The notes beneath the pieces were generated by a model that did not search any database, was not told the DNA's origin, and worked only from the letters and a program-made list of their open reading frames with translations. This document shows, in pieces, positions 1 through 64,000 of a stretch of 64,000 nt of DNA. A program made the position numbers and the translations under genes. The stretch's first letter is position 1. Every line of letters begins with the position of its first letter. Location of the stretch: contig NZ_OY782776.1 of assembly GCF_963678245.1 (NCBI RefSeq), positions 372,001 through 436,000 on the forward strand, given 5' to 3'. This DNA comes from an uncultured Sunxiuqinia sp. Its GTDB lineage: Bacteria; Bacteroidota; Bacteroidia; Bacteroidales; Prolixibacteraceae.

Positions 1-1
1 T

Positions 2-814
2 AAAGCGCTTGAATCGAGTTATGATTGCTGGGCACTTTCCCGGATTTTAAGAATTACCGGAGACGATGCTCTTAGCGAAAAATATCGGCAAAAAGCTATG
101 GAATACAAAAAGTATTGGTTAAAAGATTTTGCCGATTTAAGCCGGAATGACATTGACCGTATGCAGGCGCGTGGACTTTATCAGGGTACCATTTGGCAAT
201 ACCGCTGGTTTGTACCTTTTGATGTTGAGGGACTTAAAAAACTGGCAGGTGGCGAAGATGCTTTTCTGGAACAGCTCGATCAGTTCTTTGACGAAAACAA
301 TTACAACCATGCCAATCAGCCCGATTTGCAGGTTCCCGGTTTGTACAATGCCACAAGCCAACCTTGGAAATCACAAAAACTTTTCAGGGATTTATTGCTT
401 GATACCGTTGTTCAGTGCTATTTTAATAACAACAGCAAAGGTATTGATCCGTATGTTGGGCGCATTTACAAAAACCAACCTCGTGCCTATTTGCGCACCA
501 TGGACGATGATGCGGGTACAATGTCTTCGTGGTTTGTTTTGCGGAGTGTCGGGTTATCGGCCGCCAATGTTGGTGAGCCGATTTATTACCTTACAGCACC
601 TATTTTCAAGGCGGTTAAATTAAATTGGGGAAATGGTAAAACTTTTACGATTAAAGTTGAGAATTACAATAAGGATCATTTCTATATAAAAAGTGTTGAA
701 CTGAATGGCGAAGCTCTAACCCGAAACTGGTTAACCCATCGGGAGATCGTGTCGGGGGGCGAATTGATAATCGAAACATCAGAAGTGCCAAATAAATCAT
801 GGGGAGTGGAATAA
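2..814 (+). CDS. GH92 family protein, C-terminal part (left edge cut)
   Basis: The reading frame is open to the left edge, so the true start lies outside the window; the first in-frame ATG (position 98) is internal. The protein aligns by eye with the GH92 gene that follows. It has HANQPDLQVPGLYN and QPWKSQ (family: HGNEP...YLYNYAGQPWKTQ), MDDDAGTMSSW (family: the Asp pair that acts as base with Ca2+) and a terminal PNKSWG. GH92 enzymes are Ca2+-dependent inverting exo-alpha-mannosidases. At the site of the general acid the neighbour reads TEGNSWHY and this protein reads YQGTIWQY, so Glu is replaced by Gln (codon 182-184). Such enzymes can favour substrates needing no acid help, such as mannosyl-phosphate diesters. 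The family call is firm; the activity is uncertain. Confidence 0.85.
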   Translation, partial: KALESSYDCWALSRILRITGDDALSEKYRQKAMEYKKYWLKDFADLSRNDIDRMQARGLYQGTIWQYRWFVPFDVEGLKKLAGGEDAFLEQLDQFFDENNYNHANQPDLQVPGLYNATSQPWKSQKLFRDLLLDTVVQCYFNNNSKGIDPYVGRIYKNQPRAYLRTMDDDAGTMSSWFVLRSVGLSAANVGEPIYYLTAPIFKAVKLNWGNGKTFTIKVENYNKDHFYIKSVELNGEALTRNWLTHREIVSGGELIIETSEVPNKSWGVE

Positions 815-850
815 CTTTCAGAATAGTTTTTTTAGAATTAGGTTTTAAAA

Positions 851-3184
851 ATGATACTCAAAAAATATAAAATGGGAAGAATATTATTCGTACAAAATGT
901 ATTACGGCTTAGCAGAGCAATCTTGCTATTATTATTGACTTGTTTAACATTAACAAGCGTTTCTGGTCAGGATGGAGGTTTGATAGAGCATGTCAATCCT
1001 CTAATGGGAACAGATTCTAATTCAAAATTATCTAATGGAAACACTTATCCTGCCATTGCTTTGCCTTGGGGAATGAATTTTTGGACGCCTCAAACCAACA
1101 AGATGGGACATGGTTGGGTTTATGGTTACGACGATATCAAAATTCAGGGATTTAAACAAACTCATCAACCCAGTCCGTGGATTAATGATTACGGTCAGTT
1201 TTCTCTTTTCCCCTTAACGGGCGATTTGAAAATTGCCGGAGAAGAACGCGCAAGTTGGTTTTCGCACAAAGCGGAAACGGCTAAGCCTAACTTTTATAAA
1301 GTGTATTTGGCAGACTACGATGTGACGACAGAGATTACTCCTACCGAACGTGCAGCAATGTTTCGTTTTACCTTTCCTGAAAATGAGCAGTCGTATGTTT
1401 TGGTCGATGCTTTCGACCGTGGTTCCTACGTGAAAATTATTCCTTCAGAAAATAAAATTATCGGATATACTACTCGTAACAGCGGGGGAGTGCCCGAGAA
1501 TTTTAAAAACTACTTTGTGATTGTTTTTGATAAAAGTTTTACTAAAAGTAATGTTTGGAGTAAAGACCATATTATTGAAGGGAAAACGGAGTTGGAGGAT
1601 GACCATGTGGGAGCTGCACTTCAATTTAAAACTAGAAGAGGGGAGCAAATTCATGCTTGGGTAGCTTCTTCTTTTATTAGTTACGAACAGGCTGAGCGAA
1701 ATTTACAAGAATTGGGAACTGATTCTTTTGATCAGGTAAAATCTAAAGGGGCAGATATTTGGAATAAAGAACTCTCGCGTATTACAGTTGAAGGTGGTTC
1801 GGCTGATCAAATAGAAACTTTTTACTCCTGTCTGTACCGTGTATTGCTTTTCCCTCGTAAGTTTTACGAATATGATGAGAATGGAGATGTTGTCCATTAC
1901 AGCCCATATAATGGGAAAGTACTACCGGGTTATATGTTTACTGATAACGGTTTCTGGGATACCTTTCGGGCAGTATTTCCTTTTTTTAACTTAATGTATC
2001 CATCACTGAATGAAAAGATACAGGAAGGTTTAGCCAATACGTATAAAGAAAGTGGATTTTTACCGGAATGGGCGAGTCCCGGTCACCGAAATTGTATGAT
2101 TGGTTCAAATTCAGCTACGATAATTGCTGATGCTTATTTGAAAGGAGGACGTGGTTACGATACCGAGACACTATGGGAGGCTGTTGTGAAAAATTCAGAA
2201 AACGAAGGTCCATTGCATTCGGTGGGCCGATATGGCGTTGACTATTACAATAAATTGGGATATGTTCCATACAATGTTGGTATTAACGAAAATGTTGCCC
2301 GTACTTTGGAGTATGCGTTTGCAGATTTTTGTATTTACAAGTTTGGAAAAGAACTTGGGAAACCGGAAAGAGAGATTGAGATTTTTGCTGAGCGAGCCAT
2401 GAATTATAAAAACGTTTTTGACAAAGAAAACAAATTAATGCGTGGTAAAAATGAAGATGGGACTTTTCAAAGTCCATTCAGCCCGTTTAAATGGGGCGAT
2501 GCTTTTACAGAAGGAAACAGCTGGCATTATACATGGTCTGTTTTTCATGATATGCAAGGGTTGATTGATTTAATGGGCGGAGAGAAGGAATTTGTTAATA
2601 TGTTGGATTCCGTTTTTGTGGTGCCTCCGGTTTTCGATGAATCATATTATGGGCGCGTTATTCATGAAATAAGGGAGATGCAAGTTATGAATATGGGTAA
2701 CTATGCACATGGAAACCAGCCAATTCAACACATGATTTATTTGTATAATTATGCGGGTCAACCCTGGAAAACACAACGCAGGGTTCGAGAAGTTATGGAT
2801 CGCTTATATACACCCCAAGCGGATGGTTATTGTGGCGATGAAGATAATGGACAAACGTCGGCATGGTATGTTTTTAGTGCCATGGGATTTTATCCGGTAT
2901 GCCCCGGTACTGATGAGTATATAATAGGATCACCCTTGTTCAAATCCGTAAATATTGAACTGGAAAATGGCAACCAAATAAGTATAAATGCAGATCGTAA
3001 TTCAATGGCTAATAGATACATTGTTAAAATGGATATGAACGGGGAAGGATATACTAAGAATTACCTGTCACATGAAGATCTGATGAAAGGGGCAGAAATC
3101 AACTTCCAAATGGGCGCGATACCGAATAAAAAGAGGGGGGTAAAGAAAAAAGATTATCCGTATTCATTTTCCAATGAGAAATAA
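851..3184 (+). CDS. GH92 family alpha-mannosidase, exported
   Basis: A 777-residue protein, the usual length for GH92. A hydrophobic signal segment lies at about residues 19-38. An alternative start at Met10 would give a more usual signal peptide. Visible family motifs are TEGNSWHY with the probable general acid Glu554, HGNQPIQHMIYLYNYAGQPW, and GDEDNGQTSAW with the base/Ca2+ pair Asp663 and Asp665, followed by SAMGFYPVCPG. All the expected catalytic residues are present, unlike the preceding GH92 gene. It should remove terminal alpha-mannose in the periplasm or at the outer membrane; linkage specificity cannot be told. It sits 36 bp after the first GH92 gene and 140 bp before the metallophosphoesterase gene, so the three may be co-transcribed. 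Confidence 0.93.
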   Translation: MILKKYKMGRILFVQNVLRLSRAILLLLLTCLTLTSVSGQDGGLIEHVNPLMGTDSNSKLSNGNTYPAIALPWGMNFWTPQTNKMGHGWVYGYDDIKIQGFKQTHQPSPWINDYGQFSLFPLTGDLKIAGEERASWFSHKAETAKPNFYKVYLADYDVTTEITPTERAAMFRFTFPENEQSYVLVDAFDRGSYVKIIPSENKIIGYTTRNSGGVPENFKNYFVIVFDKSFTKSNVWSKDHIIEGKTELEDDHVGAALQFKTRRGEQIHAWVASSFISYEQAERNLQELGTDSFDQVKSKGADIWNKELSRITVEGGSADQIETFYSCLYRVLLFPRKFYEYDENGDVVHYSPYNGKVLPGYMFTDNGFWDTFRAVFPFFNLMYPSLNEKIQEGLANTYKESGFLPEWASPGHRNCMIGSNSATIIADAYLKGGRGYDTETLWEAVVKNSENEGPLHSVGRYGVDYYNKLGYVPYNVGINENVARTLEYAFADFCIYKFGKELGKPEREIEIFAERAMNYKNVFDKENKLMRGKNEDGTFQSPFSPFKWGDAFTEGNSWHYTWSVFHDMQGLIDLMGGEKEFVNMLDSVFVVPPVFDESYYGRVIHEIREMQVMNMGNYAHGNQPIQHMIYLYNYAGQPWKTQRRVREVMDRLYTPQADGYCGDEDNGQTSAWYVFSAMGFYPVCPGTDEYIIGSPLFKSVNIELENGNQISINADRNSMANRYIVKMDMNGEGYTKNYLSHEDLMKGAEINFQMGAIPNKKRGVKKKDYPYSFSNEK

Positions 3185-3324
3185 ATAGAATCTAATGATG
3201 ATTTAAAATCGTTAAAAAGGGAATATTTAATTGATAGGATTCAATTCAGGTAAAATGAGGTTCATTTTGCTGTCCTACTTTGTAAACAGGTAACTATTGA
3301 TTCACGAACAAAAAAACAAATGAT

Positions 3325-4374
3325 ATGGAAAGAAGAGCTTTTCTAAAAAACTCAGCATTTGCCGGAGCTTTAGGGGTAATTACAACGAATGTTGCCGCCG
3401 ATAACTTATCTGTAAAACAACCAGAGAACGAAATCTCTTCGATTTCAGAATTGTCGTTCAACAAAGAGGGCAAGTTTAAAATACTACAGTTAACCGATAC
3501 GCACTATATTGCGGGAAATCCAAAATCGAAAAGGGCATTAAACAACGTCAATCAAATGTTGGATTTAGAAAAACCAGATTTAGTTATCCATACAGGCGAT
3601 GTAATCTTCGGCAAACCTGCAGAACGTTCATTGCACGAAATTCTGTCGCCAATTTCAGAACGTAAAATCCCTTTTGCAGTAACGCTGGGAAATCACGATG
3701 AGGAATTTGATAAAACTCGCGATGAAATGGCTGAAATAATAAGCAGTATGCCCTACAATATCAATAAAAACATAAAAGGGATTACTGGATCAACGAATTG
3801 TATTCTTTCACTTAATTCTTCGAAAGAGGAGAAAACGGAATGGGTATTTTATCTTTTCGATACCAATCGCAAATCAACAATAGATGACATAGGAGGATAC
3901 GGATACATTAATTTCGACCAAATAGCATGGTATCGACAACAAAGCCAGAATTTCACAAAGATGAATGGAGGCGAGCCCATTCCGTCACTGGCTTTTTTTC
4001 ATATTCCGATAATTGAATACAAAACAGCGGCATGCGATGATCGAACTTTTTTAAGGGGCATAAGGGGTGAAAAAGTTTGTTCTCCCAAAGTAAACTCCGG
4101 AGTATTTGTATCGATGAAAGAGATGGGCGACATAAAAGCCATAAGTGTTGGACACGACCATGATTGTGATTATGCTGCTTACTGGAATAATATGTTCTTA
4201 ATGTACGGGCGTTTCAGCGGATGCGATACCGTTTATAACAACATAAAACCCAATGGGGCCCGAGTTTTTGAATTAACAGAAGGAAAAGACACATTTCGTT
4301 CGTGGATTCGTTTGTTTGGTGGAGAAATTATTCAGGTTCTGCAATATCCGAACGACTTTATAAAGAAAAAGTAA
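3325..4374 (+). CDS. Calcineurin-like metallophosphoesterase with Tat-type signal
   Basis: A 349-residue phosphoesterase of the calcineurin/purple acid phosphatase superfamily. The metal-binding motifs appear in order: Asp58-x-His60 (LTDTH), Gly91-Asp92 (HTGD), Gly122-Asn-His-Asp125 (LGNHDE), the FFHIP His and GHDHD. The N-terminus MERRAFLKNSAFAGALG matches a twin-arginine signal (RR-x-FLK followed by a short hydrophobic stretch), so I infer export in folded form. It follows two GH92 genes, one of which lacks the usual general acid. Together they could remove phosphate and mannose from a phosphomannan, but the substrate is not shown by sequence. No enzyme-specific motif separates a phosphatase from a phosphodiesterase. 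Confidence 0.88.
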   Translation: MERRAFLKNSAFAGALGVITTNVAADNLSVKQPENEISSISELSFNKEGKFKILQLTDTHYIAGNPKSKRALNNVNQMLDLEKPDLVIHTGDVIFGKPAERSLHEILSPISERKIPFAVTLGNHDEEFDKTRDEMAEIISSMPYNINKNIKGITGSTNCILSLNSSKEEKTEWVFYLFDTNRKSTIDDIGGYGYINFDQIAWYRQQSQNFTKMNGGEPIPSLAFFHIPIIEYKTAACDDRTFLRGIRGEKVCSPKVNSGVFVSMKEMGDIKAISVGHDHDCDYAAYWNNMFLMYGRFSGCDTVYNNIKPNGARVFELTEGKDTFRSWIRLFGGEIIQVLQYPNDFIKKK

Positions 4375-4782
4375 GATTAATTATCCCCTTAGCGATCTCT
4401 CTGATTTATTGATGCTCTTTTTCACCCGGAAAACTTAGGAAGCGTTGAAAGGTTCAATTAACGAACAGACAATCTGATAATTCCTTTGAGCTTGATTGTT
4501 GGACTTTGGAAGAGGTGAATTTCATCAGTGCTGTATCCACTTTGAAATCATCAGACTTTTTTCCCTAATCCCTTTGAGGAAACAATCTATTTCGGAATCT
4601 AGTATTTTGCTTTATTCCATGAATGGCAAACTTATTGGCAATAAAAAGAATTCAAACAACCCCAGCTGAAACTTGGGGTTGTTTGAAGAGTGAAGCCTAC
4701 AAAACTATTAAATCTGATAATTTTTCTGGTAATAGATTAAGTCAAAAAAAATGAGTTGATTGATGGTGTATAGAAAGGGGTA
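4375..4782. other. Convergent intergenic region
   Basis: This 408-bp gap lies between two convergent genes. I see no supported gene in it on either strand. Its one clear structure is the perfect hairpin at 4651-4687, annotated separately. Confidence 0.7.
4651..4687 (-). terminator. Rho-independent-type terminator ending PUL A
   Basis: A perfect 14-bp inverted repeat (arm TTCAAACAACCCCA, 9-nt loop) lies 95 bp beyond the stop codon of the minus-strand GH-A-like gene. Read on the minus strand it is followed by TTCTTTTTATT, a T-rich tail that fits a terminator for that gene. On the plus strand there is no T tail, so it probably stops only minus-strand transcripts efficiently. Confidence 0.75.
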
Positions 4783-6258
4783 TTATTTGTACTGAACAAT
4801 CAAAAATTGAGGGGTTTCTGAAAGCTTTAGATTTATTGTTGTTTCATTTACATCAGCGTTTACTTTGTCTCCGTTTTCATCTTTGTTTTTGGGAAAAACA
4901 GAATAGGCAGATGTCGGCTTAATTTTTAAATCGAGCTGATAAGCAGAAGTTGCGCCTGTATCATTGCTGGAGTTAGTTTCTCTGGTCCAGAGCACATAAA
5001 TCTTCTCTGACTTATTTGAGTTTTCAAATTCGAAGCAATAGTTTTCATTGACGCCGGATTTTTCAGCGTAGGAAATCACCTTTTTAAAAACCGCCGAACC
5101 GAGAATATTTTGTACTAGTATCTGGTAATAGAACGATGGTTTTCGTTTATGAGCCATTTGCTTGTCAAAGAAGTAACCACTTGATGCATATTGGTTGATG
5201 TCATGGCTGTTACTGTCAGAGGCCATAAACATAAATGCTTTTTCAAACCCCATTTTTAATAAAATAAAATAGGAGCGAAGCAGATAATTGGCTTGCTGTT
5301 CAAAATCAGCATAGGTATACGAATGTTGTTTGTTTTCGTCTATGTAGGTATCCCAGCCAAACTCTGTCATCCAAAAAGGCATTCCGGGAATCGTTCTGTC
5401 TCTCCATTTTAAAAGAGGTGTGAGATCTTTTTCAAAGCCGTAAATTTCATTTTCCGGAGAATATGCATCGGTTTCGTCTTTACAATACATATGAATATTA
5501 ATAACATCAAAGGGTATTTTACTATTGGAACTGTCCAATATTTTTTGAAGGTACACGGTGTCTGTTTTTGCAAGCCCGGCGAGTACGTGTTGTGCATTCG
5601 GGTCCACTGATTTTATGCCAAGCAGAGGGTGTTTCTGACTTGTGTCAATTCCGGTGCCGTCGTGAACGGCGTTGCAGTATTTTGCATAGTCTTCTGCTTT
5701 CCATCGAGGATTATACCACCAATAGTCTGGTTCATTATCATCTTCATAGTAGGTAATGTAATTGAGGCCACTAAGTTTATCCGCTGTTTTTAATAGTGAT
5801 GAATCAATTTTTTGAGATCCATAACGAGCGACCAGTTGGCTAACAAACTCAATTCTTTCGAGGTAGTCAGAAGCTTGGGATCCGTCCCCTGAACTGTTTG
5901 GAATATGATCTTCCTTACCAATCCATTTTGGCAAGTCTAAAACATCGACAAGAACACTCACTCCCAACTCATTACATTTTTCGATGAATTTTGTGTGGTG
6001 TGGCCAATTTTTTCCCTTTTGGTCCTGTGTGAAATCGTCCCATTTGAAATAGTCATTTGTACTTTCATAGTGAGCCCAATTGTGGTACTCCCGAATCCAT
6101 TTCACACATTTGGACAGGTCTTCAAGGTAGTCTTGATCGTAGGATGCTACGTTGGTGTTTGCTCCCATAAACTCAGACATTGTAATAGGTTTTGTTTTCT
6201 GAGCCTGGGAAAGATTTACTGATAAATATGTAAAAAATATTAAGAGGAAAAATTTCAT
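4783..6258 (-). CDS. Clan GH-A-like glycoside hydrolase (paralogue 1 of 4)
   Basis: A 491-residue secreted enzyme with a signal peptide ending near SQAQ (residue 20). The fold looks like an (alpha/beta)8 barrel of clan GH-A. Probable acid/base Glu176 is in DDNEPDYWW and probable nucleophile Glu299 is in WMTEFGWDT. The C-terminal 90 residues look like a small beta-sandwich (VLWTRETNSSNDTGAT). It is very similar to the two GH-A-like genes of PUL C and more distantly to the one in PUL B. I cannot assign a numbered family; GH39- or GH5-like relatives are possible. It is the only enzyme of PUL A and follows a hairpin after the transport genes. With no lipobox and no sorting domain, it is probably periplasmic. 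Confidence 0.8.
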   Translation of the reverse strand: MKFFLLIFFTYLSVNLSQAQKTKPITMSEFMGANTNVASYDQDYLEDLSKCVKWIREYHNWAHYESTNDYFKWDDFTQDQKGKNWPHHTKFIEKCNELGVSVLVDVLDLPKWIGKEDHIPNSSGDGSQASDYLERIEFVSQLVARYGSQKIDSSLLKTADKLSGLNYITYYEDDNEPDYWWYNPRWKAEDYAKYCNAVHDGTGIDTSQKHPLLGIKSVDPNAQHVLAGLAKTDTVYLQKILDSSNSKIPFDVINIHMYCKDETDAYSPENEIYGFEKDLTPLLKWRDRTIPGMPFWMTEFGWDTYIDENKQHSYTYADFEQQANYLLRSYFILLKMGFEKAFMFMASDSNSHDINQYASSGYFFDKQMAHKRKPSFYYQILVQNILGSAVFKKVISYAEKSGVNENYCFEFENSNKSEKIYVLWTRETNSSNDTGATSAYQLDLKIKPTSAYSVFPKNKDENGDKVNADVNETTINLKLSETPQFLIVQYK

Positions 6259-6298
6259 GATTTTTTTAGTATAGGTTGGTGAATCTATAAATTAAATA

Positions 6299-6329
6299 TT
6301 GATCCGCTATGATTCCCATAGCGGATCAA
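6299..6329 (-). terminator. Perfect hairpin between transport genes and enzyme gene, PUL A
   Basis: A 13-bp perfect stem (arm TTGATCCGCTATG) has a 5-nt loop. It lies after the small lipoprotein gene and 41 bp before the start of the GH-A-like gene on the minus strand. The following minus-strand sequence is AT-rich but has no long T run, so partial termination or a processing/stability role is more likely than full termination. Equivalent hairpins lie after SusD in PULs B and C. Confidence 0.6.
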
Positions 6330-6452
6330 TCTAACGACTTTTATCTAAGTTAATTAACAGTCGTTTCTAACAAGAGAATTATGGACATTACGGGTTTTTT
6401 ACCTATTCTCTATTTTAATACTTTTCGATGCTGGTGTTTGCGTCCAAACGTC

Positions 6453-7037
6453 CTAAAGATTCAGTATTTCAGTGTGTATGACAACTACTGTTGTTTGATA
6501 ATCTTCGTTCACTTCAGCATCAGAACTGGAAATGTGTATTGCTATGGCAACTACCTCATCAGGAATACTTAATAGGTAATTTAAATCAATTTCCAGATTG
6601 AATTTTGCTAATTCACTTCCGTCTTCAACAACTACCGACGATGGAATTGTGTATTTATCCGAAGGTAAAATTATTGTGGAAGTTGAAATAACAGCTTCTT
6701 GAATTAGGTTATTAACTGTATCGTTCTGAACGGTAAGATCAACATTAATGTCGGCTTTCCTTTCGTATCCTGAACGATAGACTCCAAGAGGAACGATAAA
6801 TTTTCCATTTGCTTCATCAACAACAAAACGGGTTGCGTATCCCGGTGTTGGAACGTATTCGGGATTTTCCGGAAGTTTGTCGATAGTATAAATACCATGC
6901 ACTGCGGTTGGCATATATAGCAATTGATTCGGATAGTCAGCATCGGTTATTTCCTGGTATTCGCAGGATGTAGCAATTACCAATATTCCCAAAATGAATG
7001 CCAGTAGCTTAATTTTATTATTTATATTCTTTTTCAT
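6453..7037 (-). CDS. BT_3987-like (DUF1735-type) surface lipoprotein
   Basis: A 194-residue lipoprotein with lipobox IATSC (Cys25). The sequence (FIVPLGVYRSGYERKADINVDLTVQND, then a beta-rich region ending AIHISSSDAEVNEDYQTTVVVI) resembles the BT_3987-like/DUF1735 Ig-like domain that often follows SusD in PULs. Such proteins are thought to be surface glycan-binding partners of the SusCD complex. Here the protein is one domain with no catalytic module. It starts 21 bp after the second SusD gene and is the last gene before a hairpin. The family call rests on motif feel and context. Confidence 0.7.
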   Translation of the reverse strand: MKKNINNKIKLLAFILGILVIATSCEYQEITDADYPNQLLYMPTAVHGIYTIDKLPENPEYVPTPGYATRFVVDEANGKFIVPLGVYRSGYERKADINVDLTVQNDTVNNLIQEAVISTSTIILPSDKYTIPSSVVVEDGSELAKFNLEIDLNYLLSIPDEVVAIAIHISSSDAEVNEDYQTTVVVIHTEILNL

Positions 7038-7058
7038 TTTAATATCATTTTACGGTTA

Positions 7059-8774
7059 CTACCACAATGGGTTTTGTGACCAGTTAGGCATTTTTAATAA
7101 TTCTTGACGAGAAATAGGGTAGAAGTACATTTTAGGTTCGAATACCCTGTTTTCTACAGTTATAACTGAGTAGGTAAAATCTCCTGATTCCGACTTTGTA
7201 ATTTGAGTTCCCTTAAGGGGTGCATTAAGTGCTGATGTTGCCGTCATCCATCTGCGCAAATCCCAAACACGATGACCCTCAAATGCCAGCTCGACCATTC
7301 TTTCGTGCCTGATTACGTCACGCATTTCATCTTGTGTTAAACCATCAGCAACCGGAGGCATATTTACACCTTGTCTTTGTCTTATCTGATCAAGGTAGAA
7401 CTTTATGTCAGCGTTGCCCGGATCATATTCATTCAATGCTTCAGTATACCACAGGTAAACGTCGGCCAGGCGAATTAAACTCCAGCTATGAATGCTGGAA
7501 GTTCCGGTTAGCAGGTTGATGTTCTCATCCAGGAATTTCTTCAGGTAGTAACCGGTTTTCGTGGCCAGATTTTTCCCTTTTCCGTCGCGACCGTCTTCCC
7601 AAATTTCCATGGTGCGTCCCTTGTAGCTTGAATTATTTACGATAACATTCGCAGACAATCGTGGATCTCTATTTGCATATGGATTTGCAGCATGATCCGG
7701 ATTGTTCCAGTCGAAAGGAACAGCAGTTGTCTCGTCAACTTTTACCTCATACGCATCAACGATGTTTTGAGAAGGGGCATTTCCACTTTTTCCTAGGTCA
7801 AAACCAATAGACCAACAGGCTTTTTCAAAACTATTGCTGGCACCGTATCTTCTTACTAAAATATGTTCGGGACTTTGGAAAGATTGTCCTGTGATAAACA
7901 GGTTTCTGTAATTGTCAGCCAAAGCATACCCGGTACCCTCAAGATCGATAACGGCCTTAGCAGCATCCGCAGCATCCTTCCATTTTGTATTTCTATCTCC
8001 TGACACTGAAATTAATTCAGGACTTGAAAAACCGGAAGCCCAGGAAGGATTGTTCCAAAGTTCTGATGCAGCAAAAAGTAGTACTTTTGCTTTTAAGGCA
8101 AGTGCAGCACCTTTTGTAATTCTGCCTAAGTCTGTATCTTCATATTTGGCTGGTAATTGAGCAGCTGATGCATCACATTCAGAACTAATGAAATTAATAC
8201 ACTCTTGCAATGAACTGCGTTGAATGTTGCCATATTCATCACCCATTACCATGGATTGTGTAACTATAGGAACGCCACCGTATCTTTTGATCAATTGAAA
8301 ATAATAGTAGGCTCTTAAAAATCGACCTTCATACTTCCAACGTTCAATTTCAAGTGAGCGGGTTCTGTAAATTTCCTGTTGGTCAGGAGCTGGATCAAGC
8401 CGGTAAATCTCTAAATCAATCTCATCTGAGTTTTCCAGAAACAAATTTACATTACGAATTGCCTTAAAATATTTAGCCCAAACATCCCCTGGATTTGAAA
8501 TTTCATTCCAACTTCCTATATTAAAATCTTGAATGGATGATGTTTCAAGTGTGTGTTCAGCTTCATCGCCTGCAGAGGCAATTAATGCACCATCAATTTC
8601 GAAAAATCCATCAGGCAGATCAGTATAAAGTGCAGCAGCACGAGCTCCGCTATAAGAATACTGAGTATTTACTTCTTCCTCGCTAATGTTTGTTATAATC
8701 TCCCTGTCAAGGTCTTCACAACTGTTTAGTAAGAAGATCAAGAATATTCCAAGTATATAAATTATATTTTTCAT
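7059..8774 (-). CDS. SusD/RagB outer-membrane lipoprotein (second pair of PUL A)
   Basis: A 571-residue SusD-like glycan-binding lipoprotein (lipobox LLNSC, Cys19). Typical SusD features are YEGRFLRAYYYFQLIKRYGGVPIV, TKGAALALKAKVLLFAASELWNNP, the C-terminal RHERMVELAFEGHRVWDLRRW, and YFYPISRQELLKMPNWSQNPLW at the very end. It caps the SusC barrel encoded 24 bp upstream and delivers oligosaccharides to it. It is the partner of the shorter, STN-less SusC. It differs clearly from the first SusD of this PUL, so the two pairs probably bind different ligands or oligosaccharide lengths. Confidence 0.95.
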   Translation of the reverse strand: MKNIIYILGIFLIFLLNSCEDLDREIITNISEEEVNTQYSYSGARAAALYTDLPDGFFEIDGALIASAGDEAEHTLETSSIQDFNIGSWNEISNPGDVWAKYFKAIRNVNLFLENSDEIDLEIYRLDPAPDQQEIYRTRSLEIERWKYEGRFLRAYYYFQLIKRYGGVPIVTQSMVMGDEYGNIQRSSLQECINFISSECDASAAQLPAKYEDTDLGRITKGAALALKAKVLLFAASELWNNPSWASGFSSPELISVSGDRNTKWKDAADAAKAVIDLEGTGYALADNYRNLFITGQSFQSPEHILVRRYGASNSFEKACWSIGFDLGKSGNAPSQNIVDAYEVKVDETTAVPFDWNNPDHAANPYANRDPRLSANVIVNNSSYKGRTMEIWEDGRDGKGKNLATKTGYYLKKFLDENINLLTGTSSIHSWSLIRLADVYLWYTEALNEYDPGNADIKFYLDQIRQRQGVNMPPVADGLTQDEMRDVIRHERMVELAFEGHRVWDLRRWMTATSALNAPLKGTQITKSESGDFTYSVITVENRVFEPKMYFYPISRQELLKMPNWSQNPLW

Positions 8775-8798
8775 TCTTAAAGTTTTATTTGATGTGAA

Positions 8799-11606
8799 TT
8801 ACTTGAACTGGACTCTTATTCCCGCACTAAACGATTTCATAGCAGGATAATAAGATCCAACTTCAGGATCGCGATAACCATCCATATGATCCGAAGAGAA
8901 CAAGTTATTTCCATTGATGAAAATTCTGGTTTTATCTAGTTTGGCAAGGGTTGAAATTTTTGCAGGTAGCGTGTAACCCAGTTCAATACTTCTGAGCTTA
9001 ATAAAGCTTCCGTCACGTATCCAAAGGCTCGAATATCTGAAGTTATTGTCATTATTTTCAGATGACAGCCTGGGGTAGGTTGCAGTCTCAGCTGTTTCCT
9101 GTGTCCAGCGGTTCAATGCAATTGTTCCGGCTTTGCCATTATTTTGGAACGCTTCAAAATTCAGCCCGCTAAAAGTGACGGAACGGCTGGAAACGCCCTG
9201 AAAGAATACATCAAAATCAAAACCCTTGTATTCCGCACCAATTCGTAATCCTGCTGAAAAGTTTGGTAACCCGGTTTTTCCCACTGCGTGAATATCCAAC
9301 TCATTAATTTTACCATCGTCGTTCAGGTCTTTGTACTTGACATCTCCCGGTTGTACTTCAACCCAGTTTTGTTTTGGACTTGCATCAATGTCATTTTGAT
9401 CTTTAAAGAATCCGATGGCTTCATAGCCAAAAGGTTGATTGATTGGTTGTCCTGTTCTATACAGATAGTCGTATAGTTGAAGTGCTTCCGAGTTAAAAAC
9501 CACTTTATTTTTGAAATACCAGGCATTAGTTTCAATAAAAAACCTGAATTCATTCTTCTTGTCATTGCTGTACCTGAGCATTGTTTCAAAACCTTTGTTG
9601 TTTGTTTTACCTTCATTCAGATAGGGTTTTGTGTAGCCCATAAAGTCAGGATCAACAGTGTTCGGTTGAACCAAAATATCATATCGGTCACGGTTAAAGA
9701 CATCTAGGGAGATATCCACTTTATCGAATAATTTAGCCTCTAAGCCAATGTTGAAATTTTTCTCTTTTTCCCAGGTAACATTTGGATTTGCCAGACGGCC
9801 TTGAATTCTCGTTCCGGCACTGGTGTTGCTGGTTCCAAAATAGTATGGATTAGTACCAGGGTATGTTTGGTCAAACATAAATGCAGGTCCACCAATCAGA
9901 TCGTTTCCAACCATTCCATAAGAGGTTCTGAATTTCAAATAATTCACCGACTTGTTGTCTTTCATGAAATCTTCATTCGAGGCAATCCATCCGGCTGATA
10001 CAGCTGGAAAGAACCCAAATCTGCTTCCTTTTGGAAAGTTACCTGATCCCATGTATGAAAAGCTGATTTCTCCAATGTATTTCTTATTATTTGCAAAAGT
10101 GACACGACCGCTAACATTTTCATGTTTGATGGGTTGTGAGTTTCCACTAATAGTAAAGTTATCGGAGTTATACATCAAAACTGCACTAATATCATTCGCC
10201 CCGAAATTTCGGTCGTAGTTCAGGAAGCTCTGGATAACATAGCTCCGATTTTGATCTGAAGCACCTTCGCTGGCTTCCAATGATTCATCAATCCCGAATT
10301 TAGTATACACGATCTCTCCCTGATCATCTTTTGAAATTTCAAAACTTTGATAAGATCTCGTTTTGTTAGATTGACTTAAGAAGTAACTGTTAAATGAAAT
10401 TTTTGGAGTGAAACTCAAACCCTTTGTAATGAAATCCAGTTCCTCGGTAAATCCGATTGTTGAATTTAATGTTCGTCCGTTAGACGTATAAAATCCTTGG
10501 TTTAAAATATCTCCCATCGGATTTGAGTACAGGGCGTTGCGTCCCAAAGTACCGTTAGGATTGCGAACAGCAAATTCATTTGGAGGTATCACTGCCATTG
10601 AATTAAAAACATCTCTCGAATCGTGTCCACCGGGGTTGGCCTGATCCACAACTGTTCCACCTACAGAAATTTCAGTTGAAAATCGTTTTGTTAGCTGAAT
10701 ATCAACATTCATTCGGAAATTGATGCGCTGATATTTGCCGTTTTCGCTGAATTCTGATTCGTCCCCTGTTCTTAAGTATAGATTGTTGCTTTTGACTTGG
10801 TTCAGCAAAACAAAATACTGAACAGCTTTACTTCCACCAGTGAAATTCAGATTATAGTTTGAAATTGGGGACGAACTGGTTAATACCTCATCATACCAAT
10901 TTACATTTGGATGAAAGTATGGATCCGTTCCTTTTTGGTACAATTGAAGATCCTCGTTGGTGTATAATTCAGGTTTCCCATCGTTTACCAAAGCTTCATT
11001 ATATAATCTTGCGTGATCATACGAATCAAGATACTGAGGGAGTCTACTTGCCATTTGTACACCTTGTTGGGTGCTGAATTCAACTTTGAGTTTACCCACT
11101 TTACCTCTTTTGGTGGTTACCAGTAGAACGCCATTTGCAGCCCTGCTGCCATACATTGCGGTTGCTGCAGCGTCTTTTAACAAGGTAACTGATTCTACTT
11201 CTTCTGATGTTAATTCGGAGAAATTGGATTCAAATCCATCTACTAAGATCAGCATGTCGTTTTTGCCAACCCCAAAAGTGTTTACACCTCTGGAATACAA
11301 AGCAGAACTTTCAAATCCGGGTTCAGTTGCTAATTGTTGCGCGGTTAACCCTGGAATTCTTCCAGCTAGCTTAAAGGGGAAGCTTGTACTAAATGTATTT
11401 TGTAGTTCTTCACCTTTAACAGATGAAACAGCACCGGTAACCATCCATTCCGGTTGGCTGTCATAAGCGATATTTATTACGGGCTTCTCGGAAACAGCAA
11501 TGCTATCTTGCGGATCTATCTGGGCTTTTAATGTGGCATTTAAGCATAAAGTTATTACAATGAATAAAAATATGCGTCGGTTATATTTATATATCATGAA
11601 TGTCAT
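8799..11606 (-). CDS. SusC/RagA-type TonB-dependent transporter, short form
   Basis: A 935-residue outer-membrane SusC-like porin. The signal peptide ends near LKAQ (residue 29). The plug follows almost at once: VTGAVSSVKGEELQ, LAGRIPGL, LVDGFESNFSELTSEEVESVTLLKDAAATAMYGSRAANG. The C-terminal barrel ends SFSAGIRVQFK. Compared with the three other SusC proteins here it lacks both the STN signalling domain and the carboxypeptidase-D-like domain. The usual (D/E)EVVVVGYG TonB-box-like stretch is also not recognisable. It should import glycan fragments but cannot signal to FecR. An alternative start at Met4 is equally good. Confidence 0.93.
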   Translation of the reverse strand: MTFMIYKYNRRIFLFIVITLCLNATLKAQIDPQDSIAVSEKPVINIAYDSQPEWMVTGAVSSVKGEELQNTFSTSFPFKLAGRIPGLTAQQLATEPGFESSALYSRGVNTFGVGKNDMLILVDGFESNFSELTSEEVESVTLLKDAAATAMYGSRAANGVLLVTTKRGKVGKLKVEFSTQQGVQMASRLPQYLDSYDHARLYNEALVNDGKPELYTNEDLQLYQKGTDPYFHPNVNWYDEVLTSSSPISNYNLNFTGGSKAVQYFVLLNQVKSNNLYLRTGDESEFSENGKYQRINFRMNVDIQLTKRFSTEISVGGTVVDQANPGGHDSRDVFNSMAVIPPNEFAVRNPNGTLGRNALYSNPMGDILNQGFYTSNGRTLNSTIGFTEELDFITKGLSFTPKISFNSYFLSQSNKTRSYQSFEISKDDQGEIVYTKFGIDESLEASEGASDQNRSYVIQSFLNYDRNFGANDISAVLMYNSDNFTISGNSQPIKHENVSGRVTFANNKKYIGEISFSYMGSGNFPKGSRFGFFPAVSAGWIASNEDFMKDNKSVNYLKFRTSYGMVGNDLIGGPAFMFDQTYPGTNPYYFGTSNTSAGTRIQGRLANPNVTWEKEKNFNIGLEAKLFDKVDISLDVFNRDRYDILVQPNTVDPDFMGYTKPYLNEGKTNNKGFETMLRYSNDKKNEFRFFIETNAWYFKNKVVFNSEALQLYDYLYRTGQPINQPFGYEAIGFFKDQNDIDASPKQNWVEVQPGDVKYKDLNDDGKINELDIHAVGKTGLPNFSAGLRIGAEYKGFDFDVFFQGVSSRSVTFSGLNFEAFQNNGKAGTIALNRWTQETAETATYPRLSSENNDNNFRYSSLWIRDGSFIKLRSIELGYTLPAKISTLAKLDKTRIFINGNNLFSSDHMDGYRDPEVGSYYPAMKSFSAGIRVQFK

Positions 11607-11632
11607 TTTTATTAATTTAACTAATTGAGTTT

Positions 11633-13372
11633 TTAGTACCCAGGGTTTTGTACGAGGTATCCCTTAAGTACTTCAGAACGAAGATATGGATGTAGGTACA
11701 TTCTTCTTTTAAATGTTCTGGTCTCAATTTTATAAACTTCGTACCTGAAGTCCGGAGCTGCAGGATCCTGGAAAATTTTGAATCCATAGAAATCTCCTTG
11801 CATGACACCGTCTTCTTCAGCGATCATCCACCTTCTAATATCAAAGAATCGATGTTCTTCGGCAAACAACTCAATTGCTCTTTCATTATGAACGCGTTCC
11901 CTAAACTCTTCCTGTGTTAATCCGGCAGGAAGATCAGGCTGTCCTGAGCGTGTTCGGATGATATTTATAGCTTCATAGGCTTGTGTAGTTGGCCCTTGCA
12001 CTTCATTTAAAGCTTCAGCGTAGTTCAGGTATGCCTCAGCCAATCTGAATAGAATATCATTTGGCATTTGATTCCAAGATGAAAAAGTCATTGTTCGGGG
12101 GACAAACTTTAAAATGATATGCCCACCTTTATTTTGCTTATTCATTTGGCCACCAGCATAATTTGTGATGACGGGGAAATCTTTATTGAAGTAAGATCCT
12201 GGAATACCAACAGTCTGTGCAAACCGGTGATCAATTTCCTCATATTTTTGTTTCAGGTTGTTTCCTCCAGTATCCGACCATTCCATCGGTGTTCCATCTT
12301 GCTTTTCATATTTATACAAAAAGTTAGCGGTCATGGAATAGCCAATGTGCCATCCCGAACCCATCCCGATTGGGAGGATACTTCCCCATGGAAAGGTCCA
12401 CATATCTCTTGCTCCAATATTTTTATTTTCCAAGATAATTTCGGGATTGTCATTTTTTTCGTAAACGTATCGGTAGTTTTCATCAACCCCCTGATCGGTA
12501 ACTAAGTGAATCCCACCATTCGGAGCCCAGTCAATAACAGCTTTTGCTGCATCAGCAGCTTTTTGCCATCTGTTCTGATCATAGTTCCCGTAGCAAATTA
12601 AATCGTTGTGTGAAGCATCTTCCATGCTAAGGTATGGAGTAGCAGTGTTAAACAGCGGACTGGCTGCGTACAACAAGGTTTTTGATTTTAACATTAATGC
12701 AGCACCTTTAGTGATACGCCCTCTTTGATCAGAACTACGAGTATTCGGAAGAGCCGCAATAGCTGCGTCACAATCGGCAACAATAAAATCGACTAAATCC
12801 TTAACCGAACTTCTTTCAACAAAGAAATCATCTGTCAATTCAAATTTTTTGTCAATAATAGGAGCACCACCATATCGTTTGAACATTTCAAAGTGGTTCA
12901 ATGCTCTTAAGAACAGGGCTTCACCTTTTATTTCTTGTTTGTAGATCTGATCCAGACTTTCAACTTCATCAATCCGTTGAAGCATGATGTTTGCATATCG
13001 AAGTCCTTTAAAACGTAGGGGCCATCTGAAGTCTTCACGGGATTGGATGTTATCAGCTGTGATATCTCCGGTATTCCATCCTTGCTGGGTGGTCCATCCC
13101 TGTGATGATTCAGTCTCATCACAAGCAATGGATGTCATCGCGTATTGGCTTCCAGTGAGGGACGTTTCTTCTCGGGCGAAAATGGTGTGTAAACCTGTGC
13201 GATACATCGTAGCTACAAACGTTTCAACCTGAGCTTTAGATGAAAAAATGGTATCTTCTGTGACGTCAACACCGGGTGCTTTGTCAAGAAAATCACCCAT
13301 CACGTTTTCGCATGAAACAAAAACAGTCAGTGTCAACAGGAAAATTATAATGATTCGTATCTTATTTTTCAT
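11633..13372 (-). CDS. SusD/RagB outer-membrane lipoprotein (first pair of PUL A)
   Basis: A 579-residue SusD-like lipoprotein (lipobox VFVSC, Cys21). SusD hallmarks are GEALFLRALNHFEMFKRYGGAPII, TKGAALMLKSKTLLYAASPLFN, LFRLAEAYLNYAEALNEV, and VHNERAIELFAEEHRFFDIRRW near the end. It lies 11 bp after the STN-type SusC gene, its certain partner, and 26 bp before the second SusC gene. It acts on the outer face of the outer membrane as the lid of the SusC barrel. Confidence 0.95.
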   Translation of the reverse strand: MKNKIRIIIIFLLTLTVFVSCENVMGDFLDKAPGVDVTEDTIFSSKAQVETFVATMYRTGLHTIFAREETSLTGSQYAMTSIACDETESSQGWTTQQGWNTGDITADNIQSREDFRWPLRFKGLRYANIMLQRIDEVESLDQIYKQEIKGEALFLRALNHFEMFKRYGGAPIIDKKFELTDDFFVERSSVKDLVDFIVADCDAAIAALPNTRSSDQRGRITKGAALMLKSKTLLYAASPLFNTATPYLSMEDASHNDLICYGNYDQNRWQKAADAAKAVIDWAPNGGIHLVTDQGVDENYRYVYEKNDNPEIILENKNIGARDMWTFPWGSILPIGMGSGWHIGYSMTANFLYKYEKQDGTPMEWSDTGGNNLKQKYEEIDHRFAQTVGIPGSYFNKDFPVITNYAGGQMNKQNKGGHIILKFVPRTMTFSSWNQMPNDILFRLAEAYLNYAEALNEVQGPTTQAYEAINIIRTRSGQPDLPAGLTQEEFRERVHNERAIELFAEEHRFFDIRRWMIAEEDGVMQGDFYGFKIFQDPAAPDFRYEVYKIETRTFKRRMYLHPYLRSEVLKGYLVQNPGY

Positions 13373-13383
13373 TGGTCTGATTT

Positions 13384-16300
13384 TTAGAATTTAACGTTGA
13401 ACCCAAAGTTTATCGTTCTGGTAACCGGATACCCCTCAGCTTCAAATGATTTCGTCGATTCCGGATCTGCTCCTGGTAGTAATTTATCCCAGGTAAGCAG
13501 ATTGTTACCGTTGACATAAAGTCGCACTTGTTTGATCTTTATTTTCTGCAAGATCTTTTTTTGAATTGTGTATCCAATCTCTGCATTTTTCAAGCGAACA
13601 TAGCTTGCATCCTCGATATTTAGAGTAGAACGCTGTCCATTGGAAGCACTGGTGGTATTTCCGGTATTAAAGTGAGGGAAACTGATTTTTAGTCCTTGAT
13701 CATATCGTTCCTGACTCCAGCTTTCCACCATATAGTCTGGGGCATTTCGGCCTTGCTTAAACGGCATCCAGTAGTTTGAAGGGTAGGCTAATGAAACATG
13801 AGTAGCTCCTTGGAAAAGAACTGAGAAATCAAATCCTTTAAAGTTACCTCCCAGAGAGAATCCGAAAACGACTTCCGGGAAATCTGGATAACCGAGAGGA
13901 ATAATATCATCATTGTTAATTTTACCATCTCCATTGATATCCACGTATTTAACATCCCCGGGTTGAATTTTGTTATTTTGGTATTCATATATTGGGCGGT
14001 TGGCATCATTGACTTCCTCCCATGTATTAAAAAATCCATCTGCTTTTAGTCCAAACATTTGCCCATACCTTTGATTTGTTCTGTTTTGATAGGTGAAAGG
14101 TCTGGTAATTTCGTCCTGATATTCAACTACGTTATGCGCATAAGTGTAATTTGCTTTTAGCCAGTAGTCCAGTTTTCCAACTCTATCGTTGTATGAAAGC
14201 TCAGCTTCAAAACCGCTGTTTTTCATTTTACCAAGGTTATAAGCAGGCAGCTGAGCTGCAACAACTACTGGAATCACATTTCTTGTAGCAAGAATATTAT
14301 CACGCTTTTCTTTGAATAGGTCAAATGTCCCTCTCAGTTTGTCATTTGCAAAAGCGAAGTCAGCTCCGATATTCATTTTCTTAGCACGTTCCCATGTTAG
14401 GTTTTCGTTACCAAGTGCACCTTCTATCGCTCCTTCATAGGCTTGTTGGTTTGAACCATATTCACCAAATTGAAATATATTGCTTGAATAACCGTATGCT
14501 GCCGGCATATATAGGAATCGTTTTCCGCCCTTAGAAATTCGAATGCTTCCAAGCTTGTCGTTACCAACAACACCGTACGATCCTCTTATCTTTAAATATG
14601 TTAAAACTTTGTTTTCTGGGAAGAATGATTCTTCAGATGCTACCCATCCAAGAGAATATGCCGGAAAGAATCCAAAACGTTTTCCCGGAGCAAAATTTTC
14701 AGTACCATTGTAGCCAATATTAACTTCGGCCAGGTATTTGTCTTTGTAACCATAAGTTGTCCTTCCTACTATTCCCTGATAGCCATTTGGAACAAGGTAA
14801 AGGAAGTCGGGGTCATAGCGTTTACTTTGGTTATATAGCAATAGGGCATTAACATCATGTTCTTTAAACGCTCTTGCATAGTCTATTCCTGCTTCAAAAT
14901 AAACCTTCCTGTTTTTACCAAAAGTTTCCTGGAAACCAAAGGGTGCTTCGTAAGTTTTTGGAATCAGAACAATCGATTCGTCTTCCAAACGGACTGGTCT
15001 GTACCGTACAAGATCCTTGCGGTAAAAGATATGTTGTTTGTTGTAATTATTGTATGAAATAGTTGCGTGCGAAGTCAACCCTTTTGTTACGAAATCGAGG
15101 TCATAATTGAATCGGAGCGAACTGTTAAGGTAATTCCTGTAATCCTTGATATATCCGGTTCCTGACAAAAACATCTTTTGAAAAGGACTAACTCCTAATG
15201 AAACTTTGTTGTCAAGTTCAATAAACTTTCCATCAGTTATCAGAGGCTGGTCAACTGGGTTAGTTGCCCAAACAGCTTCAAATATTTCATTAACTTTTGA
15301 AGAAGTACCAGATCTGTTTTCGATAGTTGAAGAGAGGTTTAGATTTGCTGAAAATCGTTTTGTAATTTCAAAATCGAAGTTTGTACGGATATTATATCGT
15401 TTAAATACGATTGTTGCATCATAGTCTTCAACCAGATCGGTATGATTGATCAAGCCGTCCTGATCAAAATAACCCAGCGAAACAAAGTATTTAACTTTTT
15501 CTGTACCACCATTGATATTTAAATTGTGCTGTGTTTGGCCAGAGCTTTTATCAAACATGTAAGGAAACCAGTCTACGTCTGGATGAAAAATAGGATCATC
15601 ATGTGCTTTGAAGTGAGCGATGTCTTCATCTGTGAAAATTGGTTCATAACCACCGGTAATGTAGCTGTCGTATTGGGCAGCGATATTCATGCCATTGGCA
15701 AAATCAGCGGCATTCATTGTATTTCTAAAATCGGTAAAGCGTTGAGTAGCGTGTTGCAACGAATAACTAACTTCCGTTTTACCTTCAGTTCCCCTTTTTG
15801 TAGTGATAATCATTACACCGTTTGCTCCCCGCACTCCATACACTGCAGTAGCCGATGCATCCTTTAATATAGAGATATTCTCGATTTCATTAGGATCAAT
15901 GCTGTTGTAATTATCTGTTTCAATACCATCAACCAGAACCAATGGATCTGCCGAACCGGTGAAAGTTCCGATACCTCGAATCCGGATTGTCGTTTGGTCT
16001 TCGCCGGGCTGACCACTTCGCTGTACTGCAATCACTCCGGATAATCGCCCCACTAGAGAGTTGCTGATGTTTGCCTGAGGTGACTGAACCAATTGTTTGT
16101 CATCAATTGAAACAATTGCACCGGTTACGGTTTCTTTCTTTTGAACACCGTAACCAACGACAACAACTTCATCTACCCCAACGGTTTCCTCTTCGAGTAT
16201 AATGTTGAAGCTCGATTTTGATCCAATTGCAACATCCTGGGTTTTCATTCCAACGAATGAAAGTACCAGTGTAGTTACTTCTTCGGGTACCGAGAGCTTG

Positions 16301-16830
16301 AATTTTCCATCAATACTAGTTACGACCCCTCTTTTCGTTCCTTTGGCTACAACTGTGACTCCTGGCAATGGAAGCCCATCTTCATCTGTAACAATACCGC
16401 TAAGTTCTTTTTCTTTTTGCATAGCGACTTTTGTTCCTGACTTTAACTGGTCAAGTTGTTTGATGTCATCCTTTTTATAAAGGAAAACCTGTCGGTCATC
16501 CACCATGTAAGCCACGTTTGTTTCACCAAAAAGTTCATCAAGTACCGTTTTGATGTTCGCACCTTTCAGTGAGATGCTTTTTTCGATTTTGGTGTTGACC
16601 AACTCCGTGTCGTAAACAAAAATAAAATCGCTGCTACTTTCAATTGACTTCAAAATACTCCCGATCGTTGAGTTTTGGAGCTGAAGGTCAATTTTAGTCG
16701 CTTGAGAATAAACACTGGCTGAAACAGCCACATTTCCTGCTAAAAACAGGATAGTTAGTAGTTTCATGGTTAGTAAAACTCTTCTTAGCCTCCTTTTTCC
16801 AGAGGAGTCTTCAATTTCACATTTTTTCAT
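13384..16830 (-). CDS. SusC/RagA TonB-dependent transporter with STN signalling domain (PUL A)
   Basis: A 1148-residue transporter. Domain order: signal segment at about 19-40, STN (secretin/TonB short N-terminal) domain at about 46-119, carboxypeptidase-D-like beta-sandwich at about 141-213 (GIVTDEDGLPLPGVTV), TonB-box-like VDEVVVVGYG at 219-228, plug with LVDGIE and ILKDASATAVYG, then the barrel ending NFGFNVKF. The STN domain marks a transporter that signals through FecR to an ECF sigma factor, and both genes lie just upstream on the same strand. The gene is preceded by the CCGG hairpin at 16880-16910. The start context CAAATTT-ATG-AAAAAA is shared with the SusC genes of PULs B and C. Confidence 0.96.
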   Translation of the reverse strand: MKKCEIEDSSGKRRLRRVLLTMKLLTILFLAGNVAVSASVYSQATKIDLQLQNSTIGSILKSIESSSDFIFVYDTELVNTKIEKSISLKGANIKTVLDELFGETNVAYMVDDRQVFLYKKDDIKQLDQLKSGTKVAMQKEKELSGIVTDEDGLPLPGVTVVAKGTKRGVVTSIDGKFKLSVPEEVTTLVLSFVGMKTQDVAIGSKSSFNIILEEETVGVDEVVVVGYGVQKKETVTGAIVSIDDKQLVQSPQANISNSLVGRLSGVIAVQRSGQPGEDQTTIRIRGIGTFTGSADPLVLVDGIETDNYNSIDPNEIENISILKDASATAVYGVRGANGVMIITTKRGTEGKTEVSYSLQHATQRFTDFRNTMNAADFANGMNIAAQYDSYITGGYEPIFTDEDIAHFKAHDDPIFHPDVDWFPYMFDKSSGQTQHNLNINGGTEKVKYFVSLGYFDQDGLINHTDLVEDYDATIVFKRYNIRTNFDFEITKRFSANLNLSSTIENRSGTSSKVNEIFEAVWATNPVDQPLITDGKFIELDNKVSLGVSPFQKMFLSGTGYIKDYRNYLNSSLRFNYDLDFVTKGLTSHATISYNNYNKQHIFYRKDLVRYRPVRLEDESIVLIPKTYEAPFGFQETFGKNRKVYFEAGIDYARAFKEHDVNALLLYNQSKRYDPDFLYLVPNGYQGIVGRTTYGYKDKYLAEVNIGYNGTENFAPGKRFGFFPAYSLGWVASEESFFPENKVLTYLKIRGSYGVVGNDKLGSIRISKGGKRFLYMPAAYGYSSNIFQFGEYGSNQQAYEGAIEGALGNENLTWERAKKMNIGADFAFANDKLRGTFDLFKEKRDNILATRNVIPVVVAAQLPAYNLGKMKNSGFEAELSYNDRVGKLDYWLKANYTYAHNVVEYQDEITRPFTYQNRTNQRYGQMFGLKADGFFNTWEEVNDANRPIYEYQNNKIQPGDVKYVDINGDGKINNDDIIPLGYPDFPEVVFGFSLGGNFKGFDFSVLFQGATHVSLAYPSNYWMPFKQGRNAPDYMVESWSQERYDQGLKISFPHFNTGNTTSASNGQRSTLNIEDASYVRLKNAEIGYTIQKKILQKIKIKQVRLYVNGNNLLTWDKLLPGADPESTKSFEAEGYPVTRTINFGFNVKF

Positions 16831-16879
16831 AAATTTGTATAGGTATTAGACATTAGCCTTACGGCGTGTTTATTTATTG

Positions 16880-16910
16880 ATCCGGGGGATGTTGCAACCA
16901 TCTTCCGGAT
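16880..16910 (-). promoter_or_regulatory. CCGG-framed two-step hairpin at FecR-SusC junction (PUL A)
   Basis: On the minus strand an outer stem ATCCGG/CCGGAT (6 bp) encloses an inner stem GATG/CATC (4 bp) with loop GTTGCAA. It starts 6 bp after the FecR stop codon and ends 49 bp before the SusC start. The same architecture recurs at the other two FecR-SusC junctions. There is no T run after it, so it is not a classic terminator; an RNA leader, processing or attenuation element is inferred. Confidence 0.55.
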
Positions 16911-16916
16911 TTTGTT

Positions 16917-18092
16917 TTAGTTCTTAAATACTATGGTTCCATTTTGATTTTCATATTTAACTTTAAAAATTGTTGCTAATCCTTCAATTACCCGTTCCGG
17001 CTCATCTTTTAAGTCGAGTTTCCCGGAGAATGACCCGGTTTTATTGGTTGTGAAAACAGCAATGTCAATGTTGTAATATCTTGATACCTTTTCAGCTAAA
17101 CTAGTAAGGTTCTCATTTTTAAAGATTAGGTAGCCATGTATCCAGGCAATCCTATTTTCGATGTCGTTGACTTCCTTGATATTGAAACTATTTTTGGTTT
17201 TTGACAGAACTGCAAACTCTTTCGGTTTAAGAATTTGTTCATTCGAAAATAACATGCTGTTCTTCGAGAGACTAACACTTCCTTCAACCAGCAAGGCGTT
17301 ATATTCATAGTTCTTTTTAAATGCCTGAACAGCAAATTTTGTCCCCAGTACTTTTACTTTAAACTCGTCAGTACGCACAACAAACGGTTTTGTTTTATCC
17401 TTAGACACTTCAAAGTATGCTTCCCCTACCAGGAACACTTCACGATTTTTTTTGTCGAATGCCGGAGGGTAAATCAATCTGGAGCCTGAATTTAAGTGAA
17501 CGATAGAGCCATCTGACAGATGAATTGACATTCTTTTTCCAAATGGAACATTTACCTGGTTGAAACTTTCACTTAATGTTGGTGTTTCTTGCTCCAGTTT
17601 AGCAGTGTCGTTAACTGATAGCTCCGTTCCATCTTCGGTGTATTCAATTTTTGCTTCTTTACTTTTTATTTCAACACGTTCTCCATCGGCGAGTATGAGC
17701 TCAGTATTTGACGACTGGACCTGACTGGTTGATGCAAAATTAACAATAGACGCCTTTTTGTTCATATATACCAGTGACACGGCAATTAAACCAATAGCCA
17801 ACATTGCAGCAACTGCATTTCTGAACCAAATAATTCTATGTTGTGTTCTATTTTGTTGAAGGATTCGGTTAAGCACCTTGTCTTTTCTCGTACTCGAAAT
17901 ATTAAATTTTGGAGACTGAATTTCTCTTACAACCGTGATAGCCAGCTGGATTTCTTGTTTCTTTTCAGGAAAATATTTCTGAAACTGCTCTAGGGTTATT
18001 CCATCTACAATTTCGCCTTTTGCCAACCTTATAAAGGATAGATCTAGAATTAATTCTTCTGTTTTGTATGATTTATATCGCTTTAAGTCCAT
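16917..18092 (-). CDS. FecR-family anti-sigma factor (PUL A)
   Basis: A 391-residue inner-membrane anti-sigma factor. The cytoplasmic N-terminal region binds the ECF sigma factor. One membrane segment lies at about 89-110 (VAAMLAIGLIAVSLVY). The periplasmic FecR domain holds FGKRMSIHLSDGSIVHLNSGSRLIYP and LVGEAYFEVSKDKTKPFVV. The C-terminal DUF4974-type domain (SLAEKVSRYYNIDI ... GKLDL) should contact the STN domain of the SusC encoded next. It lies between the sigma and SusC genes. Its overall pattern, including an acidic ILADGE-type linker, is closer to the FecR of PUL C than to that of PUL B. Confidence 0.95.
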   Translation of the reverse strand: MDLKRYKSYKTEELILDLSFIRLAKGEIVDGITLEQFQKYFPEKKQEIQLAITVVREIQSPKFNISSTRKDKVLNRILQQNRTQHRIIWFRNAVAAMLAIGLIAVSLVYMNKKASIVNFASTSQVQSSNTELILADGERVEIKSKEAKIEYTEDGTELSVNDTAKLEQETPTLSESFNQVNVPFGKRMSIHLSDGSIVHLNSGSRLIYPPAFDKKNREVFLVGEAYFEVSKDKTKPFVVRTDEFKVKVLGTKFAVQAFKKNYEYNALLVEGSVSLSKNSMLFSNEQILKPKEFAVLSKTKNSFNIKEVNDIENRIAWIHGYLIFKNENLTSLAEKVSRYYNIDIAVFTTNKTGSFSGKLDLKDEPERVIEGLATIFKVKYENQNGTIVFKN

Positions 18093-18253
18093 TTTCTTTT
18101 ATTTCAATATCAGCATACTAGGACTAATCAATTCTCTTGATTAATTTATATAACAAGAAGACCTTCATCCTAATTACTAAGAGAACGTGACAGACGAATT
18201 CGGACAAAAAAAATAGTTTTTTTTAAAAGTATAATTGATGAGAGGTAAAACGG

Positions 18254-18883
18254 TTAGCGCATACTGCTTTCGAGTTGAAATATGAACCAAAAAAAGAAAT
18301 CTTTATTTATACCTTTAGCTTTTACGACTTCTGATTTGATTAACTTTATCAACCGATAAATCGATTTGTAACATGCGTCAACATTTATTTCTAAAATGTC
18401 AGCTATTTCTTGGTAGCTCATTTCGCAATCAAAACGAAGGTGGATTAATTCCTGCTGTTTGGGTTTCAATTCACCCATACATTTTCTTAAAATAGCTTTT
18501 CTTTTATTTAACTCTTCGTTTTCAATAATGGTTTGCTCCGTGCTACTGAAATATTCTACTTGTGATTCAATAATTTGCTCTAGAGTAACCAAGCTTTTTT
18601 GTTTTTTTAAATCTTTTATCAATTGATTTCGGAAGGATTTCAGCAAATAGCTTTTCAAATTTTTCACAGGGGTGAGTTTCTTCCTGTTATTCAACAAATA
18701 GATAAATAAATTCTGAATGGAATCTTCTATGATCTGACTATCATTCGTGTATTTCATTCCAAAACGAAACATTATGTCGAAATACCCATAATAAATTTCA
18801 CAAAATGCATTTTTAGATCCATTTGTAATAAATAAATCCCAGCCTTCTGAATGATCTTTAATATTTGTGCTATCTATTGACAA
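18254..18883 (-). CDS. ECF (RpoE-like) RNA polymerase sigma factor (PUL A)
   Basis: A 209-residue ECF sigma factor. Region 2 contains AFCEIYYGYFDIMFRFGMKYT and the acidic helix IIEDSIQNLFIYLL; region 4 contains KQQELIHLRFDCEMSYQEIADILEINVDACYKSIYRLIKLI, a helix-turn-helix for -35 recognition. It should direct transcription of PUL A when released by the FecR encoded 161 bp downstream. The C-terminus has an extra aromatic tail (KDFFFWFIFQLESSMR). It resembles the sigma factor of PUL C more than its divergent neighbour in PUL B. Confidence 0.94.
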   Translation of the reverse strand: MSIDSTNIKDHSEGWDLFITNGSKNAFCEIYYGYFDIMFRFGMKYTNDSQIIEDSIQNLFIYLLNNRKKLTPVKNLKSYLLKSFRNQLIKDLKKQKSLVTLEQIIESQVEYFSSTEQTIIENEELNKRKAILRKCMGELKPKQQELIHLRFDCEMSYQEIADILEINVDACYKSIYRLIKLIKSEVVKAKGINKDFFFWFIFQLESSMR

Positions 18884-18904
18884 ATTCTGAAGTTTTTATA
18901 TTCA

Positions 18905-18954
18905 CAAAAATGCAGTTTTTTTACAACTTCAAAAAATGCAGTTTTTTTTACACA
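18905..18954. repeat. Tandem A-tract/TGCA repeat upstream of ECF sigma gene
   Basis: Two near-identical copies of a CAAAAA(A)TGCAGTTTTTTT(T)ACA motif lie about 26 bp apart, just upstream of the minus-strand ECF sigma gene and in the 289-bp gap between two divergent sigma genes. The spacing is about 2.5 helical turns. They could be a protein-binding site or an UP-like element; nothing proves it. Confidence 0.4.
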
Positions 18955-19172
18955 CAAAATTGCGAATAACCAAAGTTTATTTCGAAAGGAAATTACCAGC
19001 TTTTTTAGCAGAAGAAGTGGTTTTGTCAGTAATATATTGGCAACTAGTTTGAATTATTTCAATCTGATTATAAAAAATGGATTTGCTTAAACTCCTTTAT
19101 TTTGCTTATTTAGCCGTAGCCCATTGAGGGTAATACTTCTTAATGAGAAGTACTTAAAGCCATTGTTAATTC

Positions 19173-19769
19173 ATGTTCGAGGATAAGAGTGATTTGCTTA
19201 AGGGTTTGAAAAGTAAAGATTTGAAGGCCTATGAAATGATATTTTTTAAATATCATGGACGGCTGGTTATGTTTGCTAGTAAGTTTACCCACGATCTGGA
19301 AATTGCTCAGGATATCGTTCAGGACGCTTTTTTAACGCTATGGGAAAAAGCTGATTTGCTCACGATCAATGATTCTCCGAAGTCCTACCTGTTCCAGATG
19401 GTTAAAAACCGGGCTCTAAATCATAAAAGGCATGTAAGCGTGAAAAATTCGGCAAAGGACAAGTTGATTGCCGAAATGCAAGAATTGGAGAAAAGTGCAT
19501 ACATCAGTATGGAAAATCCATTGTACAGCCTGCTGGAATCTGAACTTGAAGAAAAAGTTGATCAGATTATTCAGAGTTTGCCTGATAAGTGTCAACAAGT
19601 TTTTGTAATGAGTAGAAAACAGCATCTAAAAAATAAAGAAATCGCGCTAGAGCTGGATATATCTGTAAAGATGGTCGAGAAACATATTTCTAAATCACTC
19701 AAAGTCCTTAGAACTGAACTAGCCGAGTATATAGGGGTTGTTCTATACTTCATTTTCAATAATTTATAA
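19173..19769 (+). CDS. ECF (RpoE-like) RNA polymerase sigma factor (PUL B)
   Basis: A 198-residue ECF sigma factor of the Bacteroidetes RpoE-like type. Region 2: AYEMIFFKYHGRLVMFASKFTHDLEIAQDIVQDAFLTLWEK. Region 4: LPDKCQQVFVMSRKQHLKNKEIALELDISVKMVEKHISKSLKVL. It is divergently transcribed from the PUL A sigma factor and precedes its own FecR by about 64 bp. It should drive PUL B when the SusC encoded downstream senses its ligand. Its sequence belongs to a different branch from the sigma factors of PULs A and C. Confidence 0.95.
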   Translation: MFEDKSDLLKGLKSKDLKAYEMIFFKYHGRLVMFASKFTHDLEIAQDIVQDAFLTLWEKADLLTINDSPKSYLFQMVKNRALNHKRHVSVKNSAKDKLIAEMQELEKSAYISMENPLYSLLESELEEKVDQIIQSLPDKCQQVFVMSRKQHLKNKEIALELDISVKMVEKHISKSLKVLRTELAEYIGVVLYFIFNNL

Positions 19770-19833
19770 AAAATATTTCCTAATGGTAGGGGATTTGGGT
19801 TGTGAGGTGTCATAGCTCTTGAAAACAAGTATT

Positions 19834-20832
19834 ATGAATTCGAAAAAGTCAATCAAGTCAAAAATTATCAGCTATCTTGATGGAGAATTGGAACAAGATG
19901 AGCTGAGGAAATTGCTGCAGTGGATTGGCAGCTCGGAAGAAAATACACGTTACTATGCGCGAGTTAAGGATTTGTGGGAAAGTTCCATCGGTCGTTATTC
20001 AGAGTTTGCCGAAACCGAAAAAGAATGGGAGAGATTTCAGCAGACAATTAAAGAAGACAGGGCGCAAAAAGTATACTTCAGGACTGTTGATTGGAGAGTA
20101 GTGTTGAGGATGGCTGCGGTTTTGGTTGTCGGAATTTTGTTGGGCAGTGTACTTCTCCAAGGTCCCCTCAAAAGTGGCGGAGCGTTAATCACGACTTCAG
20201 CTCCTATGGGGTCAATCTCGAAGACTCTGCTTAATGATAGTACCGTGGTTTTTCTAAATGCCGGATCTGAAATCCGTTACACTGTGGGTGGAGGTAAAGT
20301 CAGGGAGGTGTTCTTGCAAGGAGAAGCTTGGTTTAAGGTTAAACACATGGATCATAAGCCTTTTATTGTCCATACCGATTACTATGACGTTAAAGTTTTG
20401 GGGACTGAATTTAACGTGAAAGCATACGAAACCGAAAGCGAAGTCACTACTACATTGGAAAAGGGGGCGGTGCTGATTTCAGGGAATAAGCGACATGAAA
20501 TTGAAAAGGAGATCACCTTGAAACCAGGACAGCAATTAGTACTGAACCGGGAAAGTACATCATTCAAAATTAAAAAAGTGAATACTTCGCTATACACATC
20601 ATGGAAAGATCGTAAACTAGAATTTATAAAAATGCGTCTTGATGAATTAATTGTGTTGCTGGAAAGAAAATATGGTATTGAAATAGAGGTTGTAGATAAG
20701 GAAATCCTTAACTATCACTACAGCGGAACAATCAAAGATGAGACAATTTTTGAAATCCTTGAAATAATCGAACAAACACTTCCAGTTCATTACGAAATAA
20801 AGAATCAGAAGATAAAAATATACAAACAATAA
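19834..20832 (+). CDS. FecR-family anti-sigma factor (PUL B)
   Basis: A 332-residue anti-sigma factor from the ATG at 19834; a TTG at 19819 would add five residues and is less likely. The N-terminal cytoplasmic part (ISYLDGELEQDELRKLLQWI) is followed by a membrane segment at about 88-109 (AAVLVVGILLGSVLL). The periplasmic FecR domain has LNDSTVVFLNAGSEIRY, VFLQGEAWFKVKHMDHKPFIV and VLGTEFNVKAYE. A DUF4974-type C-terminus follows (LDELIVLLERKYGIEIEV ... YSGTIKDETIFEILEII). It holds the preceding sigma factor inactive until the STN domain of SusC signals. Confidence 0.95.
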   Translation: MNSKKSIKSKIISYLDGELEQDELRKLLQWIGSSEENTRYYARVKDLWESSIGRYSEFAETEKEWERFQQTIKEDRAQKVYFRTVDWRVVLRMAAVLVVGILLGSVLLQGPLKSGGALITTSAPMGSISKTLLNDSTVVFLNAGSEIRYTVGGGKVREVFLQGEAWFKVKHMDHKPFIVHTDYYDVKVLGTEFNVKAYETESEVTTTLEKGAVLISGNKRHEIEKEITLKPGQQLVLNRESTSFKIKKVNTSLYTSWKDRKLEFIKMRLDELIVLLERKYGIEIEVVDKEILNYHYSGTIKDETIFEILEIIEQTLPVHYEIKNQKIKIYKQ

Positions 20833-20877
20833 GGAAAGGAGGGATCAAAGAACAGGGTGTTAAACATAGAATCAAAA

Positions 20878-20906
20878 GCCGGCAAATGCTGTAACATTAT
20901 ACCGGC
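20878..20906 (+). promoter_or_regulatory. CCGG-framed two-step hairpin at FecR-SusC junction (PUL B)
   Basis: An outer stem GCCGG/CCGGC encloses an inner stem AATG/CATT with loop CTGTAA. It lies 45 bp after the FecR stop and 62 bp before the SusC start. A further small repeat ATGGTG/CACCAT (20924-20941) follows. The layout matches the hairpins at the same place in PULs A and C. Confidence 0.55.
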
Positions 20907-20968
20907 AGATGAATTTAAATAACATGGTGAGGTAACACCATATAAATAACTTAAAATCATTCAAATTT

Positions 20969-23900
20969 ATGAAAAAAAATGCAAATGCCAGCCGGCTTGG
21001 TGTTCGGGTATGGCAAAAACTATTATTGAAGATGAAACTAACAATGTTGATAATCTTGACCTGCTTGTTGCAGGTTTCAGCAACAGTTTACTCTCAATCA
21101 ACTGTATTTTCTTTTGATTTTGACAATAAAGAGGTTGTCAATGTTTTAAAAGAGATTGAAGGACAGAGTGACTTCCGTTTTTTCTATCAGAATGAGCAGA
21201 TTGATGTTCAGAGAAAAGTTAATATCAGTGTTTCAGGGAAAACCGTTGAAACTGTTCTTGATGAAATCTTTAAAGATCAAGGTATTACGTATAAAATATT
21301 TGAAAACAAGATGATTGTCTTGTCTCCGGATGGAGATTCAGACAACAATAAAAGTTCACAGCAAGGACCTGTAAGAGGTAAAGTAACTGGAGTGAATGGA
21401 GAACCGTTACCTGGGGTGACCGTTGTTGTTAACGGTACAACACAAGGTACTGTTACCGATTTTGATGGAGTATATAACCTAGCCAATATTCCTGCGGATG
21501 CGACCTTAATATTTTCTTTCGTAGGTATGAAAACCCAGAATATCAATGTCGGGGGTAAATCAGTGGTCGATGTAGTTCTGGAAGAAGACGCGATCGGTTT
21601 GGACGAAGTTGTGGCTATTGGTTATGGCATAACTAAAAAGAGCGATTTGACAGGGTCTGTTTCAGTTGTATCAGCTGAGAGTTTAGAGCGTAAACCGGTC
21701 ATTCGGGTTGAAGATGCTTTAAGCGGTCAGGCTTCCGGTGTTCAGGTTCAAAAGCCAAGTGGAGCTCCTGGTTCCGGAATGAAGATCAGAATTCGCGGTG
21801 CTAACTCAATTAATGGAAGTAACAGCCCATTGTATGTAATTGATGGATTTATTGGAGCAGACATTGTTTCGTTAAATCCAAGTGAAATTGAGTCTATCAA
21901 TATATTGAAAGATGCATCATCCACTGCAATATATGGTTCACGTGGTGCAAATGGTGTTGTCCTCATCACGACTAAATCGGCTAAAAAAGGCGATGCGAAA
22001 ATAGAGTTTGATGCTTTCTACAGTGTTGATCAAATTAGTAAAACCTATGATTTGCTTGGACCTGTTGAATACATGGAGACCGTAAACGCAAGACTTACTG
22101 CATTAGGACAAGGGACACAATTTACATCAAGTGACATTGCAGAGGTTGCTGCCAATGGTGGTACTGACTGGCAAAATGAGTTATTCAGAAACGGGGCTAC
22201 TCAAAATTATCAGTTATCATTTAATGGTGGAACAGAAAAAACTCAATATTATTTATCTGGTACAGTTGCTGACCAGAAAGGTATTGTTTTGAACTCCTTT
22301 TATAAAAGATATGGTTTACGGACGAACATTAATTCTCAGTTGAGAAATAATTTTGATCTGGCTTTTACCATGTATTCCACCTATGAAGAATATAGGAATA
22401 ATTACAATCATAATGGTAGGGGAAATGCTTCCGGAGCAGCTTTAATATTTTCGCCAAATGTTCCGATTTGGGATGATGCTCAGAACGATTACTCTCAATC
22501 ACCTTCTTATGGGCCTATTGCCAGTAACCCAATTTTTGCAGCCAAAGAAGTACTGCATGATAGCAGGCAATTTAAAACATTAGCAAACCTTCAGTTGAAT
22601 TATGAAATTATGACTGGATTGACCCTGTCGATAAGTGGTGGTGCAAAAGGGTATATCTTTAATAATCCTTTCTTAAAGACCGCCGGACCGGGAACTCCAA
22701 AATCAAATACAGAAGCCGGATACAATAACGGGTTTACATGGAATTTGCAGAATACGAATATGATTAACTACAGCAAAGTATTTGCTGATAAACACAGTTT
22801 GAATGTTTCTGCTATTCATGAGCAACAAATCAATATAGCAAGGGTAAACGGATCATGGGCCACTGGTTTTCCTACGATTTCGTTGGGATATAATAGTACA
22901 CAACTGGGAAGTACTGCAAAAGTTAGCTCGGGGTATGAAAACTGGTCAATTGAATCATTTCTTGGTCGATTGAATTATACCTATGATCAAAAGTATTTAT
23001 TCACGGCTACTTTTAGGGCTGATGGTTCCTCTAAATTTTATGGCAATAATAAATTTGGTTATTTCCCCTCTGGAGCTTTTGCCTGGAGACTGTCTGATGA
23101 GCCTTTCATACAGGAAATTTCAGCAATCCAAAATTTAAAATTCAGAGCCAGTTATGGTGTAACTGGTAGTCAGGCAATAAACCCATATAAAACATTGAGT
23201 TTATTGAATTTGGGACAGAACTATTCCTTTGATGGTTCAACCAACCAAACTATTGGAATTGGCCCTGGTGTCGCCGCAAATCCTGACTTAAAATGGGAGA
23301 CTACTGCACAAACAAATGTTGGATTTGATTTTGGGTTATTCAATGGAAAACTATCTGGTAATGTTGATTATTATTATAAAAAGACCACTGACCTACTTTT
23401 GGATGTGAATATTCCGGATTATAGTGGCGGTGGAAAAATTACGCAAAACGTAGGTTCTTTGGAGAACAAAGGTTTTGAATTTCTATTGTCTGGTGTTGTG
23501 GTTGATAAACCAAAGCTGAAACTGAACACAAGTTTTAACTTCAGTATGAATAGAAATAAAATCCTTGATTTGGGAGACGATGAAGAGATATTTACAGATG
23601 GTGGTTATACTGCAAATTCCTACGCGGCTCCTCCATTTATCCTTAAAGTTGGTGAACCTTTGGGACAATTTCGCGGATATCGTTTTGATGGACTTTGGCA
23701 AGAAAATGAAGCTGCTCAAGCTGCCGAATATGGCCTAGTTCCAGGTGATTCTAAGTATTGGGACAAAAACAACAATAAGAGCTATGATGGTGAGGATATG
23801 ACCAACATTGGTTCTGCACAACCTGATTTTATCTGGGGATGGAACACTTCACTTCAGTATGGGGACTTTGATTTGTCAATATACGTTAATGGAGTACAAG

Positions 23901-24322
23901 GTAATGATGTTTGGAACCAGACCCGTTGGTTAGTGATTGGTATGGGGACTGACGTTGAAAGTCCTACCTCTGTCGATATTTTGGATCGCTGGACTCCTGA
24001 CAATACTGATACAAATGTTGCCGGTTTTAGCGAGAGTAACACGACATATGCACAATCATCCTTGTTTGTTGAAGATGGAAGCTTTATTCGTTTGAATAAT
24101 GTGACACTAGGTTATACTTTTCCCAAAAGTGTTCTTTATAAAAAACTAAGCAATGCAAGGATATATGTAAGTGCACAAAACCTGTTTATGATTACCAATT
24201 ATTCTGGAATTGACCCTGAATTAACCTCTACTCCAACTTGGTCTGATACAGCTCAGGGGATTGATAATGGCACGTATCCATCAACACGGACATTTACTTT
24301 TGGTGTAAAGGTTGGTTTTTAA
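20969..24322 (+). CDS. SusC/RagA TonB-dependent transporter with STN signalling domain (PUL B)
   Basis: A 1117-residue transporter. The signal segment lies at about 19-40, STN domain at about 46-119, carboxypeptidase-D-like domain at about 134-206 (GKVTGVNGEPLPGVTVVV), TonB-box-like LDEVVAIGYG at 211-220, plug with YVIDGFIGADIVSLNPSEIESINILKDASSTAIYGSRGANG, and barrel ending FTFGVKVGF. It imports oligosaccharides across the outer membrane and reports through FecR. The SusD partner is encoded 24 bp downstream. The start context CAAATTT-ATG-AAAAAA is the same as in the other STN-type SusC genes. Confidence 0.96.
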   Translation: MKKNANASRLGVRVWQKLLLKMKLTMLIILTCLLQVSATVYSQSTVFSFDFDNKEVVNVLKEIEGQSDFRFFYQNEQIDVQRKVNISVSGKTVETVLDEIFKDQGITYKIFENKMIVLSPDGDSDNNKSSQQGPVRGKVTGVNGEPLPGVTVVVNGTTQGTVTDFDGVYNLANIPADATLIFSFVGMKTQNINVGGKSVVDVVLEEDAIGLDEVVAIGYGITKKSDLTGSVSVVSAESLERKPVIRVEDALSGQASGVQVQKPSGAPGSGMKIRIRGANSINGSNSPLYVIDGFIGADIVSLNPSEIESINILKDASSTAIYGSRGANGVVLITTKSAKKGDAKIEFDAFYSVDQISKTYDLLGPVEYMETVNARLTALGQGTQFTSSDIAEVAANGGTDWQNELFRNGATQNYQLSFNGGTEKTQYYLSGTVADQKGIVLNSFYKRYGLRTNINSQLRNNFDLAFTMYSTYEEYRNNYNHNGRGNASGAALIFSPNVPIWDDAQNDYSQSPSYGPIASNPIFAAKEVLHDSRQFKTLANLQLNYEIMTGLTLSISGGAKGYIFNNPFLKTAGPGTPKSNTEAGYNNGFTWNLQNTNMINYSKVFADKHSLNVSAIHEQQINIARVNGSWATGFPTISLGYNSTQLGSTAKVSSGYENWSIESFLGRLNYTYDQKYLFTATFRADGSSKFYGNNKFGYFPSGAFAWRLSDEPFIQEISAIQNLKFRASYGVTGSQAINPYKTLSLLNLGQNYSFDGSTNQTIGIGPGVAANPDLKWETTAQTNVGFDFGLFNGKLSGNVDYYYKKTTDLLLDVNIPDYSGGGKITQNVGSLENKGFEFLLSGVVVDKPKLKLNTSFNFSMNRNKILDLGDDEEIFTDGGYTANSYAAPPFILKVGEPLGQFRGYRFDGLWQENEAAQAAEYGLVPGDSKYWDKNNNKSYDGEDMTNIGSAQPDFIWGWNTSLQYGDFDLSIYVNGVQGNDVWNQTRWLVIGMGTDVESPTSVDILDRWTPDNTDTNVAGFSESNTTYAQSSLFVEDGSFIRLNNVTLGYTFPKSVLYKKLSNARIYVSAQNLFMITNYSGIDPELTSTPTWSDTAQGIDNGTYPSTRTFTFGVKVGF

Positions 24323-24346
24323 TTAGAATAAATGTTTAAATAAAAA

Positions 24347-25855
24347 ATGATTCTTATGAAATTCAATTATAAAAGATATAAATCATTATTCTTCCTGATT
24401 TTGGTTTTAGGAACCTTTTCATGCCAAGACCTGGAAGAACAGCCGCTTGGATCATTGGTAAATGATTCTTTTTTCAAAACCGAGTCGGATTTGACAGCTG
24501 CAGTTACTGCTGCGTATAGACCATTGATTCAGGATCCTTGGGGTGGATATGGGTCTACCAGAATGTGGGTTCCGTTAATGGGAGCTGATGATTTAACGAC
24601 TCTTCCGGGTGGAAATAAACAGGATTTTCGTGAATTTGACACCTTTAATCCAACAAACATCAATCCGGCTTTGATTGGATCAGCATGGAGAAATCCATAC
24701 GATATTATTTACGCCGCAAACAACGTGTTGGAAAACTATGAAAAGGTTGACGGTAGAGAGGAGTTTATCAATCAATCGGTGGCACAAGCTCGTTTTTTGA
24801 GGGCATTCGCCTATTTCTGGATAACTCGTATTTATGGAGACCTCCCCTTGGTTACATCAACTGTAACTGATTTGGAAATTGAACTTTCACCTGTTTCTTC
24901 TATCTACAAATTAATTGTTGAGGATTTGCAATTTGCAAAATCGAACCTGCCTGATTCATGGAGCGAACCGGGAAAACCAACTTCCTGGGCTGCAAAATCC
25001 TATCTTTCATTGGTATATTTAACCATGGGAGGATGGCCTTTAAAAGATGAATCAAAATATGCATTGGCAGCAGCTGAAGCGAAAGACGTGATCGATAATG
25101 GCCCATATACCTTGATGGAGAACTATGCTGACCTTTGGACAATGGAAAATGAGAAGAACGATGAATTTATATGGTCTATTCAGTATACAGGAATTGCAGG
25201 TAATCCTCAGCTATCTACAATTGTGGGTTACACAACAATGCCAAGTGAGGAAAATGGGTGGGATGATTTGTTTTTCGAATTAGGATTTTATAATCGTTTC
25301 CCTGAGGGACCACGTAAAGATGCAACGTTTCATACGCAATTCGAAGATGCAGATGGAAATCCAACGATTACTTTTGATCAGAGCTCATCAAAACATCCGT
25401 ATATGGCAAAGTATCGTGACGGAGCGATCAGATACTTGCCAAGCTTTATGCATCCATATATGACCGGTCGTGATATCTGTCATTTACGATTAGCCGAAGT
25501 AATGCTAGTTTATGCTGAAGCACAGGCAATGGCCGATGGTTCTCCTAACGCAGTGGCTTACGATGCGATAAACCAAATTCGCTTTCGCGCCGGATTGAAC
25601 GATTTGACGGCTGGTTTAGGGAAGATCGAATTTAGAGATGCTGTTGTTGAAGAACGTGGATGGGAACTGGCTGGCGAATATTCCCGCTGGTTTGATCTGA
25701 TCCGTACTGAGAAGGTGGAAGAAATGGCAGCACTAAAAGACCCATTGGATTTGGAACCTAAAGGAGCGGTTAATAAAAGTATTTATCATGCTCCGATTCC
25801 ATATAGCGAGATACTGCTTAATCCCAATTTGGGAAATTCCACAACTTACGAATAG
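24347..25855 (+). CDS. SusD/RagB outer-membrane lipoprotein (PUL B)
   Basis: A 502-residue SusD-like lipoprotein. The ATG at 24347 has an A-rich leader (TAAATAAAAA); the ATG at 24356 gives a cleaner signal peptide with lipobox GTFSC. SusD hallmarks are QARFLRAFAYFWITRIYGDLPLV, TSWAAKSYLSLVYLTMGG, LRLAEVMLVYAEAQAM, VVEERGWELAGEYSRWFDLIRTE and the terminal HAPIPYSEILLNPNL. It binds glycan at the cell surface as the lid of the adjacent SusC. It is the last gene before the hairpin at 25868. Confidence 0.95.
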   Translation: MILMKFNYKRYKSLFFLILVLGTFSCQDLEEQPLGSLVNDSFFKTESDLTAAVTAAYRPLIQDPWGGYGSTRMWVPLMGADDLTTLPGGNKQDFREFDTFNPTNINPALIGSAWRNPYDIIYAANNVLENYEKVDGREEFINQSVAQARFLRAFAYFWITRIYGDLPLVTSTVTDLEIELSPVSSIYKLIVEDLQFAKSNLPDSWSEPGKPTSWAAKSYLSLVYLTMGGWPLKDESKYALAAAEAKDVIDNGPYTLMENYADLWTMENEKNDEFIWSIQYTGIAGNPQLSTIVGYTTMPSEENGWDDLFFELGFYNRFPEGPRKDATFHTQFEDADGNPTITFDQSSSKHPYMAKYRDGAIRYLPSFMHPYMTGRDICHLRLAEVMLVYAEAQAMADGSPNAVAYDAINQIRFRAGLNDLTAGLGKIEFRDAVVEERGWELAGEYSRWFDLIRTEKVEEMAALKDPLDLEPKGAVNKSIYHAPIPYSEILLNPNLGNSTTYE

Positions 25856-25867
25856 TAATATGATTAC

Positions 25868-25897
25868 AAAGGTGTACTTCAAATTAAGTACACCTTT
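25868..25897 (+). terminator. Terminator or attenuator after SusD (PUL B)
   Basis: A perfect 12-bp stem (arm AAAGGTGTACTT) with a 6-nt loop starts 13 bp after the SusD stop codon. It is followed by AATCTCTTTCTCTTTT, a T-rich tail that fits intrinsic termination. It separates the transport genes from the enzyme genes, so SusCD transcript could exceed enzyme transcript. The remaining about 190 bp before the next gene could hold a second promoter, but I find no convincing Bacteroidota consensus. Confidence 0.7.
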
Positions 25898-26091
25898 AAT
25901 CTCTTTCTCTTTTATAAAAACAGATTATAAATGCGAATACTTGAAAGAGGTAGTGCGTAATTCACACTATTAAAATAAGTTACATCCCTTGTAAAAATAG
26001 TGTTTCTCAAAGGAATGAGAATTAAGGGGGATTTTATGTCCCATTTCCAAATTTTTTGTCTCTATTAATTAAACACTAAAATTTAAGACTG

Positions 26092-27276
26092 ATGCATATT
26101 GGGAAGGTGTCTCTGGTTGCTTTTGGAATTCTATTTTCAATTGTCGGTTATTCTCAAGGCGTAAATAGTTCATTGTTGGAAATCGCAAAAATTCAAGATT
26201 CAGGCATTAAAAGTAAAAGAATAAGTAGTTATGATCGATCTGGTAAAAATGATGACCGTTTGACAAATATTGAAGATGGGAAGAGGGTTACAATATTTGA
26301 TGTAAAAGGTTCAGGCGTTATTAATCATATCTGGATTACAATTGCACCATTAAATCCTGACATTACCCGAAATGACATAATCCTTCGCATGTATTGGGAC
26401 GGGAATGAGTACCCAAGCGTTGAGTCTCCTATCGGTCCATTTTTTGGTCAGGGATGGAATGAAAGTTATAATTTCTCCACTTTGCCACTAGCTGCTGCAG
26501 CCCGAGATGGAAATGCTTTAGTAAGTTATTTTGCAATGCCCTTTGAGAAAGGTGCCAAGATTGAAATTGAGAACCAAAGTGGCAAGACCATACATGCTTT
26601 TTACTATTACATAGATTATCAGGAGTACGGTAAACTACCAGAAGGATTAGGCCGGTTTCATGCCTGGTACAACAAGAAGTTAACATTTGCTCCTGAGAAT
26701 GGCGAAACCGAGTGGAATTATCCTCGGGAATATAGTGTAAACGATTGTGAAGACGAGAATTATTTGATTGCCGATATCCGGGGGAAAGGACAGTTTATTG
26801 GAGTAAATTACTACGTAATCAACCCTTCTCCAATGTGGTATGGTGAGGGGGATGATATGTTTTACATTGATGGTGATGAAAAACCAACATTACACGGAAC
26901 CGGGACTGAGGATTATTTTAATACTTCATGGAGTCCTAATGAAGAATTTCAGCATCCTTATTTTGGAGCCGGCAGAGTAAATGAAAAAGTTGGGTGGTTA
27001 GGCAGAACTCATGTATACCGCTTTCATATAACAGATCCTGTATATTTTGAAAAATCGTTAAAGTTTAGCATTGAACATGGACATGCAAATGGGCTAACAC
27101 TTGATTTGGCGAGCGTCGCATACTGGTATCAAGGAAAGGCGTCATCAATACCACAAGCAGTATCCAAAGAAGATAGACAGCCACTGCCGGAAATAGGGGT
27201 GAACGAAATATTCAGGTGGAGGCAAGAATGGCGAAAGAACAAAGGCAACAAGAAGGACTTGTGGGGAAATGAGTAG
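26092..27276 (+). CDS. GH172 (DUF2961) family protein
   Basis: A 394-residue secreted protein (signal peptide ending about residue 22, VGYSQG). The DUF2961/GH172 signature is clear: GVINHIWITIAPLNPDITRNDIILRMYWDG, SPIGPFFGQGW, FYIDGDEKPTLHGTGTEDYF with the conserved Glu273, and HPYFGAGRVNEKVGWLGRTHVYRFHITDPVYFEKSLKFSIEHG. Family members include alpha-D-fructofuranosidase and alpha-D-arabinofuranosidase activities and form trimers or hexamers. It is the first enzyme gene of PUL B. It suggests a furanoside in the target glycan, but the exact sugar is not readable. Confidence 0.9.
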   Translation: MHIGKVSLVAFGILFSIVGYSQGVNSSLLEIAKIQDSGIKSKRISSYDRSGKNDDRLTNIEDGKRVTIFDVKGSGVINHIWITIAPLNPDITRNDIILRMYWDGNEYPSVESPIGPFFGQGWNESYNFSTLPLAAAARDGNALVSYFAMPFEKGAKIEIENQSGKTIHAFYYYIDYQEYGKLPEGLGRFHAWYNKKLTFAPENGETEWNYPREYSVNDCEDENYLIADIRGKGQFIGVNYYVINPSPMWYGEGDDMFYIDGDEKPTLHGTGTEDYFNTSWSPNEEFQHPYFGAGRVNEKVGWLGRTHVYRFHITDPVYFEKSLKFSIEHGHANGLTLDLASVAYWYQGKASSIPQAVSKEDRQPLPEIGVNEIFRWRQEWRKNKGNKKDLWGNE

Positions 27277-27349
27277 CTATGACTTTAGTGCTCATTTTAT
27301 CTCTTTCCAGAAGTAGGTATAAAATTTAAGAACTAAACTGATTGAAAAT

Positions 27350-29554
27350 ATGAAACCAGCGACCATTCAAATACTTTTATTTCTGTTGTTGCAATGGGGT
27401 AATTTATTTGCAATTAATACAACCAAATACGCTTTGAAATATGAGTTTGGAGATTTTCATTTCCAATGGAATATTGAAAATGATTTAGCTAAAACAAGCA
27501 AGCAATCTTCAGTACAACAAATTTGGAGTGGCAGCCTGTTACCTTCTTTTTTGATTGAAGATGAACAGGGGGAAAAGCAGTACATTAAAGCCGAAGTCAG
27601 CGAAAATGGAATTTCAACTGAAAATGGAAAAACCATCTTGGCATTGGATTTTGGAGAGTTTGCCACCGGAGAAATGATTGTAAGCAAGCGAGATTGGGGC
27701 GTCGCTATTGAAAAGTTCTCTTTAAAATGGACCAAAAGCATTCCCAATATCATCGAATTGTATTTTGGCACTTCGATGGTGTCAGATGAGGGAAAAGCAT
27801 TTCTGGAAGCTGATGAATTAGGTTTCCGCGGAGACTGGAGTGCTGCCGGATTTTGTGTTCCCGGGGCAAAAGAGGGAACTGCACAAAGTTACTTTCGGAT
27901 GTGGGATTATGGCCAAACAACAATCGCTTTAGGAAATTATGGCCCTTCAATGGGAACACTTTACGGAGCTGCTTTTCCAAGGCCTGTTTTAGGGTTTGCA
28001 ATGGGAAATGACGACGGATGGACGGCGTTCGGAGCCGGTTCAATTCCTGATGCAGCTATGCTGCTTCAACTTCGAAATACACATGGGTATATCAAATATG
28101 TTTACAGGGAAGATTTGTGGGGATCCGGAGATCAGGAACGAGTGTGGGAGAATCCTTTACGAATCACTTTTGGGGATAATTCATGGTTAGCTTTTCGTGA
28201 TTATTTTGATTCATTTCCGCCGAAAGAACCGATTTCAGAAGTTCATTCAAAATCAATTTGGAATACATGGGGAAACTGGAAAAACAAAGAATATCCAATC
28301 CGGCCTATGGTCGATTTTTCTGGAAGAGTTGCGGCTGAACTTTTTATTGTGGATGATCCGTGGGAAGAGTCCCAAGGTTTGGGTCGTCCCAGTTTTGAGC
28401 GTTTTCCAAATTTATATGAAGATTTTCAGTACATCGACGATAATCAAATGCAACGTGGTATTTGGGAAACTTTGGGTTGGTTAACGGATACGGCAAAAGC
28501 AGGATTGACTTCAGCCGATTTGATTGTCAATAAAGATGGAATTCCATGTAAATCAAGTTGGAGCTTTGATCCCTTTGGGACTGGTTTCTATTGCATTGAT
28601 ATTAGTTCGGAGCGTTCCCGGAAGTTTCTTCAGGAACGTACCATCTGGACGATGGAGAATATAAAACCCAAAATAATTAAACTGGACTTTGGTTACGGAA
28701 TGCCGTCTCCAAATATGGGAGTGCCAAGGAATTCGGCCATTAGAGGGGAGCGATATAGTTATGAGCTTTTTAAGTTGATAGTTGATGCAGCCAAGAGTGT
28801 TGATCCGGATGTTACTATCATGTATTATGGAATTAACCCGCTTTTCCTTTCGGTGGTTGAAATGGTTTCCCTGGATGATCAGGGTGATTTGTGGCATGCT
28901 GTAAAGGAAGGTCACGATCAATGGAGCATTTGGGCTTCTCTGCTTTCGAATAAGCAAGTTGTAATAAGCGGTTCCTCTGGCTATGATTGGCATCAGGATG
29001 ATGACGTGATTTTAAACTCTATTATTTTAGGTGCTCCCGGGGCAGTTCTCGGAACGCATTTGGAGGATGGAAGTCCGGTTCCTGAAAAATATTTAAATCG
29101 ACGATTGGCAGCTAACACTTGGTATCGGAAAAATATTCATTGGGAACCCGTCTGGCTGAACAGTCATGTTGGAGATTTAACAAATCCCCCCGAGATTAAA
29201 TGCTGGGGAAGAGAAGATGTAATTAATGGTGAGAATGTTCTTACAGCCTTGATATTAGATGGCTCAAAAGACCAAAGCATTGAAACCCTAATGCCACTGG
29301 AATGGGAAGGACGCTGGGCTGTAATTTCACAAACAGACGAGAATATTTTTAACTCATCAAAGCTTGCTGTTGTCCCGTTTGATTCAGGAGGTTTTTCTAT
29401 TCAACTTTCCAGAAAACCAACGTCTGTAGAGAAAATAAGCATCAATGGAACGGAAACGTATTCGGATTGGAAATGGGAAGGTGGTTCAATTATTTTGGAG
29501 GTAGACGAAACATTGCTAAGTAAAACAGCCGGATTTACTATTCAAACCAATTAA
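27350..29554 (+). CDS. Clan GH-D-like (GH36/alpha-galactosidase-like) glycosidase
   Basis: A 734-residue exported protein (signal peptide about 1-21). An N-terminal beta-supersandwich region runs to about residue 300. The (beta/alpha)8 part has FIVDDPWEE, YIDDNQMQRGIWETLGWL, IDISSERSRKFLQERTIWTMENIKPKIIKLDFGYGMP with candidate nucleophile Asp446, and VSLDDQGDLWHA with candidate acid Asp509 or Asp510. A small C-terminal beta domain follows. The KLDFG pattern is typical of clan GH-D/melibiase-like enzymes (retaining alpha-galactosidases and relatives). The substrate could also be another alpha-linked sugar. It starts 73 bp after the GH172 gene and 8 bp before the beta-propeller gene. Confidence 0.75.
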   Translation: MKPATIQILLFLLLQWGNLFAINTTKYALKYEFGDFHFQWNIENDLAKTSKQSSVQQIWSGSLLPSFLIEDEQGEKQYIKAEVSENGISTENGKTILALDFGEFATGEMIVSKRDWGVAIEKFSLKWTKSIPNIIELYFGTSMVSDEGKAFLEADELGFRGDWSAAGFCVPGAKEGTAQSYFRMWDYGQTTIALGNYGPSMGTLYGAAFPRPVLGFAMGNDDGWTAFGAGSIPDAAMLLQLRNTHGYIKYVYREDLWGSGDQERVWENPLRITFGDNSWLAFRDYFDSFPPKEPISEVHSKSIWNTWGNWKNKEYPIRPMVDFSGRVAAELFIVDDPWEESQGLGRPSFERFPNLYEDFQYIDDNQMQRGIWETLGWLTDTAKAGLTSADLIVNKDGIPCKSSWSFDPFGTGFYCIDISSERSRKFLQERTIWTMENIKPKIIKLDFGYGMPSPNMGVPRNSAIRGERYSYELFKLIVDAAKSVDPDVTIMYYGINPLFLSVVEMVSLDDQGDLWHAVKEGHDQWSIWASLLSNKQVVISGSSGYDWHQDDDVILNSIILGAPGAVLGTHLEDGSPVPEKYLNRRLAANTWYRKNIHWEPVWLNSHVGDLTNPPEIKCWGREDVINGENVLTALILDGSKDQSIETLMPLEWEGRWAVISQTDENIFNSSKLAVVPFDSGGFSIQLSRKPTSVEKISINGTETYSDWKWEGGSIILEVDETLLSKTAGFTIQTN

Positions 29555-29562
29555 TACGAACC

Positions 29563-30903
29563 ATGAGAATTTCAAAGAATAATAAGATTGTTGCTCCTGC
29601 TTTTATCTTCCTTGCATTGGTTTTGATCGTTGGATGTCAACCGAAAATGAGCGAATCAAAACAAAAAATAGATAAGCTTTTTGTTGATTACATTTGGTCT
29701 GGTTGTGCCGCGAATTATGAGATTTTGACTGCACCTCCATATCAATTCGTTGCCTATTACGATAGTGCAAAATACATGACCATTGCGCAACGGAAGATTG
29801 GAGATACTGAATGGACAAAAAAGAGATTGGACTCTCGGGTTGAATGGGATGCACATAACTACATTACGATGGCATTGGACAAGGCAGGATACTTACATGT
29901 TTCCGGGAATATGCATGTTGTGTCGCTTATTTATTTTCAAGCTGAAAAGCCTTACGATGTCACAAGTCTGGTACAGAAACAAAGTTTAATTGGAAACGAA
30001 GAGCATGCAGTCACTTATCCTAAATTTTTCAATGCACCTAATGGTGATTTAATATTTTCATACCGAACTGGAAGTAGTGGTAAAGGAAGTCAGATTTACA
30101 ACAGATACCATGCTGAGACTAAAAAATGGAGCAGATTAGTGGAAGAACCTCTCATCAATGGAGAAGGTAAAACAAATGCATACATAGAAGGACCTGAATT
30201 AGGGCCTGATGGACATTTTCATATGCTTTGGGTTTGGCGGGAGAATCCGGATGCCAACACAAATACCAACTTAAGCTACGCGAGGAGTAAAGACCTGGTG
30301 AACTGGGAAAAAAGTGACGGGTCTCCTCAGGAACTTCCAATTACGCTGGCTAATTGCGACATTGTTGATCCGGTACCAGCCCAAAATGGAATGCTGAATG
30401 GAAATGTAAAAATTGGTTTCGATTCCCAAAGTCAGGTAATTGCTTCCTATCACAAATATGATGAAGATGGAAACATTCAAATTTATAATGCCCGAAGCGA
30501 GAACGGGAAATGGAAAATTTATCAAGCAACCGAATGGAACTGGCGATGGGATTTTGGAGGCTGGGGCTCCATGATTGCCCGTGTAGGTTTGTCGAGAGTA
30601 AAACTTGAAGGAGACCAACTCATTCAAACATATTACGTGGATACGGTTGGGCAACAAAAGTTTGTGATTGATGAAACCAACTTAAAGGCAATCAAGCAAA
30701 TTGAATTCAAACAAAATTATCCTGAATCATTTAAAAAATTAAGCTGGGACAATGAACTGGCTACAGTGAATATTTTAGAAGACACTTCGGATGAATATGG
30801 CACATACGTGCTTCGTTGGGAAACCCTGAGGAGAAACGGTGATAAAGGATGGGATTTTATTCCTGAACGGCAACCACTTGAATTGTATCATTTTGAAAAT
30901 TAA
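29563..30903 (+). CDS. BNR_4-type beta-propeller lipoprotein (possible lyase or rhamnosidase)
   Basis: A 446-residue lipoprotein (lipobox LIVGC, Cys25) with a seven-bladed propeller of the BNR_4 type. Visible motifs are VEWDAHNYITMALDKAGYLHVSGNMH, containing conserved His98, and EEHAVTYPKF...GDLIFSYRTGSSGKGSQIYNRY. Families with this fold include GH145 (Rha-alpha-1,4-GlcA rhamnohydrolase) and the PL24/PL25 ulvan lyases; all use His on the propeller face. It is not a typical sialidase, having no FRIP motif or Asp-box repeats. A rhamnosyl-glucuronate target would fit the GH78-like neighbour, but this is inference. Confidence 0.75.
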   Translation: MRISKNNKIVAPAFIFLALVLIVGCQPKMSESKQKIDKLFVDYIWSGCAANYEILTAPPYQFVAYYDSAKYMTIAQRKIGDTEWTKKRLDSRVEWDAHNYITMALDKAGYLHVSGNMHVVSLIYFQAEKPYDVTSLVQKQSLIGNEEHAVTYPKFFNAPNGDLIFSYRTGSSGKGSQIYNRYHAETKKWSRLVEEPLINGEGKTNAYIEGPELGPDGHFHMLWVWRENPDANTNTNLSYARSKDLVNWEKSDGSPQELPITLANCDIVDPVPAQNGMLNGNVKIGFDSQSQVIASYHKYDEDGNIQIYNARSENGKWKIYQATEWNWRWDFGGWGSMIARVGLSRVKLEGDQLIQTYYVDTVGQQKFVIDETNLKAIKQIEFKQNYPESFKKLSWDNELATVNILEDTSDEYGTYVLRWETLRRNGDKGWDFIPERQPLELYHFEN

Positions 30904-30965
30904 ATCAGATGAAGCTTTCACTAAAAATATTTAAGTAATAAAAAAGCAAAAAAACTACACAACCA

Positions 30966-33353
30966 GTGAAACAGAACCGAATATTACTCATACTACTTAT
31001 TGTCATATTTCCATTAATTGCAAAGACACAAGAGAGACCTGTAGATGTAAATACCGATTGGAATAATCAGCGACATATGTGGCAGGCAGCCTGGATCACT
31101 CATCCAACAGCTTCTGTTTTTGATTATTCAGTATTTAATTTCAGAAAAAAATTCAATCTCAATGAGCTTCGTGATTCATCAATAATTTTTGTATCGGCAG
31201 ATAATCGTTATCGACTGTTTGTCAATGAAATAGAGGTTGCTAGAGGACCTGCAAAAAGTAATCTGCAATATTGGAAGTATGAAACAATAAATATCGCCCC
31301 ATATTTGAGAAAGGGTGAAAATATTATTGCTGCAGAGGTCTTCAATTTGGGGGAGTTCCGACCGGCGTCACAGTTTTCAAGCCGCACAGCTTTTATTCTG
31401 CAAGGAGATGGATATTTAAGTGAAAAACTAAATACTGGAAATACCAACTGGCTTGTTACCCACAATAAAGCCTATAAATCCAATCCGGTAACAAAAAAAA
31501 TGGTACGTCATTTTTTCGTTGCAGGACCTTGCGATTCTATTGCCGCCAATTTATATCCATGGGGATGGCAGACGACAAATTATGATGATCGTAATTGGTT
31601 GGCTCCAAAAAGAATTGAACCAGGTGTCGGACGTGGATTTTTACATGGTGTTTCCTGGCATCTTGCTCCTAGGGAAATTCCGATGATGGAGGAACGGGTG
31701 ACTCGATTTAAAAAAATTGTTCGAGCTGAAAGTATTGAAGTTGATCCGCAATTTTTAAGTGGAAGGAAGAAATTAATTGTTCCTGCTAATTCTACGGTCA
31801 AGTTCCTTCTTGATCATGAAAAATTAACTATTGGGTATCCTGAGATGATTGTTTCGGGGGGGAATAATAGTGTAATAAAAGTGACTTATGCAGAAGCACT
31901 TTATGATAAAAATGGTAAAAAAGGAAATCGAAATATTGTTGACGGCAAAGAAATGCAGGGTTATTACGATGTTTTTTTACCGGATGGTGGAGCGAAACGG
32001 AAGTTTGTTCCATTGTCGCTTCGTACTTGTCGTTATGTGGAATTGGAAATAACGACGGAGGAAAAACCTCTCGAAATAGATGATTTTTATTTAATCTTCA
32101 CAGCCTATCCATTTAAAGAAAATGCATTCTTTAAAACGGATGATCCTCTGTTAACTCAGATTTGGAATACAGGCTGGTGGACTGCGCGTTTATGTGCAGG
32201 TGAAACCTATATGGATTGCCCGTATTGGGAACAACTTCAGTATATAGGTGATTCTCGAATTCAGGCTTTAATTTCATTATATGTTTCCGGCGATGACCGA
32301 TTAATGAGAAATCTGTTGTTGGAAGCAGATCAGTCAAGGATGTCTGAAGGATTAACAATGGGTAGGCCACCTACAAACAACGTTAGTGTAATACCAACAT
32401 TCTCGTTGTATTGGGTTGATATGGTTCATGATTATTATATGCACCGAAGTGATTCTGCGTTTGTTCTTCAATTTCTTCCGGGAATTCGATCAGTGTTAGG
32501 TTGGTTTGAAAGACGAATGGATGATAATGGGCTGTTAGGTTCACTAGATTGGTTCAACTTCACAGATTGGGCTGATGGTTTCATGTGTGGAATGGCTTAC
32601 GGTGCAGATTCTGGCAATTCAGCTCTCATCTCACTACAATTTGCTTACGCACTTGATAATGCGAGCGAATTGTTTCAACATTTTGGGCATGATTATGAGG
32701 CTTCAAAATACAAGAATCTGGCATCAAAGATAAAAGACGCTGTTTATCAGCTTTCTTTCAATAAACAAAAAGGCTTTTTTCGGGATACACCGACAGACGA
32801 TATTTATTCGCAGCACACCAACATCTGGGCTGTATTAACGGATGCAATTCCGCAATCGGAGCAAAAGGAACTGATTGAGCGGGTAATTACTGAGAAGTCA
32901 TTAATTCAGACGAGTATCTATTTTCGTTTTTACCTTTTTCAGGCTATGTATAAAGCTGGTTTAGCAAATGACTATTTATCTCAGTTAGGTGACTGGAAGC
33001 AAATGATAGAAAAAGGATTGAGCACATTTGAAGAGGGTGATTATCTGGAACGATCAGATTGTCATGCATGGGGGGCAAGCCCTAATTATGATTTTTTAGC
33101 TACCGTTTGTGGTATAAGACCATTGAAATCTGGATTTAAAGAAGTTTCTATAAAACCAGCTTTTGGTGATTTAAAAACCGTTCATGCAAAAATGCCACAT
33201 CCTAAAGGAAAGATTGAAATGAAGTTGACGGTAAAAGGAGAATCTGGAATAATTGGTTTTGTATCTCTTCCTGAAAATACTACTGGTACATTCGAATGGT
33301 TTGGTAAGCATATTCAAATAAGTCCAGGGAAAAATATAATTGATTTAAACTGA
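30966..33353 (+). CDS. GH78-like alpha-L-rhamnosidase
   Basis: A 795-residue secreted enzyme starting at GTG (signal peptide to about residue 21). The N-terminal beta-sandwich has FRKKFNLNE, SADNRYRLFVNEIEVARGPA, YLRKGENIIAAEVFNLGE, typical of Bac_rhamnosid modules. The (alpha/alpha)6 domain has ETYMDCPYWEQLQYIGDSRIQAL, where Glu422 is a candidate catalytic residue, and DWFNFTDWADGF. The C-terminus has HAWGASPNYDFLATVCGIRP, the usual GH78 ending. The family's common DCPTRERxGWTGD motif is changed to DCPYWEQLQYIGD, a variant that may mark a separate subfamily. It would remove terminal alpha-L-rhamnose in the periplasm. Confidence 0.88.
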   Translation: MKQNRILLILLIVIFPLIAKTQERPVDVNTDWNNQRHMWQAAWITHPTASVFDYSVFNFRKKFNLNELRDSSIIFVSADNRYRLFVNEIEVARGPAKSNLQYWKYETINIAPYLRKGENIIAAEVFNLGEFRPASQFSSRTAFILQGDGYLSEKLNTGNTNWLVTHNKAYKSNPVTKKMVRHFFVAGPCDSIAANLYPWGWQTTNYDDRNWLAPKRIEPGVGRGFLHGVSWHLAPREIPMMEERVTRFKKIVRAESIEVDPQFLSGRKKLIVPANSTVKFLLDHEKLTIGYPEMIVSGGNNSVIKVTYAEALYDKNGKKGNRNIVDGKEMQGYYDVFLPDGGAKRKFVPLSLRTCRYVELEITTEEKPLEIDDFYLIFTAYPFKENAFFKTDDPLLTQIWNTGWWTARLCAGETYMDCPYWEQLQYIGDSRIQALISLYVSGDDRLMRNLLLEADQSRMSEGLTMGRPPTNNVSVIPTFSLYWVDMVHDYYMHRSDSAFVLQFLPGIRSVLGWFERRMDDNGLLGSLDWFNFTDWADGFMCGMAYGADSGNSALISLQFAYALDNASELFQHFGHDYEASKYKNLASKIKDAVYQLSFNKQKGFFRDTPTDDIYSQHTNIWAVLTDAIPQSEQKELIERVITEKSLIQTSIYFRFYLFQAMYKAGLANDYLSQLGDWKQMIEKGLSTFEEGDYLERSDCHAWGASPNYDFLATVCGIRPLKSGFKEVSIKPAFGDLKTVHAKMPHPKGKIEMKLTVKGESGIIGFVSLPENTTGTFEWFGKHIQISPGKNIIDLN

Positions 33354-33447
33354 TTGAAATATCGACGTTAGATGAAAGTTAAGTTGATTACTAAAAATAA
33401 GATTGGGATAAAATATCCATAGTTGAATATATCAGGGAGATGGTATC

Positions 33448-34236
33448 ATGAACAGAAAAATTAGACTTCTACTGGTTCTGATTTTGCTAACCAGTCAGGT
33501 AATTGATGCACAGATTATGTGGCCAGAAAGTAAAAAAGCAGCAATCGTTTTATCATACGATGACGGATTGAATTCACACCTGAACTATGCCATCCCCCAA
33601 TTAAATGCCTACGGATTTAAGGGAACTTTTTTTCTATACGGATACCTTCCCGAAGACAAATTTGATGAGTGGGAACAAGTAAGTGAACAGGGGCATGAAA
33701 TTGGAAATCATTCGCTTTTTCATCCCTGCAAAGGAGATGGGAAAGAGGGAAGATCACCTCGATTTTATTCTGAGGATTATGATGTTCCATCCATGCTCAG
33801 GGAAATTGGTATAATGAATAAATTGATTTTTGCAATAACGGGTAAAAAACCGGAGAGTTATGCTTATCCATGCGGTGAAACAGTGGTTGGGGGTGTGGAT
33901 TATTCCGATTCATTAAAACAAGCCGGATTGTTGAAATATGCAAGAAATGGTAAAGATACTGATGGAATTACCAGTTGTGAGAATCTTAATCCATATAAAG
34001 TTCCGGCTTATGGTGTAAAACGGGGATCCAGTGCAGATGATTTGATTCAGTATGTTAAAACGGTGATGAAAAATGAGGGATTGGGAATTTTCATTTTTCA
34101 TGGTGTTGGAGGGGACTATCTGGATATTGACGCCAATGTGCATCAGGAATTGCTCGATTATCTGAACGACCATCAGGACGAACTTTGGATTACAACATTT
34201 AGTGAAGTGATGGAAGAAATAACAAATAAAGACTAA
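33448..34236 (+). CDS. Polysaccharide deacetylase (CE4/NodB-like)
   Basis: A 262-residue secreted protein (signal peptide to about residue 21, IDAQ). NodB motifs: LSYDDG with metal/base Asp38 and Asp39, GNHSLFHP with metal His88 and His92, YAYPCG in place of the arginine-containing motif 3, and IFIFHGVGG with the late His. The fold is a compact (beta/alpha) barrel that uses Zn2+ or Co2+ to remove N- or O-acetyl groups from sugars. It lies 11 bp before the transporter gene, in the middle of the operon, so it could deacetylate oligosaccharides before uptake. The lost motif-3 Arg makes specificity hard to predict. Confidence 0.88.
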   Translation: MNRKIRLLLVLILLTSQVIDAQIMWPESKKAAIVLSYDDGLNSHLNYAIPQLNAYGFKGTFFLYGYLPEDKFDEWEQVSEQGHEIGNHSLFHPCKGDGKEGRSPRFYSEDYDVPSMLREIGIMNKLIFAITGKKPESYAYPCGETVVGGVDYSDSLKQAGLLKYARNGKDTDGITSCENLNPYKVPAYGVKRGSSADDLIQYVKTVMKNEGLGIFIFHGVGGDYLDIDANVHQELLDYLNDHQDELWITTFSEVMEEITNKD

Positions 34237-34247
34237 CAGAAAAGACT

Positions 34248-35498
34248 ATGTTTAAATTAATTGAGAAAGAATACGAGCATTTTAAATCGTTTCCGCGCAA
34301 TATGCGAATTTTGTTACTAACTAACCTTATTTATGCTTTGGTGTTACCGATTCTGGAGCTTTTTGTAGGTGCCTATATTTTGCGTCAATCTGATAATACT
34401 TCCTACGTGGTGGTTTACCAGCTAATGGTTTACTTGGGTATACCCGTCGCTTTTTTGGTAAATGGAATATTACTTCGGCGAATAAAAATTGCTCGCCTTT
34501 ACTCGCTTGGTATGCTGATGAGTGGTGTCGCCATGACCATCATGATGATGTTGGATTCAGTTGATATTGTTGGAATTTCAATCTCTGGATTAGTAATGGG
34601 ATGCTCGTATGGATTTTTCTGGGCTAATCGTGATTTTCTGTCGCTTTCGTCAACCAACGACAGCAACCGGAATTATTATTTCAGCATGGAAACGTTTTTC
34701 TACACCATCACATTCATTATTATCCCAGCTATTGCCGGTTATTTTATCGCAACTGGTGAAGAATTTGGATGGTATCCGGCTAAGGCTGCTTATATTACGC
34801 TGACCATCGTGGTATTTGGATTGACGATTTTCTCATCTATCATGGTTCATCAAGGCGATTTTGTTAACCCTAAAAATGAGCGGTTTATTTTCTTCAAGTT
34901 TCACAAAGATTGGAATTGGATGTTGTTACTAGGTGGTTTCAAAGGTATTGCTCAGGCTGCTATTTTCTTTTTTCCAATTCTTCTCATCTTGAGTTTTGTG
35001 GGTAAAGAAGGTTCACTCGGAGGACTTGTTGCCGTTGGGTCTTTGATAACCGCTATGGTTTTGTATTTAATCGGACGTTTTTCGAGGCCTGAACACCGAA
35101 TCTACGTTTTCTCATTTGGCTTATTGGTTTTTTTGGCAGGAGGCTTGGTTAATAGTCTCTTTTTCAGTGCTATTGGAGTGGTGATTTACCAGATTTGCAA
35201 CTCGCTATCCCGGCCATTGCTTGACGCAGCATACTACCCTATTCAGTTGGGTGTAATTGATCACATCTCGGAGTTGGAAAAACGGAACAAGTTTGCCTAT
35301 ATCTTTAATCACGAAGCAGGGTTATTTGTTGGTCGTATGATTGGATGCCTTCTTTTCTTGATTGCATCCGAATATGCTTCGCCCGAGTTCGCGTTACGAT
35401 ATGTTTTGGTAATCATCGCTTTAATTCAGGCAATATCGATTCCCGTAGCTCAAAAATTAATTAAAAAAGTACAAAATTATTCAGTTGCTACATCATGA
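34248..35498 (+). CDS. MFS sugar transporter
   Basis: A 416-residue inner-membrane protein of the major facilitator superfamily with about 12 predicted membrane segments. It has no signal peptide; the N-terminal FPRNMRILLLTNLIYALVLPILELFVGAYI begins the first helix. A charged loop RRIKIARLYSLG follows helix 2, a weak form of the MFS loop motif. Its stop overlaps the next ATG by 4 bp (ATGA), implying translational coupling to the acetylesterase. It probably brings an oligosaccharide released by the PUL B enzymes into the cytoplasm, where the next two gene products, lacking signal peptides, can act. Confidence 0.9.
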   Translation: MFKLIEKEYEHFKSFPRNMRILLLTNLIYALVLPILELFVGAYILRQSDNTSYVVVYQLMVYLGIPVAFLVNGILLRRIKIARLYSLGMLMSGVAMTIMMMLDSVDIVGISISGLVMGCSYGFFWANRDFLSLSSTNDSNRNYYFSMETFFYTITFIIIPAIAGYFIATGEEFGWYPAKAAYITLTIVVFGLTIFSSIMVHQGDFVNPKNERFIFFKFHKDWNWMLLLGGFKGIAQAAIFFFPILLILSFVGKEGSLGGLVAVGSLITAMVLYLIGRFSRPEHRIYVFSFGLLVFLAGGLVNSLFFSAIGVVIYQICNSLSRPLLDAAYYPIQLGVIDHISELEKRNKFAYIFNHEAGLFVGRMIGCLLFLIASEYASPEFALRYVLVIIALIQAISIPVAQKLIKKVQNYSVATS

Positions 35499-36829
35499 AG
35501 ATCTATTTTGCTATAGGGGTAATGGTATTGCAACAAAACTCTGATGTTGCAATATGGGGATGGGGAACCCCTGGTGAAGAAATTATAATTGTGTGCAGCT
35601 GGAATAAAAATGATATGGTAACGGTAAAACCAGCGAATACTGCAAAGTGGGAGGGCACAATAAGGAAAACAAAAGCCGGAAGTCCATACTCCATTAGCAT
35701 TTCAGGGAATGATACTGTCGAGATAAAAAATGTAATGCTTGGAGAAGTTTGGTTGTGCAGCGGACAATCAAATATGGAATGGAGTATTAATTGGGGAATT
35801 ACAAACGAAAAAGAGCTTTTAACTGAGGGATTTGATCTTGACATTCGAATTCTAACCGTGCAAAAACAGACCGATGAATTTCCTCAGCAAAATTGTTTGG
35901 GAAGTTGGCAGCTTGGAACTGCGGAACATGCGCGTTCAACAAGTGCTGTGGGATATATTTTCGCCAAAGAATTGAAAAGGAAATTGAATGTGCCGGTGGG
36001 AATTATTGTTTCAGCATGGGGTGGAACGACTGCAGAAGTCTGGATTGAGAAGAATCGAATAAATAATAAGCCTAAGTTAGATGAAGCAAAGATTGTCCGC
36101 GATGTTTTCTGGTGTCCGTCAGAGCCCGGAGCAGCTTATAATTCAATGATCCATCCTTCAATACCTTATGGCATAAAAGGAGCTATTTGGTATCAGGGAG
36201 AATCAAGTCTGCATAACTATTGGGTGTATTCCTTATTGATGAAGAATCTGATAGAAGGCTGGCGTTCCGATTTCAAAAAAGAATTTCCCTTTTTCCTGGT
36301 TCGGATAGCACCTTTTGCCTACGAGGAAGCTAATATATCTGCATACCTGAGAGAGCAGCAGGAGTTAACTACAAAAGTGATTCCCAAAACAGGAATGATT
36401 GTAATCTCAGATCTGGTAGATGATATTAATAATGTCCATCCCCAAAATAAGATTGATGTTGGCAAACGTCTCGCTAATTACGCGTTGACTGAAACCTATG
36501 GATTGGAAGTAGGTGCATACAAAAGCCCGACATACGGATCGATAGAAATAATCAGAAATGAAATAAAAATCGACTTTAATGATGTGATAACTGAGTTGGT
36601 TTGTAAGGATGAGCAACCTTTTGATTTTCAGATATCTGGCGAAGATAAATATTTTGTGCCGGCAAAAGTTCGGATTGATGGGAAAAGCATTCTTGTATAT
36701 TCTAAATCTGTAAAGAACCCGGTTGCAGTGCGTCATTGCTTCGACGATATATCTATCCCAAATGTATTTAGCAAAGAAGGCTTGCCGTTGGCGCCTTTCA
36801 GAACAGACAAATGGCAGTTAAAACATTAA
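35495..36829 (+). CDS. Sialate O-acetylesterase-like SGNH esterase, apparently cytosolic
   Basis: A 444-residue carbohydrate esterase. The catalytic Ser92 lies in GEVWLCSGQSNMEWS; the Asp/His pair lies in VDDINNVHPQNKIDVGKRLANYAL; and WGGTTAEVWI and IWYQGESS are typical of the family. Family proteins usually begin with a signal peptide before FSDxMVLQ. Here the homologous IGVMVLQQ starts at residue 7, so there is no room for one. The ATG overlaps the MFS stop. I infer a cytosolic enzyme that deacetylates imported oligosaccharides before the GH94 phosphorylase. A lost signal peptide by deletion is the alternative. Confidence 0.85.
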   Translation: MKIYFAIGVMVLQQNSDVAIWGWGTPGEEIIIVCSWNKNDMVTVKPANTAKWEGTIRKTKAGSPYSISISGNDTVEIKNVMLGEVWLCSGQSNMEWSINWGITNEKELLTEGFDLDIRILTVQKQTDEFPQQNCLGSWQLGTAEHARSTSAVGYIFAKELKRKLNVPVGIIVSAWGGTTAEVWIEKNRINNKPKLDEAKIVRDVFWCPSEPGAAYNSMIHPSIPYGIKGAIWYQGESSLHNYWVYSLLMKNLIEGWRSDFKKEFPFFLVRIAPFAYEEANISAYLREQQELTTKVIPKTGMIVISDLVDDINNVHPQNKIDVGKRLANYALTETYGLEVGAYKSPTYGSIEIIRNEIKIDFNDVITELVCKDEQPFDFQISGEDKYFVPAKVRIDGKSILVYSKSVKNPVAVRHCFDDISIPNVFSKEGLPLAPFRTDKWQLKH

Positions 36830-36859
36830 TAAACAAATAAATTTCAAAATAGAAAGATC

Positions 36860-39187
36860 ATGAATAAGTACGGATATTTTAACGAAGACGGTACCGAATT
36901 TACAATAACCGATCCGAAGACCCCCAGGGCATTTGATAACTTTTTATGGAATGATGTATTGTTCTCAGGGGTACATCAGACGGGGGTAGGCTTTTTTGAT
37001 TATCAGGTAGACGAGAAAGAAGCAGTGCAACTATTTACCGGTATTGGCCGGATATGCGATTTTGATGTGTTTGGGCGTGACCACTTGATGAGTCGCCTGA
37101 TTTTTGTGCGCGACAACGAAACTGGGGAGTATTGGAACGTAAATTGGGAACCGGTAAAAAAGGCATTTGATGCCTACGAATGTACACACGGTTTGGGTTA
37201 TTCCATTATCAAATCGGAAACCAACAAGATTGGATCATCCTTTCGGATTTTTGTTCCGAAAGGAAAAGATCCAGTTGAACTTTGGACGATGGGTTTTGAA
37301 AATAAGTCAGGTAAGAAAAGGGACTTGAGTGTGTTTATTTACAATCAGTTCCAGTTTTCATACAAATGGGGTTTCAATAGCTATGGCGATATGTTTTTCC
37401 GCACCACTTATTTGAGCGAGGAGAACAATGCATTAATCGCGAACAAGCATCCACATGTAAGCCCGCACGATCACCAAACAGCTTTTATGGCTCCTGACAA
37501 AGAGATTGTAGGATTTGACGGTAGCCGCGATGCATTTGTCGGTCAGTACAACAGCATGAATGAGCCACAGGTGGTGGTTGAAGGCAAATGCCGCAGTTCC
37601 ATCGGTTCAAGTGATGCGACGGTTGGTGTGACCCAGTTTAAGCTGGAATTGGAACCTGGACAATCTGAAACAATCAACCTCGTATTAGGTATTTCTGATT
37701 CGGAGGAGGACATGAAGCCGCTGAAAGAAAAGTACCTCAGTAAAATGGATGAGGCTTTTGAACAGTTGAAAGAATATCATAAAGGTTTTATTGCCAACAA
37801 CCGTTTTAATACACCTGATGAGCACCTGAACCGAATGTTGAATGTCTGGATGAAGCATCAAACAGCTTACGGAGCGCAGTGGTGCCGTTGGGGATGGATG
37901 GGATATCGCGACATCGTGCAGCATGGTTACGGCGTTTCCTCGTTTAATCCGGAGCGTACAAAAGAAATTTTAAGGGAATCGTTACAACATCAATACGCAT
38001 CTGGAATGGCCTTGCGTGGCTGGAACCCGGTTGATACTAAACCTTATTCAGATAGCGCATTGTGGTTGGTATTCACCTTAATTTCTTACTTAAAAGAAAC
38101 AGCTGATTTCGATTTTCTTAATGAAGAAATCAAATTCTTCGACGAAGGATCGGGCACGGTGTTGCAACACATTGAAGTGGCCTTAAACTTCCTTGAAAGC
38201 AATAAGGGATCGCACGATTTGGTATTGATTAAATTTGGTGACTGGAACGATTCGTTAACAGCGATTGGCAAGGAAGGACGCGGGGAAAGTGTTTGGTTAA
38301 GCATGGCTTATGCCGAGGCGTTACGCCAAATGATTGACCTGTTTGAACAGCTGGAAGATGGCCGTGCAAGCGAGTACAACCTTCGATATAAAAACATAAA
38401 AGACGCGATTAATAAAAATGCATGGGATGGTGACTGGTACATCCGTTGTTACGATGATAATGGACGTGCCGTGGGATCTGATGCCAGTGAGCAGGGAAAG
38501 ATCTTCCTGAATGCACAAAGCTGGTCGATGATTGCCGGCATTGCTGACGAACAGCGCACTCAGCAGGTGATTGATTCTTCGAATAAAATGTTGAAGACAG
38601 ATATTGGTTATTTGTTGCTGGCTCCAACGTTCCTAAAACCAGACCAGCATATCGGGCGCATTAGCTACATGGAACCGGGTATTTGTGAAAACGGAACGGT
38701 TTATTCCCACGTGAATGTTTGGATGATAATGGGCTTGCTTCGTGCAGGACGCGTGGAAGAGGCTTACCAAGAATTTAAGCAAATTACACCTGGCTATTTC
38801 TCAGGAAGCGATGACGATGCCAAGCAGAATATGCCGCCATACATATATGCAAATGGTTGTTACGGACCAGATCACAAAAACAACAAATTCCAGATGGAAT
38901 TTACCTGGATTACCGGCTCTGTAGCGTGGTTTTATAACGTATTAACCAAAGAAATGGCCGGTATCCAGCCTGACTTTGATCAACTGGTCATTGATCCGAA
39001 ACTACCGAAAGAGTGGAACGAGATTTGTGTCAGCCGTATTTTCAGGGGAAAGAGTTTTGATATTCAAATTAATCGTTCTTTAGTGTCTGAAACAACCGTA
39101 ACTCTTAACGGAAACGTAATCAAAGGCAATCAAATTAAATTAGCTGATTGTCAATCATTCAATAAGGTAAATGTTTTGATTCCTTAA
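36860..39187 (+). CDS. GH94 family inverting glycoside phosphorylase
   Basis: A 775-residue protein with no signal peptide, therefore cytosolic. GH94 features are the start MNKYGYFNEDGTEFTITDPKTPRAFDNFLWND, the beta-sandwich with YSIIKSETNKIGSSFRIFVP, then GYRDIVQHGYGV, GWNPVDTKPYSDSALWLVFTL, KFGDWNDSLTAIGKEGRGESVWLSMAYAEAL (acidic GDWND at 460-464) and the terminal EFTWITGSVAWFYNVLTKEM. Family enzymes cleave beta-linked glucosyl or related disaccharides with phosphate, giving sugar 1-phosphate. The exact disaccharide is unknown. It lies 30 bp after the esterase gene and 11 bp before the GH28-like gene. Confidence 0.92.
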   Translation: MNKYGYFNEDGTEFTITDPKTPRAFDNFLWNDVLFSGVHQTGVGFFDYQVDEKEAVQLFTGIGRICDFDVFGRDHLMSRLIFVRDNETGEYWNVNWEPVKKAFDAYECTHGLGYSIIKSETNKIGSSFRIFVPKGKDPVELWTMGFENKSGKKRDLSVFIYNQFQFSYKWGFNSYGDMFFRTTYLSEENNALIANKHPHVSPHDHQTAFMAPDKEIVGFDGSRDAFVGQYNSMNEPQVVVEGKCRSSIGSSDATVGVTQFKLELEPGQSETINLVLGISDSEEDMKPLKEKYLSKMDEAFEQLKEYHKGFIANNRFNTPDEHLNRMLNVWMKHQTAYGAQWCRWGWMGYRDIVQHGYGVSSFNPERTKEILRESLQHQYASGMALRGWNPVDTKPYSDSALWLVFTLISYLKETADFDFLNEEIKFFDEGSGTVLQHIEVALNFLESNKGSHDLVLIKFGDWNDSLTAIGKEGRGESVWLSMAYAEALRQMIDLFEQLEDGRASEYNLRYKNIKDAINKNAWDGDWYIRCYDDNGRAVGSDASEQGKIFLNAQSWSMIAGIADEQRTQQVIDSSNKMLKTDIGYLLLAPTFLKPDQHIGRISYMEPGICENGTVYSHVNVWMIMGLLRAGRVEEAYQEFKQITPGYFSGSDDDAKQNMPPYIYANGCYGPDHKNNKFQMEFTWITGSVAWFYNVLTKEMAGIQPDFDQLVIDPKLPKEWNEICVSRIFRGKSFDIQINRSLVSETTVTLNGNVIKGNQIKLADCQSFNKVNVLIP

Positions 39188-39198
39188 CAAATTTGAAT

Positions 39199-40725
39199 AT
39201 GAAATTTATTTACAGTTGTCTTGCTCTCTTACTTTTTTCTCAAATTCTGGTTGCTAAAGAATTTGATGTAACGAAATATGGCGCTATTGGCAACGGGGAA
39301 TTTTTAAATACTGAATTAATTAATCAGGCGATAAAAGATTGTCATGCTTCGGGCGGGGGAACTGTTCGTTTCCCTTCCGGAATTTTCCTTTCGGGATCGA
39401 TTCAAATGCTAAGTAACGTGACGATTGATTTGGATGCGGGGGCTAAAATCCTGGCAAGTCCGAATTTGGAAGATTACGACGATTTGGGGATAAAATCGGA
39501 GGGCAGAAGTACTTCGTTCATTTGGGCAAAAGATGCGACGAATATTTCTATAATTGGTCGTGGAACTATTGATGGCAATGACATGGCCTTTTTTGATGAA
39601 GGAGTAACCGAACCTGAATGGGAGGTGGATTATTCAGTTATTCGACAAGGAAGTGATTTTAAAGTTCGATTGCCTGATGGACCGCTTAAAACGAAAGATC
39701 GGCCTGGCATGTTGATGACTTTCATTGAGTGTGAAAACATGCTTTTCGAAGGGATCACTGTTCAAAAAGCACCGAACTGGAATATTCACCTTGCTTGTTG
39801 TAAATATGTAGATTTCACTAATGTCAAAGTGCTGAACAGCTTACTGGTTCCAAATTCTGATGGATTGGATATCAGTCAGTCGCAGCATGTGCACATCTCT
39901 GGATGTACCTTAATTGCGGGAGACGATGGAATTGCCATTAGTCCTTGTGCTGACGGCTTTTGTGATGGCGAGGCTCGTGATATTACAGTAACGAATTGTA
40001 CCATTGAATCACGCTCTGCGGCTATTCGTTTAGGCTGGGCAAAAAGCCGGATTAGTAATTGTGTCTTTCAAAATCTGATATTGAATAGCAACCGGGGTAT
40101 TTGCATAAATGGGCGCTTGGGTGAAACCATTGAAAACATCATATTCTCTGATTTGATCATTAACACCCGCTTACATTCTGGTTGGTGGGGCAAAGCTGAG
40201 CCCATCCACATTTCGGAAATGCCCTTGGATAACTCTTATGAAGATGCTGAGTTGAGGAACGAGCATCCCATTATACAAAACATTCGTTTTTCAAATATTC
40301 AAATCAATAGCGAGGCTGGAATCCTGTTGTATGCATTTCATCCGAACTCAATCAGGAATATCACCTTTGATGGTATTGATATGCAAATTTCAAATGGGAA
40401 ATTCCAGCAATACTCTGGTGGAAATTTCGATTTACGTCCTTCAAAAGATCATGAATTATCTGTATTTGCACATGATATTCCTGCCTTCTATTTAAAAGGA
40501 ACAAAGGATATTTCAATCAAAAACTATTCACTGAAGTGGTTGGATGAAATGCCCGATTACTATACCAATGCCATTTACGGGGAAGATCTTGACGGACTTT
40601 TGATAGATGATGTACAGTTGTCTGTACCTCCAGAAACCGATCATCCTGAAATCTATTTAAAGAACGGATCCAATTTAACTCTTGATGAGAAGCAACAATC
40701 CGTTCAAAAAGAAAATATACAATAA
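39199..40725 (+). CDS. GH28-like right-handed beta-helix protein, divergent
   Basis: A 508-residue secreted protein. I chose ATG 39199 over the TTG two codons earlier. The signal peptide ends near LVAKE. The N-terminal FDVTKYGAIGNGEFLNTELINQAIKDCHASGGGTVRFPSG is the classic pectate-lyase-3/GH28 beginning. The helix keeps NSDGLDI (Asp221) and AGDDGIAI (Asp242, Asp243), matching the three GH28 aspartates. The GHG motif is replaced by the region ESRSAAIRLG and the RIK motif by GICINGRLG, so the usual His and Arg/Lys are missing. It may hydrolyse a different uronate or galactose linkage, or have altered catalysis. Confidence 0.82.
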   Translation: MKFIYSCLALLLFSQILVAKEFDVTKYGAIGNGEFLNTELINQAIKDCHASGGGTVRFPSGIFLSGSIQMLSNVTIDLDAGAKILASPNLEDYDDLGIKSEGRSTSFIWAKDATNISIIGRGTIDGNDMAFFDEGVTEPEWEVDYSVIRQGSDFKVRLPDGPLKTKDRPGMLMTFIECENMLFEGITVQKAPNWNIHLACCKYVDFTNVKVLNSLLVPNSDGLDISQSQHVHISGCTLIAGDDGIAISPCADGFCDGEARDITVTNCTIESRSAAIRLGWAKSRISNCVFQNLILNSNRGICINGRLGETIENIIFSDLIINTRLHSGWWGKAEPIHISEMPLDNSYEDAELRNEHPIIQNIRFSNIQINSEAGILLYAFHPNSIRNITFDGIDMQISNGKFQQYSGGNFDLRPSKDHELSVFAHDIPAFYLKGTKDISIKNYSLKWLDEMPDYYTNAIYGEDLDGLLIDDVQLSVPPETDHPEIYLKNGSNLTLDEKQQSVQKENIQ

Positions 40726-40748
40726 ACTAACATACTAAAACCTATTCA

Positions 40749-42743
40749 ATGAAAACGAAATCTATTATCCATTTACTGATAAGTGCATGTATGGTTTTTG
40801 CCTGCACAGAGAAAACCCCCGAAATAATAAAGATATCCAAAGAAATGGTCATCAACGAAACCGGTTCAGGCGAGCATATGAATTGGTTTGATGAACAAGA
40901 TACCACTGCCGTTCCAGAAACAATGTGGGATACTTATGGTGTGACAAGCTACTGGCCGGCTGGTTTGGCAATTGATTTGGGATGTAAATACCAAATCAAT
41001 TCGGTTTGGGTATTTGATGGCAAAAAGGAAAAAAACATTGAAGGTGGTGTTTTGCAAATCTCGTCTGGTAAACCTTTTGCTTGGGAGAATACTCATGTGT
41101 TGGAAATGCAAAACAGTGGTAAATGGTTAAAACTTGACTTGAATACCGAAACACAATTTATCCAACTGCAAAAGCAGGCTACAAAGCAATTTGATAAAAC
41201 CAACGAATTTCCGAAGAATTGTGATGTTGCAATTCAGGAAGTGGTTATCGTTGGTTATCCTATCGAAGAAAAGTTAGTGGAAGATGTAGCGATTACCCAG
41301 AAACCGGTTACAACAACCATGGATAAGTTTATCGGTATGAATTCCTATATCAATACTCCTGACCGTGTGCATGAAGCTGTTGGTAGCGTTCGTGAATATC
41401 GTCCATGGCGTTGGAATGGGGGGGTGGATTTGGAAACTCCAATTGATTGGGGAGATATTAGAAGAGATAAAGTAGCAAACGAGTATGCAGGTATGAAGAT
41501 CGGGAATAGCGATGAATATTACCAAAGAATGCTGGATATGGGCATTGAATGCATGCCATGCATTCACCGTCATGTTGATGAAGCTAATGAAGAAGAAAGC
41601 AAACCTAATTTTGGAGGAGATCCGGCTGACCCATTTTCATACAAATTAATTTCTGATTATTCATTTCAATACGTTGCCCGCTATGGGCACAACAAGGTTG
41701 AGGAAAGCCTGCTGAGGACAACCGAAGCCAGTCCGAAAAAAACAGGAATGGGCTTAATTCGCTACTTTGAAAATTGGAATGAACCTAACGGCTGGTGGGG
41801 ATACCCATCCGAACATTTCACACCCTACGAATTTGCCGCATTTTGCAGTGCCTCTTACGATGGTCATCTGAACCAAATGGGAGAAGGTTTTGGAATAAAA
41901 AATGCTGATCCAACTATGGGGTATGTATTTGGTGGTTTAGCCGGTATTTCTTTGGATTATGTGAAAGCCATGAAATTATGGTCTGATTATCACCGAAATG
42001 GGGATTTCCCTGCAGATGTGATTAATCTACATAACTACTGTAACACCATGGGTAAACAACATTCCGGCAAAAAAGCGCATGGAATTAGTCCTGAAGCTGA
42101 TAATTTGAAAGCCAAACTGGAAGCGGTGATTCAGTGGAGAGACGAAAGCCTTCCAAATAAGGAAGTTTGGTTAAGCGAATTTGGATGGGATACCGATGAA
42201 TACACGTATCAATCTGCGGCTTTTGGACATGAACTTTATCCTGATGGAATTACCATGGAGGAAATTCAGGGGCAATGGCTGGTTCGCGAGTTCTTAATTG
42301 GTGCTGCTGCCGGATTAGACCGAATGCAGATGTTTTTGGCAAACGACCTAAAAAATTATCCACATGGCGTTTACGGAAGTTGCGGTTTTATCACGGTGAA
42401 TGAAGAATACAAGCCTTCCTGGTATTATGTGAAAACATTGAAACACGCATTGTCAGGAATGTTGTTTGAAAAAGAAATCAATTCCGGAAATGAAAACGTC
42501 TGGATTTATGAATTTAAGAACCCGGAAACAGGTAGGGGAGCGTATGTCCTTTGGTGTCCTACATCTGACGGGACTACCGTAAATGGTTATGAATTGAAAT
42601 TGCCTAATGGAGTGAGTGCTACTCAAATTTCGATGCAAGACAAGGAGGAACTTGGGGTTAATGAAAAACTAACAGTTAATGATCAAAAAGTAAAAGTAGA
42701 TGTCAGTGAATGGCCTGTAATTATTCAGATTGACAAACCATAA
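40749..42743 (+). CDS. Clan GH-A-like hydrolase with N-terminal discoidin-like domain, lipoprotein (paralogue 2 of 4)
   Basis: A 664-residue lipoprotein (lipobox MVFAC, Cys19). Residues about 25-175 look like an F5/8-type discoidin carbohydrate-binding domain (WPAGLAIDLGCKYQINSVWVFDG ... WLKLDLNTETQFIQLQ). The catalytic barrel begins near MDKFIGMNSYINTP, with acid/base Glu345 in ENWNEPNGWW and nucleophile Glu477 in VWLSEFGWDTD. A beta-sandwich tail (RGAYVLWCPTSDGTTVNGYELKL) follows. It is the most divergent of the four paralogues and the only one with an extra N-terminal domain. Lipid anchoring suggests the outer membrane. It follows the GH28-like gene by 23 bp. Confidence 0.8.
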   Translation: MKTKSIIHLLISACMVFACTEKTPEIIKISKEMVINETGSGEHMNWFDEQDTTAVPETMWDTYGVTSYWPAGLAIDLGCKYQINSVWVFDGKKEKNIEGGVLQISSGKPFAWENTHVLEMQNSGKWLKLDLNTETQFIQLQKQATKQFDKTNEFPKNCDVAIQEVVIVGYPIEEKLVEDVAITQKPVTTTMDKFIGMNSYINTPDRVHEAVGSVREYRPWRWNGGVDLETPIDWGDIRRDKVANEYAGMKIGNSDEYYQRMLDMGIECMPCIHRHVDEANEEESKPNFGGDPADPFSYKLISDYSFQYVARYGHNKVEESLLRTTEASPKKTGMGLIRYFENWNEPNGWWGYPSEHFTPYEFAAFCSASYDGHLNQMGEGFGIKNADPTMGYVFGGLAGISLDYVKAMKLWSDYHRNGDFPADVINLHNYCNTMGKQHSGKKAHGISPEADNLKAKLEAVIQWRDESLPNKEVWLSEFGWDTDEYTYQSAAFGHELYPDGITMEEIQGQWLVREFLIGAAAGLDRMQMFLANDLKNYPHGVYGSCGFITVNEEYKPSWYYVKTLKHALSGMLFEKEINSGNENVWIYEFKNPETGRGAYVLWCPTSDGTTVNGYELKLPNGVSATQISMQDKEELGVNEKLTVNDQKVKVDVSEWPVIIQIDKP

Positions 42744-42747
42744 TAGT

Positions 42748-44757
42748 ATGATTAAGCTAAAAACTAAAACAACCAAATTTTTGATTTTCTTTCTGACATT
42801 TGTGTTATCTGCAACTGTTGGAACATCATCTAACAATTTATATAGAAAAGATACCAATGGAGAATTTGTGACTTTCATATCTCCCTTTTATGCTATTGCT
42901 TTTGCCAAAGATTTTCCGATGATGGCATACTTCAATATTGAGTCTGGAGGCAGGAGCAGAAGGCTAATGGACAAATCGTTGCTCCGCTCCGGATTGGGAG
43001 GAACTGTTGTCAACAGAAACGAAGATTCATTTGGTGTTGAATGTGAAGTTGCGGTTGATGGCAATGAACTGAAATATTTAGGCATCCCTTTTTCGGCAGA
43101 TGAAAACCAATCGATGTCTGTTTCAGCAGTTGATGAGCGTAATTTTCAGATGCAATTTACAAACACAAATTTAATTGATGGCGAGTTTTTCAAAATAGCA
43201 ACAGCTCCCGATATTGCACCGGTTACCGTTTGGGCAACGGCTAGCAAAATTCGAGCATCCAATAAGTACGACCGGGAGGTTTCGTTTTATAATCCCAGAG
43301 TGCGGAAAGCGTCGTATGAGCTTCCGGCTATTTTACATTTTCCCGATTATGGGCTGGTGAAAGTGGAAACTGATAACGAGGAGGTCTTTCTACAAGAGCA
43401 TATTATTCCGGATTATTCCAATGTTGGGTTATCGCTTGGGCCATTCAACCGCGGGACACACCCGGGATTCCGGGCTTACCACAAAGGGACAGTAATGCTG
43501 TCGTTTCATTCAAAAAGCAAAATCACGCAAGCCGGATTAAAATTTACGGTCTTGGACGAGAACTATCCACGAATTGAAGGTTGTGATTTTACAGATTCCC
43601 GTTTTGATGGTTTGAAACGTTGCTGGCAGAATTCCTTTCCTGTGAAACCTGTCCAGCAGTGCATGGGCGATAATATCTTGCTGAACGGAATTGCTCATTT
43701 ATCAATGGGCTTCAAAGCTGATATGCTTGTTTTTACTCCCGATCTACCTTCAAAAGAAACCATGATTGTGGCTCTAGAACGAGCTTTGGAAGCAACTTTT
43801 GCTGAACGCGTTCAGGAAGATGGAAGAATTAAAGATTATGGATGGGAGAGCACGGAAGTAAGTTTGATTACACTTTACGATTATTTGCTTGTTTCCAACG
43901 ATTGGGAGTTTGTCGACAGGCATTTGACAAAAATAAAACGTGTTGTTCAATCTGTAGTCGATACAGATGTAGATCAGGATGGGATTTTTGAATCTCCTTT
44001 TCATGGTAATCGTTTTGAAGAGAACCGGAGCAGTTTAAACTGGTGGGATGATTTTGCATTTGGGCATAAAGATGCCTACGTCAATATAAAAGCTTATCGG
44101 GCATTGAAAGGTATGAAGAATGTCTTTTCGAAATTAGAGATGGCTGAAGATGTGGAAAACATTGAAAAACAGCTCGCCCTTTTTAGGTCGGCCTTTCATA
44201 AAACCTTTTATAATCCAGAGACAGGCGTATATGCCGGTTGGATAAGTGAAGACGGCAAGGTGCATGATTATCTATTCACATTCATTAACGGAATGGCAAT
44301 CAATCAGGGATTGGTTGAAGGTGAGCTGGCAAAAGACATCATGCATAGGCTTTTAACTCAGCTTGAGAAAGAAGGATACGATTTTGTGTATGGTGTTCCG
44401 GGACCGGCCATGGAGGTTGTCCACGAAGATCGTCAGAAGTGGGATGAAATGGCTCAATGGGGGCGGTACGAAAACGGGGGAATGTGTGGTCAAACAGCCT
44501 ATCATTTTATCCAGGCTTTATATAACGTTGGGATGCGTGAAAAGGCTAATGAAATCCTGTTTAAGATGATGGCAACTTTCGAAAAAGAACCAACTCATTC
44601 AGGCGTTTTTCCAGGCTATTTACAAAGCGTTGACTGGCGTACGAAAGGCGGTGCACCCACCGGATATAACTATTTGGCAGATAACTATTACTTTTTATTG
44701 GCAGCCGTTACCGGCTATTATGGAGTAAAATTTCCTGAATTAAAAAATGAAGAATAG
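42748..44757 (+). CDS. Six-hairpin (alpha/alpha)6 glycosidase-like protein, unassigned
   Basis: A 669-residue protein from ATG 42748, four bp after the previous stop; the in-frame TTG at 42730 would overlap and give no better signal peptide. The signal peptide covers about residues 1-24. The N-terminal 290 residues are beta-rich. The rest looks like an (alpha/alpha)6 barrel: DGRIKDYGWESTEVSLITLYDYLLVS, VDTDVDQDGIFESPFHGNRFEENRSSLNWWDDFAFGHKDAYVN, YAGWISEDGKVHDYLF and WGRYENGGMCGQTAYHFIQALY. Acidic residues in KDYGWES and NWWDDF are catalytic candidates. I recognise the six-hairpin superfamily (GH78, GH63, GH15 and similar) but no specific family. Confidence 0.65.
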   Translation: MIKLKTKTTKFLIFFLTFVLSATVGTSSNNLYRKDTNGEFVTFISPFYAIAFAKDFPMMAYFNIESGGRSRRLMDKSLLRSGLGGTVVNRNEDSFGVECEVAVDGNELKYLGIPFSADENQSMSVSAVDERNFQMQFTNTNLIDGEFFKIATAPDIAPVTVWATASKIRASNKYDREVSFYNPRVRKASYELPAILHFPDYGLVKVETDNEEVFLQEHIIPDYSNVGLSLGPFNRGTHPGFRAYHKGTVMLSFHSKSKITQAGLKFTVLDENYPRIEGCDFTDSRFDGLKRCWQNSFPVKPVQQCMGDNILLNGIAHLSMGFKADMLVFTPDLPSKETMIVALERALEATFAERVQEDGRIKDYGWESTEVSLITLYDYLLVSNDWEFVDRHLTKIKRVVQSVVDTDVDQDGIFESPFHGNRFEENRSSLNWWDDFAFGHKDAYVNIKAYRALKGMKNVFSKLEMAEDVENIEKQLALFRSAFHKTFYNPETGVYAGWISEDGKVHDYLFTFINGMAINQGLVEGELAKDIMHRLLTQLEKEGYDFVYGVPGPAMEVVHEDRQKWDEMAQWGRYENGGMCGQTAYHFIQALYNVGMREKANEILFKMMATFEKEPTHSGVFPGYLQSVDWRTKGGAPTGYNYLADNYYFLLAAVTGYYGVKFPELKNEE

Positions 44758-44760
44758 CGA

Positions 44761-45567
44761 ATGAATTTGACAAATACATCAGTTAGATATAAAACGAAGG
44801 GAGTTGTGTTTGTTTTTGATATCCTAATGATTATCTGTGCTCTTTTATTTCTTTCTATCGAATGTAATGACTATATAAATACCAAAGCAGATTCTGCTGA
44901 GATATCGTCACTCAAACCAACAATAGTATACAGTAACAACTCACTGGATTCAACATCGATTTTTAAGATAGACGGTTCAACGCGATTGCTATCAAGAAGT
45001 GATCGAGTTGGGATTCATGCTACAAGTGCACACTCACGATTTTCATATAACAAGCATTTGTTTAATTCTCAAAAAGGAATCTTTAGTGTCTGGTTAATGC
45101 CGTTGGGTGATTTGACTGCATTGGTGAATTATCCCGGAATGGCCCGTGATAACGAGTTCTACAATATATTTCCTGTTGTAACTGATCATGCTAATGTTTG
45201 TGATGTGTGGTCAGCAAATTTTAGCTTCTACATCAACAAGGTTTGGCATTCTGGTATAACTGCAAAGTTTGTTAAAGAAAACGGAAACGACAACTACAGT
45301 CATGCATCAGTTGCTGCCAATCATTCTGAATTTGAGAAGTATCATTGGTATCAGCTTATGCTTAGTTGGGATTTTCAGAAAAATGAAATGGTAATGTACA
45401 TCAAAGGAGTAAAGGTTGGTAGCCACGATACAACAGCAGAAAAGCTAAATGTAAGCTTTTTGAAACCGAACGATTTAGAAACGTTTTATGTGCAGGGATA
45501 TACGGTAGGACCAAAACTTACGGATGAAGGATTATTTGCAGAAACTTCGGAATTTGAAGGTGTATAA
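44761..45567 (+). CDS. LamG/concanavalin-like hypothetical protein, possibly truncated
   Basis: A 268-residue protein starting 3 bp after the previous stop. One hydrophobic segment (FDILMIICALLFLSIEC) could be a signal or anchor; the residues before the Cys (SIEC) do not make a good lipobox. The remainder looks like a jelly-roll of the LamG type: KHLFNSQKGIFSVWLMPLGDL, YHWYQLMLSWDFQKNEMVMYIKGVKVG. It ends abruptly after FEGV, and about 97 bp without a gene follow. In Bacteroidota such domains often front longer proteins, so this may be a truncated gene. No enzymatic function is visible. Confidence 0.6.
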   Translation: MNLTNTSVRYKTKGVVFVFDILMIICALLFLSIECNDYINTKADSAEISSLKPTIVYSNNSLDSTSIFKIDGSTRLLSRSDRVGIHATSAHSRFSYNKHLFNSQKGIFSVWLMPLGDLTALVNYPGMARDNEFYNIFPVVTDHANVCDVWSANFSFYINKVWHSGITAKFVKENGNDNYSHASVAANHSEFEKYHWYQLMLSWDFQKNEMVMYIKGVKVGSHDTTAEKLNVSFLKPNDLETFYVQGYTVGPKLTDEGLFAETSEFEGV

Positions 45568-45664
45568 CAGGAATATGAATTTTGAGATTTGGATGAGTGA
45601 TGCGAATTAATTGAAGATTTATAGATTCAAATCAGATCTCATGGATAATTAATACAGAATTAGA

Positions 45665-46543
45665 ATGAATAATATGAAGTGGATAATATTGGTTCTGTCA
45701 ATCTTTTTTTCTCTTGATACGATATTTGCAGCTCAAAAAGAAACGGATGAAATACATGTGCAGGAGGTTTATAAAACGATTGACACTCTTGAGCTAACCA
45801 TTGATATCTTTTATTCAAAAGAAACAATTACAGACCTCAATAATACGGCTATCGTATTTTTTCACGGAGGTGGATGGGCTTTTGGCACACCTGATAAGTT
45901 GTTCTCTGCCTGTGAAAGGTATGCGAAAATGGGAATAATTTGTTTTTGTGTTGACTATCGGTTGTCGAATGATAAAGGCACGGCTCCCCATAATAATATT
46001 ACTCCGATTGAATCACTAATGGATGTAAAATCAGCCATACGATGGGTCCGCAAAAATTCAGACAGGTTCAATATCAATCCTGAAAAAATTGTAGCTTCAG
46101 GACAATCGGCAGGAGGACACTTAGCAATATCAACTTCTATTATTGAGAAATATAACGAAAGCTCGGATGACTTTAGCATTAGCTGTGTCCCTAACGCCGT
46201 AATGAGTTTTTCAGGAACGGTTAATACTGTTGAAGCCTGGTGCGACCATTTATTGGGAAAAAGAAGAACAGAAATATGGAATATATCACCATTTCATAAT
46301 TTGAAAGGAGATTTACCTCCAATGATTCAGTTTCATGGAATGCAAGATGCCACCGTGCCTTTCTGGACTATTGAATTTTTCAAGCGAGAAACTGAAGCTT
46401 TGGGGAATTATTTTGAATTGCATAAATATCCCGGACGAAAACATTACTTAGGAAAAGGAAATCCCAAATACTCAGAATATTTTGATGATGAAATATTAGA
46501 GATTGCCGATGAATTTCTAAGAAATCAAGGGTTAATTAAATAA
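45665..46543 (+). CDS. Alpha/beta-hydrolase esterase (BD-FAE/HSL-like)
   Basis: A 292-residue secreted serine hydrolase (signal peptide to about residue 23, IFAAQ). It has the oxyanion-hole motif FFHGGGWAFG, nucleophile Ser148 in ASGQSAGGH, the probable acid Asp in HGMQDATVPF and catalytic His in GRKHYLG. This class includes acetyl- and feruloyl-type carbohydrate esterases. In context it probably removes acyl groups from the PUL B polysaccharide in the periplasm. A second Met (residue 4) is an alternative start. Confidence 0.87.
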   Translation: MNNMKWIILVLSIFFSLDTIFAAQKETDEIHVQEVYKTIDTLELTIDIFYSKETITDLNNTAIVFFHGGGWAFGTPDKLFSACERYAKMGIICFCVDYRLSNDKGTAPHNNITPIESLMDVKSAIRWVRKNSDRFNINPEKIVASGQSAGGHLAISTSIIEKYNESSDDFSISCVPNAVMSFSGTVNTVEAWCDHLLGKRRTEIWNISPFHNLKGDLPPMIQFHGMQDATVPFWTIEFFKRETEALGNYFELHKYPGRKHYLGKGNPKYSEYFDDEILEIADEFLRNQGLIK

Positions 46544-46631
46544 GTTAATTCCAGATGATAAGATTTCAGCAATAATTAATTACAAAAACTGAAAATGATT
46601 AACTTTTAAATTGAGAACTAATCTAATATCA

Positions 46632-47192
46632 ATGAAATATCTAATAATTGCCTTAGTGGCCATTATATTTTGCCTACCTGCTGGTGGTCAGGGTCTTAGT
46701 AAAAAAACGATCAGTAAAAACTATTATAAAATCATTGAAGGTTCCAATGAATCAAACAAATATAGAATTGAATTAAGTTCAGATATTGATACTAGCGGGG
46801 AAAAGTGGAATCAAAGGGCTTACAATTTTGGGTTCAACCCGCAACTCACGCCAATGTATACCATGGTTGATCGGATATTAGCCACTCCATATATGGTTCA
46901 GGTGCATGGAAATCAAAATGAAAAGAATAAAAAACGCTGGGGGCTCCATGTGTTTGAAGGATATGCAAAAGATGATAAATACAGAATTACCATGTTTGTA
47001 TATAAACATATTGTGTTGGGAGAACCCGTTGCGCAAATGTATTACTATGAAACTGTTTATAACCATTCCGAACCTGCCTACAAATGGTTTCGAATAGGTT
47101 CAGATGTTAAGCAACACTCCTTTTTATTTAGCAGGGATAAAGCGATGTTTTACGGTTCACTAACTCTTTCCAATGCCATAACCTTGGGATGA
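46632..47192 (+). CDS. Secreted protein of unknown function
   Basis: A 186-residue protein from ATG 46632 (a TTG lies 21 bp upstream) with a signal peptide ending near AGGQG. I do not recognise a family. The mature part looks beta-rich (YKIIEGSNESNKYRIELSSDIDT; RWGLHVFEGYAKDDKYRITMFVY; AYKWFRIGSDVKQHSFLFS). The region just after its stop contains a coding-like stretch in another frame broken by stop codons. This gene could therefore be the intact front of a decayed longer gene, or simply lie beside an unrelated remnant. Confidence 0.55.
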   Translation: MKYLIIALVAIIFCLPAGGQGLSKKTISKNYYKIIEGSNESNKYRIELSSDIDTSGEKWNQRAYNFGFNPQLTPMYTMVDRILATPYMVQVHGNQNEKNKKRWGLHVFEGYAKDDKYRITMFVYKHIVLGEPVAQMYYYETVYNHSEPAYKWFRIGSDVKQHSFLFSRDKAMFYGSLTLSNAITLG

Positions 47193-47221
47193 ATAGGCAA
47201 GGATAATGACGAAAAGATAAA

Positions 47222-47410
47222 CCAGAAGGCAATGATGAAGCAAACCATGCATAAGATGCTAAAAATGTGAATTGTAAATTGCTTAAAGACAGTGAAGACA
47301 GAACAATCTTCTGCGACTAAGACAACGACATTGTTGTTGTTAATATTAAAGGAAAATCGTGCAAACTGCTAACAGAAGCACTTCCTGAAGATATCAAATA
47401 CGATTTTTAG
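47222..47410 (+). pseudogene. Coding-like remnant with in-frame stops
   Basis: In one frame this stretch reads as plausible protein (KLLKDSEDRTIFCD, DNDIVVVNIKGKSCKLLTEA, LPEDIKYDF) but is broken by TAA at 47252 and 47318 and ends with TAG at 47408. Both TAA codons could derive from AAA by one change. No start codon or longer frame is available, so I read it as the decayed end of a lost gene. The family is unknown, and chance is a real alternative. Confidence 0.35.
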
Positions 47411-47431
47411 AATTAATAATTAAACGAAAAA

Positions 47432-48844
47432 ATGAAAATTTTAAACACCATTCTAAACCTAATTCTTGTTTTACTTTTATTTGTTTCATGCAAAGAAGAA
47501 AAACCAAATGTACTTTTTATTGCCGTTGATGACTTGAGACCCGAGTTATCTTGTTATGGACATGAAAAAATCATCTCCCCAAATATCGACAAACTCGCTT
47601 CCAATGGATTAATGTTTGTTAATGCATACTGCAATGTGCCGGTTTGTGGAGCATCCAGAGCGAGCTTGTTGACAGGAATGAGACCCACAGCTGATCGTTT
47701 TGTTGGGTACAATACTTGGGCCGAGAAAGATGCCCCGGGAGCTGTTAGTTTGCCTCAGGTATTCAAGAACAATGGCTATTATACCATTTCCAATGGAAAG
47801 GTATTTCATCATTTAAATGATATTCGCGAAAGCTGGTCAGAAGACCCGTGGAATCCTGCAGAAAACGGAGGTTCTTATTTAGATTATCAGGCGGACACAA
47901 ACCTTGCTATTCTAAATAGTGGTAGTAAAAGAGGCATGCCATATGAAGCAGGGGACGTTGATGATGATACCTATAATGATGGTGTCCTTGCGAAAAAGAC
48001 AATTAATGATTTAAAACGTCTGAAAGAGATGGGAAAACCATTCTTTTTAGCTGCTGGCTTTTTTAAACCACACCTTCCTTTTACGGCCCCCCAAAAATAT
48101 TGGGATCTCTATTCTTCAGACAAAATTTCATTACCTGATAATTATTCTCCTCCGGTGAATTCACCTAAAGCAGCTATTCATAATTTCGGTGAATTACGGA
48201 GTTATTATGGTGTACCTCCCGAGGGGCCCGTTTCTGATGAAATGGCTCACGATCTAATTCACGGATATTATGCCTGTGTTACTTATGTTGATGCGCAAAT
48301 TGGGCGGGTGCTTGACGCATTGGATGATATGGGACTTTCAGATAACACGATTGTGGTTTTATGGGGCGATCATGGCTGGCAACTGGGCGAGCATAGTTTA
48401 TGGTGCAAGCATGCAAACTTCAAAACTTCTCTGAATGCACCTTTAATCGTTAAAGCTCCTGGTTTTAAGGAGACTGGTCAAACCCAAGCACTCGTTGAGT
48501 TCATCGATATCTTTCCGTCTCTTTGCGATCTGGCTGATATCGAGTTGCCGCAACAACTTCATGGCAAAAGTTTCGTACCCTTACTAAATAATCCTCAGAA
48601 GCCATGGAAAGATGCCGTTTATAGTCGATATATATGGGGTGAATCAATTAAAAATCAACGTTATCTTTATACGGAATGGACAGACGAAAATGGAGTTATG
48701 CAGGGGCAGATGATCTATGATCACACAAATGATCCGGATGAAAACCAGAACATTATCTCCGACGTATCAATACGAGATACTGTTGAGGTGCTTAAAAGAA
48801 AACTACATCAAGCTATTGAGAGTAGAGAAAAATACTCAGATTAG
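47432..48844 (+). CDS. S1-type sulfatase lipoprotein (iduronate-2-sulfatase-like)
   Basis: A 470-residue lipoprotein (lipobox LFVSC, Cys20). The sulfatase start NVLFIAVDDLRPELSCYG gives metal ligands Asp33-Asp34. The formylglycine motif is C72-G-A-S-R76 (VCGASRASLLTG), so activation needs an anaerobic- or FGE-type maturase not encoded in this window. Further motifs are GKVFHH, FFKPHLPFTAPQKYWDLY and WGDHGWQLGEHSLWCKHANFKTSLNAPLIV, as in the iduronate-2-sulfatase-like branch. It is the last gene of PUL B and implies a sulfated target, possibly an acidic marine or host glycan. Confidence 0.92.
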   Translation: MKILNTILNLILVLLLFVSCKEEKPNVLFIAVDDLRPELSCYGHEKIISPNIDKLASNGLMFVNAYCNVPVCGASRASLLTGMRPTADRFVGYNTWAEKDAPGAVSLPQVFKNNGYYTISNGKVFHHLNDIRESWSEDPWNPAENGGSYLDYQADTNLAILNSGSKRGMPYEAGDVDDDTYNDGVLAKKTINDLKRLKEMGKPFFLAAGFFKPHLPFTAPQKYWDLYSSDKISLPDNYSPPVNSPKAAIHNFGELRSYYGVPPEGPVSDEMAHDLIHGYYACVTYVDAQIGRVLDALDDMGLSDNTIVVLWGDHGWQLGEHSLWCKHANFKTSLNAPLIVKAPGFKETGQTQALVEFIDIFPSLCDLADIELPQQLHGKSFVPLLNNPQKPWKDAVYSRYIWGESIKNQRYLYTEWTDENGVMQGQMIYDHTNDPDENQNIISDVSIRDTVEVLKRKLHQAIESREKYSD

Positions 48845-48900
48845 TAGCCTTGCTAATTGACAGGGAAATTGTTTGAGGGCTTAATTTTACACATTTATAA

Positions 48901-49500
48901 GTGAATAAGGGACTGAAAGATAGAGAATACTGGAAAGGGATATGGGAACTGTTTATTAACGGGAATAGACTCGCGTTCAATGAGATCTACAATGAATATG
49001 TAGACTTTCTTTTTGCCTATGGAATGAAGATTACTCCCAATCGGGAATTGGTTCAAGACAACATTCAGGATCTATTTGTAAATCTATGTAAATACCGCAA
49101 AAACCTGACTAGTCCAGACTATTTGGAATTTTATCTTACGCGCTCGCTCAGACGAATGTTAATCAAAGAAGTTCAGAAAAATAGAAAAGTTGCCAACATG
49201 GATGAAGAGGAGTTGTTAAGTTTCCAGCTGAAGTTTGATCTTGAAGAGCAACTGATTGAAGGTGAATCGGCAGATAACCGAATGATCTCATTACAAAAAA
49301 TGCTAGCAAGTATAGATTCCCGGAAAAGAGAACTCTTGTATTTGAAGTTTTACAGTGGACTTAATTATCGAGAAATAGGCGATTTACTTGGGATTAGACC
49401 CGATACCGCAAAAAAACAGGTTTATCGCTTGCTGGAGGATCTGAGAGATCGTTTTGGCCAAAAGCTGATGGAACTCTTCTGCATGTATTTTAAGGTGTAA
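48901..49500 (+). CDS. ECF (RpoE-like) RNA polymerase sigma factor (PUL C)
   Basis: A 199-residue ECF sigma factor starting at GTG; the first in-frame ATG lies inside region 2, so the GTG is required. Region 2: AFNEIYNEYVDFLFAYGMKIT and LVQDNIQDLFVNLCKYR. Region 4: RKRELLYLKFYSGLNYREIGDLLGIRPDTAKKQVYRLLEDL. It closely parallels the sigma factor of PUL A. It begins only 56 bp after the sulfatase, so its promoter must be short or it may be read through from PUL B. Confidence 0.94.
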   Translation: MNKGLKDREYWKGIWELFINGNRLAFNEIYNEYVDFLFAYGMKITPNRELVQDNIQDLFVNLCKYRKNLTSPDYLEFYLTRSLRRMLIKEVQKNRKVANMDEEELLSFQLKFDLEEQLIEGESADNRMISLQKMLASIDSRKRELLYLKFYSGLNYREIGDLLGIRPDTAKKQVYRLLEDLRDRFGQKLMELFCMYFKV

Positions 49501-49567
49501 TTTTTTTCTTTTTGTTGTCCCTTTTTTTCTGTTCTATACTCTTACTATTCAGTAATGCGTCGCAATT

Positions 49568-50764
49568 ATGGTTAAACAGAATCAAGATATAATCGATAAC
49601 CCATTGTTTTTTAGGTGGATATTTAATTCTGATGAATTGGTTGATACCTATTGGGCGAAATATATGATAGAAAGTCCAGATGATGTTGAATTTATTCAGG
49701 AGACAAAATTGAACTTATTGAAATTGAATCACTCAAACGAAATATTATCATCTGTAGAAAAGAAAACTCTTTCATCAAACATTATTCACTTATTGGAAAG
49801 AGAAGATAGGAAGCTTCGTAGTAGACGATTCATAAAAGAGTTGTCCAAATATGTGGCTGTTGCTATTTTGTTTTCAATGATTAGTGGTATTGCGGTGTAT
49901 TATCAGATGGATAAGGATACTCAAAATACCTTTGATCAGTTTGTTTACACACCGGTACAGGTGAATGAACCAACTTTGATCCTTTCTGAAAATGATAAAA
50001 TAGGGCTTGAGGAATCCGAATCTACACTGTCATATAGTGAACGCGGAGATATCTTGCTGAATGAGAATAAAGTGATCAAGTCAGCTCAAAGCAATAGTCA
50101 ACGAATTAATCAGCTCGTTATTCCCTATGGTAATCGTTCTAAAATAATACTGAGCGATGGAACTACAGTATGGCTAAATGCAGGAAGTCGCTTGATATAT
50201 CCTGAGGTATTTGGGGTGAAAAACAGAGAGGTTACTTTATATGGGGAAGCTTTTTTTGACGTGAGTCACAATGAAACAAAACCATTTATTGTTAAAACAA
50301 CAGATTTGAATATTCGTGTTTTGGGGACAAGGTTTAATGTTAATGCATACCCAGACGACTATACAATACAAACTACCCTGGAAGAAGGAAGTATATCTGT
50401 TAAAAAAAGAGAAGCCGGATTATTTGAGCGGGAATTGGTTTTGAAACCCAACCAACAATATGTGTTCAACCGTCAAACAGAAGCATCAAAAGTCAATCGG
50501 GTAGATGCTCAAAGCTATTTAATTTGGACTGAAGGTCTTTTGCGATTCAACGACGAACAGTTTAGCCGTATTGTGCGAAAAGTAGAACGTTACTATAACG
50601 TTCTAGTAAGTATTGACAGTCCTGTTCTGGCTCGTGAGAAGATAACCGGAAAACTTGATTTGTCGCAAGGTATAGATGAGACCCTTGAATATTTAAGTAG
50701 AGTATCACAAACAAACTATAAAAAAGAAAATGAAAGTAATTATCTAATATCTAACAAAAAATAA
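49568..50764 (+). CDS. FecR-family anti-sigma factor (PUL C)
   Basis: A 398-residue anti-sigma factor with a cytoplasmic N-terminal region of about 94 residues and a membrane segment at about 95-112 (VAVAILFSMISGIAVYY). The periplasmic FecR domain has PYGNRSKIILSDGTTVWLNAGSRLIYP and LYGEAFFDVSHNETKPFIVKT; the DUF4974-type end has FSRIVRKVERYYNVLVSI and GKLDLSQGIDETLEYL. It matches the FecR of PUL A in layout and motifs. Its stop codon overlaps the left arm of the CCGG hairpin at 50763. Confidence 0.95.
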   Translation: MVKQNQDIIDNPLFFRWIFNSDELVDTYWAKYMIESPDDVEFIQETKLNLLKLNHSNEILSSVEKKTLSSNIIHLLEREDRKLRSRRFIKELSKYVAVAILFSMISGIAVYYQMDKDTQNTFDQFVYTPVQVNEPTLILSENDKIGLEESESTLSYSERGDILLNENKVIKSAQSNSQRINQLVIPYGNRSKIILSDGTTVWLNAGSRLIYPEVFGVKNREVTLYGEAFFDVSHNETKPFIVKTTDLNIRVLGTRFNVNAYPDDYTIQTTLEEGSISVKKREAGLFERELVLKPNQQYVFNRQTEASKVNRVDAQSYLIWTEGLLRFNDEQFSRIVRKVERYYNVLVSIDSPVLAREKITGKLDLSQGIDETLEYLSRVSQTNYKKENESNYLISNKK

Positions 50765-50794
50765 ACCGACAAGTGGTGACGCACTAGCCGGTTT
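50763..50794 (+). promoter_or_regulatory. CCGG-framed two-step hairpin at FecR-SusC junction (PUL C)
   Basis: An outer stem AAACCG/CGGTTT encloses an inner stem AGTG/CACT with loop GTGACG. It overlaps the FecR stop codon and ends 54 bp before the SusC start. The layout and the TG-G/C-T-x-G-x-x-x-CA pattern around the loop match the hairpins in PULs A and B. Confidence 0.55.
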
Positions 50795-50848
50795 AATACA
50801 AATACCTTCTAAATAAAGTATTTATAAACAATTAAGTTGATCAAATTT

Positions 50849-53800
50849 ATGAAAAAAAAATCGTTAACTGGCTTTTCTGAAAGGGGAAGTTGTAAAAAAA
50901 TGTGGCGAATTATGCGCTTATTAATGCTATTTATTGTAGGTTGTTTTTTATCGGTTTCAGCAAATAGTTATTCTCAGACTACAAAGCTGGATATTAGCTT
51001 GCAAAGAACAACCATAAACAATGTTATTCAGTACATTGAGGAGAACAGCGAATTTGTGTTTTTATACCGGAATGAAGATCTCAATGTATCAAACGAAGTG
51101 GTTGTTGATCTTAAAAATGCGACAATTGATCAAATTTTGGATGAAGTCCTGGCTGATGAAACTGTTCGCTATGATGTCTACGAAAGGCAGATTATCATTC
51201 GTAAAGCGTCAAGCCAATTGAAATATTCAGAACAGAATGAGAGAAAAATTACCGGAAATGTAAAGGATATCGACGGACAGTCAATTCCGGGAGCGTCCGT
51301 ATTCGTACAAGGGACTACAATAGGTACCATTACTGATTTTGACGGAAATTTTACGATTACAGTTCCGACATCAACAAAAACACTTTCGGTTTCTTTCGTT
51401 GGTATGAAACAGGCTGATGTTTCAGTAGGTGGAATTTCAAATGTGTCTGTGGTGTTAGAGCCTGATGCAATAGGCATTGAGGAAGTTGTTGCCGTTGGTT
51501 ATGGTTCTCAAAGCCGTAAGAAAATATCGGCTGCAATCACGTCTGTCTCTGCTGATGATATCAAAGGAATGGCTGCAACAGGAATTGACCAAGCCATTCA
51601 AGGTAAAGCTGCCGGAGTACTAGTTACCAATAATACTGGTGAGCCTGGTGGTGGTGTAACGATCCGCGTTCGAGGAACAACCTCAATAGGTTCCGGTAAC
51701 GATCCGTTGTATGTGATTGATGGTATTCCATTGGAGAATACCCAGACAAGTAACCGTAACGTTGGAGAGAACAGGGTAAATGGGATGTCACAAATTAACC
51801 CTGCAGATATTGAATCAATTGAAATCCTGAAAGATGCAGCTGCAACTTCTATTTATGGTGCGCGTGCTGCTAATGGGGTTGTGTTGATTACCACTAAGCG
51901 AGGAGTTGAAGGGAAAGGTGAATTTAGTGTTAATGTTTATACCGGAATGTCAGAAGTGACAAGTCAATACGATTTATTAGGTGCTTCTGATTATATGAGA
52001 ATGGTGAATGAAGGTCGCTCTCAACTTGCTGAAGAAGAGCCGGAATATGTGAATGTTTACCCGGAAAGCATGATTAATAATCCTCCGGTTAATACTAATT
52101 GGCAGGATGAGATTTTCCGCATGGGATCGGTCAATGAAGTTAACATGTCGATGCGTGGTGGTACTGAAGCAACACGTTATATGGTTAGTGCAGGTTATTA
52201 TAATCAAAAAGGGATTATTATTGGTTCCGATTTTAGTCGCTACAACATGCGTGCAAATGTTGATCAGGATTTAGGAGAGCATATTTCAGTGGGAACTAGT
52301 TTGTATGCAGCTTTTACCGATCAGAACCGTACTAAAAACGACGGTAGCCCGGATAAAGCAGATGCTTCAAATAACAACCATATTTATGGAGGATCAGTAT
52401 TGTCAACTGCTTTGGTAAAAGCTCCGGTAACCCCAGTCTACCTGGCTGATGGAACTTTTACCAATGATCCATTTCAGAAAGAATATGGCAATCCGGTTAG
52501 GCAAGCATTGGACGTTGATATTACCACTAACGTAACTCGTATTATTGCTTCAGCTTATGCTAAAGTAGATTTATTACCCGGATTGAATTATCGTGTTCAG
52601 GCTTCGGGTGACATTCGTGGTGAATTGGAAAATTGGTTCGATCCACCAAATCCAAATGCTTTTGAAGGCGTGGATTGGAGAGGTCAAAAATCTCAGCGTA
52701 CGTTTAATCAAAAAGCATGGACACTAGAAAATTATTTTACTTATGCTTTAGGAGTTAAAGATCATAGTTTTACATTTTTAGCGGGTAATACCGTTCAGGA
52801 AACAATTTGGGAGAACAGCTTTGTATTGGTGAGTGGAATTGTTTCTGACAAAGTGGCCACTCTAAACGCAGGAACCGACATTGATGTTGCTGATTCTGAT
52901 AAACAAGCATATGGTATTACTTCTTTCTTTGGTCGTTTTAATTACGATTATCAAGGAAAATATATGCTGTTACTGAATGCTCGTTACGATGGTTCTTCAC
53001 GTTTTGGTAAAGACAACCGTTATGGCTTTTTCCCATCAGGATCTGTGGCATGGAGAGTATCCGAAGAATCGTTCATGCAAGACTTGAGTTTTTTGGATGA
53101 TTGGAAAGTCCGTGCGAGTTATGGTGTAACAGGTAATCAGGAAATATCAAATTATGCTGCTCGTGGTATTATGACTGTTGGTACAGGAACGAATTCAGGT
53201 AGTAATTACAATAATCAAACCGGTGGCGTAATTTCAAGTTTGCCAACTCCAGAGCTACAATGGGAAGAAACAACCCAGTTTAATATTGGTACTGATTTGA
53301 GTTTATTAAATAGTCGATTGAATTTTACTTTTGATTATTATGTGAAGACTACTGATAACTTGTTGTTTCAGGTTCCACTTCCCAATACCCGTGGTGTTGG
53401 TTCTAAGCTTGATAACATTGGTAAAATGGAAAATAAGGGCTTGGAGTTTGGAATAAACGGAACCATCATAACCAAAGAAAGCTTCAACTGGAATGCTGAC
53501 TTTAATATTTCGACAAACCAAAACAAAGTTCTGGAACTATTGGAAGGTAAGGATGTAATTGTAAATGGCGCTGGAGGTCGAAGTATTGCAAGAGAAGGAG
53601 AATCGATTGGTTTCTACTTATATGAAAGAGAAAAATATGTAAATCCTGATGATGGTACGATTGTGATTGTTGATCAGGATGAAAGCGGCGGTCTTCCGAA
53701 CGAAGGTGATTTGATTATGGCAGGAAGCCCTTTCCCTGATTTCTTTGGAGGTTTAACAAATAACTTCTCATATAAAAATATCGATCTTTCAATTTTTATG

Positions 53801-54277
53801 CAGTATTCTTATGGAAATAAGATTTATAATGCCACTCGCAGATGGTTGGAAACAATGACCTTGAATGATCGTACAATTGTTGGTGCAAATACTACTCAGA
53901 CAGCATTTGATAACAGATGGCTGCAACCTGGTGATGTAACAGAATATCCGGTTATTAACTATGACGATAGGAATAATGATTACACGCTTCCTCATACAGG
54001 ATGGTTAGAAGATGGTTCATATCTGAGGTTAAAATCAGTCACTCTTGGTTATACATTTGAATCAGGATTATTGTCAAGGTTAAACCTTAAATCAGCAAGA
54101 ATATACCTGACAGCAAACAACTTGTTGACATTGACCAAATATTCTGGTTTCGATCCTGAAGTAGATCACTTTACTGGGGTTAATGGCGGATCAAACAGTG
54201 GATTGCTACGTGGTTATGATTATGGTTCTTATCCACAATCAAGAGCTTATCGCCTTGGTGTTAATATAACATTCTAA
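50849..54277 (+). CDS. SusC/RagA TonB-dependent transporter with STN signalling domain (PUL C)
   Basis: A 1142-residue transporter; I chose ATG 50849 because it has the same CAAATTT-ATG-AAAAAA context as the other two STN-type SusC genes (an in-frame TTG lies 12 bp upstream). Signal segment about 20-40, STN domain about 46-119, carboxypeptidase-D-like domain about 133-205 (GNVKDIDGQSIPGASVFV), TonB-box-like EEVVAVGYG at 211-219, plug with YVIDGIPLEN and IEILKDAAATSIYGARAANG, barrel ending YRLGVNITF. It imports glycan fragments and signals to the adjacent FecR. Confidence 0.96.
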   Translation: MKKKSLTGFSERGSCKKMWRIMRLLMLFIVGCFLSVSANSYSQTTKLDISLQRTTINNVIQYIEENSEFVFLYRNEDLNVSNEVVVDLKNATIDQILDEVLADETVRYDVYERQIIIRKASSQLKYSEQNERKITGNVKDIDGQSIPGASVFVQGTTIGTITDFDGNFTITVPTSTKTLSVSFVGMKQADVSVGGISNVSVVLEPDAIGIEEVVAVGYGSQSRKKISAAITSVSADDIKGMAATGIDQAIQGKAAGVLVTNNTGEPGGGVTIRVRGTTSIGSGNDPLYVIDGIPLENTQTSNRNVGENRVNGMSQINPADIESIEILKDAAATSIYGARAANGVVLITTKRGVEGKGEFSVNVYTGMSEVTSQYDLLGASDYMRMVNEGRSQLAEEEPEYVNVYPESMINNPPVNTNWQDEIFRMGSVNEVNMSMRGGTEATRYMVSAGYYNQKGIIIGSDFSRYNMRANVDQDLGEHISVGTSLYAAFTDQNRTKNDGSPDKADASNNNHIYGGSVLSTALVKAPVTPVYLADGTFTNDPFQKEYGNPVRQALDVDITTNVTRIIASAYAKVDLLPGLNYRVQASGDIRGELENWFDPPNPNAFEGVDWRGQKSQRTFNQKAWTLENYFTYALGVKDHSFTFLAGNTVQETIWENSFVLVSGIVSDKVATLNAGTDIDVADSDKQAYGITSFFGRFNYDYQGKYMLLLNARYDGSSRFGKDNRYGFFPSGSVAWRVSEESFMQDLSFLDDWKVRASYGVTGNQEISNYAARGIMTVGTGTNSGSNYNNQTGGVISSLPTPELQWEETTQFNIGTDLSLLNSRLNFTFDYYVKTTDNLLFQVPLPNTRGVGSKLDNIGKMENKGLEFGINGTIITKESFNWNADFNISTNQNKVLELLEGKDVIVNGAGGRSIAREGESIGFYLYEREKYVNPDDGTIVIVDQDESGGLPNEGDLIMAGSPFPDFFGGLTNNFSYKNIDLSIFMQYSYGNKIYNATRRWLETMTLNDRTIVGANTTQTAFDNRWLQPGDVTEYPVINYDDRNNDYTLPHTGWLEDGSYLRLKSVTLGYTFESGLLSRLNLKSARIYLTANNLLTLTKYSGFDPEVDHFTGVNGGSNSGLLRGYDYGSYPQSRAYRLGVNITF

Positions 54278-54306
54278 TCAGGTTTATAATTTAAAATGTT
54301 CAAAAA

Positions 54307-55797
54307 ATGAAGAAAATATATAAATACTTATTAATACTTCCAGCTGTATTCTTTTTTGCACAATGTCAGGAGGTATTGGAGCAAGACGTGTATTCGAGTA
54401 TTGAGATGAATGCCTTGTACGATTCGGAGAGTGCTGCAGAGGTAGGCCTGACTGGATGTTATAACCGCTTTTTTAATGAAAGTGCCTATTCACAGTTGAT
54501 CTGTTATTTTCAGGTTTCTACTGATGATGTAAAACAGCCAAGTGGATGGTGTTTCCAATTGAAAGATCGTACCCAGCTAACGGCTAATCCGTCGTCAGGC
54601 GGCGGGTACAATACCCCTTGGGCAAAAATGTACACTGCTGCAGCAAACATTAATTTGTTTCTCGAAAAAACTGCTGAGATTCCAGACGATAAATTTGGCG
54701 GAAACAGGAAAAAAGAAATGTTGGCAGAAGGACATTTCCTGCGTGGTGTAACCTATTATTATTTGACCATGATGTGGGGAGATGTTCCATTGGTACTTGA
54801 ATTGAAGACTGGTGGTCCTGAAGATAATGAGATTGCTAAGTCAACGCAAGACCAGGTTCTTGATCAAATTAAAGCTGATTTGACTATTGCAGCTAATGAT
54901 TTGCCAGCAGTACTGGAAAATTATGCTGATGCTTCTGAAACTAACTTGAGGAAAGGACGTGCAAGTAAATGGGCTGCAAAAGCTTATTTGGCCAGAATTG
55001 CAATGTATGAAGGTGAAATGACCACGGCACTTTCACTGTCAGAAGAAATTATTAATAGTGGCTTGTATCCATTGGCGACTTCATGGAGAAGCATCTTTGA
55101 TGAGCCAATGAACTCAAGTGAGTCTATTTTTGAGCAACAAAATGACTATTCTCCTGGCTTTTTCGGTTCGGGTCAGTTTGGTTGGTTCATGGGATTTGAT
55201 TTTGAAATTGCCGATGATGTGTACGATTTATTCGATACTGCAGATGAATTGATGGCTTCACAAGGCAAAGATATTCGTTGGGAATTTATGTACGGAGATC
55301 ACCCGTGGTCAAATAATATTGCTATCCGTAAACATGTTCCACCAAGAGGCTATGCCGACGGTGGAATTGAGCAGTTGAACTTTGTATTGATTCGTGCAAC
55401 CGAATTGTATTTTAATAAATACGAGATTTTGATCGAGCAAGACTACGAAGCAAATAAGCAAGCGGCACTTGGTTTCTTGAATACCATTAGAGCACGTGCT
55501 TACGATCCTGACTATGAAAATCCATTTTGGGATGTACCGAAAGGCACAACAGGAATTGATGCTCTAACATTGGTTGATGTTGACACGAAAGAAAAAATGG
55601 TGCAGGCAATCAGGGATGAAAAGCGCAGAGAAATGATTTATGAAGATGGACTAAGATGGTTTGATTTGCTGCGCTGGGATAAAGAGTATGCAAAACAAAT
55701 TACTAATTCGACAACAGACAATCACCTGTTTTTACCAATTCATGAAGATGAATTACTTAGAAATGATGCACTTGAGCAAAATCCAGCTTATCAATAA
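54307..55797 (+). CDS. SusD/RagB outer-membrane lipoprotein (PUL C)
   Basis: A 496-residue SusD-like lipoprotein (lipobox FFAQC, Cys20). SusD features are AEGHFLRGVTYYYLTMMWGDVPLV, RASKWAAKAYLARIAMYEGEM, LIRATELYFNKYEILIEQ, IRDEKRREMIYEDGLRWFDLLRW and the terminal FLPIHEDELLRNDALEQNPAYQ. It begins 29 bp after its SusC partner. Compared with the PUL A and B SusD proteins the middle is shorter and richer in aromatic and glycine residues (SPGFFGSGQFGWFMGFDF), a candidate ligand-binding face. Confidence 0.95.
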   Translation: MKKIYKYLLILPAVFFFAQCQEVLEQDVYSSIEMNALYDSESAAEVGLTGCYNRFFNESAYSQLICYFQVSTDDVKQPSGWCFQLKDRTQLTANPSSGGGYNTPWAKMYTAAANINLFLEKTAEIPDDKFGGNRKKEMLAEGHFLRGVTYYYLTMMWGDVPLVLELKTGGPEDNEIAKSTQDQVLDQIKADLTIAANDLPAVLENYADASETNLRKGRASKWAAKAYLARIAMYEGEMTTALSLSEEIINSGLYPLATSWRSIFDEPMNSSESIFEQQNDYSPGFFGSGQFGWFMGFDFEIADDVYDLFDTADELMASQGKDIRWEFMYGDHPWSNNIAIRKHVPPRGYADGGIEQLNFVLIRATELYFNKYEILIEQDYEANKQAALGFLNTIRARAYDPDYENPFWDVPKGTTGIDALTLVDVDTKEKMVQAIRDEKRREMIYEDGLRWFDLLRWDKEYAKQITNSTTDNHLFLPIHEDELLRNDALEQNPAYQ

Positions 55798-55809
55798 CCA
55801 ACTACCTAA

Positions 55810-55838
55810 AAGAGCATGGCCTTATAGGCCATGCTCTT
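55810..55838 (+). terminator. Perfect hairpin after SusD (PUL C)
   Basis: A perfect 12-bp stem (arm AAGAGCATGGCC) with loop TTATA starts 12 bp after the SusD stop. The following sequence (CATATTAACC) is only weakly T-rich, so partial termination, processing or 3'-end protection is more likely than full stop. It stands between the transport genes and the MORN and enzyme genes, as in PULs A and B. Confidence 0.6.
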
Positions 55839-55866
55839 CATATTAACCTATAAATTCAATTAGACC

Positions 55867-56559
55867 ATGAACAAACTCAGAAAATTGATGATAGCGCTAG
55901 CAGCTTTGTTATTCCTTTCTTCCTGGCAGTTTTTGCCGGATGATGATTGTACCGTTTTGCTACCGAAAATTTCAGAGAACTATGAGGGCGATTGCAAAAG
56001 GGGGAAAGCTCATGGTGTTGGAAAAGCAGTTGGAGAAGATTCCTACGAAGGCGAGTTCAAAAAGGGATTGCCTGAGGGAAATGGAACATATACCTGGAGT
56101 AATGGGGATGTATATCAGGGGAACTGGAAAGATGGCTTGAAAGAAGGTGAAGGAAAGTTGGTAATCAAGCGCGAGACTCAACCCGATAGTATTCTTGTCG
56201 GTTTTTGGAAAGATGACGAATACATTGGGAAATATGAAAAGCCATATGAGGTAGAATCGAAATCTTCAAACATTAATAAGCTGGTTATTACCAAAAAATC
56301 GCTAACTCCGAGTCAAGTTGAGATTATTATCATGCGGAAAAATTCGAAAGTCGGTATTTCCGGTTTGCGGATTAACTCGAACGCAGGATCATTTTATGAT
56401 AATAAATTTATTGTTGATAAATTTCCTTTGGAAATGGAAATTGAATTTGATTCAAAATCAGCTACTGGCTTTGGAGCCGCAAAAGAAAAATTCACCTGTA
56501 AAGTGAAAATTTCAGAGGAAGGTAACTGGCAGGTTAACATTGATTTGTCAAATGTCTAG
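55867..56559 (+). CDS. MORN-repeat secreted protein
   Basis: A 230-residue protein with an N-terminal signal segment (LMIALAALLFLSSWQF). Three MORN repeats follow at about residues 39-95: YEGDCKRGKAHGVGK, YEGEFKKGLPEGNGTY, YQGNWKDGLKEGEGKL. The C-terminal 110 residues are beta-rich and unrecognised (ITKKSLTPSQVEIIIMRKNSKVGISGLRI). MORN proteins are usually structural or membrane-associated in bacteria. No enzymatic role is visible. It is unusual as the first gene after SusD in a PUL. It could be a periplasmic or surface accessory protein. Confidence 0.8.
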   Translation: MNKLRKLMIALAALLFLSSWQFLPDDDCTVLLPKISENYEGDCKRGKAHGVGKAVGEDSYEGEFKKGLPEGNGTYTWSNGDVYQGNWKDGLKEGEGKLVIKRETQPDSILVGFWKDDEYIGKYEKPYEVESKSSNINKLVITKKSLTPSQVEIIIMRKNSKVGISGLRINSNAGSFYDNKFIVDKFPLEMEIEFDSKSATGFGAAKEKFTCKVKISEEGNWQVNIDLSNV

Positions 56560-56771
56560 CTGGGTTCAAAATTATTATCCATCGCACTTTTAAGTGTCTG
56601 TTTGTACGTTGACGCTGTAACTGAAATTACCTCAAATGCCGGTAATTTACTACTGGTATTTCTATGTTATTCAAAAAAAAGTGTCCGGATTTTCACATGT
56701 GGCTCTCTCTATTTGTATAAGCTAATCTATTAGGATAGCTATATAGTGATCGAACAAATCAAAACAGTTTA

Positions 56772-58277
56772 ATGACCGTAGAACTAATGAACAGATTGAA
56801 GAGACTAACAATTACACTCGTCTTTTTAATTGCTTATGTTTCTCAAGTTATATCTCAAGAATATGAAGAGACATTTTCTCAGTTTATGGGAGCAAATACG
56901 TATTTGGGAGAGTACAATAAGCAATATCTCACCGATCTTTCGAACTGTGTAAAATGGGTTCGGGAATACCACGCCTGGTCTCATTTCGAAAAAAAGAATG
57001 ATCGTTATTTTGGGGCTGACACGACCAGTCGAAAGGATGATGTGTGGGCTCGTCATTATGAATTTATGGAAACCGGTCGCGAACTAGGAGTTCAGGTGTT
57101 ACTGGATGTTCTTAATCGCCCTGACTGGGTAAATGATGAGCATATTCCTAAAAATACCGGTGATGGTTCCAAATCATCTGACTATATAGAGCGTATTGAA
57201 TTTGTATCCCAATTAGTTGCTCGGTATGGATCAACAAAGATTGATACATCATTACTTGAAACAGAAGACAAAATATCCGGTCTTGGATATATAAAATACT
57301 TCGAAGATTATAATGAGCCTAATTACTGGTGGAAAGTATCGGCGTGGAGTGCTGCCGGTTATGCACAATATTGTATAGGAGTTCATGCCGGATCTGGCTT
57401 GCAAACAACAAACGAATACCCATTACTTGGAATTAAATCAGTTGATTCAAATGCGATGCATGTCATGGCTGCTATGGCTGCGATTGATACTGTCTATATT
57501 TCCGAAGTTCTGAAGGCTTGCAACGAACAAATTCCATTTGATATTTTAAATGTTCACATGTATTGTTCCGATCATAAAGAATATTCATTCTCACCGGAGA
57601 ACGAAGAGCATGGCTTCGAGGCTTTCTTTCGAGAGTATTTGAAGTGGAAAAATCGGGTTTTGCTAAATATGCCTGTTTGGCTGACCGAATTTGGATGGGA
57701 TACATACAAAAATGAAGATGGGCAGCATTCTTATGCATATGCAACACCAGAGAGCCAGGCAAACTACTTGTTGCGTTCCTTCCTTATTTTAAAACACCTG
57801 GGCTTCGAAAAGGCTTTTATGTACATGGCTGGAGATACCGACAGTAAGGAAATATTGCAATATGCCACCTGTGGTTTGTTTATGGACAAAAAGAATAAAC
57901 GAAAAGAGAAATTATCTTATTATTACCTTGCCACTTTTCAAAACATCTTAGGAGACTTTGTTTATGAAAAAGCACTCACATATCGCGAGAAGCATGGGGG
58001 AAACGAAGTATTCAACGTAAAATTCACAGACCATTCTTCTGGAAAAAATGTATTGGTATTGTGGACAAGAAAAATCGAATCGGTCCATGATAGTGGAGTG
58101 AAAACCGAATACCAAATCGAGGTTCAAAAAGAAATATGTAATGCTTATCTGATTAAGCCTGCTTATATAGATATAGACGGTGATACCACTTTGGTAAACC
58201 CCCATGGCAGTAATTTAGGTGTGGTACTTACCGAAACACCACAATTTTTGGTCATCGAGAACGCCAACTCACTTTAG
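56772..58277 (+). CDS. Clan GH-A-like glycoside hydrolase (paralogue 3 of 4)
   Basis: A 501-residue secreted enzyme; Met6 is an alternative start. The signal peptide ends near VISQ (residue 29). Conserved blocks are FSQFMGANTYLGEYNKQYL, CVKWVREYHAWSHFE, acid/base Glu182 in EDYNEPNYWW, ILNVHMYCSDH and nucleophile Glu306 in VWLTEFGWDTY. The C-terminal beta-sandwich keeps VLWTRKIESVHDSGVKTEYQ and ends LTETPQFLVIENANSL. No lipobox and no sorting domain are present, so it is probably periplasmic. It is followed 8 bp later by its paralogue with a T9SS domain, a local tandem duplication. Confidence 0.8.
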   Translation: MTVELMNRLKRLTITLVFLIAYVSQVISQEYEETFSQFMGANTYLGEYNKQYLTDLSNCVKWVREYHAWSHFEKKNDRYFGADTTSRKDDVWARHYEFMETGRELGVQVLLDVLNRPDWVNDEHIPKNTGDGSKSSDYIERIEFVSQLVARYGSTKIDTSLLETEDKISGLGYIKYFEDYNEPNYWWKVSAWSAAGYAQYCIGVHAGSGLQTTNEYPLLGIKSVDSNAMHVMAAMAAIDTVYISEVLKACNEQIPFDILNVHMYCSDHKEYSFSPENEEHGFEAFFREYLKWKNRVLLNMPVWLTEFGWDTYKNEDGQHSYAYATPESQANYLLRSFLILKHLGFEKAFMYMAGDTDSKEILQYATCGLFMDKKNKRKEKLSYYYLATFQNILGDFVYEKALTYREKHGGNEVFNVKFTDHSSGKNVLVLWTRKIESVHDSGVKTEYQIEVQKEICNAYLIKPAYIDIDGDTTLVNPHGSNLGVVLTETPQFLVIENANSL

Positions 58278-58285
58278 ATGTAACC

Positions 58286-60058
58286 ATGAAAATATTCACT
58301 TTGAAAAACACAAATAAGATTCTGACACTATTACTTTTTGTTGGAATAAGCTTTCTTGTTTTCGCTCAGGAGCAAAGACAGCCTGTATCTGAATTTTTAG
58401 GTGCAAATACGAATATTGCAGCCCACGACAATAAATATTTAGATAAAATATCAAGCTGTGTAAAATGGATTCGAGAATACCACAGTTGGGCACATTACGA
58501 GGCAGCAAATGATTATTACAAGTGGGATAATATTACAAAAGAACCACATACCTACACTTGGCCCAATCACAACAACTTTATGGATGAATGCACGGAGTTG
58601 GGGATTAACGTTCTTATTGATGCTTTAAATAAACCGGGGTGGCTGGATGATGATCATATACCCAACAATATAGGAGACGGGTCGAAGGCATCGGATTATA
58701 TTGAGAAACTAGAATTCATGGGGCAATTGGTAGCCCGTTATGGTTCAAAGCAAATTGAAGAATCAAAACTTGAATCGGGAGATAAAGCAACCGGCTTGGA
58801 TATTATTAAGTATTATGAAGATGAGAATGAGCCAGACTATTGGTGGTGGTCACCTGAATGGCCGGCAGAGGATTACGCAACCTTCTGCAATGCAGTTCAC
58901 GACGGATATGGTGTTGAGACAGATGCGGCTCACCCATTGTTGGGAGTCAAGTCTGTTGATCCTGATGCCCAGCATGTTGTCGCAGGTACTGCTGGAGCTG
59001 ATTCATTAATTTTTCATGAGATATTACAACACTCGAACGGAAGGATTCCTTTTGACGTTTTAAATGTCCATATGTATTGTAGTGATCATACGAATGGCTA
59101 TTCCCCGGAGCATGAAACTTATGGTTTTGAGCATGAAATGCAAGGTCTCTTCAAATGGAAAAATCGCGTGCTGCCAGATATGCCCATTTGGATTACAGAG
59201 TTTGGCTGGGATACCTATAAGGCAAAAAGCGGTTCTCACTCATACATTTATGCAACCTTTGATGCTCAGGCAAATTACCTGGTACGTGCAAACCTGATTT
59301 TGATGAAAATGGGCTTTGAGAAAGCATTCATGTTTATTGCGGCAGACGTTAACAGCACCAATGCCGGGCAATATTCATCGAGTGGGTTTATAAAAGATGG
59401 CAATGCAGGTTTTGAGAAAAAGCCTTCCTATTTTCATTTAGCTACCATGCAAAATGTGTTGGGGGCAAGCTATTATGAAGGAGTTGTTTCATACGCCAAA
59501 AAAGTTGGAAACAACGAAGTTTATTGCCTTCAATTTGATGATCCTGATAATAATGGTAAAAAATATGCTTTGTGGACACGACAGACCAATTCGAACCAGG
59601 ATAACGGGGCTACGACCGAATATCAGTTGGATATTGGCAGTGCGTCAACCGTTTATTCAATTGTACCATCAAATTTTGACGAAGATGGCGATACTGTTTC
59701 GGTGACTTTAGATGGAAAAAAAGTCAATCTCACGCTATCAGAAAGGCCTATATACATAGTTGCTTCAGATATTGAGACCGGATTTGAAGATTTCAATTCT
59801 GCTAAAATAGATTTGGTCGTTTACCCTAATCCTACGCAAACCTCGGCTCAGATATTGGCTAAACTTTCGGGTAGGAGTGAGTTGCAAGTTTCTGTATTTT
59901 CTTCTAATGGGCAACTTGTTCAGATTTTAGAGGAAAAAACCATTGTTAGCAATGAAAAAACATATCGTTTTGGTGAAGATATGGGGTCGGGTGTTTATTA
60001 CGTGAGGTGTCATAGTAAATGGGGAACAGAAGTGAAAAAGCTCGTAATTATAAATTGA
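58286..60058 (+). CDS. Clan GH-A-like glycoside hydrolase with T9SS sorting domain (paralogue 4 of 4)
   Basis: A 590-residue enzyme with a signal peptide ending near FAQ (residue 28). The catalytic barrel has acid/base Glu182 in EDENEPDYWWW and nucleophile Glu305 in IWITEFGWDTY, plus the same beta-sandwich (ALWTRQTNSNQDNGATTEYQ). After about residue 508 comes a type A C-terminal sorting domain: VVYPNPTQTSAQI, LQVSVFSSNGQLVQIL, GSGVYYVRC, KKLVIIN. It should leave the periplasm by the type IX system and act at the cell surface or outside. It is most like the PUL A paralogue in the barrel. Its stop overlaps the next gene's ATG by one base (TGATG). Confidence 0.85.
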   Translation: MKIFTLKNTNKILTLLLFVGISFLVFAQEQRQPVSEFLGANTNIAAHDNKYLDKISSCVKWIREYHSWAHYEAANDYYKWDNITKEPHTYTWPNHNNFMDECTELGINVLIDALNKPGWLDDDHIPNNIGDGSKASDYIEKLEFMGQLVARYGSKQIEESKLESGDKATGLDIIKYYEDENEPDYWWWSPEWPAEDYATFCNAVHDGYGVETDAAHPLLGVKSVDPDAQHVVAGTAGADSLIFHEILQHSNGRIPFDVLNVHMYCSDHTNGYSPEHETYGFEHEMQGLFKWKNRVLPDMPIWITEFGWDTYKAKSGSHSYIYATFDAQANYLVRANLILMKMGFEKAFMFIAADVNSTNAGQYSSSGFIKDGNAGFEKKPSYFHLATMQNVLGASYYEGVVSYAKKVGNNEVYCLQFDDPDNNGKKYALWTRQTNSNQDNGATTEYQLDIGSASTVYSIVPSNFDEDGDTVSVTLDGKKVNLTLSERPIYIVASDIETGFEDFNSAKIDLVVYPNPTQTSAQILAKLSGRSELQVSVFSSNGQLVQILEEKTIVSNEKTYRFGEDMGSGVYYVRCHSKWGTEVKKLVIIN

Positions 60059-61668
60059 TGAAAAAAGGTGGATTTACATTGTTAACAATCGTATTCCTGC
60101 TTTTCTGGAATGCTCAGGTCATTGTTGCTAATTCGGTCAATAAACTAGTTGAAAAGGATGGGTGTTTGATCCATATTTCAATGGATAAACCAGCAGGTTG
60201 TGAGCGAATTATTCTGAAAATACACAGTGATAGAAATAGATATGTTTCAAAATTAACTGATGTGTCACCGGATAACACCAGAGGAGAAAACCAGGGAATG
60301 GTTCATGGAAGAGATATGTGGTTTCCGGTTATTGATGTCCAGTTAAAAGAAAATCTACGTGCAGTTGCAATTGTAGCGAATGTTAGCGATGGAGACCATT
60401 ACAGTTGGAACAGTAATTTCTGGAATAGTTATGAAGAACTAAAGGATACCTTGGTATTTAGGAATCACTTGGAACATTGGGAAAATCATATTTATGTGGA
60501 ATCAGAAACGGCAAGTCTGGAAAGCTTTTATTTACAGGAAATCATTGATGCAAATAACGTTAATTCGAAATTCGATTATCAGTTGACTACTTTATCTTCT
60601 GTTTGGAGCGGAACCATAAATGTTTATTCTCAAAAGGGCAATGAAAAACGATTACTGCATAAGCTGGAAATTAATGATGAAACTGTTGCAGCTAATATAA
60701 AAACCGATTCAGGGTTGGTCAGGGAGAATCTAATTACTTCTTTAAAGCAAAGCATCGATTTCATTTTAAGTACTCAAAACCTGAATCCACTCAGTCCAAC
60801 TTACGGAGGCTTATTCCTTTTTTATGATTTAGATTCGAAAATGTACCGCCGGTCAGACTGGATGTGGACATACGGGCCTGCCATAAAGCTATTGCTGGAT
60901 GCAGCAAAAATTCCCGAATTAGCAGAAGAATTTGGCTATGAAAAATTGATAGAAACAGCCCGGCTTATTGGCGAGGCTTCCTTGCGTTTTCAGATGTTGG
61001 ATGAAAAACACCCGGCATATGGAATTACCATTTGCCGGTACGATCCCCGGATGATTTATCAGGAAGGATTTTCAGGCTATATGAGTCCGGCTGATGCTCA
61101 TTTTATGGCAGGCTGGGGATGGATTCCATTGTATGAAACAACGGGTGACCAGCGTTTTCTGGATGCTGCGGTTCTTCAATCTGAGCAAATTGGCAGAGTA
61201 ATGAAAGGCGATAGCATCGTAGAGCAGGATTTCGTTCTGAAAGCCAACAAATGGAAAAACTGGACGATGGATGAATCCGGGTTCGGAATGATTGGCTTTT
61301 CGGAAACGTACAAGCACACAAAAAATGAAAAACATAAACAAATAGGTAAAGAATATTTAGACGGTTTGATCCACGTATTGGAAGATCCCAGTGGTTTGTG
61401 GTACCGAAATTTTCATCGAAATCAAGCTGATCATACCGATGATTGCTGGCCAACCGGGAGACCGGTCGGAAGCCCAATCTTAATGAAGGATGGCCAAACT
61501 TCGCGAGGGAATGGCTGGGCCATGATCGGATTATTGTCTGCTCACCAAATGATGCCGGAAGGTAATTATTACCTGAAAAAAGCAATTACGCTTGCGGATA
61601 ATGTAATTGACAAACAGTTGGAAGACGGTTCATTTCGTGGCAATTGTATGTCGATCCGCAAAAAGTAG
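60058..61668 (+). CDS. GH88/105-like (alpha/alpha)6 enzyme, frameshifted before its C-terminus
   Basis: I chose ATG 60058, which overlaps the previous stop (TGATG) and opens a signal peptide (FTLLTIVFLLFWNAQVIVA). Residues about 25-220 are beta-rich; a six-hairpin barrel follows: SDWMWTYGPAIKLLLDAAKIP, ADAHFMAGWGWIPLYETTGDQRFLDAA, NWTMDESGFGMIGFSETY, WYRNFHRNQADHTDDCWPTGRP and TSRGNGWAMIGL. This resembles unsaturated glucuronyl/rhamnogalacturonyl hydrolase folds (GH88/105, perhaps GH154) without a firm family. The frame stops at 61668 after SFRGNCMSIRKK, while the natural C-terminus continues in the -1 frame. It is probably inactive unless the shift is a sequencing error or is bypassed. Confidence 0.7.
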   Translation: MKKGGFTLLTIVFLLFWNAQVIVANSVNKLVEKDGCLIHISMDKPAGCERIILKIHSDRNRYVSKLTDVSPDNTRGENQGMVHGRDMWFPVIDVQLKENLRAVAIVANVSDGDHYSWNSNFWNSYEELKDTLVFRNHLEHWENHIYVESETASLESFYLQEIIDANNVNSKFDYQLTTLSSVWSGTINVYSQKGNEKRLLHKLEINDETVAANIKTDSGLVRENLITSLKQSIDFILSTQNLNPLSPTYGGLFLFYDLDSKMYRRSDWMWTYGPAIKLLLDAAKIPELAEEFGYEKLIETARLIGEASLRFQMLDEKHPAYGITICRYDPRMIYQEGFSGYMSPADAHFMAGWGWIPLYETTGDQRFLDAAVLQSEQIGRVMKGDSIVEQDFVLKANKWKNWTMDESGFGMIGFSETYKHTKNEKHKQIGKEYLDGLIHVLEDPSGLWYRNFHRNQADHTDDCWPTGRPVGSPILMKDGQTSRGNGWAMIGLLSAHQMMPEGNYYLKKAITLADNVIDKQLEDGSFRGNCMSIRKK

Positions 61669-61949
61669 GGATTAGCGAAAAAGGAACACCTCTATGGAGC
61701 TTACTGTTATATCAGCTTTATCAATATTCTGACAATCCCAAATATTTGAAATCTGCCCAAAAGGCTTTGCAATGGTGTATGAAGAATCAATATACCGGAG
61801 ATGATAAATTCGCAAAAGGAGGAATTGTCGGAGATACCTGGGCTTCAGGAATTGTTTATCGGCACTATTATCCGTTGATATGTACTTATACGATGGATTG
61901 GTTTGGCTTAGCCGCAATTGAAGAATTAAAAATATTAGAATCAAAGTAA
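61641..61949 (+). pseudogene. C-terminal part of the frameshifted GH88/105-like gene
   Basis: In the frame one base behind the upstream one, the sequence reads YVDPQKVGISEKGTPLWSLL and then LLYQLYQYSDNPKYLKSAQ, ending TYTMDWFGLAAIEELKILESK. The SEKGTxLW pattern is what follows DGSF in six-hairpin glucuronyl hydrolases, so this is the missing end of the preceding gene, with no start of its own. One extra base in the codons around 61645 (TGT to TGG-TAT) would rejoin them, giving RGNWYVDPQ. Confidence 0.7.
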
Positions 61950-61950
61950 A

Positions 61951-64000
61951 ATGAAATACCTATTTCTCTTAGCTGTACTCTTAATGGTTGGCTGTACCTC
62001 AAAACAGAATCGTAAAACAATTTCATTAAATGGAGAATGGCAGGTAGCGCAGTCAATTTCCGAGGACGAAATACCCAACGATTATACTAGTCATGTTCAG
62101 GTTCCTGGCTTAATTGATTTGTCGACTCCTGCTTTTGACAGTGTTTATTCAACATCTCCGTTGCGAGATTATTTCTGGTATAAAAAAGAAATTAAAATTG
62201 AAGGTAATGTTCCTCCGGTTGCTATTTTGAAAACGCACAAAATTGCATACGGACAAAAGGCTTTTGTGAATGGTCATTTTGTTGGAGAAAAGTTATATTC
62301 CTATACGCCGAAGTTTTACGATATCGCAGAATACTTAAAAGGAAATGGAGAAACCAATGAGATCGTTATTCGGGTAGGAGCCAACACCGATGTTTTACCT
62401 GATACAATTCCTTACGGGAAAGACAATGAGAAAATTCGATATACTCCCGGTATTTATGATGAGGTAGAATTGATATTAACGGACTATCCATATATTCAAA
62501 ACGTACAGATCGTGCCTGAGATCGAAACAAACACCGTTCGGGTGGTTGCCTACCTGATCAGTGATCATGATGAAAACGTTCAATTGAAATATGAATTGTC
62601 TGAGTTTAAAAGCGGAGCTGTAGTTAAAAATGGCAAGAGCAGGTCAAAATCATTAAAAGCAAATCAGTTGGATACGCTCGATTTTCGAATTCCTATCGCT
62701 GATAGCCAACTATGGTCACCGGAGAATCCGTTTTTATATTCTATACATCTATCAACCGGATCAGATACAAAGAGTGTTCGCTTTGGGATGCGTGAGTTCA
62801 GATTCGATCCGGAGAAAAAAGTCGGAATGCTTAATGGCAAACCTTATTACATGAGGGGAACTAACTTGGCTTTGCATCGCTTTATGGATGATACCGTTCG
62901 TCATGATTTGTTGTGGAATAAGGATTGGGTGATTAAGATGCATCAAAAATTTAAGGACTTGCATTGGAATACCTACAGATATCATGTTGGCTTTGCACCT
63001 GATTTTTGGTACGATATTGCTGATGAAATGGGGTTCCTAATTGCTGATGAATATGCATTTTGGGGAATTTTTCTGGATGACACCGCCCGGGTGAATACCG
63101 GACAGCATGAACGTTATATGGCACCAACATTAGTAAAAGAATATACCGAATGGATGCACGAACGCTGGAATCATCCTTCAGTCGTTATTTGGGATGCACA
63201 AAACGAAACATTGTGGCAGGAGGTTGGTAAAGCGATCAATCAGGCGCGCCACCTCGATTTATCTAACCGCCCGTGGGATAATGGATTTTCTGCTCCAGCA
63301 TCTCCAACCGATGTAATTGAATCTCATCCGTATTTATTTCTTCATCCCTATTTTCTGGGGAATGACAAAGTTTCCCGGAACGGAATGTTATATGATGTTT
63401 TGAAAGGCGACTATATCGAGACTTTTAATGATCCAAATGAGTATCAATCGCCAGTCGACGGCGGCCGTTATCCAAATGCGATCATCAATAATGAGTATGC
63501 CTGGGTGTGGCTAACCCGAGACGGAAACCCGACCCCGCTGACAGAATGTGTTTATAGTCGACTACCCGAACTGGATACGCCTGAAAAACGATTGGAATGG
63601 AAAGCCAGAACTTTGGCGGCAAAAACGGAATATTGGCGTTGTCATCGTCAAATGGCCGGAGTGCTTCATTTCTGTGCCCTGACGAACAGCACCAATGCCA
63701 TGACAGGTGACGACTGGAAAGATGTCAAAAACCTGATTCTGCATCGCCCATTTGAAAAATATACTAAATCAGCTTTCGCTCCGGTTGGTTTAATGATCGA
63801 CTGGTGGTCTAATCACGCTAAGTCTGAAGAAAAAAAGTCTGTTTCAGTATTTGCAATCAACGATTTATATGAAAGCTATTCAGGTGATTTGAAATTTCAG
63901 ATTTTAAAGAACGGGAAGATTGTTTCCGAGTCCACGAAATCTATTAGCATTGATGAGGTTGGTCGAACAATTACTGACTTTGATATTGAAATACCTAAAG
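61951..64000 (+). CDS. GH2 family hydrolase, lipoprotein (right edge cut)
   Basis: The gene starts 1 bp after the previous stop and runs open to the window end (683 codons visible). Lipobox LMVGC gives Cys15. GH2 layout: a jelly-roll sugar-binding domain (SLNGEWQVAQSI, RDYFWYKKEIKI, AYGQKAFVNGHFVGEK, YTPGIYDEVELIL), an Ig-like domain ending SVRFGMREFRF, then the (alpha/beta)8 barrel with MRGTNLALHRF, NTYRYHVGFAPDFWYDIADEMGFLIADEY, acid/base Glu419 in VVIWDAQNETLW and nucleophile Glu515 in IINNEYAWVW. Substrate may be beta-galactoside, beta-glucuronide or another beta-glycoside. It is the last visible gene of PUL C. Confidence 0.9.
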   Translation, partial: MKYLFLLAVLLMVGCTSKQNRKTISLNGEWQVAQSISEDEIPNDYTSHVQVPGLIDLSTPAFDSVYSTSPLRDYFWYKKEIKIEGNVPPVAILKTHKIAYGQKAFVNGHFVGEKLYSYTPKFYDIAEYLKGNGETNEIVIRVGANTDVLPDTIPYGKDNEKIRYTPGIYDEVELILTDYPYIQNVQIVPEIETNTVRVVAYLISDHDENVQLKYELSEFKSGAVVKNGKSRSKSLKANQLDTLDFRIPIADSQLWSPENPFLYSIHLSTGSDTKSVRFGMREFRFDPEKKVGMLNGKPYYMRGTNLALHRFMDDTVRHDLLWNKDWVIKMHQKFKDLHWNTYRYHVGFAPDFWYDIADEMGFLIADEYAFWGIFLDDTARVNTGQHERYMAPTLVKEYTEWMHERWNHPSVVIWDAQNETLWQEVGKAINQARHLDLSNRPWDNGFSAPASPTDVIESHPYLFLHPYFLGNDKVSRNGMLYDVLKGDYIETFNDPNEYQSPVDGGRYPNAIINNEYAWVWLTRDGNPTPLTECVYSRLPELDTPEKRLEWKARTLAAKTEYWRCHRQMAGVLHFCALTNSTNAMTGDDWKDVKNLILHRPFEKYTKSAFAPVGLMIDWWSNHAKSEEKKSVSVFAINDLYESYSGDLKFQILKNGKIVSESTKSISIDEVGRTITDFDIEIPK

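Follow-up and report, generated by a model that had tools for sequence, protein, structure and literature searches.

The window analysed here, a 64,000-nucleotide stretch of a contig from an uncultured Sunxiuqinia sp. (Prolixibacteraceae), carries three cassettes in which genes for a sigma factor, a FecR anti-sigma factor and a SusC-like TonB-dependent receptor follow each other, and at each FecR-SusC junction lies a hairpin. This raises the question of which strand the hairpin belongs to and what it may do for the expression of susC.

The cassettes and their junction hairpins

The first cassette occupies the minus strand and comprises a sigma factor with Sigma70 regions 2 and 4 (18254..18883), FecR (16917..18092; PF04773, PF16344) and susC 1 (13384..16830; PF13715, PF07715, PF00593; STN below cut-off). 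The other two lie on the plus strand: an ECF sigma factor (19173..19769; PF04542, PF08281, PF07638), FecR (19819..20832; PF04773, PF16344) and susC 2, with an STN domain (20969..24322), and a sigma factor (48901..49500), FecR (49568..50764; PF04773, PF16344) and susC 3 (50849..54277; STN match below cut-off), the start of which was moved from the TTG at 50837 given by the ORF finder to the ATG at 50849. At each of the three loci the domain search detects the sigma, FecR and SusC domains; SusD was looked for, and found, after loci 1 and 2.

The original prediction described a two-step hairpin with covarying stems at the three junctions. The hairpins are indeed present, 49, 62 and 53-54 nt 5' of the respective susC ATG, while the two-step outline dissolves, as it is mostly due to A.C mismatches on the sense strand; in the antisense fold, hairpin 1 is one 13-bp stem, and hairpins 2 and 3 are one stem each with a single bulge or mismatch. 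The junction before the SusC gene at 8799-11606, proposed as an internal control, is not a matched one because it follows a SusD gene and not FecR. Nor is the hairpin restricted to the three junctions at which it was noticed. The genome encodes 39 FecR domains, with a SusC-like gene next in 32, and a strand-neutral stem finder detects a stem in 29 of these 32 junctions (L numbers denote loci). The remaining seven loci (L002, L006, L021, L030, L036, L037, L039) were excluded for lack of a long ORF after FecR, for an overlapping or shorter next ORF, or for a contig end; a generic scan still places an antisense terminator at L021, L036 and L037. At 21/32 junctions, none of 30 dinucleotide shuffles matches the best hairpin in stability; taken singly, the third window hairpin alone beats 30/30 shuffles, and for hairpins 1 and 2 (L009, L034) 2/30 shuffles are equally stable. 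As a set, the hairpins are not a product of chance.

A covariance-model search, the check proposed along with the original prediction, finds matches at FecR-SusC junctions in the genome itself and in relatives. Specifically, the model R1, built on the sense strand with 10 junctions as seeds, recovers 9 of the 22 held-out junctions at E<0.01, and genome-wide all 29 matches at E<=0.331 fall at FecR loci (18 sites, 10 of them seeds; 150 candidates scored). Most junctions score higher on the sense strand with R1, and L029, L032 and L035 on the antisense strand. Beyond close relatives, 5 of 54 sampled FecR loci match at E<0.01 and most have no match. The control set consisted of SusC starts without FecR (15 loci fetched, 14 with a usable start), among which R1 has no match at E<0.2. 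The whole-genome RNA-model searches scored 150 or 33 candidates per genome, so that absence there carries little weight. Rfam gives no match in the window at the gathering threshold and, for eight junction loci at E<=1, a sole match to RF02839 (27.9 bits versus a cut-off of 92).

The covariation was assessed on an alignment, A2, of 48 hairpins out of 58. Ten were removed, either as chance matches or wrong sites (L012, L031, L077, L105, L117, L118) or as near-copies of other rows (L049, L060, L063, L064). The ungapped stem finder chose other hairpins at several junctions (e.g. L026, L034, L069); A2 used the main hairpins, with new coordinates for L026 and L034. The alignment is restricted to hairpins of the TG..CA class and covers 19 of the 32 own junctions, leaving outside L001, L003, L004, L008, L010, L012, L013, L015, L017, L020, L027, L031 and L033. 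It holds 116 double-change cells, compared with 31.0 in shuffles (0/500 shuffles reaching the count), bearing out the proposed stem covariation. The analysis thus supports a real and covarying structured element at FecR-SusC junctions of this genome and its relatives, and the element is probably regulatory for SusC.

Three other kinds of element were considered. A DNA operator palindrome was discarded, as the stem pairs change on both sides and no half-site is fixed; a REP-like mobile repeat was set aside, since the stem sequences differ and no genome-wide match at E<=0.331 falls outside a FecR locus; a sense-strand ECF promoter between fecR and susC, sought by eye, was dropped because the distance from hairpin to ATG is too variable.

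Strand and terminator form of the hairpins

On the sense strand, 5.6 of the 8 bases just 5' of the hairpin are A and 2.7 of the 8 bases 3' of it are T (58 hairpins), and an A-run before the hairpin on the sense strand is a T-run after it on the antisense strand. The GC-rich hairpin plus T-run that characterizes an intrinsic terminator is thus found on the antisense strand. A strand-blind terminator scan of the 32 junctions favours the antisense strand at 25, the sense strand at 3 (L001, L028, L033) and neither at 4; the antisense score is at least 25 at 24/32 own junctions, and neither strand reaches 25 at any of the 14 SusC starts without FecR. This ungapped scan gives an antisense score of 0 at L001, L012, L015, L020 and L033, and at L028 and L029 neither strand has a clear T-run.

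In the window, the first terminator (16878..16918, plus strand, opposite the minus-strand susC at 13384-16830) has 13 pairs, the longest terminator-like stem in the stock scan. The second (20869..20909, minus strand, opposite susC 20969-24322) has a bulged stem that is absent from the output of three ungapped terminator scans, and the third (50756..50795, minus strand, opposite susC 3) overlaps the FecR stop codon, is found by the generic scan and is missed by the stock terminator scan. R2, an antisense-strand model whose seeds include all three of these hairpins, scores the first at 43.7 bits on the plus and 14.6 on the minus strand, the second at 32.4 bits on the minus strand with no plus-strand match at E<=5, and the third at 39.3 bits on the minus and 17.3 on the plus strand. 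At class level, 5 of the 29 loci outside the own genome are FecR-SusC junctions, all antisense (33 candidates scored per genome), and 19 of the 24 non-FecR loci follow the end of a same-strand ORF, a raw count with no shuffled baseline. Its resemblance to terminators at large makes R2 unspecific for FecR loci at this level. YUNR is a U-turn motif; inspection of the antisense loop by eye did not reveal it.

The original prediction favoured the sense strand, where a leader hairpin in the fecR-susC mRNA would set the SusC-to-FecR ratio through processing, stability or translation. The location at FecR-SusC junctions agrees with this reading, as do a roughly constant distance to the ATG (mostly 40-90 nt, varying between junctions) and the sense folds, which also beat shuffles on average (mean z -3.6, compared with -5.3 for the antisense folds). 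The wobble pairs speak against it: the stem cells of A2 in which pairing is confined to one strand comprise 48 that are G.U on the antisense strand (A.C on the sense strand) and none that is G.U on the sense strand, with 96.8% of all cells pairing antisense. A strand-neutral recount on the best stem of the own-genome junctions gives 30 antisense-G.U and 5 sense-G.U cells, or 20 junctions against 3 with 6 ties (3/32 having no stem); at the 13 junctions outside A2 the asymmetry is weaker, with 11:5 cells and 6:3 junctions and a stem in 10. Moreover, the predicted RNAs fold more stably on the antisense strand in 32/34 cases (the sense strand being better at L029 and L035), sense z-scores are weak at two of the three window junctions, and the A-run and T-run lie on the wrong sides for a leader, which makes it very unlikely. 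A sense intrinsic terminator or attenuator that closes the sigma-fecR transcript ahead of susC can point to several T 3' of the hairpin on the sense strand at a few junctions (L032, L010). This alternative is extremely improbable, given that all 19 terminators found by the generic scan in FecR-SusC gaps (18 junctions) are antisense, that the sense strand is the better one at so few junctions with so few T after the hairpin, and that SusC would drop relative to FecR unless susC has its own promoter. The G.U/A.C asymmetry, the side of the T-run and the terminator comparison, together with the backward -7 box described below, point to the antisense strand: the covarying and probably regulatory element of the original prediction is supported, and its sense-strand leader or attenuator is not. 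Used as a strand test, the asymmetry corrects the easy mistake of taking such hairpins for leader structures.

A backward promoter box and the predicted antisense RNAs

The Bacteroidota -7 box TAnnTTTG lies backward over the susC start codon. In the window, it reads TAAATTTG at 16830..16837 (plus strand, over the susC 1 start codon), TAAATTTG at 20962..20969 (minus strand, over the susC 2 start codon) and TAAATTTG at 50842..50849 (minus strand, over the susC 3 ATG at 50849). Four of the 32 junctions (L007, L012, L024, L033) have no exact box near the ATG; in a wider junction set, 37/88 have none near the assigned ATG, some ATGs looking misassigned. Genome-wide there are 25 copies of the string CAAANNTATGAAAAAA and one of its reversed control, and 25/25 copies of the string itself are directly downstream of a FecR domain. 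Two SusC starts without FecR (L169, L162) have the box, at -7 in one and at -14 in the other, and lack an R1 hairpin at E<0.2. Across 51 junctions, the sequence upstream of the box shows no enrichment of a -33 TTTG. As the box-to-ATG distance is fixed, the box might in principle act as a signal for translation instead.

Whether the CAAANNTATG box is mere translation-initiation context of susC genes, with the hairpin an unrelated antisense-facing terminator, can be judged from its placement and composition. Its presence as CAAANNTA at -7 of the ATG in 24/32 junctions is what such a context would give; the variation of the two middle bases, as in TAnnTTTG, its displacement by 6 bases (to -13) at three further junctions, its presence at -7 in 1/14 of the other SusC starts and a purine 5 nt after it on the antisense strand, at the would-be +1, in 39/51 junctions (G in 30) make this account quite unlikely.

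The sequence itself shows the fold and its strand, its form as a terminator, the promoter box, where these lie and their association with susC genes linked to FecR. Each hairpin is thus very probably an intrinsic terminator at which a short cis-antisense RNA would end, an RNA predicted to start over the susC start codon and likely to repress susC. Both ends can be placed for 34 of the 48 A2 rows, giving modelled RNAs of 73-112 nt (median 86, ends approximate). The predicted window RNAs, each with box, hairpin and T-run and with approximate ends, are RNA 1 (16842..16920, plus strand; -27.0 kcal/mol, z -4.2), RNA 2 (20867..20957, minus strand; -27.4 kcal/mol, z -5.95), which contains a second hairpin at 20922-20943 (minus strand) found by the strand-blind and stock scans, and RNA 3 (50754..50837, minus strand; -24.9 kcal/mol, z -4.6).

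We infer antisense transcription, repression and its route as follows. From the promoter with the TAnnTTTG -7 box on the strand opposite susC, over its start codon, RNA polymerase would initiate some 12 nt 5' of the ATG, move backwards through the susC leader and terminate between fecR and susC, where the hairpin and T-run lie. Along its whole length the resulting RNA would be complementary to the susC leader, and the antisense promoter would overlap the susC ribosome-binding region. The SusC output of the sigma-FecR-SusC-SusD operon would most likely be lowered, possibly by pairing with the leader at the ribosome landing site and/or by opposing transcription, much as DonS reportedly represses its operon in B. 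fragilis.

Two extensions of the antisense reading go further. The start codon of FecR-type susC genes and the antisense promoter would share bases, so that ribosome loading and antisense transcription may be mutually exclusive, and some two dozen paralogous RNAs might form a silencing network, acting partly in trans. We regard this as doubtful; if true, a network of paralogous antisense RNAs with related loops would silence unused importers. Alternatively, the hairpin might serve twice, ending the antisense RNA and, through its complement in the susC leader, providing a kissing-loop docking site or a protein-binding structure. In its favour, the loops of many paralogues share C-N-G/C-N-A-A (sense) inside UG..CA closing pairs, a further hairpin whose loop is similar occurs at some junctions (L026, L034), and with no rule imposed the TG-CA form is found in 11/19 junction terminators and 1/8 others (3 of these 8 also at FecR loci). 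The invariance of TG..CA in A2, however, is by construction, its rows having been selected for it, the A2 sense fold bears no sign of selection for wobble pairs of its own, and similar loops occur at terminator-like sites of other genes matched by R2, which leaves the dual use unlikely.

Relation to known antisense RNAs

A sigma/anti-sigma pair and a SusC/SusD locus are the defining trait of the DonS-type family, and the window loci likewise carry sigma, FecR and SusC. DonS-type RNAs (Cao et al. 2016) are reported to be 78-128 nt long and divergent to susC (PMC7366714), and in B. fragilis DonS is described as a repressor of its PUL, acting by a mechanism called unknown (PMC11697453). The RNAs predicted here similarly appear to lie opposite the susC 5' region and to point away from it, with a backward box and terminator, and 28/34 fall within 78-128 nt, the other six measuring 73-77 nt. 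They differ in host, the known RNAs being from Bacteroides and these from Sunxiuqinia (Prolixibacteraceae) and relatives, where they are predicted from sequence alone. On the best reading they would belong to the known DonS type, with a recognisable sequence signature that recurs within this genome and in relatives. In B. thetaiotaomicron, 32 PUL antisense RNAs are annotated, some of which correlate positively with their operon (PMC10994844), which counts against the repression reading.

PUL antisense RNAs in Bacteroides were discovered by RNA work. The signature of a start-codon-fused TAnnTTTG and a covarying backward terminator would allow their prediction from genomes alone, connects them with FecR-linked SusC and indicates which point mutations could tell the effects of promoter, terminator and leader pairing apart; as a family signature, neither the start-codon-fused -7 box nor the covarying terminator is described in the available portions of the DonS accounts in PMC7366714, PMC11697453 and PMC10994844.

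The individual parts have known counterparts. As in Bacteroidota intrinsic terminators, the junction hairpins have a GC-rich stem, a short loop and a T-run, and R2 retrieves ordinary gene-end sites; in contrast to these, they face backwards within an operon, beside an antisense promoter box. Sigma-ABfr promoters, as described in PMC7366714, have TTTG at -33 and TAnnTTTG at -7; the junction boxes match the -7 box exactly, their two middle bases being free, whereas the -33 TTTG is not conserved at the junctions. The FopS/GibS sRNAs of B. thetaiotaomicron are likewise small, with a terminator hairpin and in a context of PUL regulation (PMC11697453, PMC7366714), although 9/14 FopS are intergenic (PMC11697453) while the RNAs predicted here are cis-encoded.

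Hairpins between fecR and susC

The three hairpins of the window lie where they had been predicted, one in each fecR-susC gap (16880-16910, 20878-20906 and 50763-50794), as the sequence at those coordinates bears out. In sense-strand folding against shuffles, z is -2.99 at the first junction and weaker at the other two (-1.34 and -0.54). The junction before the STN-less SusC (8799-11606), proposed as an internal control, does not qualify, being preceded by a SusD gene and not by FecR; this SusC-like gene follows the SusD gene by 26 nt, has Plug as the sole domain reported, and does not form a FecR-SusC junction. At the third SusC, the ORF finder sets the start at TTG 50837, and ATG 50849 is favoured by the context and by the Sunxiuqinia indica relative L069.

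The genome (4.87 Mb, 11 contigs) holds 39 FecR domains, 32 of them followed by a SusC-like long ORF that starts 79-300 nt past the FecR stop, and Sunxiuqinia indica, also of the Prolixibacteraceae, has a relative of the FecR at 49568-50764 that is 88% identical. The best hairpin is more stable than all 30 dinucleotide shuffles in 21 of the 32 gaps; of the three in the window, those at L009 and L034 are each matched by 2 of 30.

The expectation that a covariance-model search would single out the FecR-SusC junctions of this genome and its relatives held, with matches concentrated at FecR loci. Specifically, a sense-strand model (R1) built from 10 own-genome junctions was run on 246 kb with either strand counted; at E<0.01, it recovers 9 of the 22 junctions held out. 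Genome-wide, with the best 150 of 2738 candidates scored, R1 gives 29 matches at E<=0.331, every one at a FecR locus; they represent 18 sites when both strands are counted once, including the 10 seeds, and among the same best 150 of 2738 candidates only one of the four weaker matches is at a FecR locus. Among relatives, a match at E<=0.01 occurs in 17 of 21 genomes, this one included, among the matches listed. FecR ends just upstream and SusC starts just downstream at 24 of 27 loci from other genomes, selected as best matches, the remaining three being L047, cut by a contig end, and L054 and L055, which have neither. Nothing reached the curated threshold in Rfam for the window and eight junction loci.

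Strand of the hairpin

The hairpin had been read as a structure of the sense strand, a reading that wobble pairs, the T-run and model-free scans all speak against; these three kinds of evidence agree in placing its predicted action on the strand antisense to susC. An antisense alignment of 48 hairpins of the TG..CA class (A2), 19 of them from own-genome junctions, pairs in 96.8% of cells, with two-sided changes in 116 cells vs 31.0 in shuffles. Its 528 stem cells comprise 463 Watson-Crick pairs, 17 plain mismatches, 48 antisense G.U pairs (sense A.C) and no sense G.U; by sequence, 37 lean antisense, none sense and 11 tie, many rows being related, so that the p-value of a sign test should not be read at face value. 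Rows were picked by a rule under which sense G.U counted as paired and sense A.C as mismatched, which favoured sense G.U, a selection bias opposed to the observed lean. Because A2 omits 13 of the 32 own junctions, all 32 were recounted with G.U and A.C treated alike: a stem is present in 29, in which antisense G.U takes 30 cells and sense G.U 5; by junction, the lean is antisense in 20 and sense in 3, with 6 ties. The ratio is weaker in the own junctions outside A2 (11 vs 5 cells).

The flanks and the terminator scans point the same way. On the sense strand of 58 hairpins, the 8 bases preceding the stem include 5.6 A on average, and the 8 following it 3.1 A and only 2.7 T. A model-free terminator finder, run on both strands of the window and the own-genome loci, gives 19 gap matches at 18 junctions, all 19 antisense. 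In a scored comparison of the 32 junctions, the antisense strand is the better terminator in 25 and the sense strand in 3 (L001, L028, L033), with 4 ties, and scores of at least 25 are reached at 24 junctions on the antisense strand vs 9 on the sense strand; before 14 SusC genes without FecR, neither strand scores at least 25. In 16700-21100, the longest terminator-like stem found by a stock scanner is the plus-strand one at 16879-16911, which is antisense to susC. The second junction's bulged stem and the third junction's stem, interrupted by one T-T mismatch, are absent from the scanner's output. On the susC side of the terminator, before the susC start, a second hairpin with a similar loop lies at 20922-20943 (minus strand) in the window and at L026, L048 and L059.

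A candidate backward promoter box and the predicted antisense RNAs

The susC start itself carries CAAA-NN-TA(TG), the reverse complement of which, TAnnTTTG, is the Bacteroidota -7 promoter box given in PMC7366714. The box starts exactly at -7 in 24 of the 32 junctions and at -13 in 3 more; at L010, it matches the position of a second ATG that closely follows the first, and it is absent from 4 junctions. The genome contains 25 copies of CAAANNTATGAAAAAA, each with a FecR domain 437-630 nt upstream, and a single copy of the reversed control. In the 14 FecR-less SusC starts that were usable, the box is at -7 in only one (L169) and at -14 in another (L162), neither with an R1 hairpin at E<0.2; L169 carries CAAATTTATG. 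Five nucleotides past the box on the antisense strand, the base is a purine in 39 of 51 box-bearing junctions (G in 30), consistent with a +1 site, and a -33 TTTG shows no conservation in these 51.

RNAs starting just upstream of the susC ATG and stopping at the hairpin would measure 73-112 nt (median 86), as estimated from the 34 A2 rows, out of 48, whose two ends can be placed. The antisense fold is better than the sense fold in 32 of the 34, L029 and L035 being the exceptions, and the three window RNAs are predicted to fold at -27.0, -27.4 and -24.9 kcal/mol (z -4.2, -5.95 and -4.6). RNAs of the DonS type, as PMC7366714 describes them, are 78-128 nt long, divergent to susC homologues and have a negative effect on them. 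Given the similar length and the shared position opposite susC homologues, the predicted RNAs are filed, on sequence grounds, as candidate new examples of the DonS kind. Other papers report that DonS represses its PUL by an unknown mechanism (PMC11697453), that 32 PUL antisense RNAs are annotated in B. thetaiotaomicron and correlate negatively with the operon in some cases and positively in others (PMC10994844), and that Pudlo 2015 dealt with a repressing intergenic region (cited in PMC5635687). In the literature searched, mostly without subscription papers, neither an antisense promoter fused to the start codon nor this family of terminators is described.

The most likely mechanism, we infer, is that, as long as the sigma factor stays inactive, housekeeping polymerase would initiate at the backward box and yield a short RNA that would pair with positions of about -12 to -100 in the susC leader, the expected landing zone of the 30S subunit; head-on polymerase encounters may contribute further. 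The hairpin would halt the antisense polymerase before it enters far into fecR, and the terminator would thus shield fecR and the sigma gene from antisense transcription, which would explain its placement in the gap. Sense transcription would overwhelm the antisense start once FecR frees the sigma factor.

Spread of the element and other junction features

A hairpin-independent probe, the FecR family at E<=1e-8, finds FecR in 26 of 41 genomes at order level and 10 of 40 at class level, this genome included in both. In many cases, the sampled FecR gene touches or overlaps the gene that follows. R1 matches 5 of 54 sampled FecR loci of other genomes at E<0.01, so that, set against its matches in the relatives, the element is common in the genus and family and patchy beyond. 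At class level, the antisense-strand model (R2) matches 38 of 198 genomes at E<=0.001, mostly at terminator-like sites of other genes: 19 of 24 fetched non-FecR loci come after the end of a same-strand ORF. FecR-SusC gaps account for 5 of the 29 R2 loci from other genomes, all five antisense. In the own genome, the single R2 match outside FecR loci at E<0.01 lies between converging genes and looks like a plain terminator.

At L021 (L142) and L037 (L145), FecR is followed by the box and the antisense terminator, and no start of a long SusC ORF is seen; these are possibly decayed loci that retain the predicted antisense gene. A sense motif, GCC(T/A)ATG, is found in 18 of 88 junctions vs 0.85 in mononucleotide shuffles, either spanning the FecR stop or directly behind it (L026, L027, L008, L025, L038, L066 and L105 among them). 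It is mostly followed by a stop within a few codons (ATG-TAA, ATG-AAG-TAA) and may be a start-stop mini-ORF; at L001, L004 and L061, a form of the motif is the FecR end itself (...PM*, ...PMK*).
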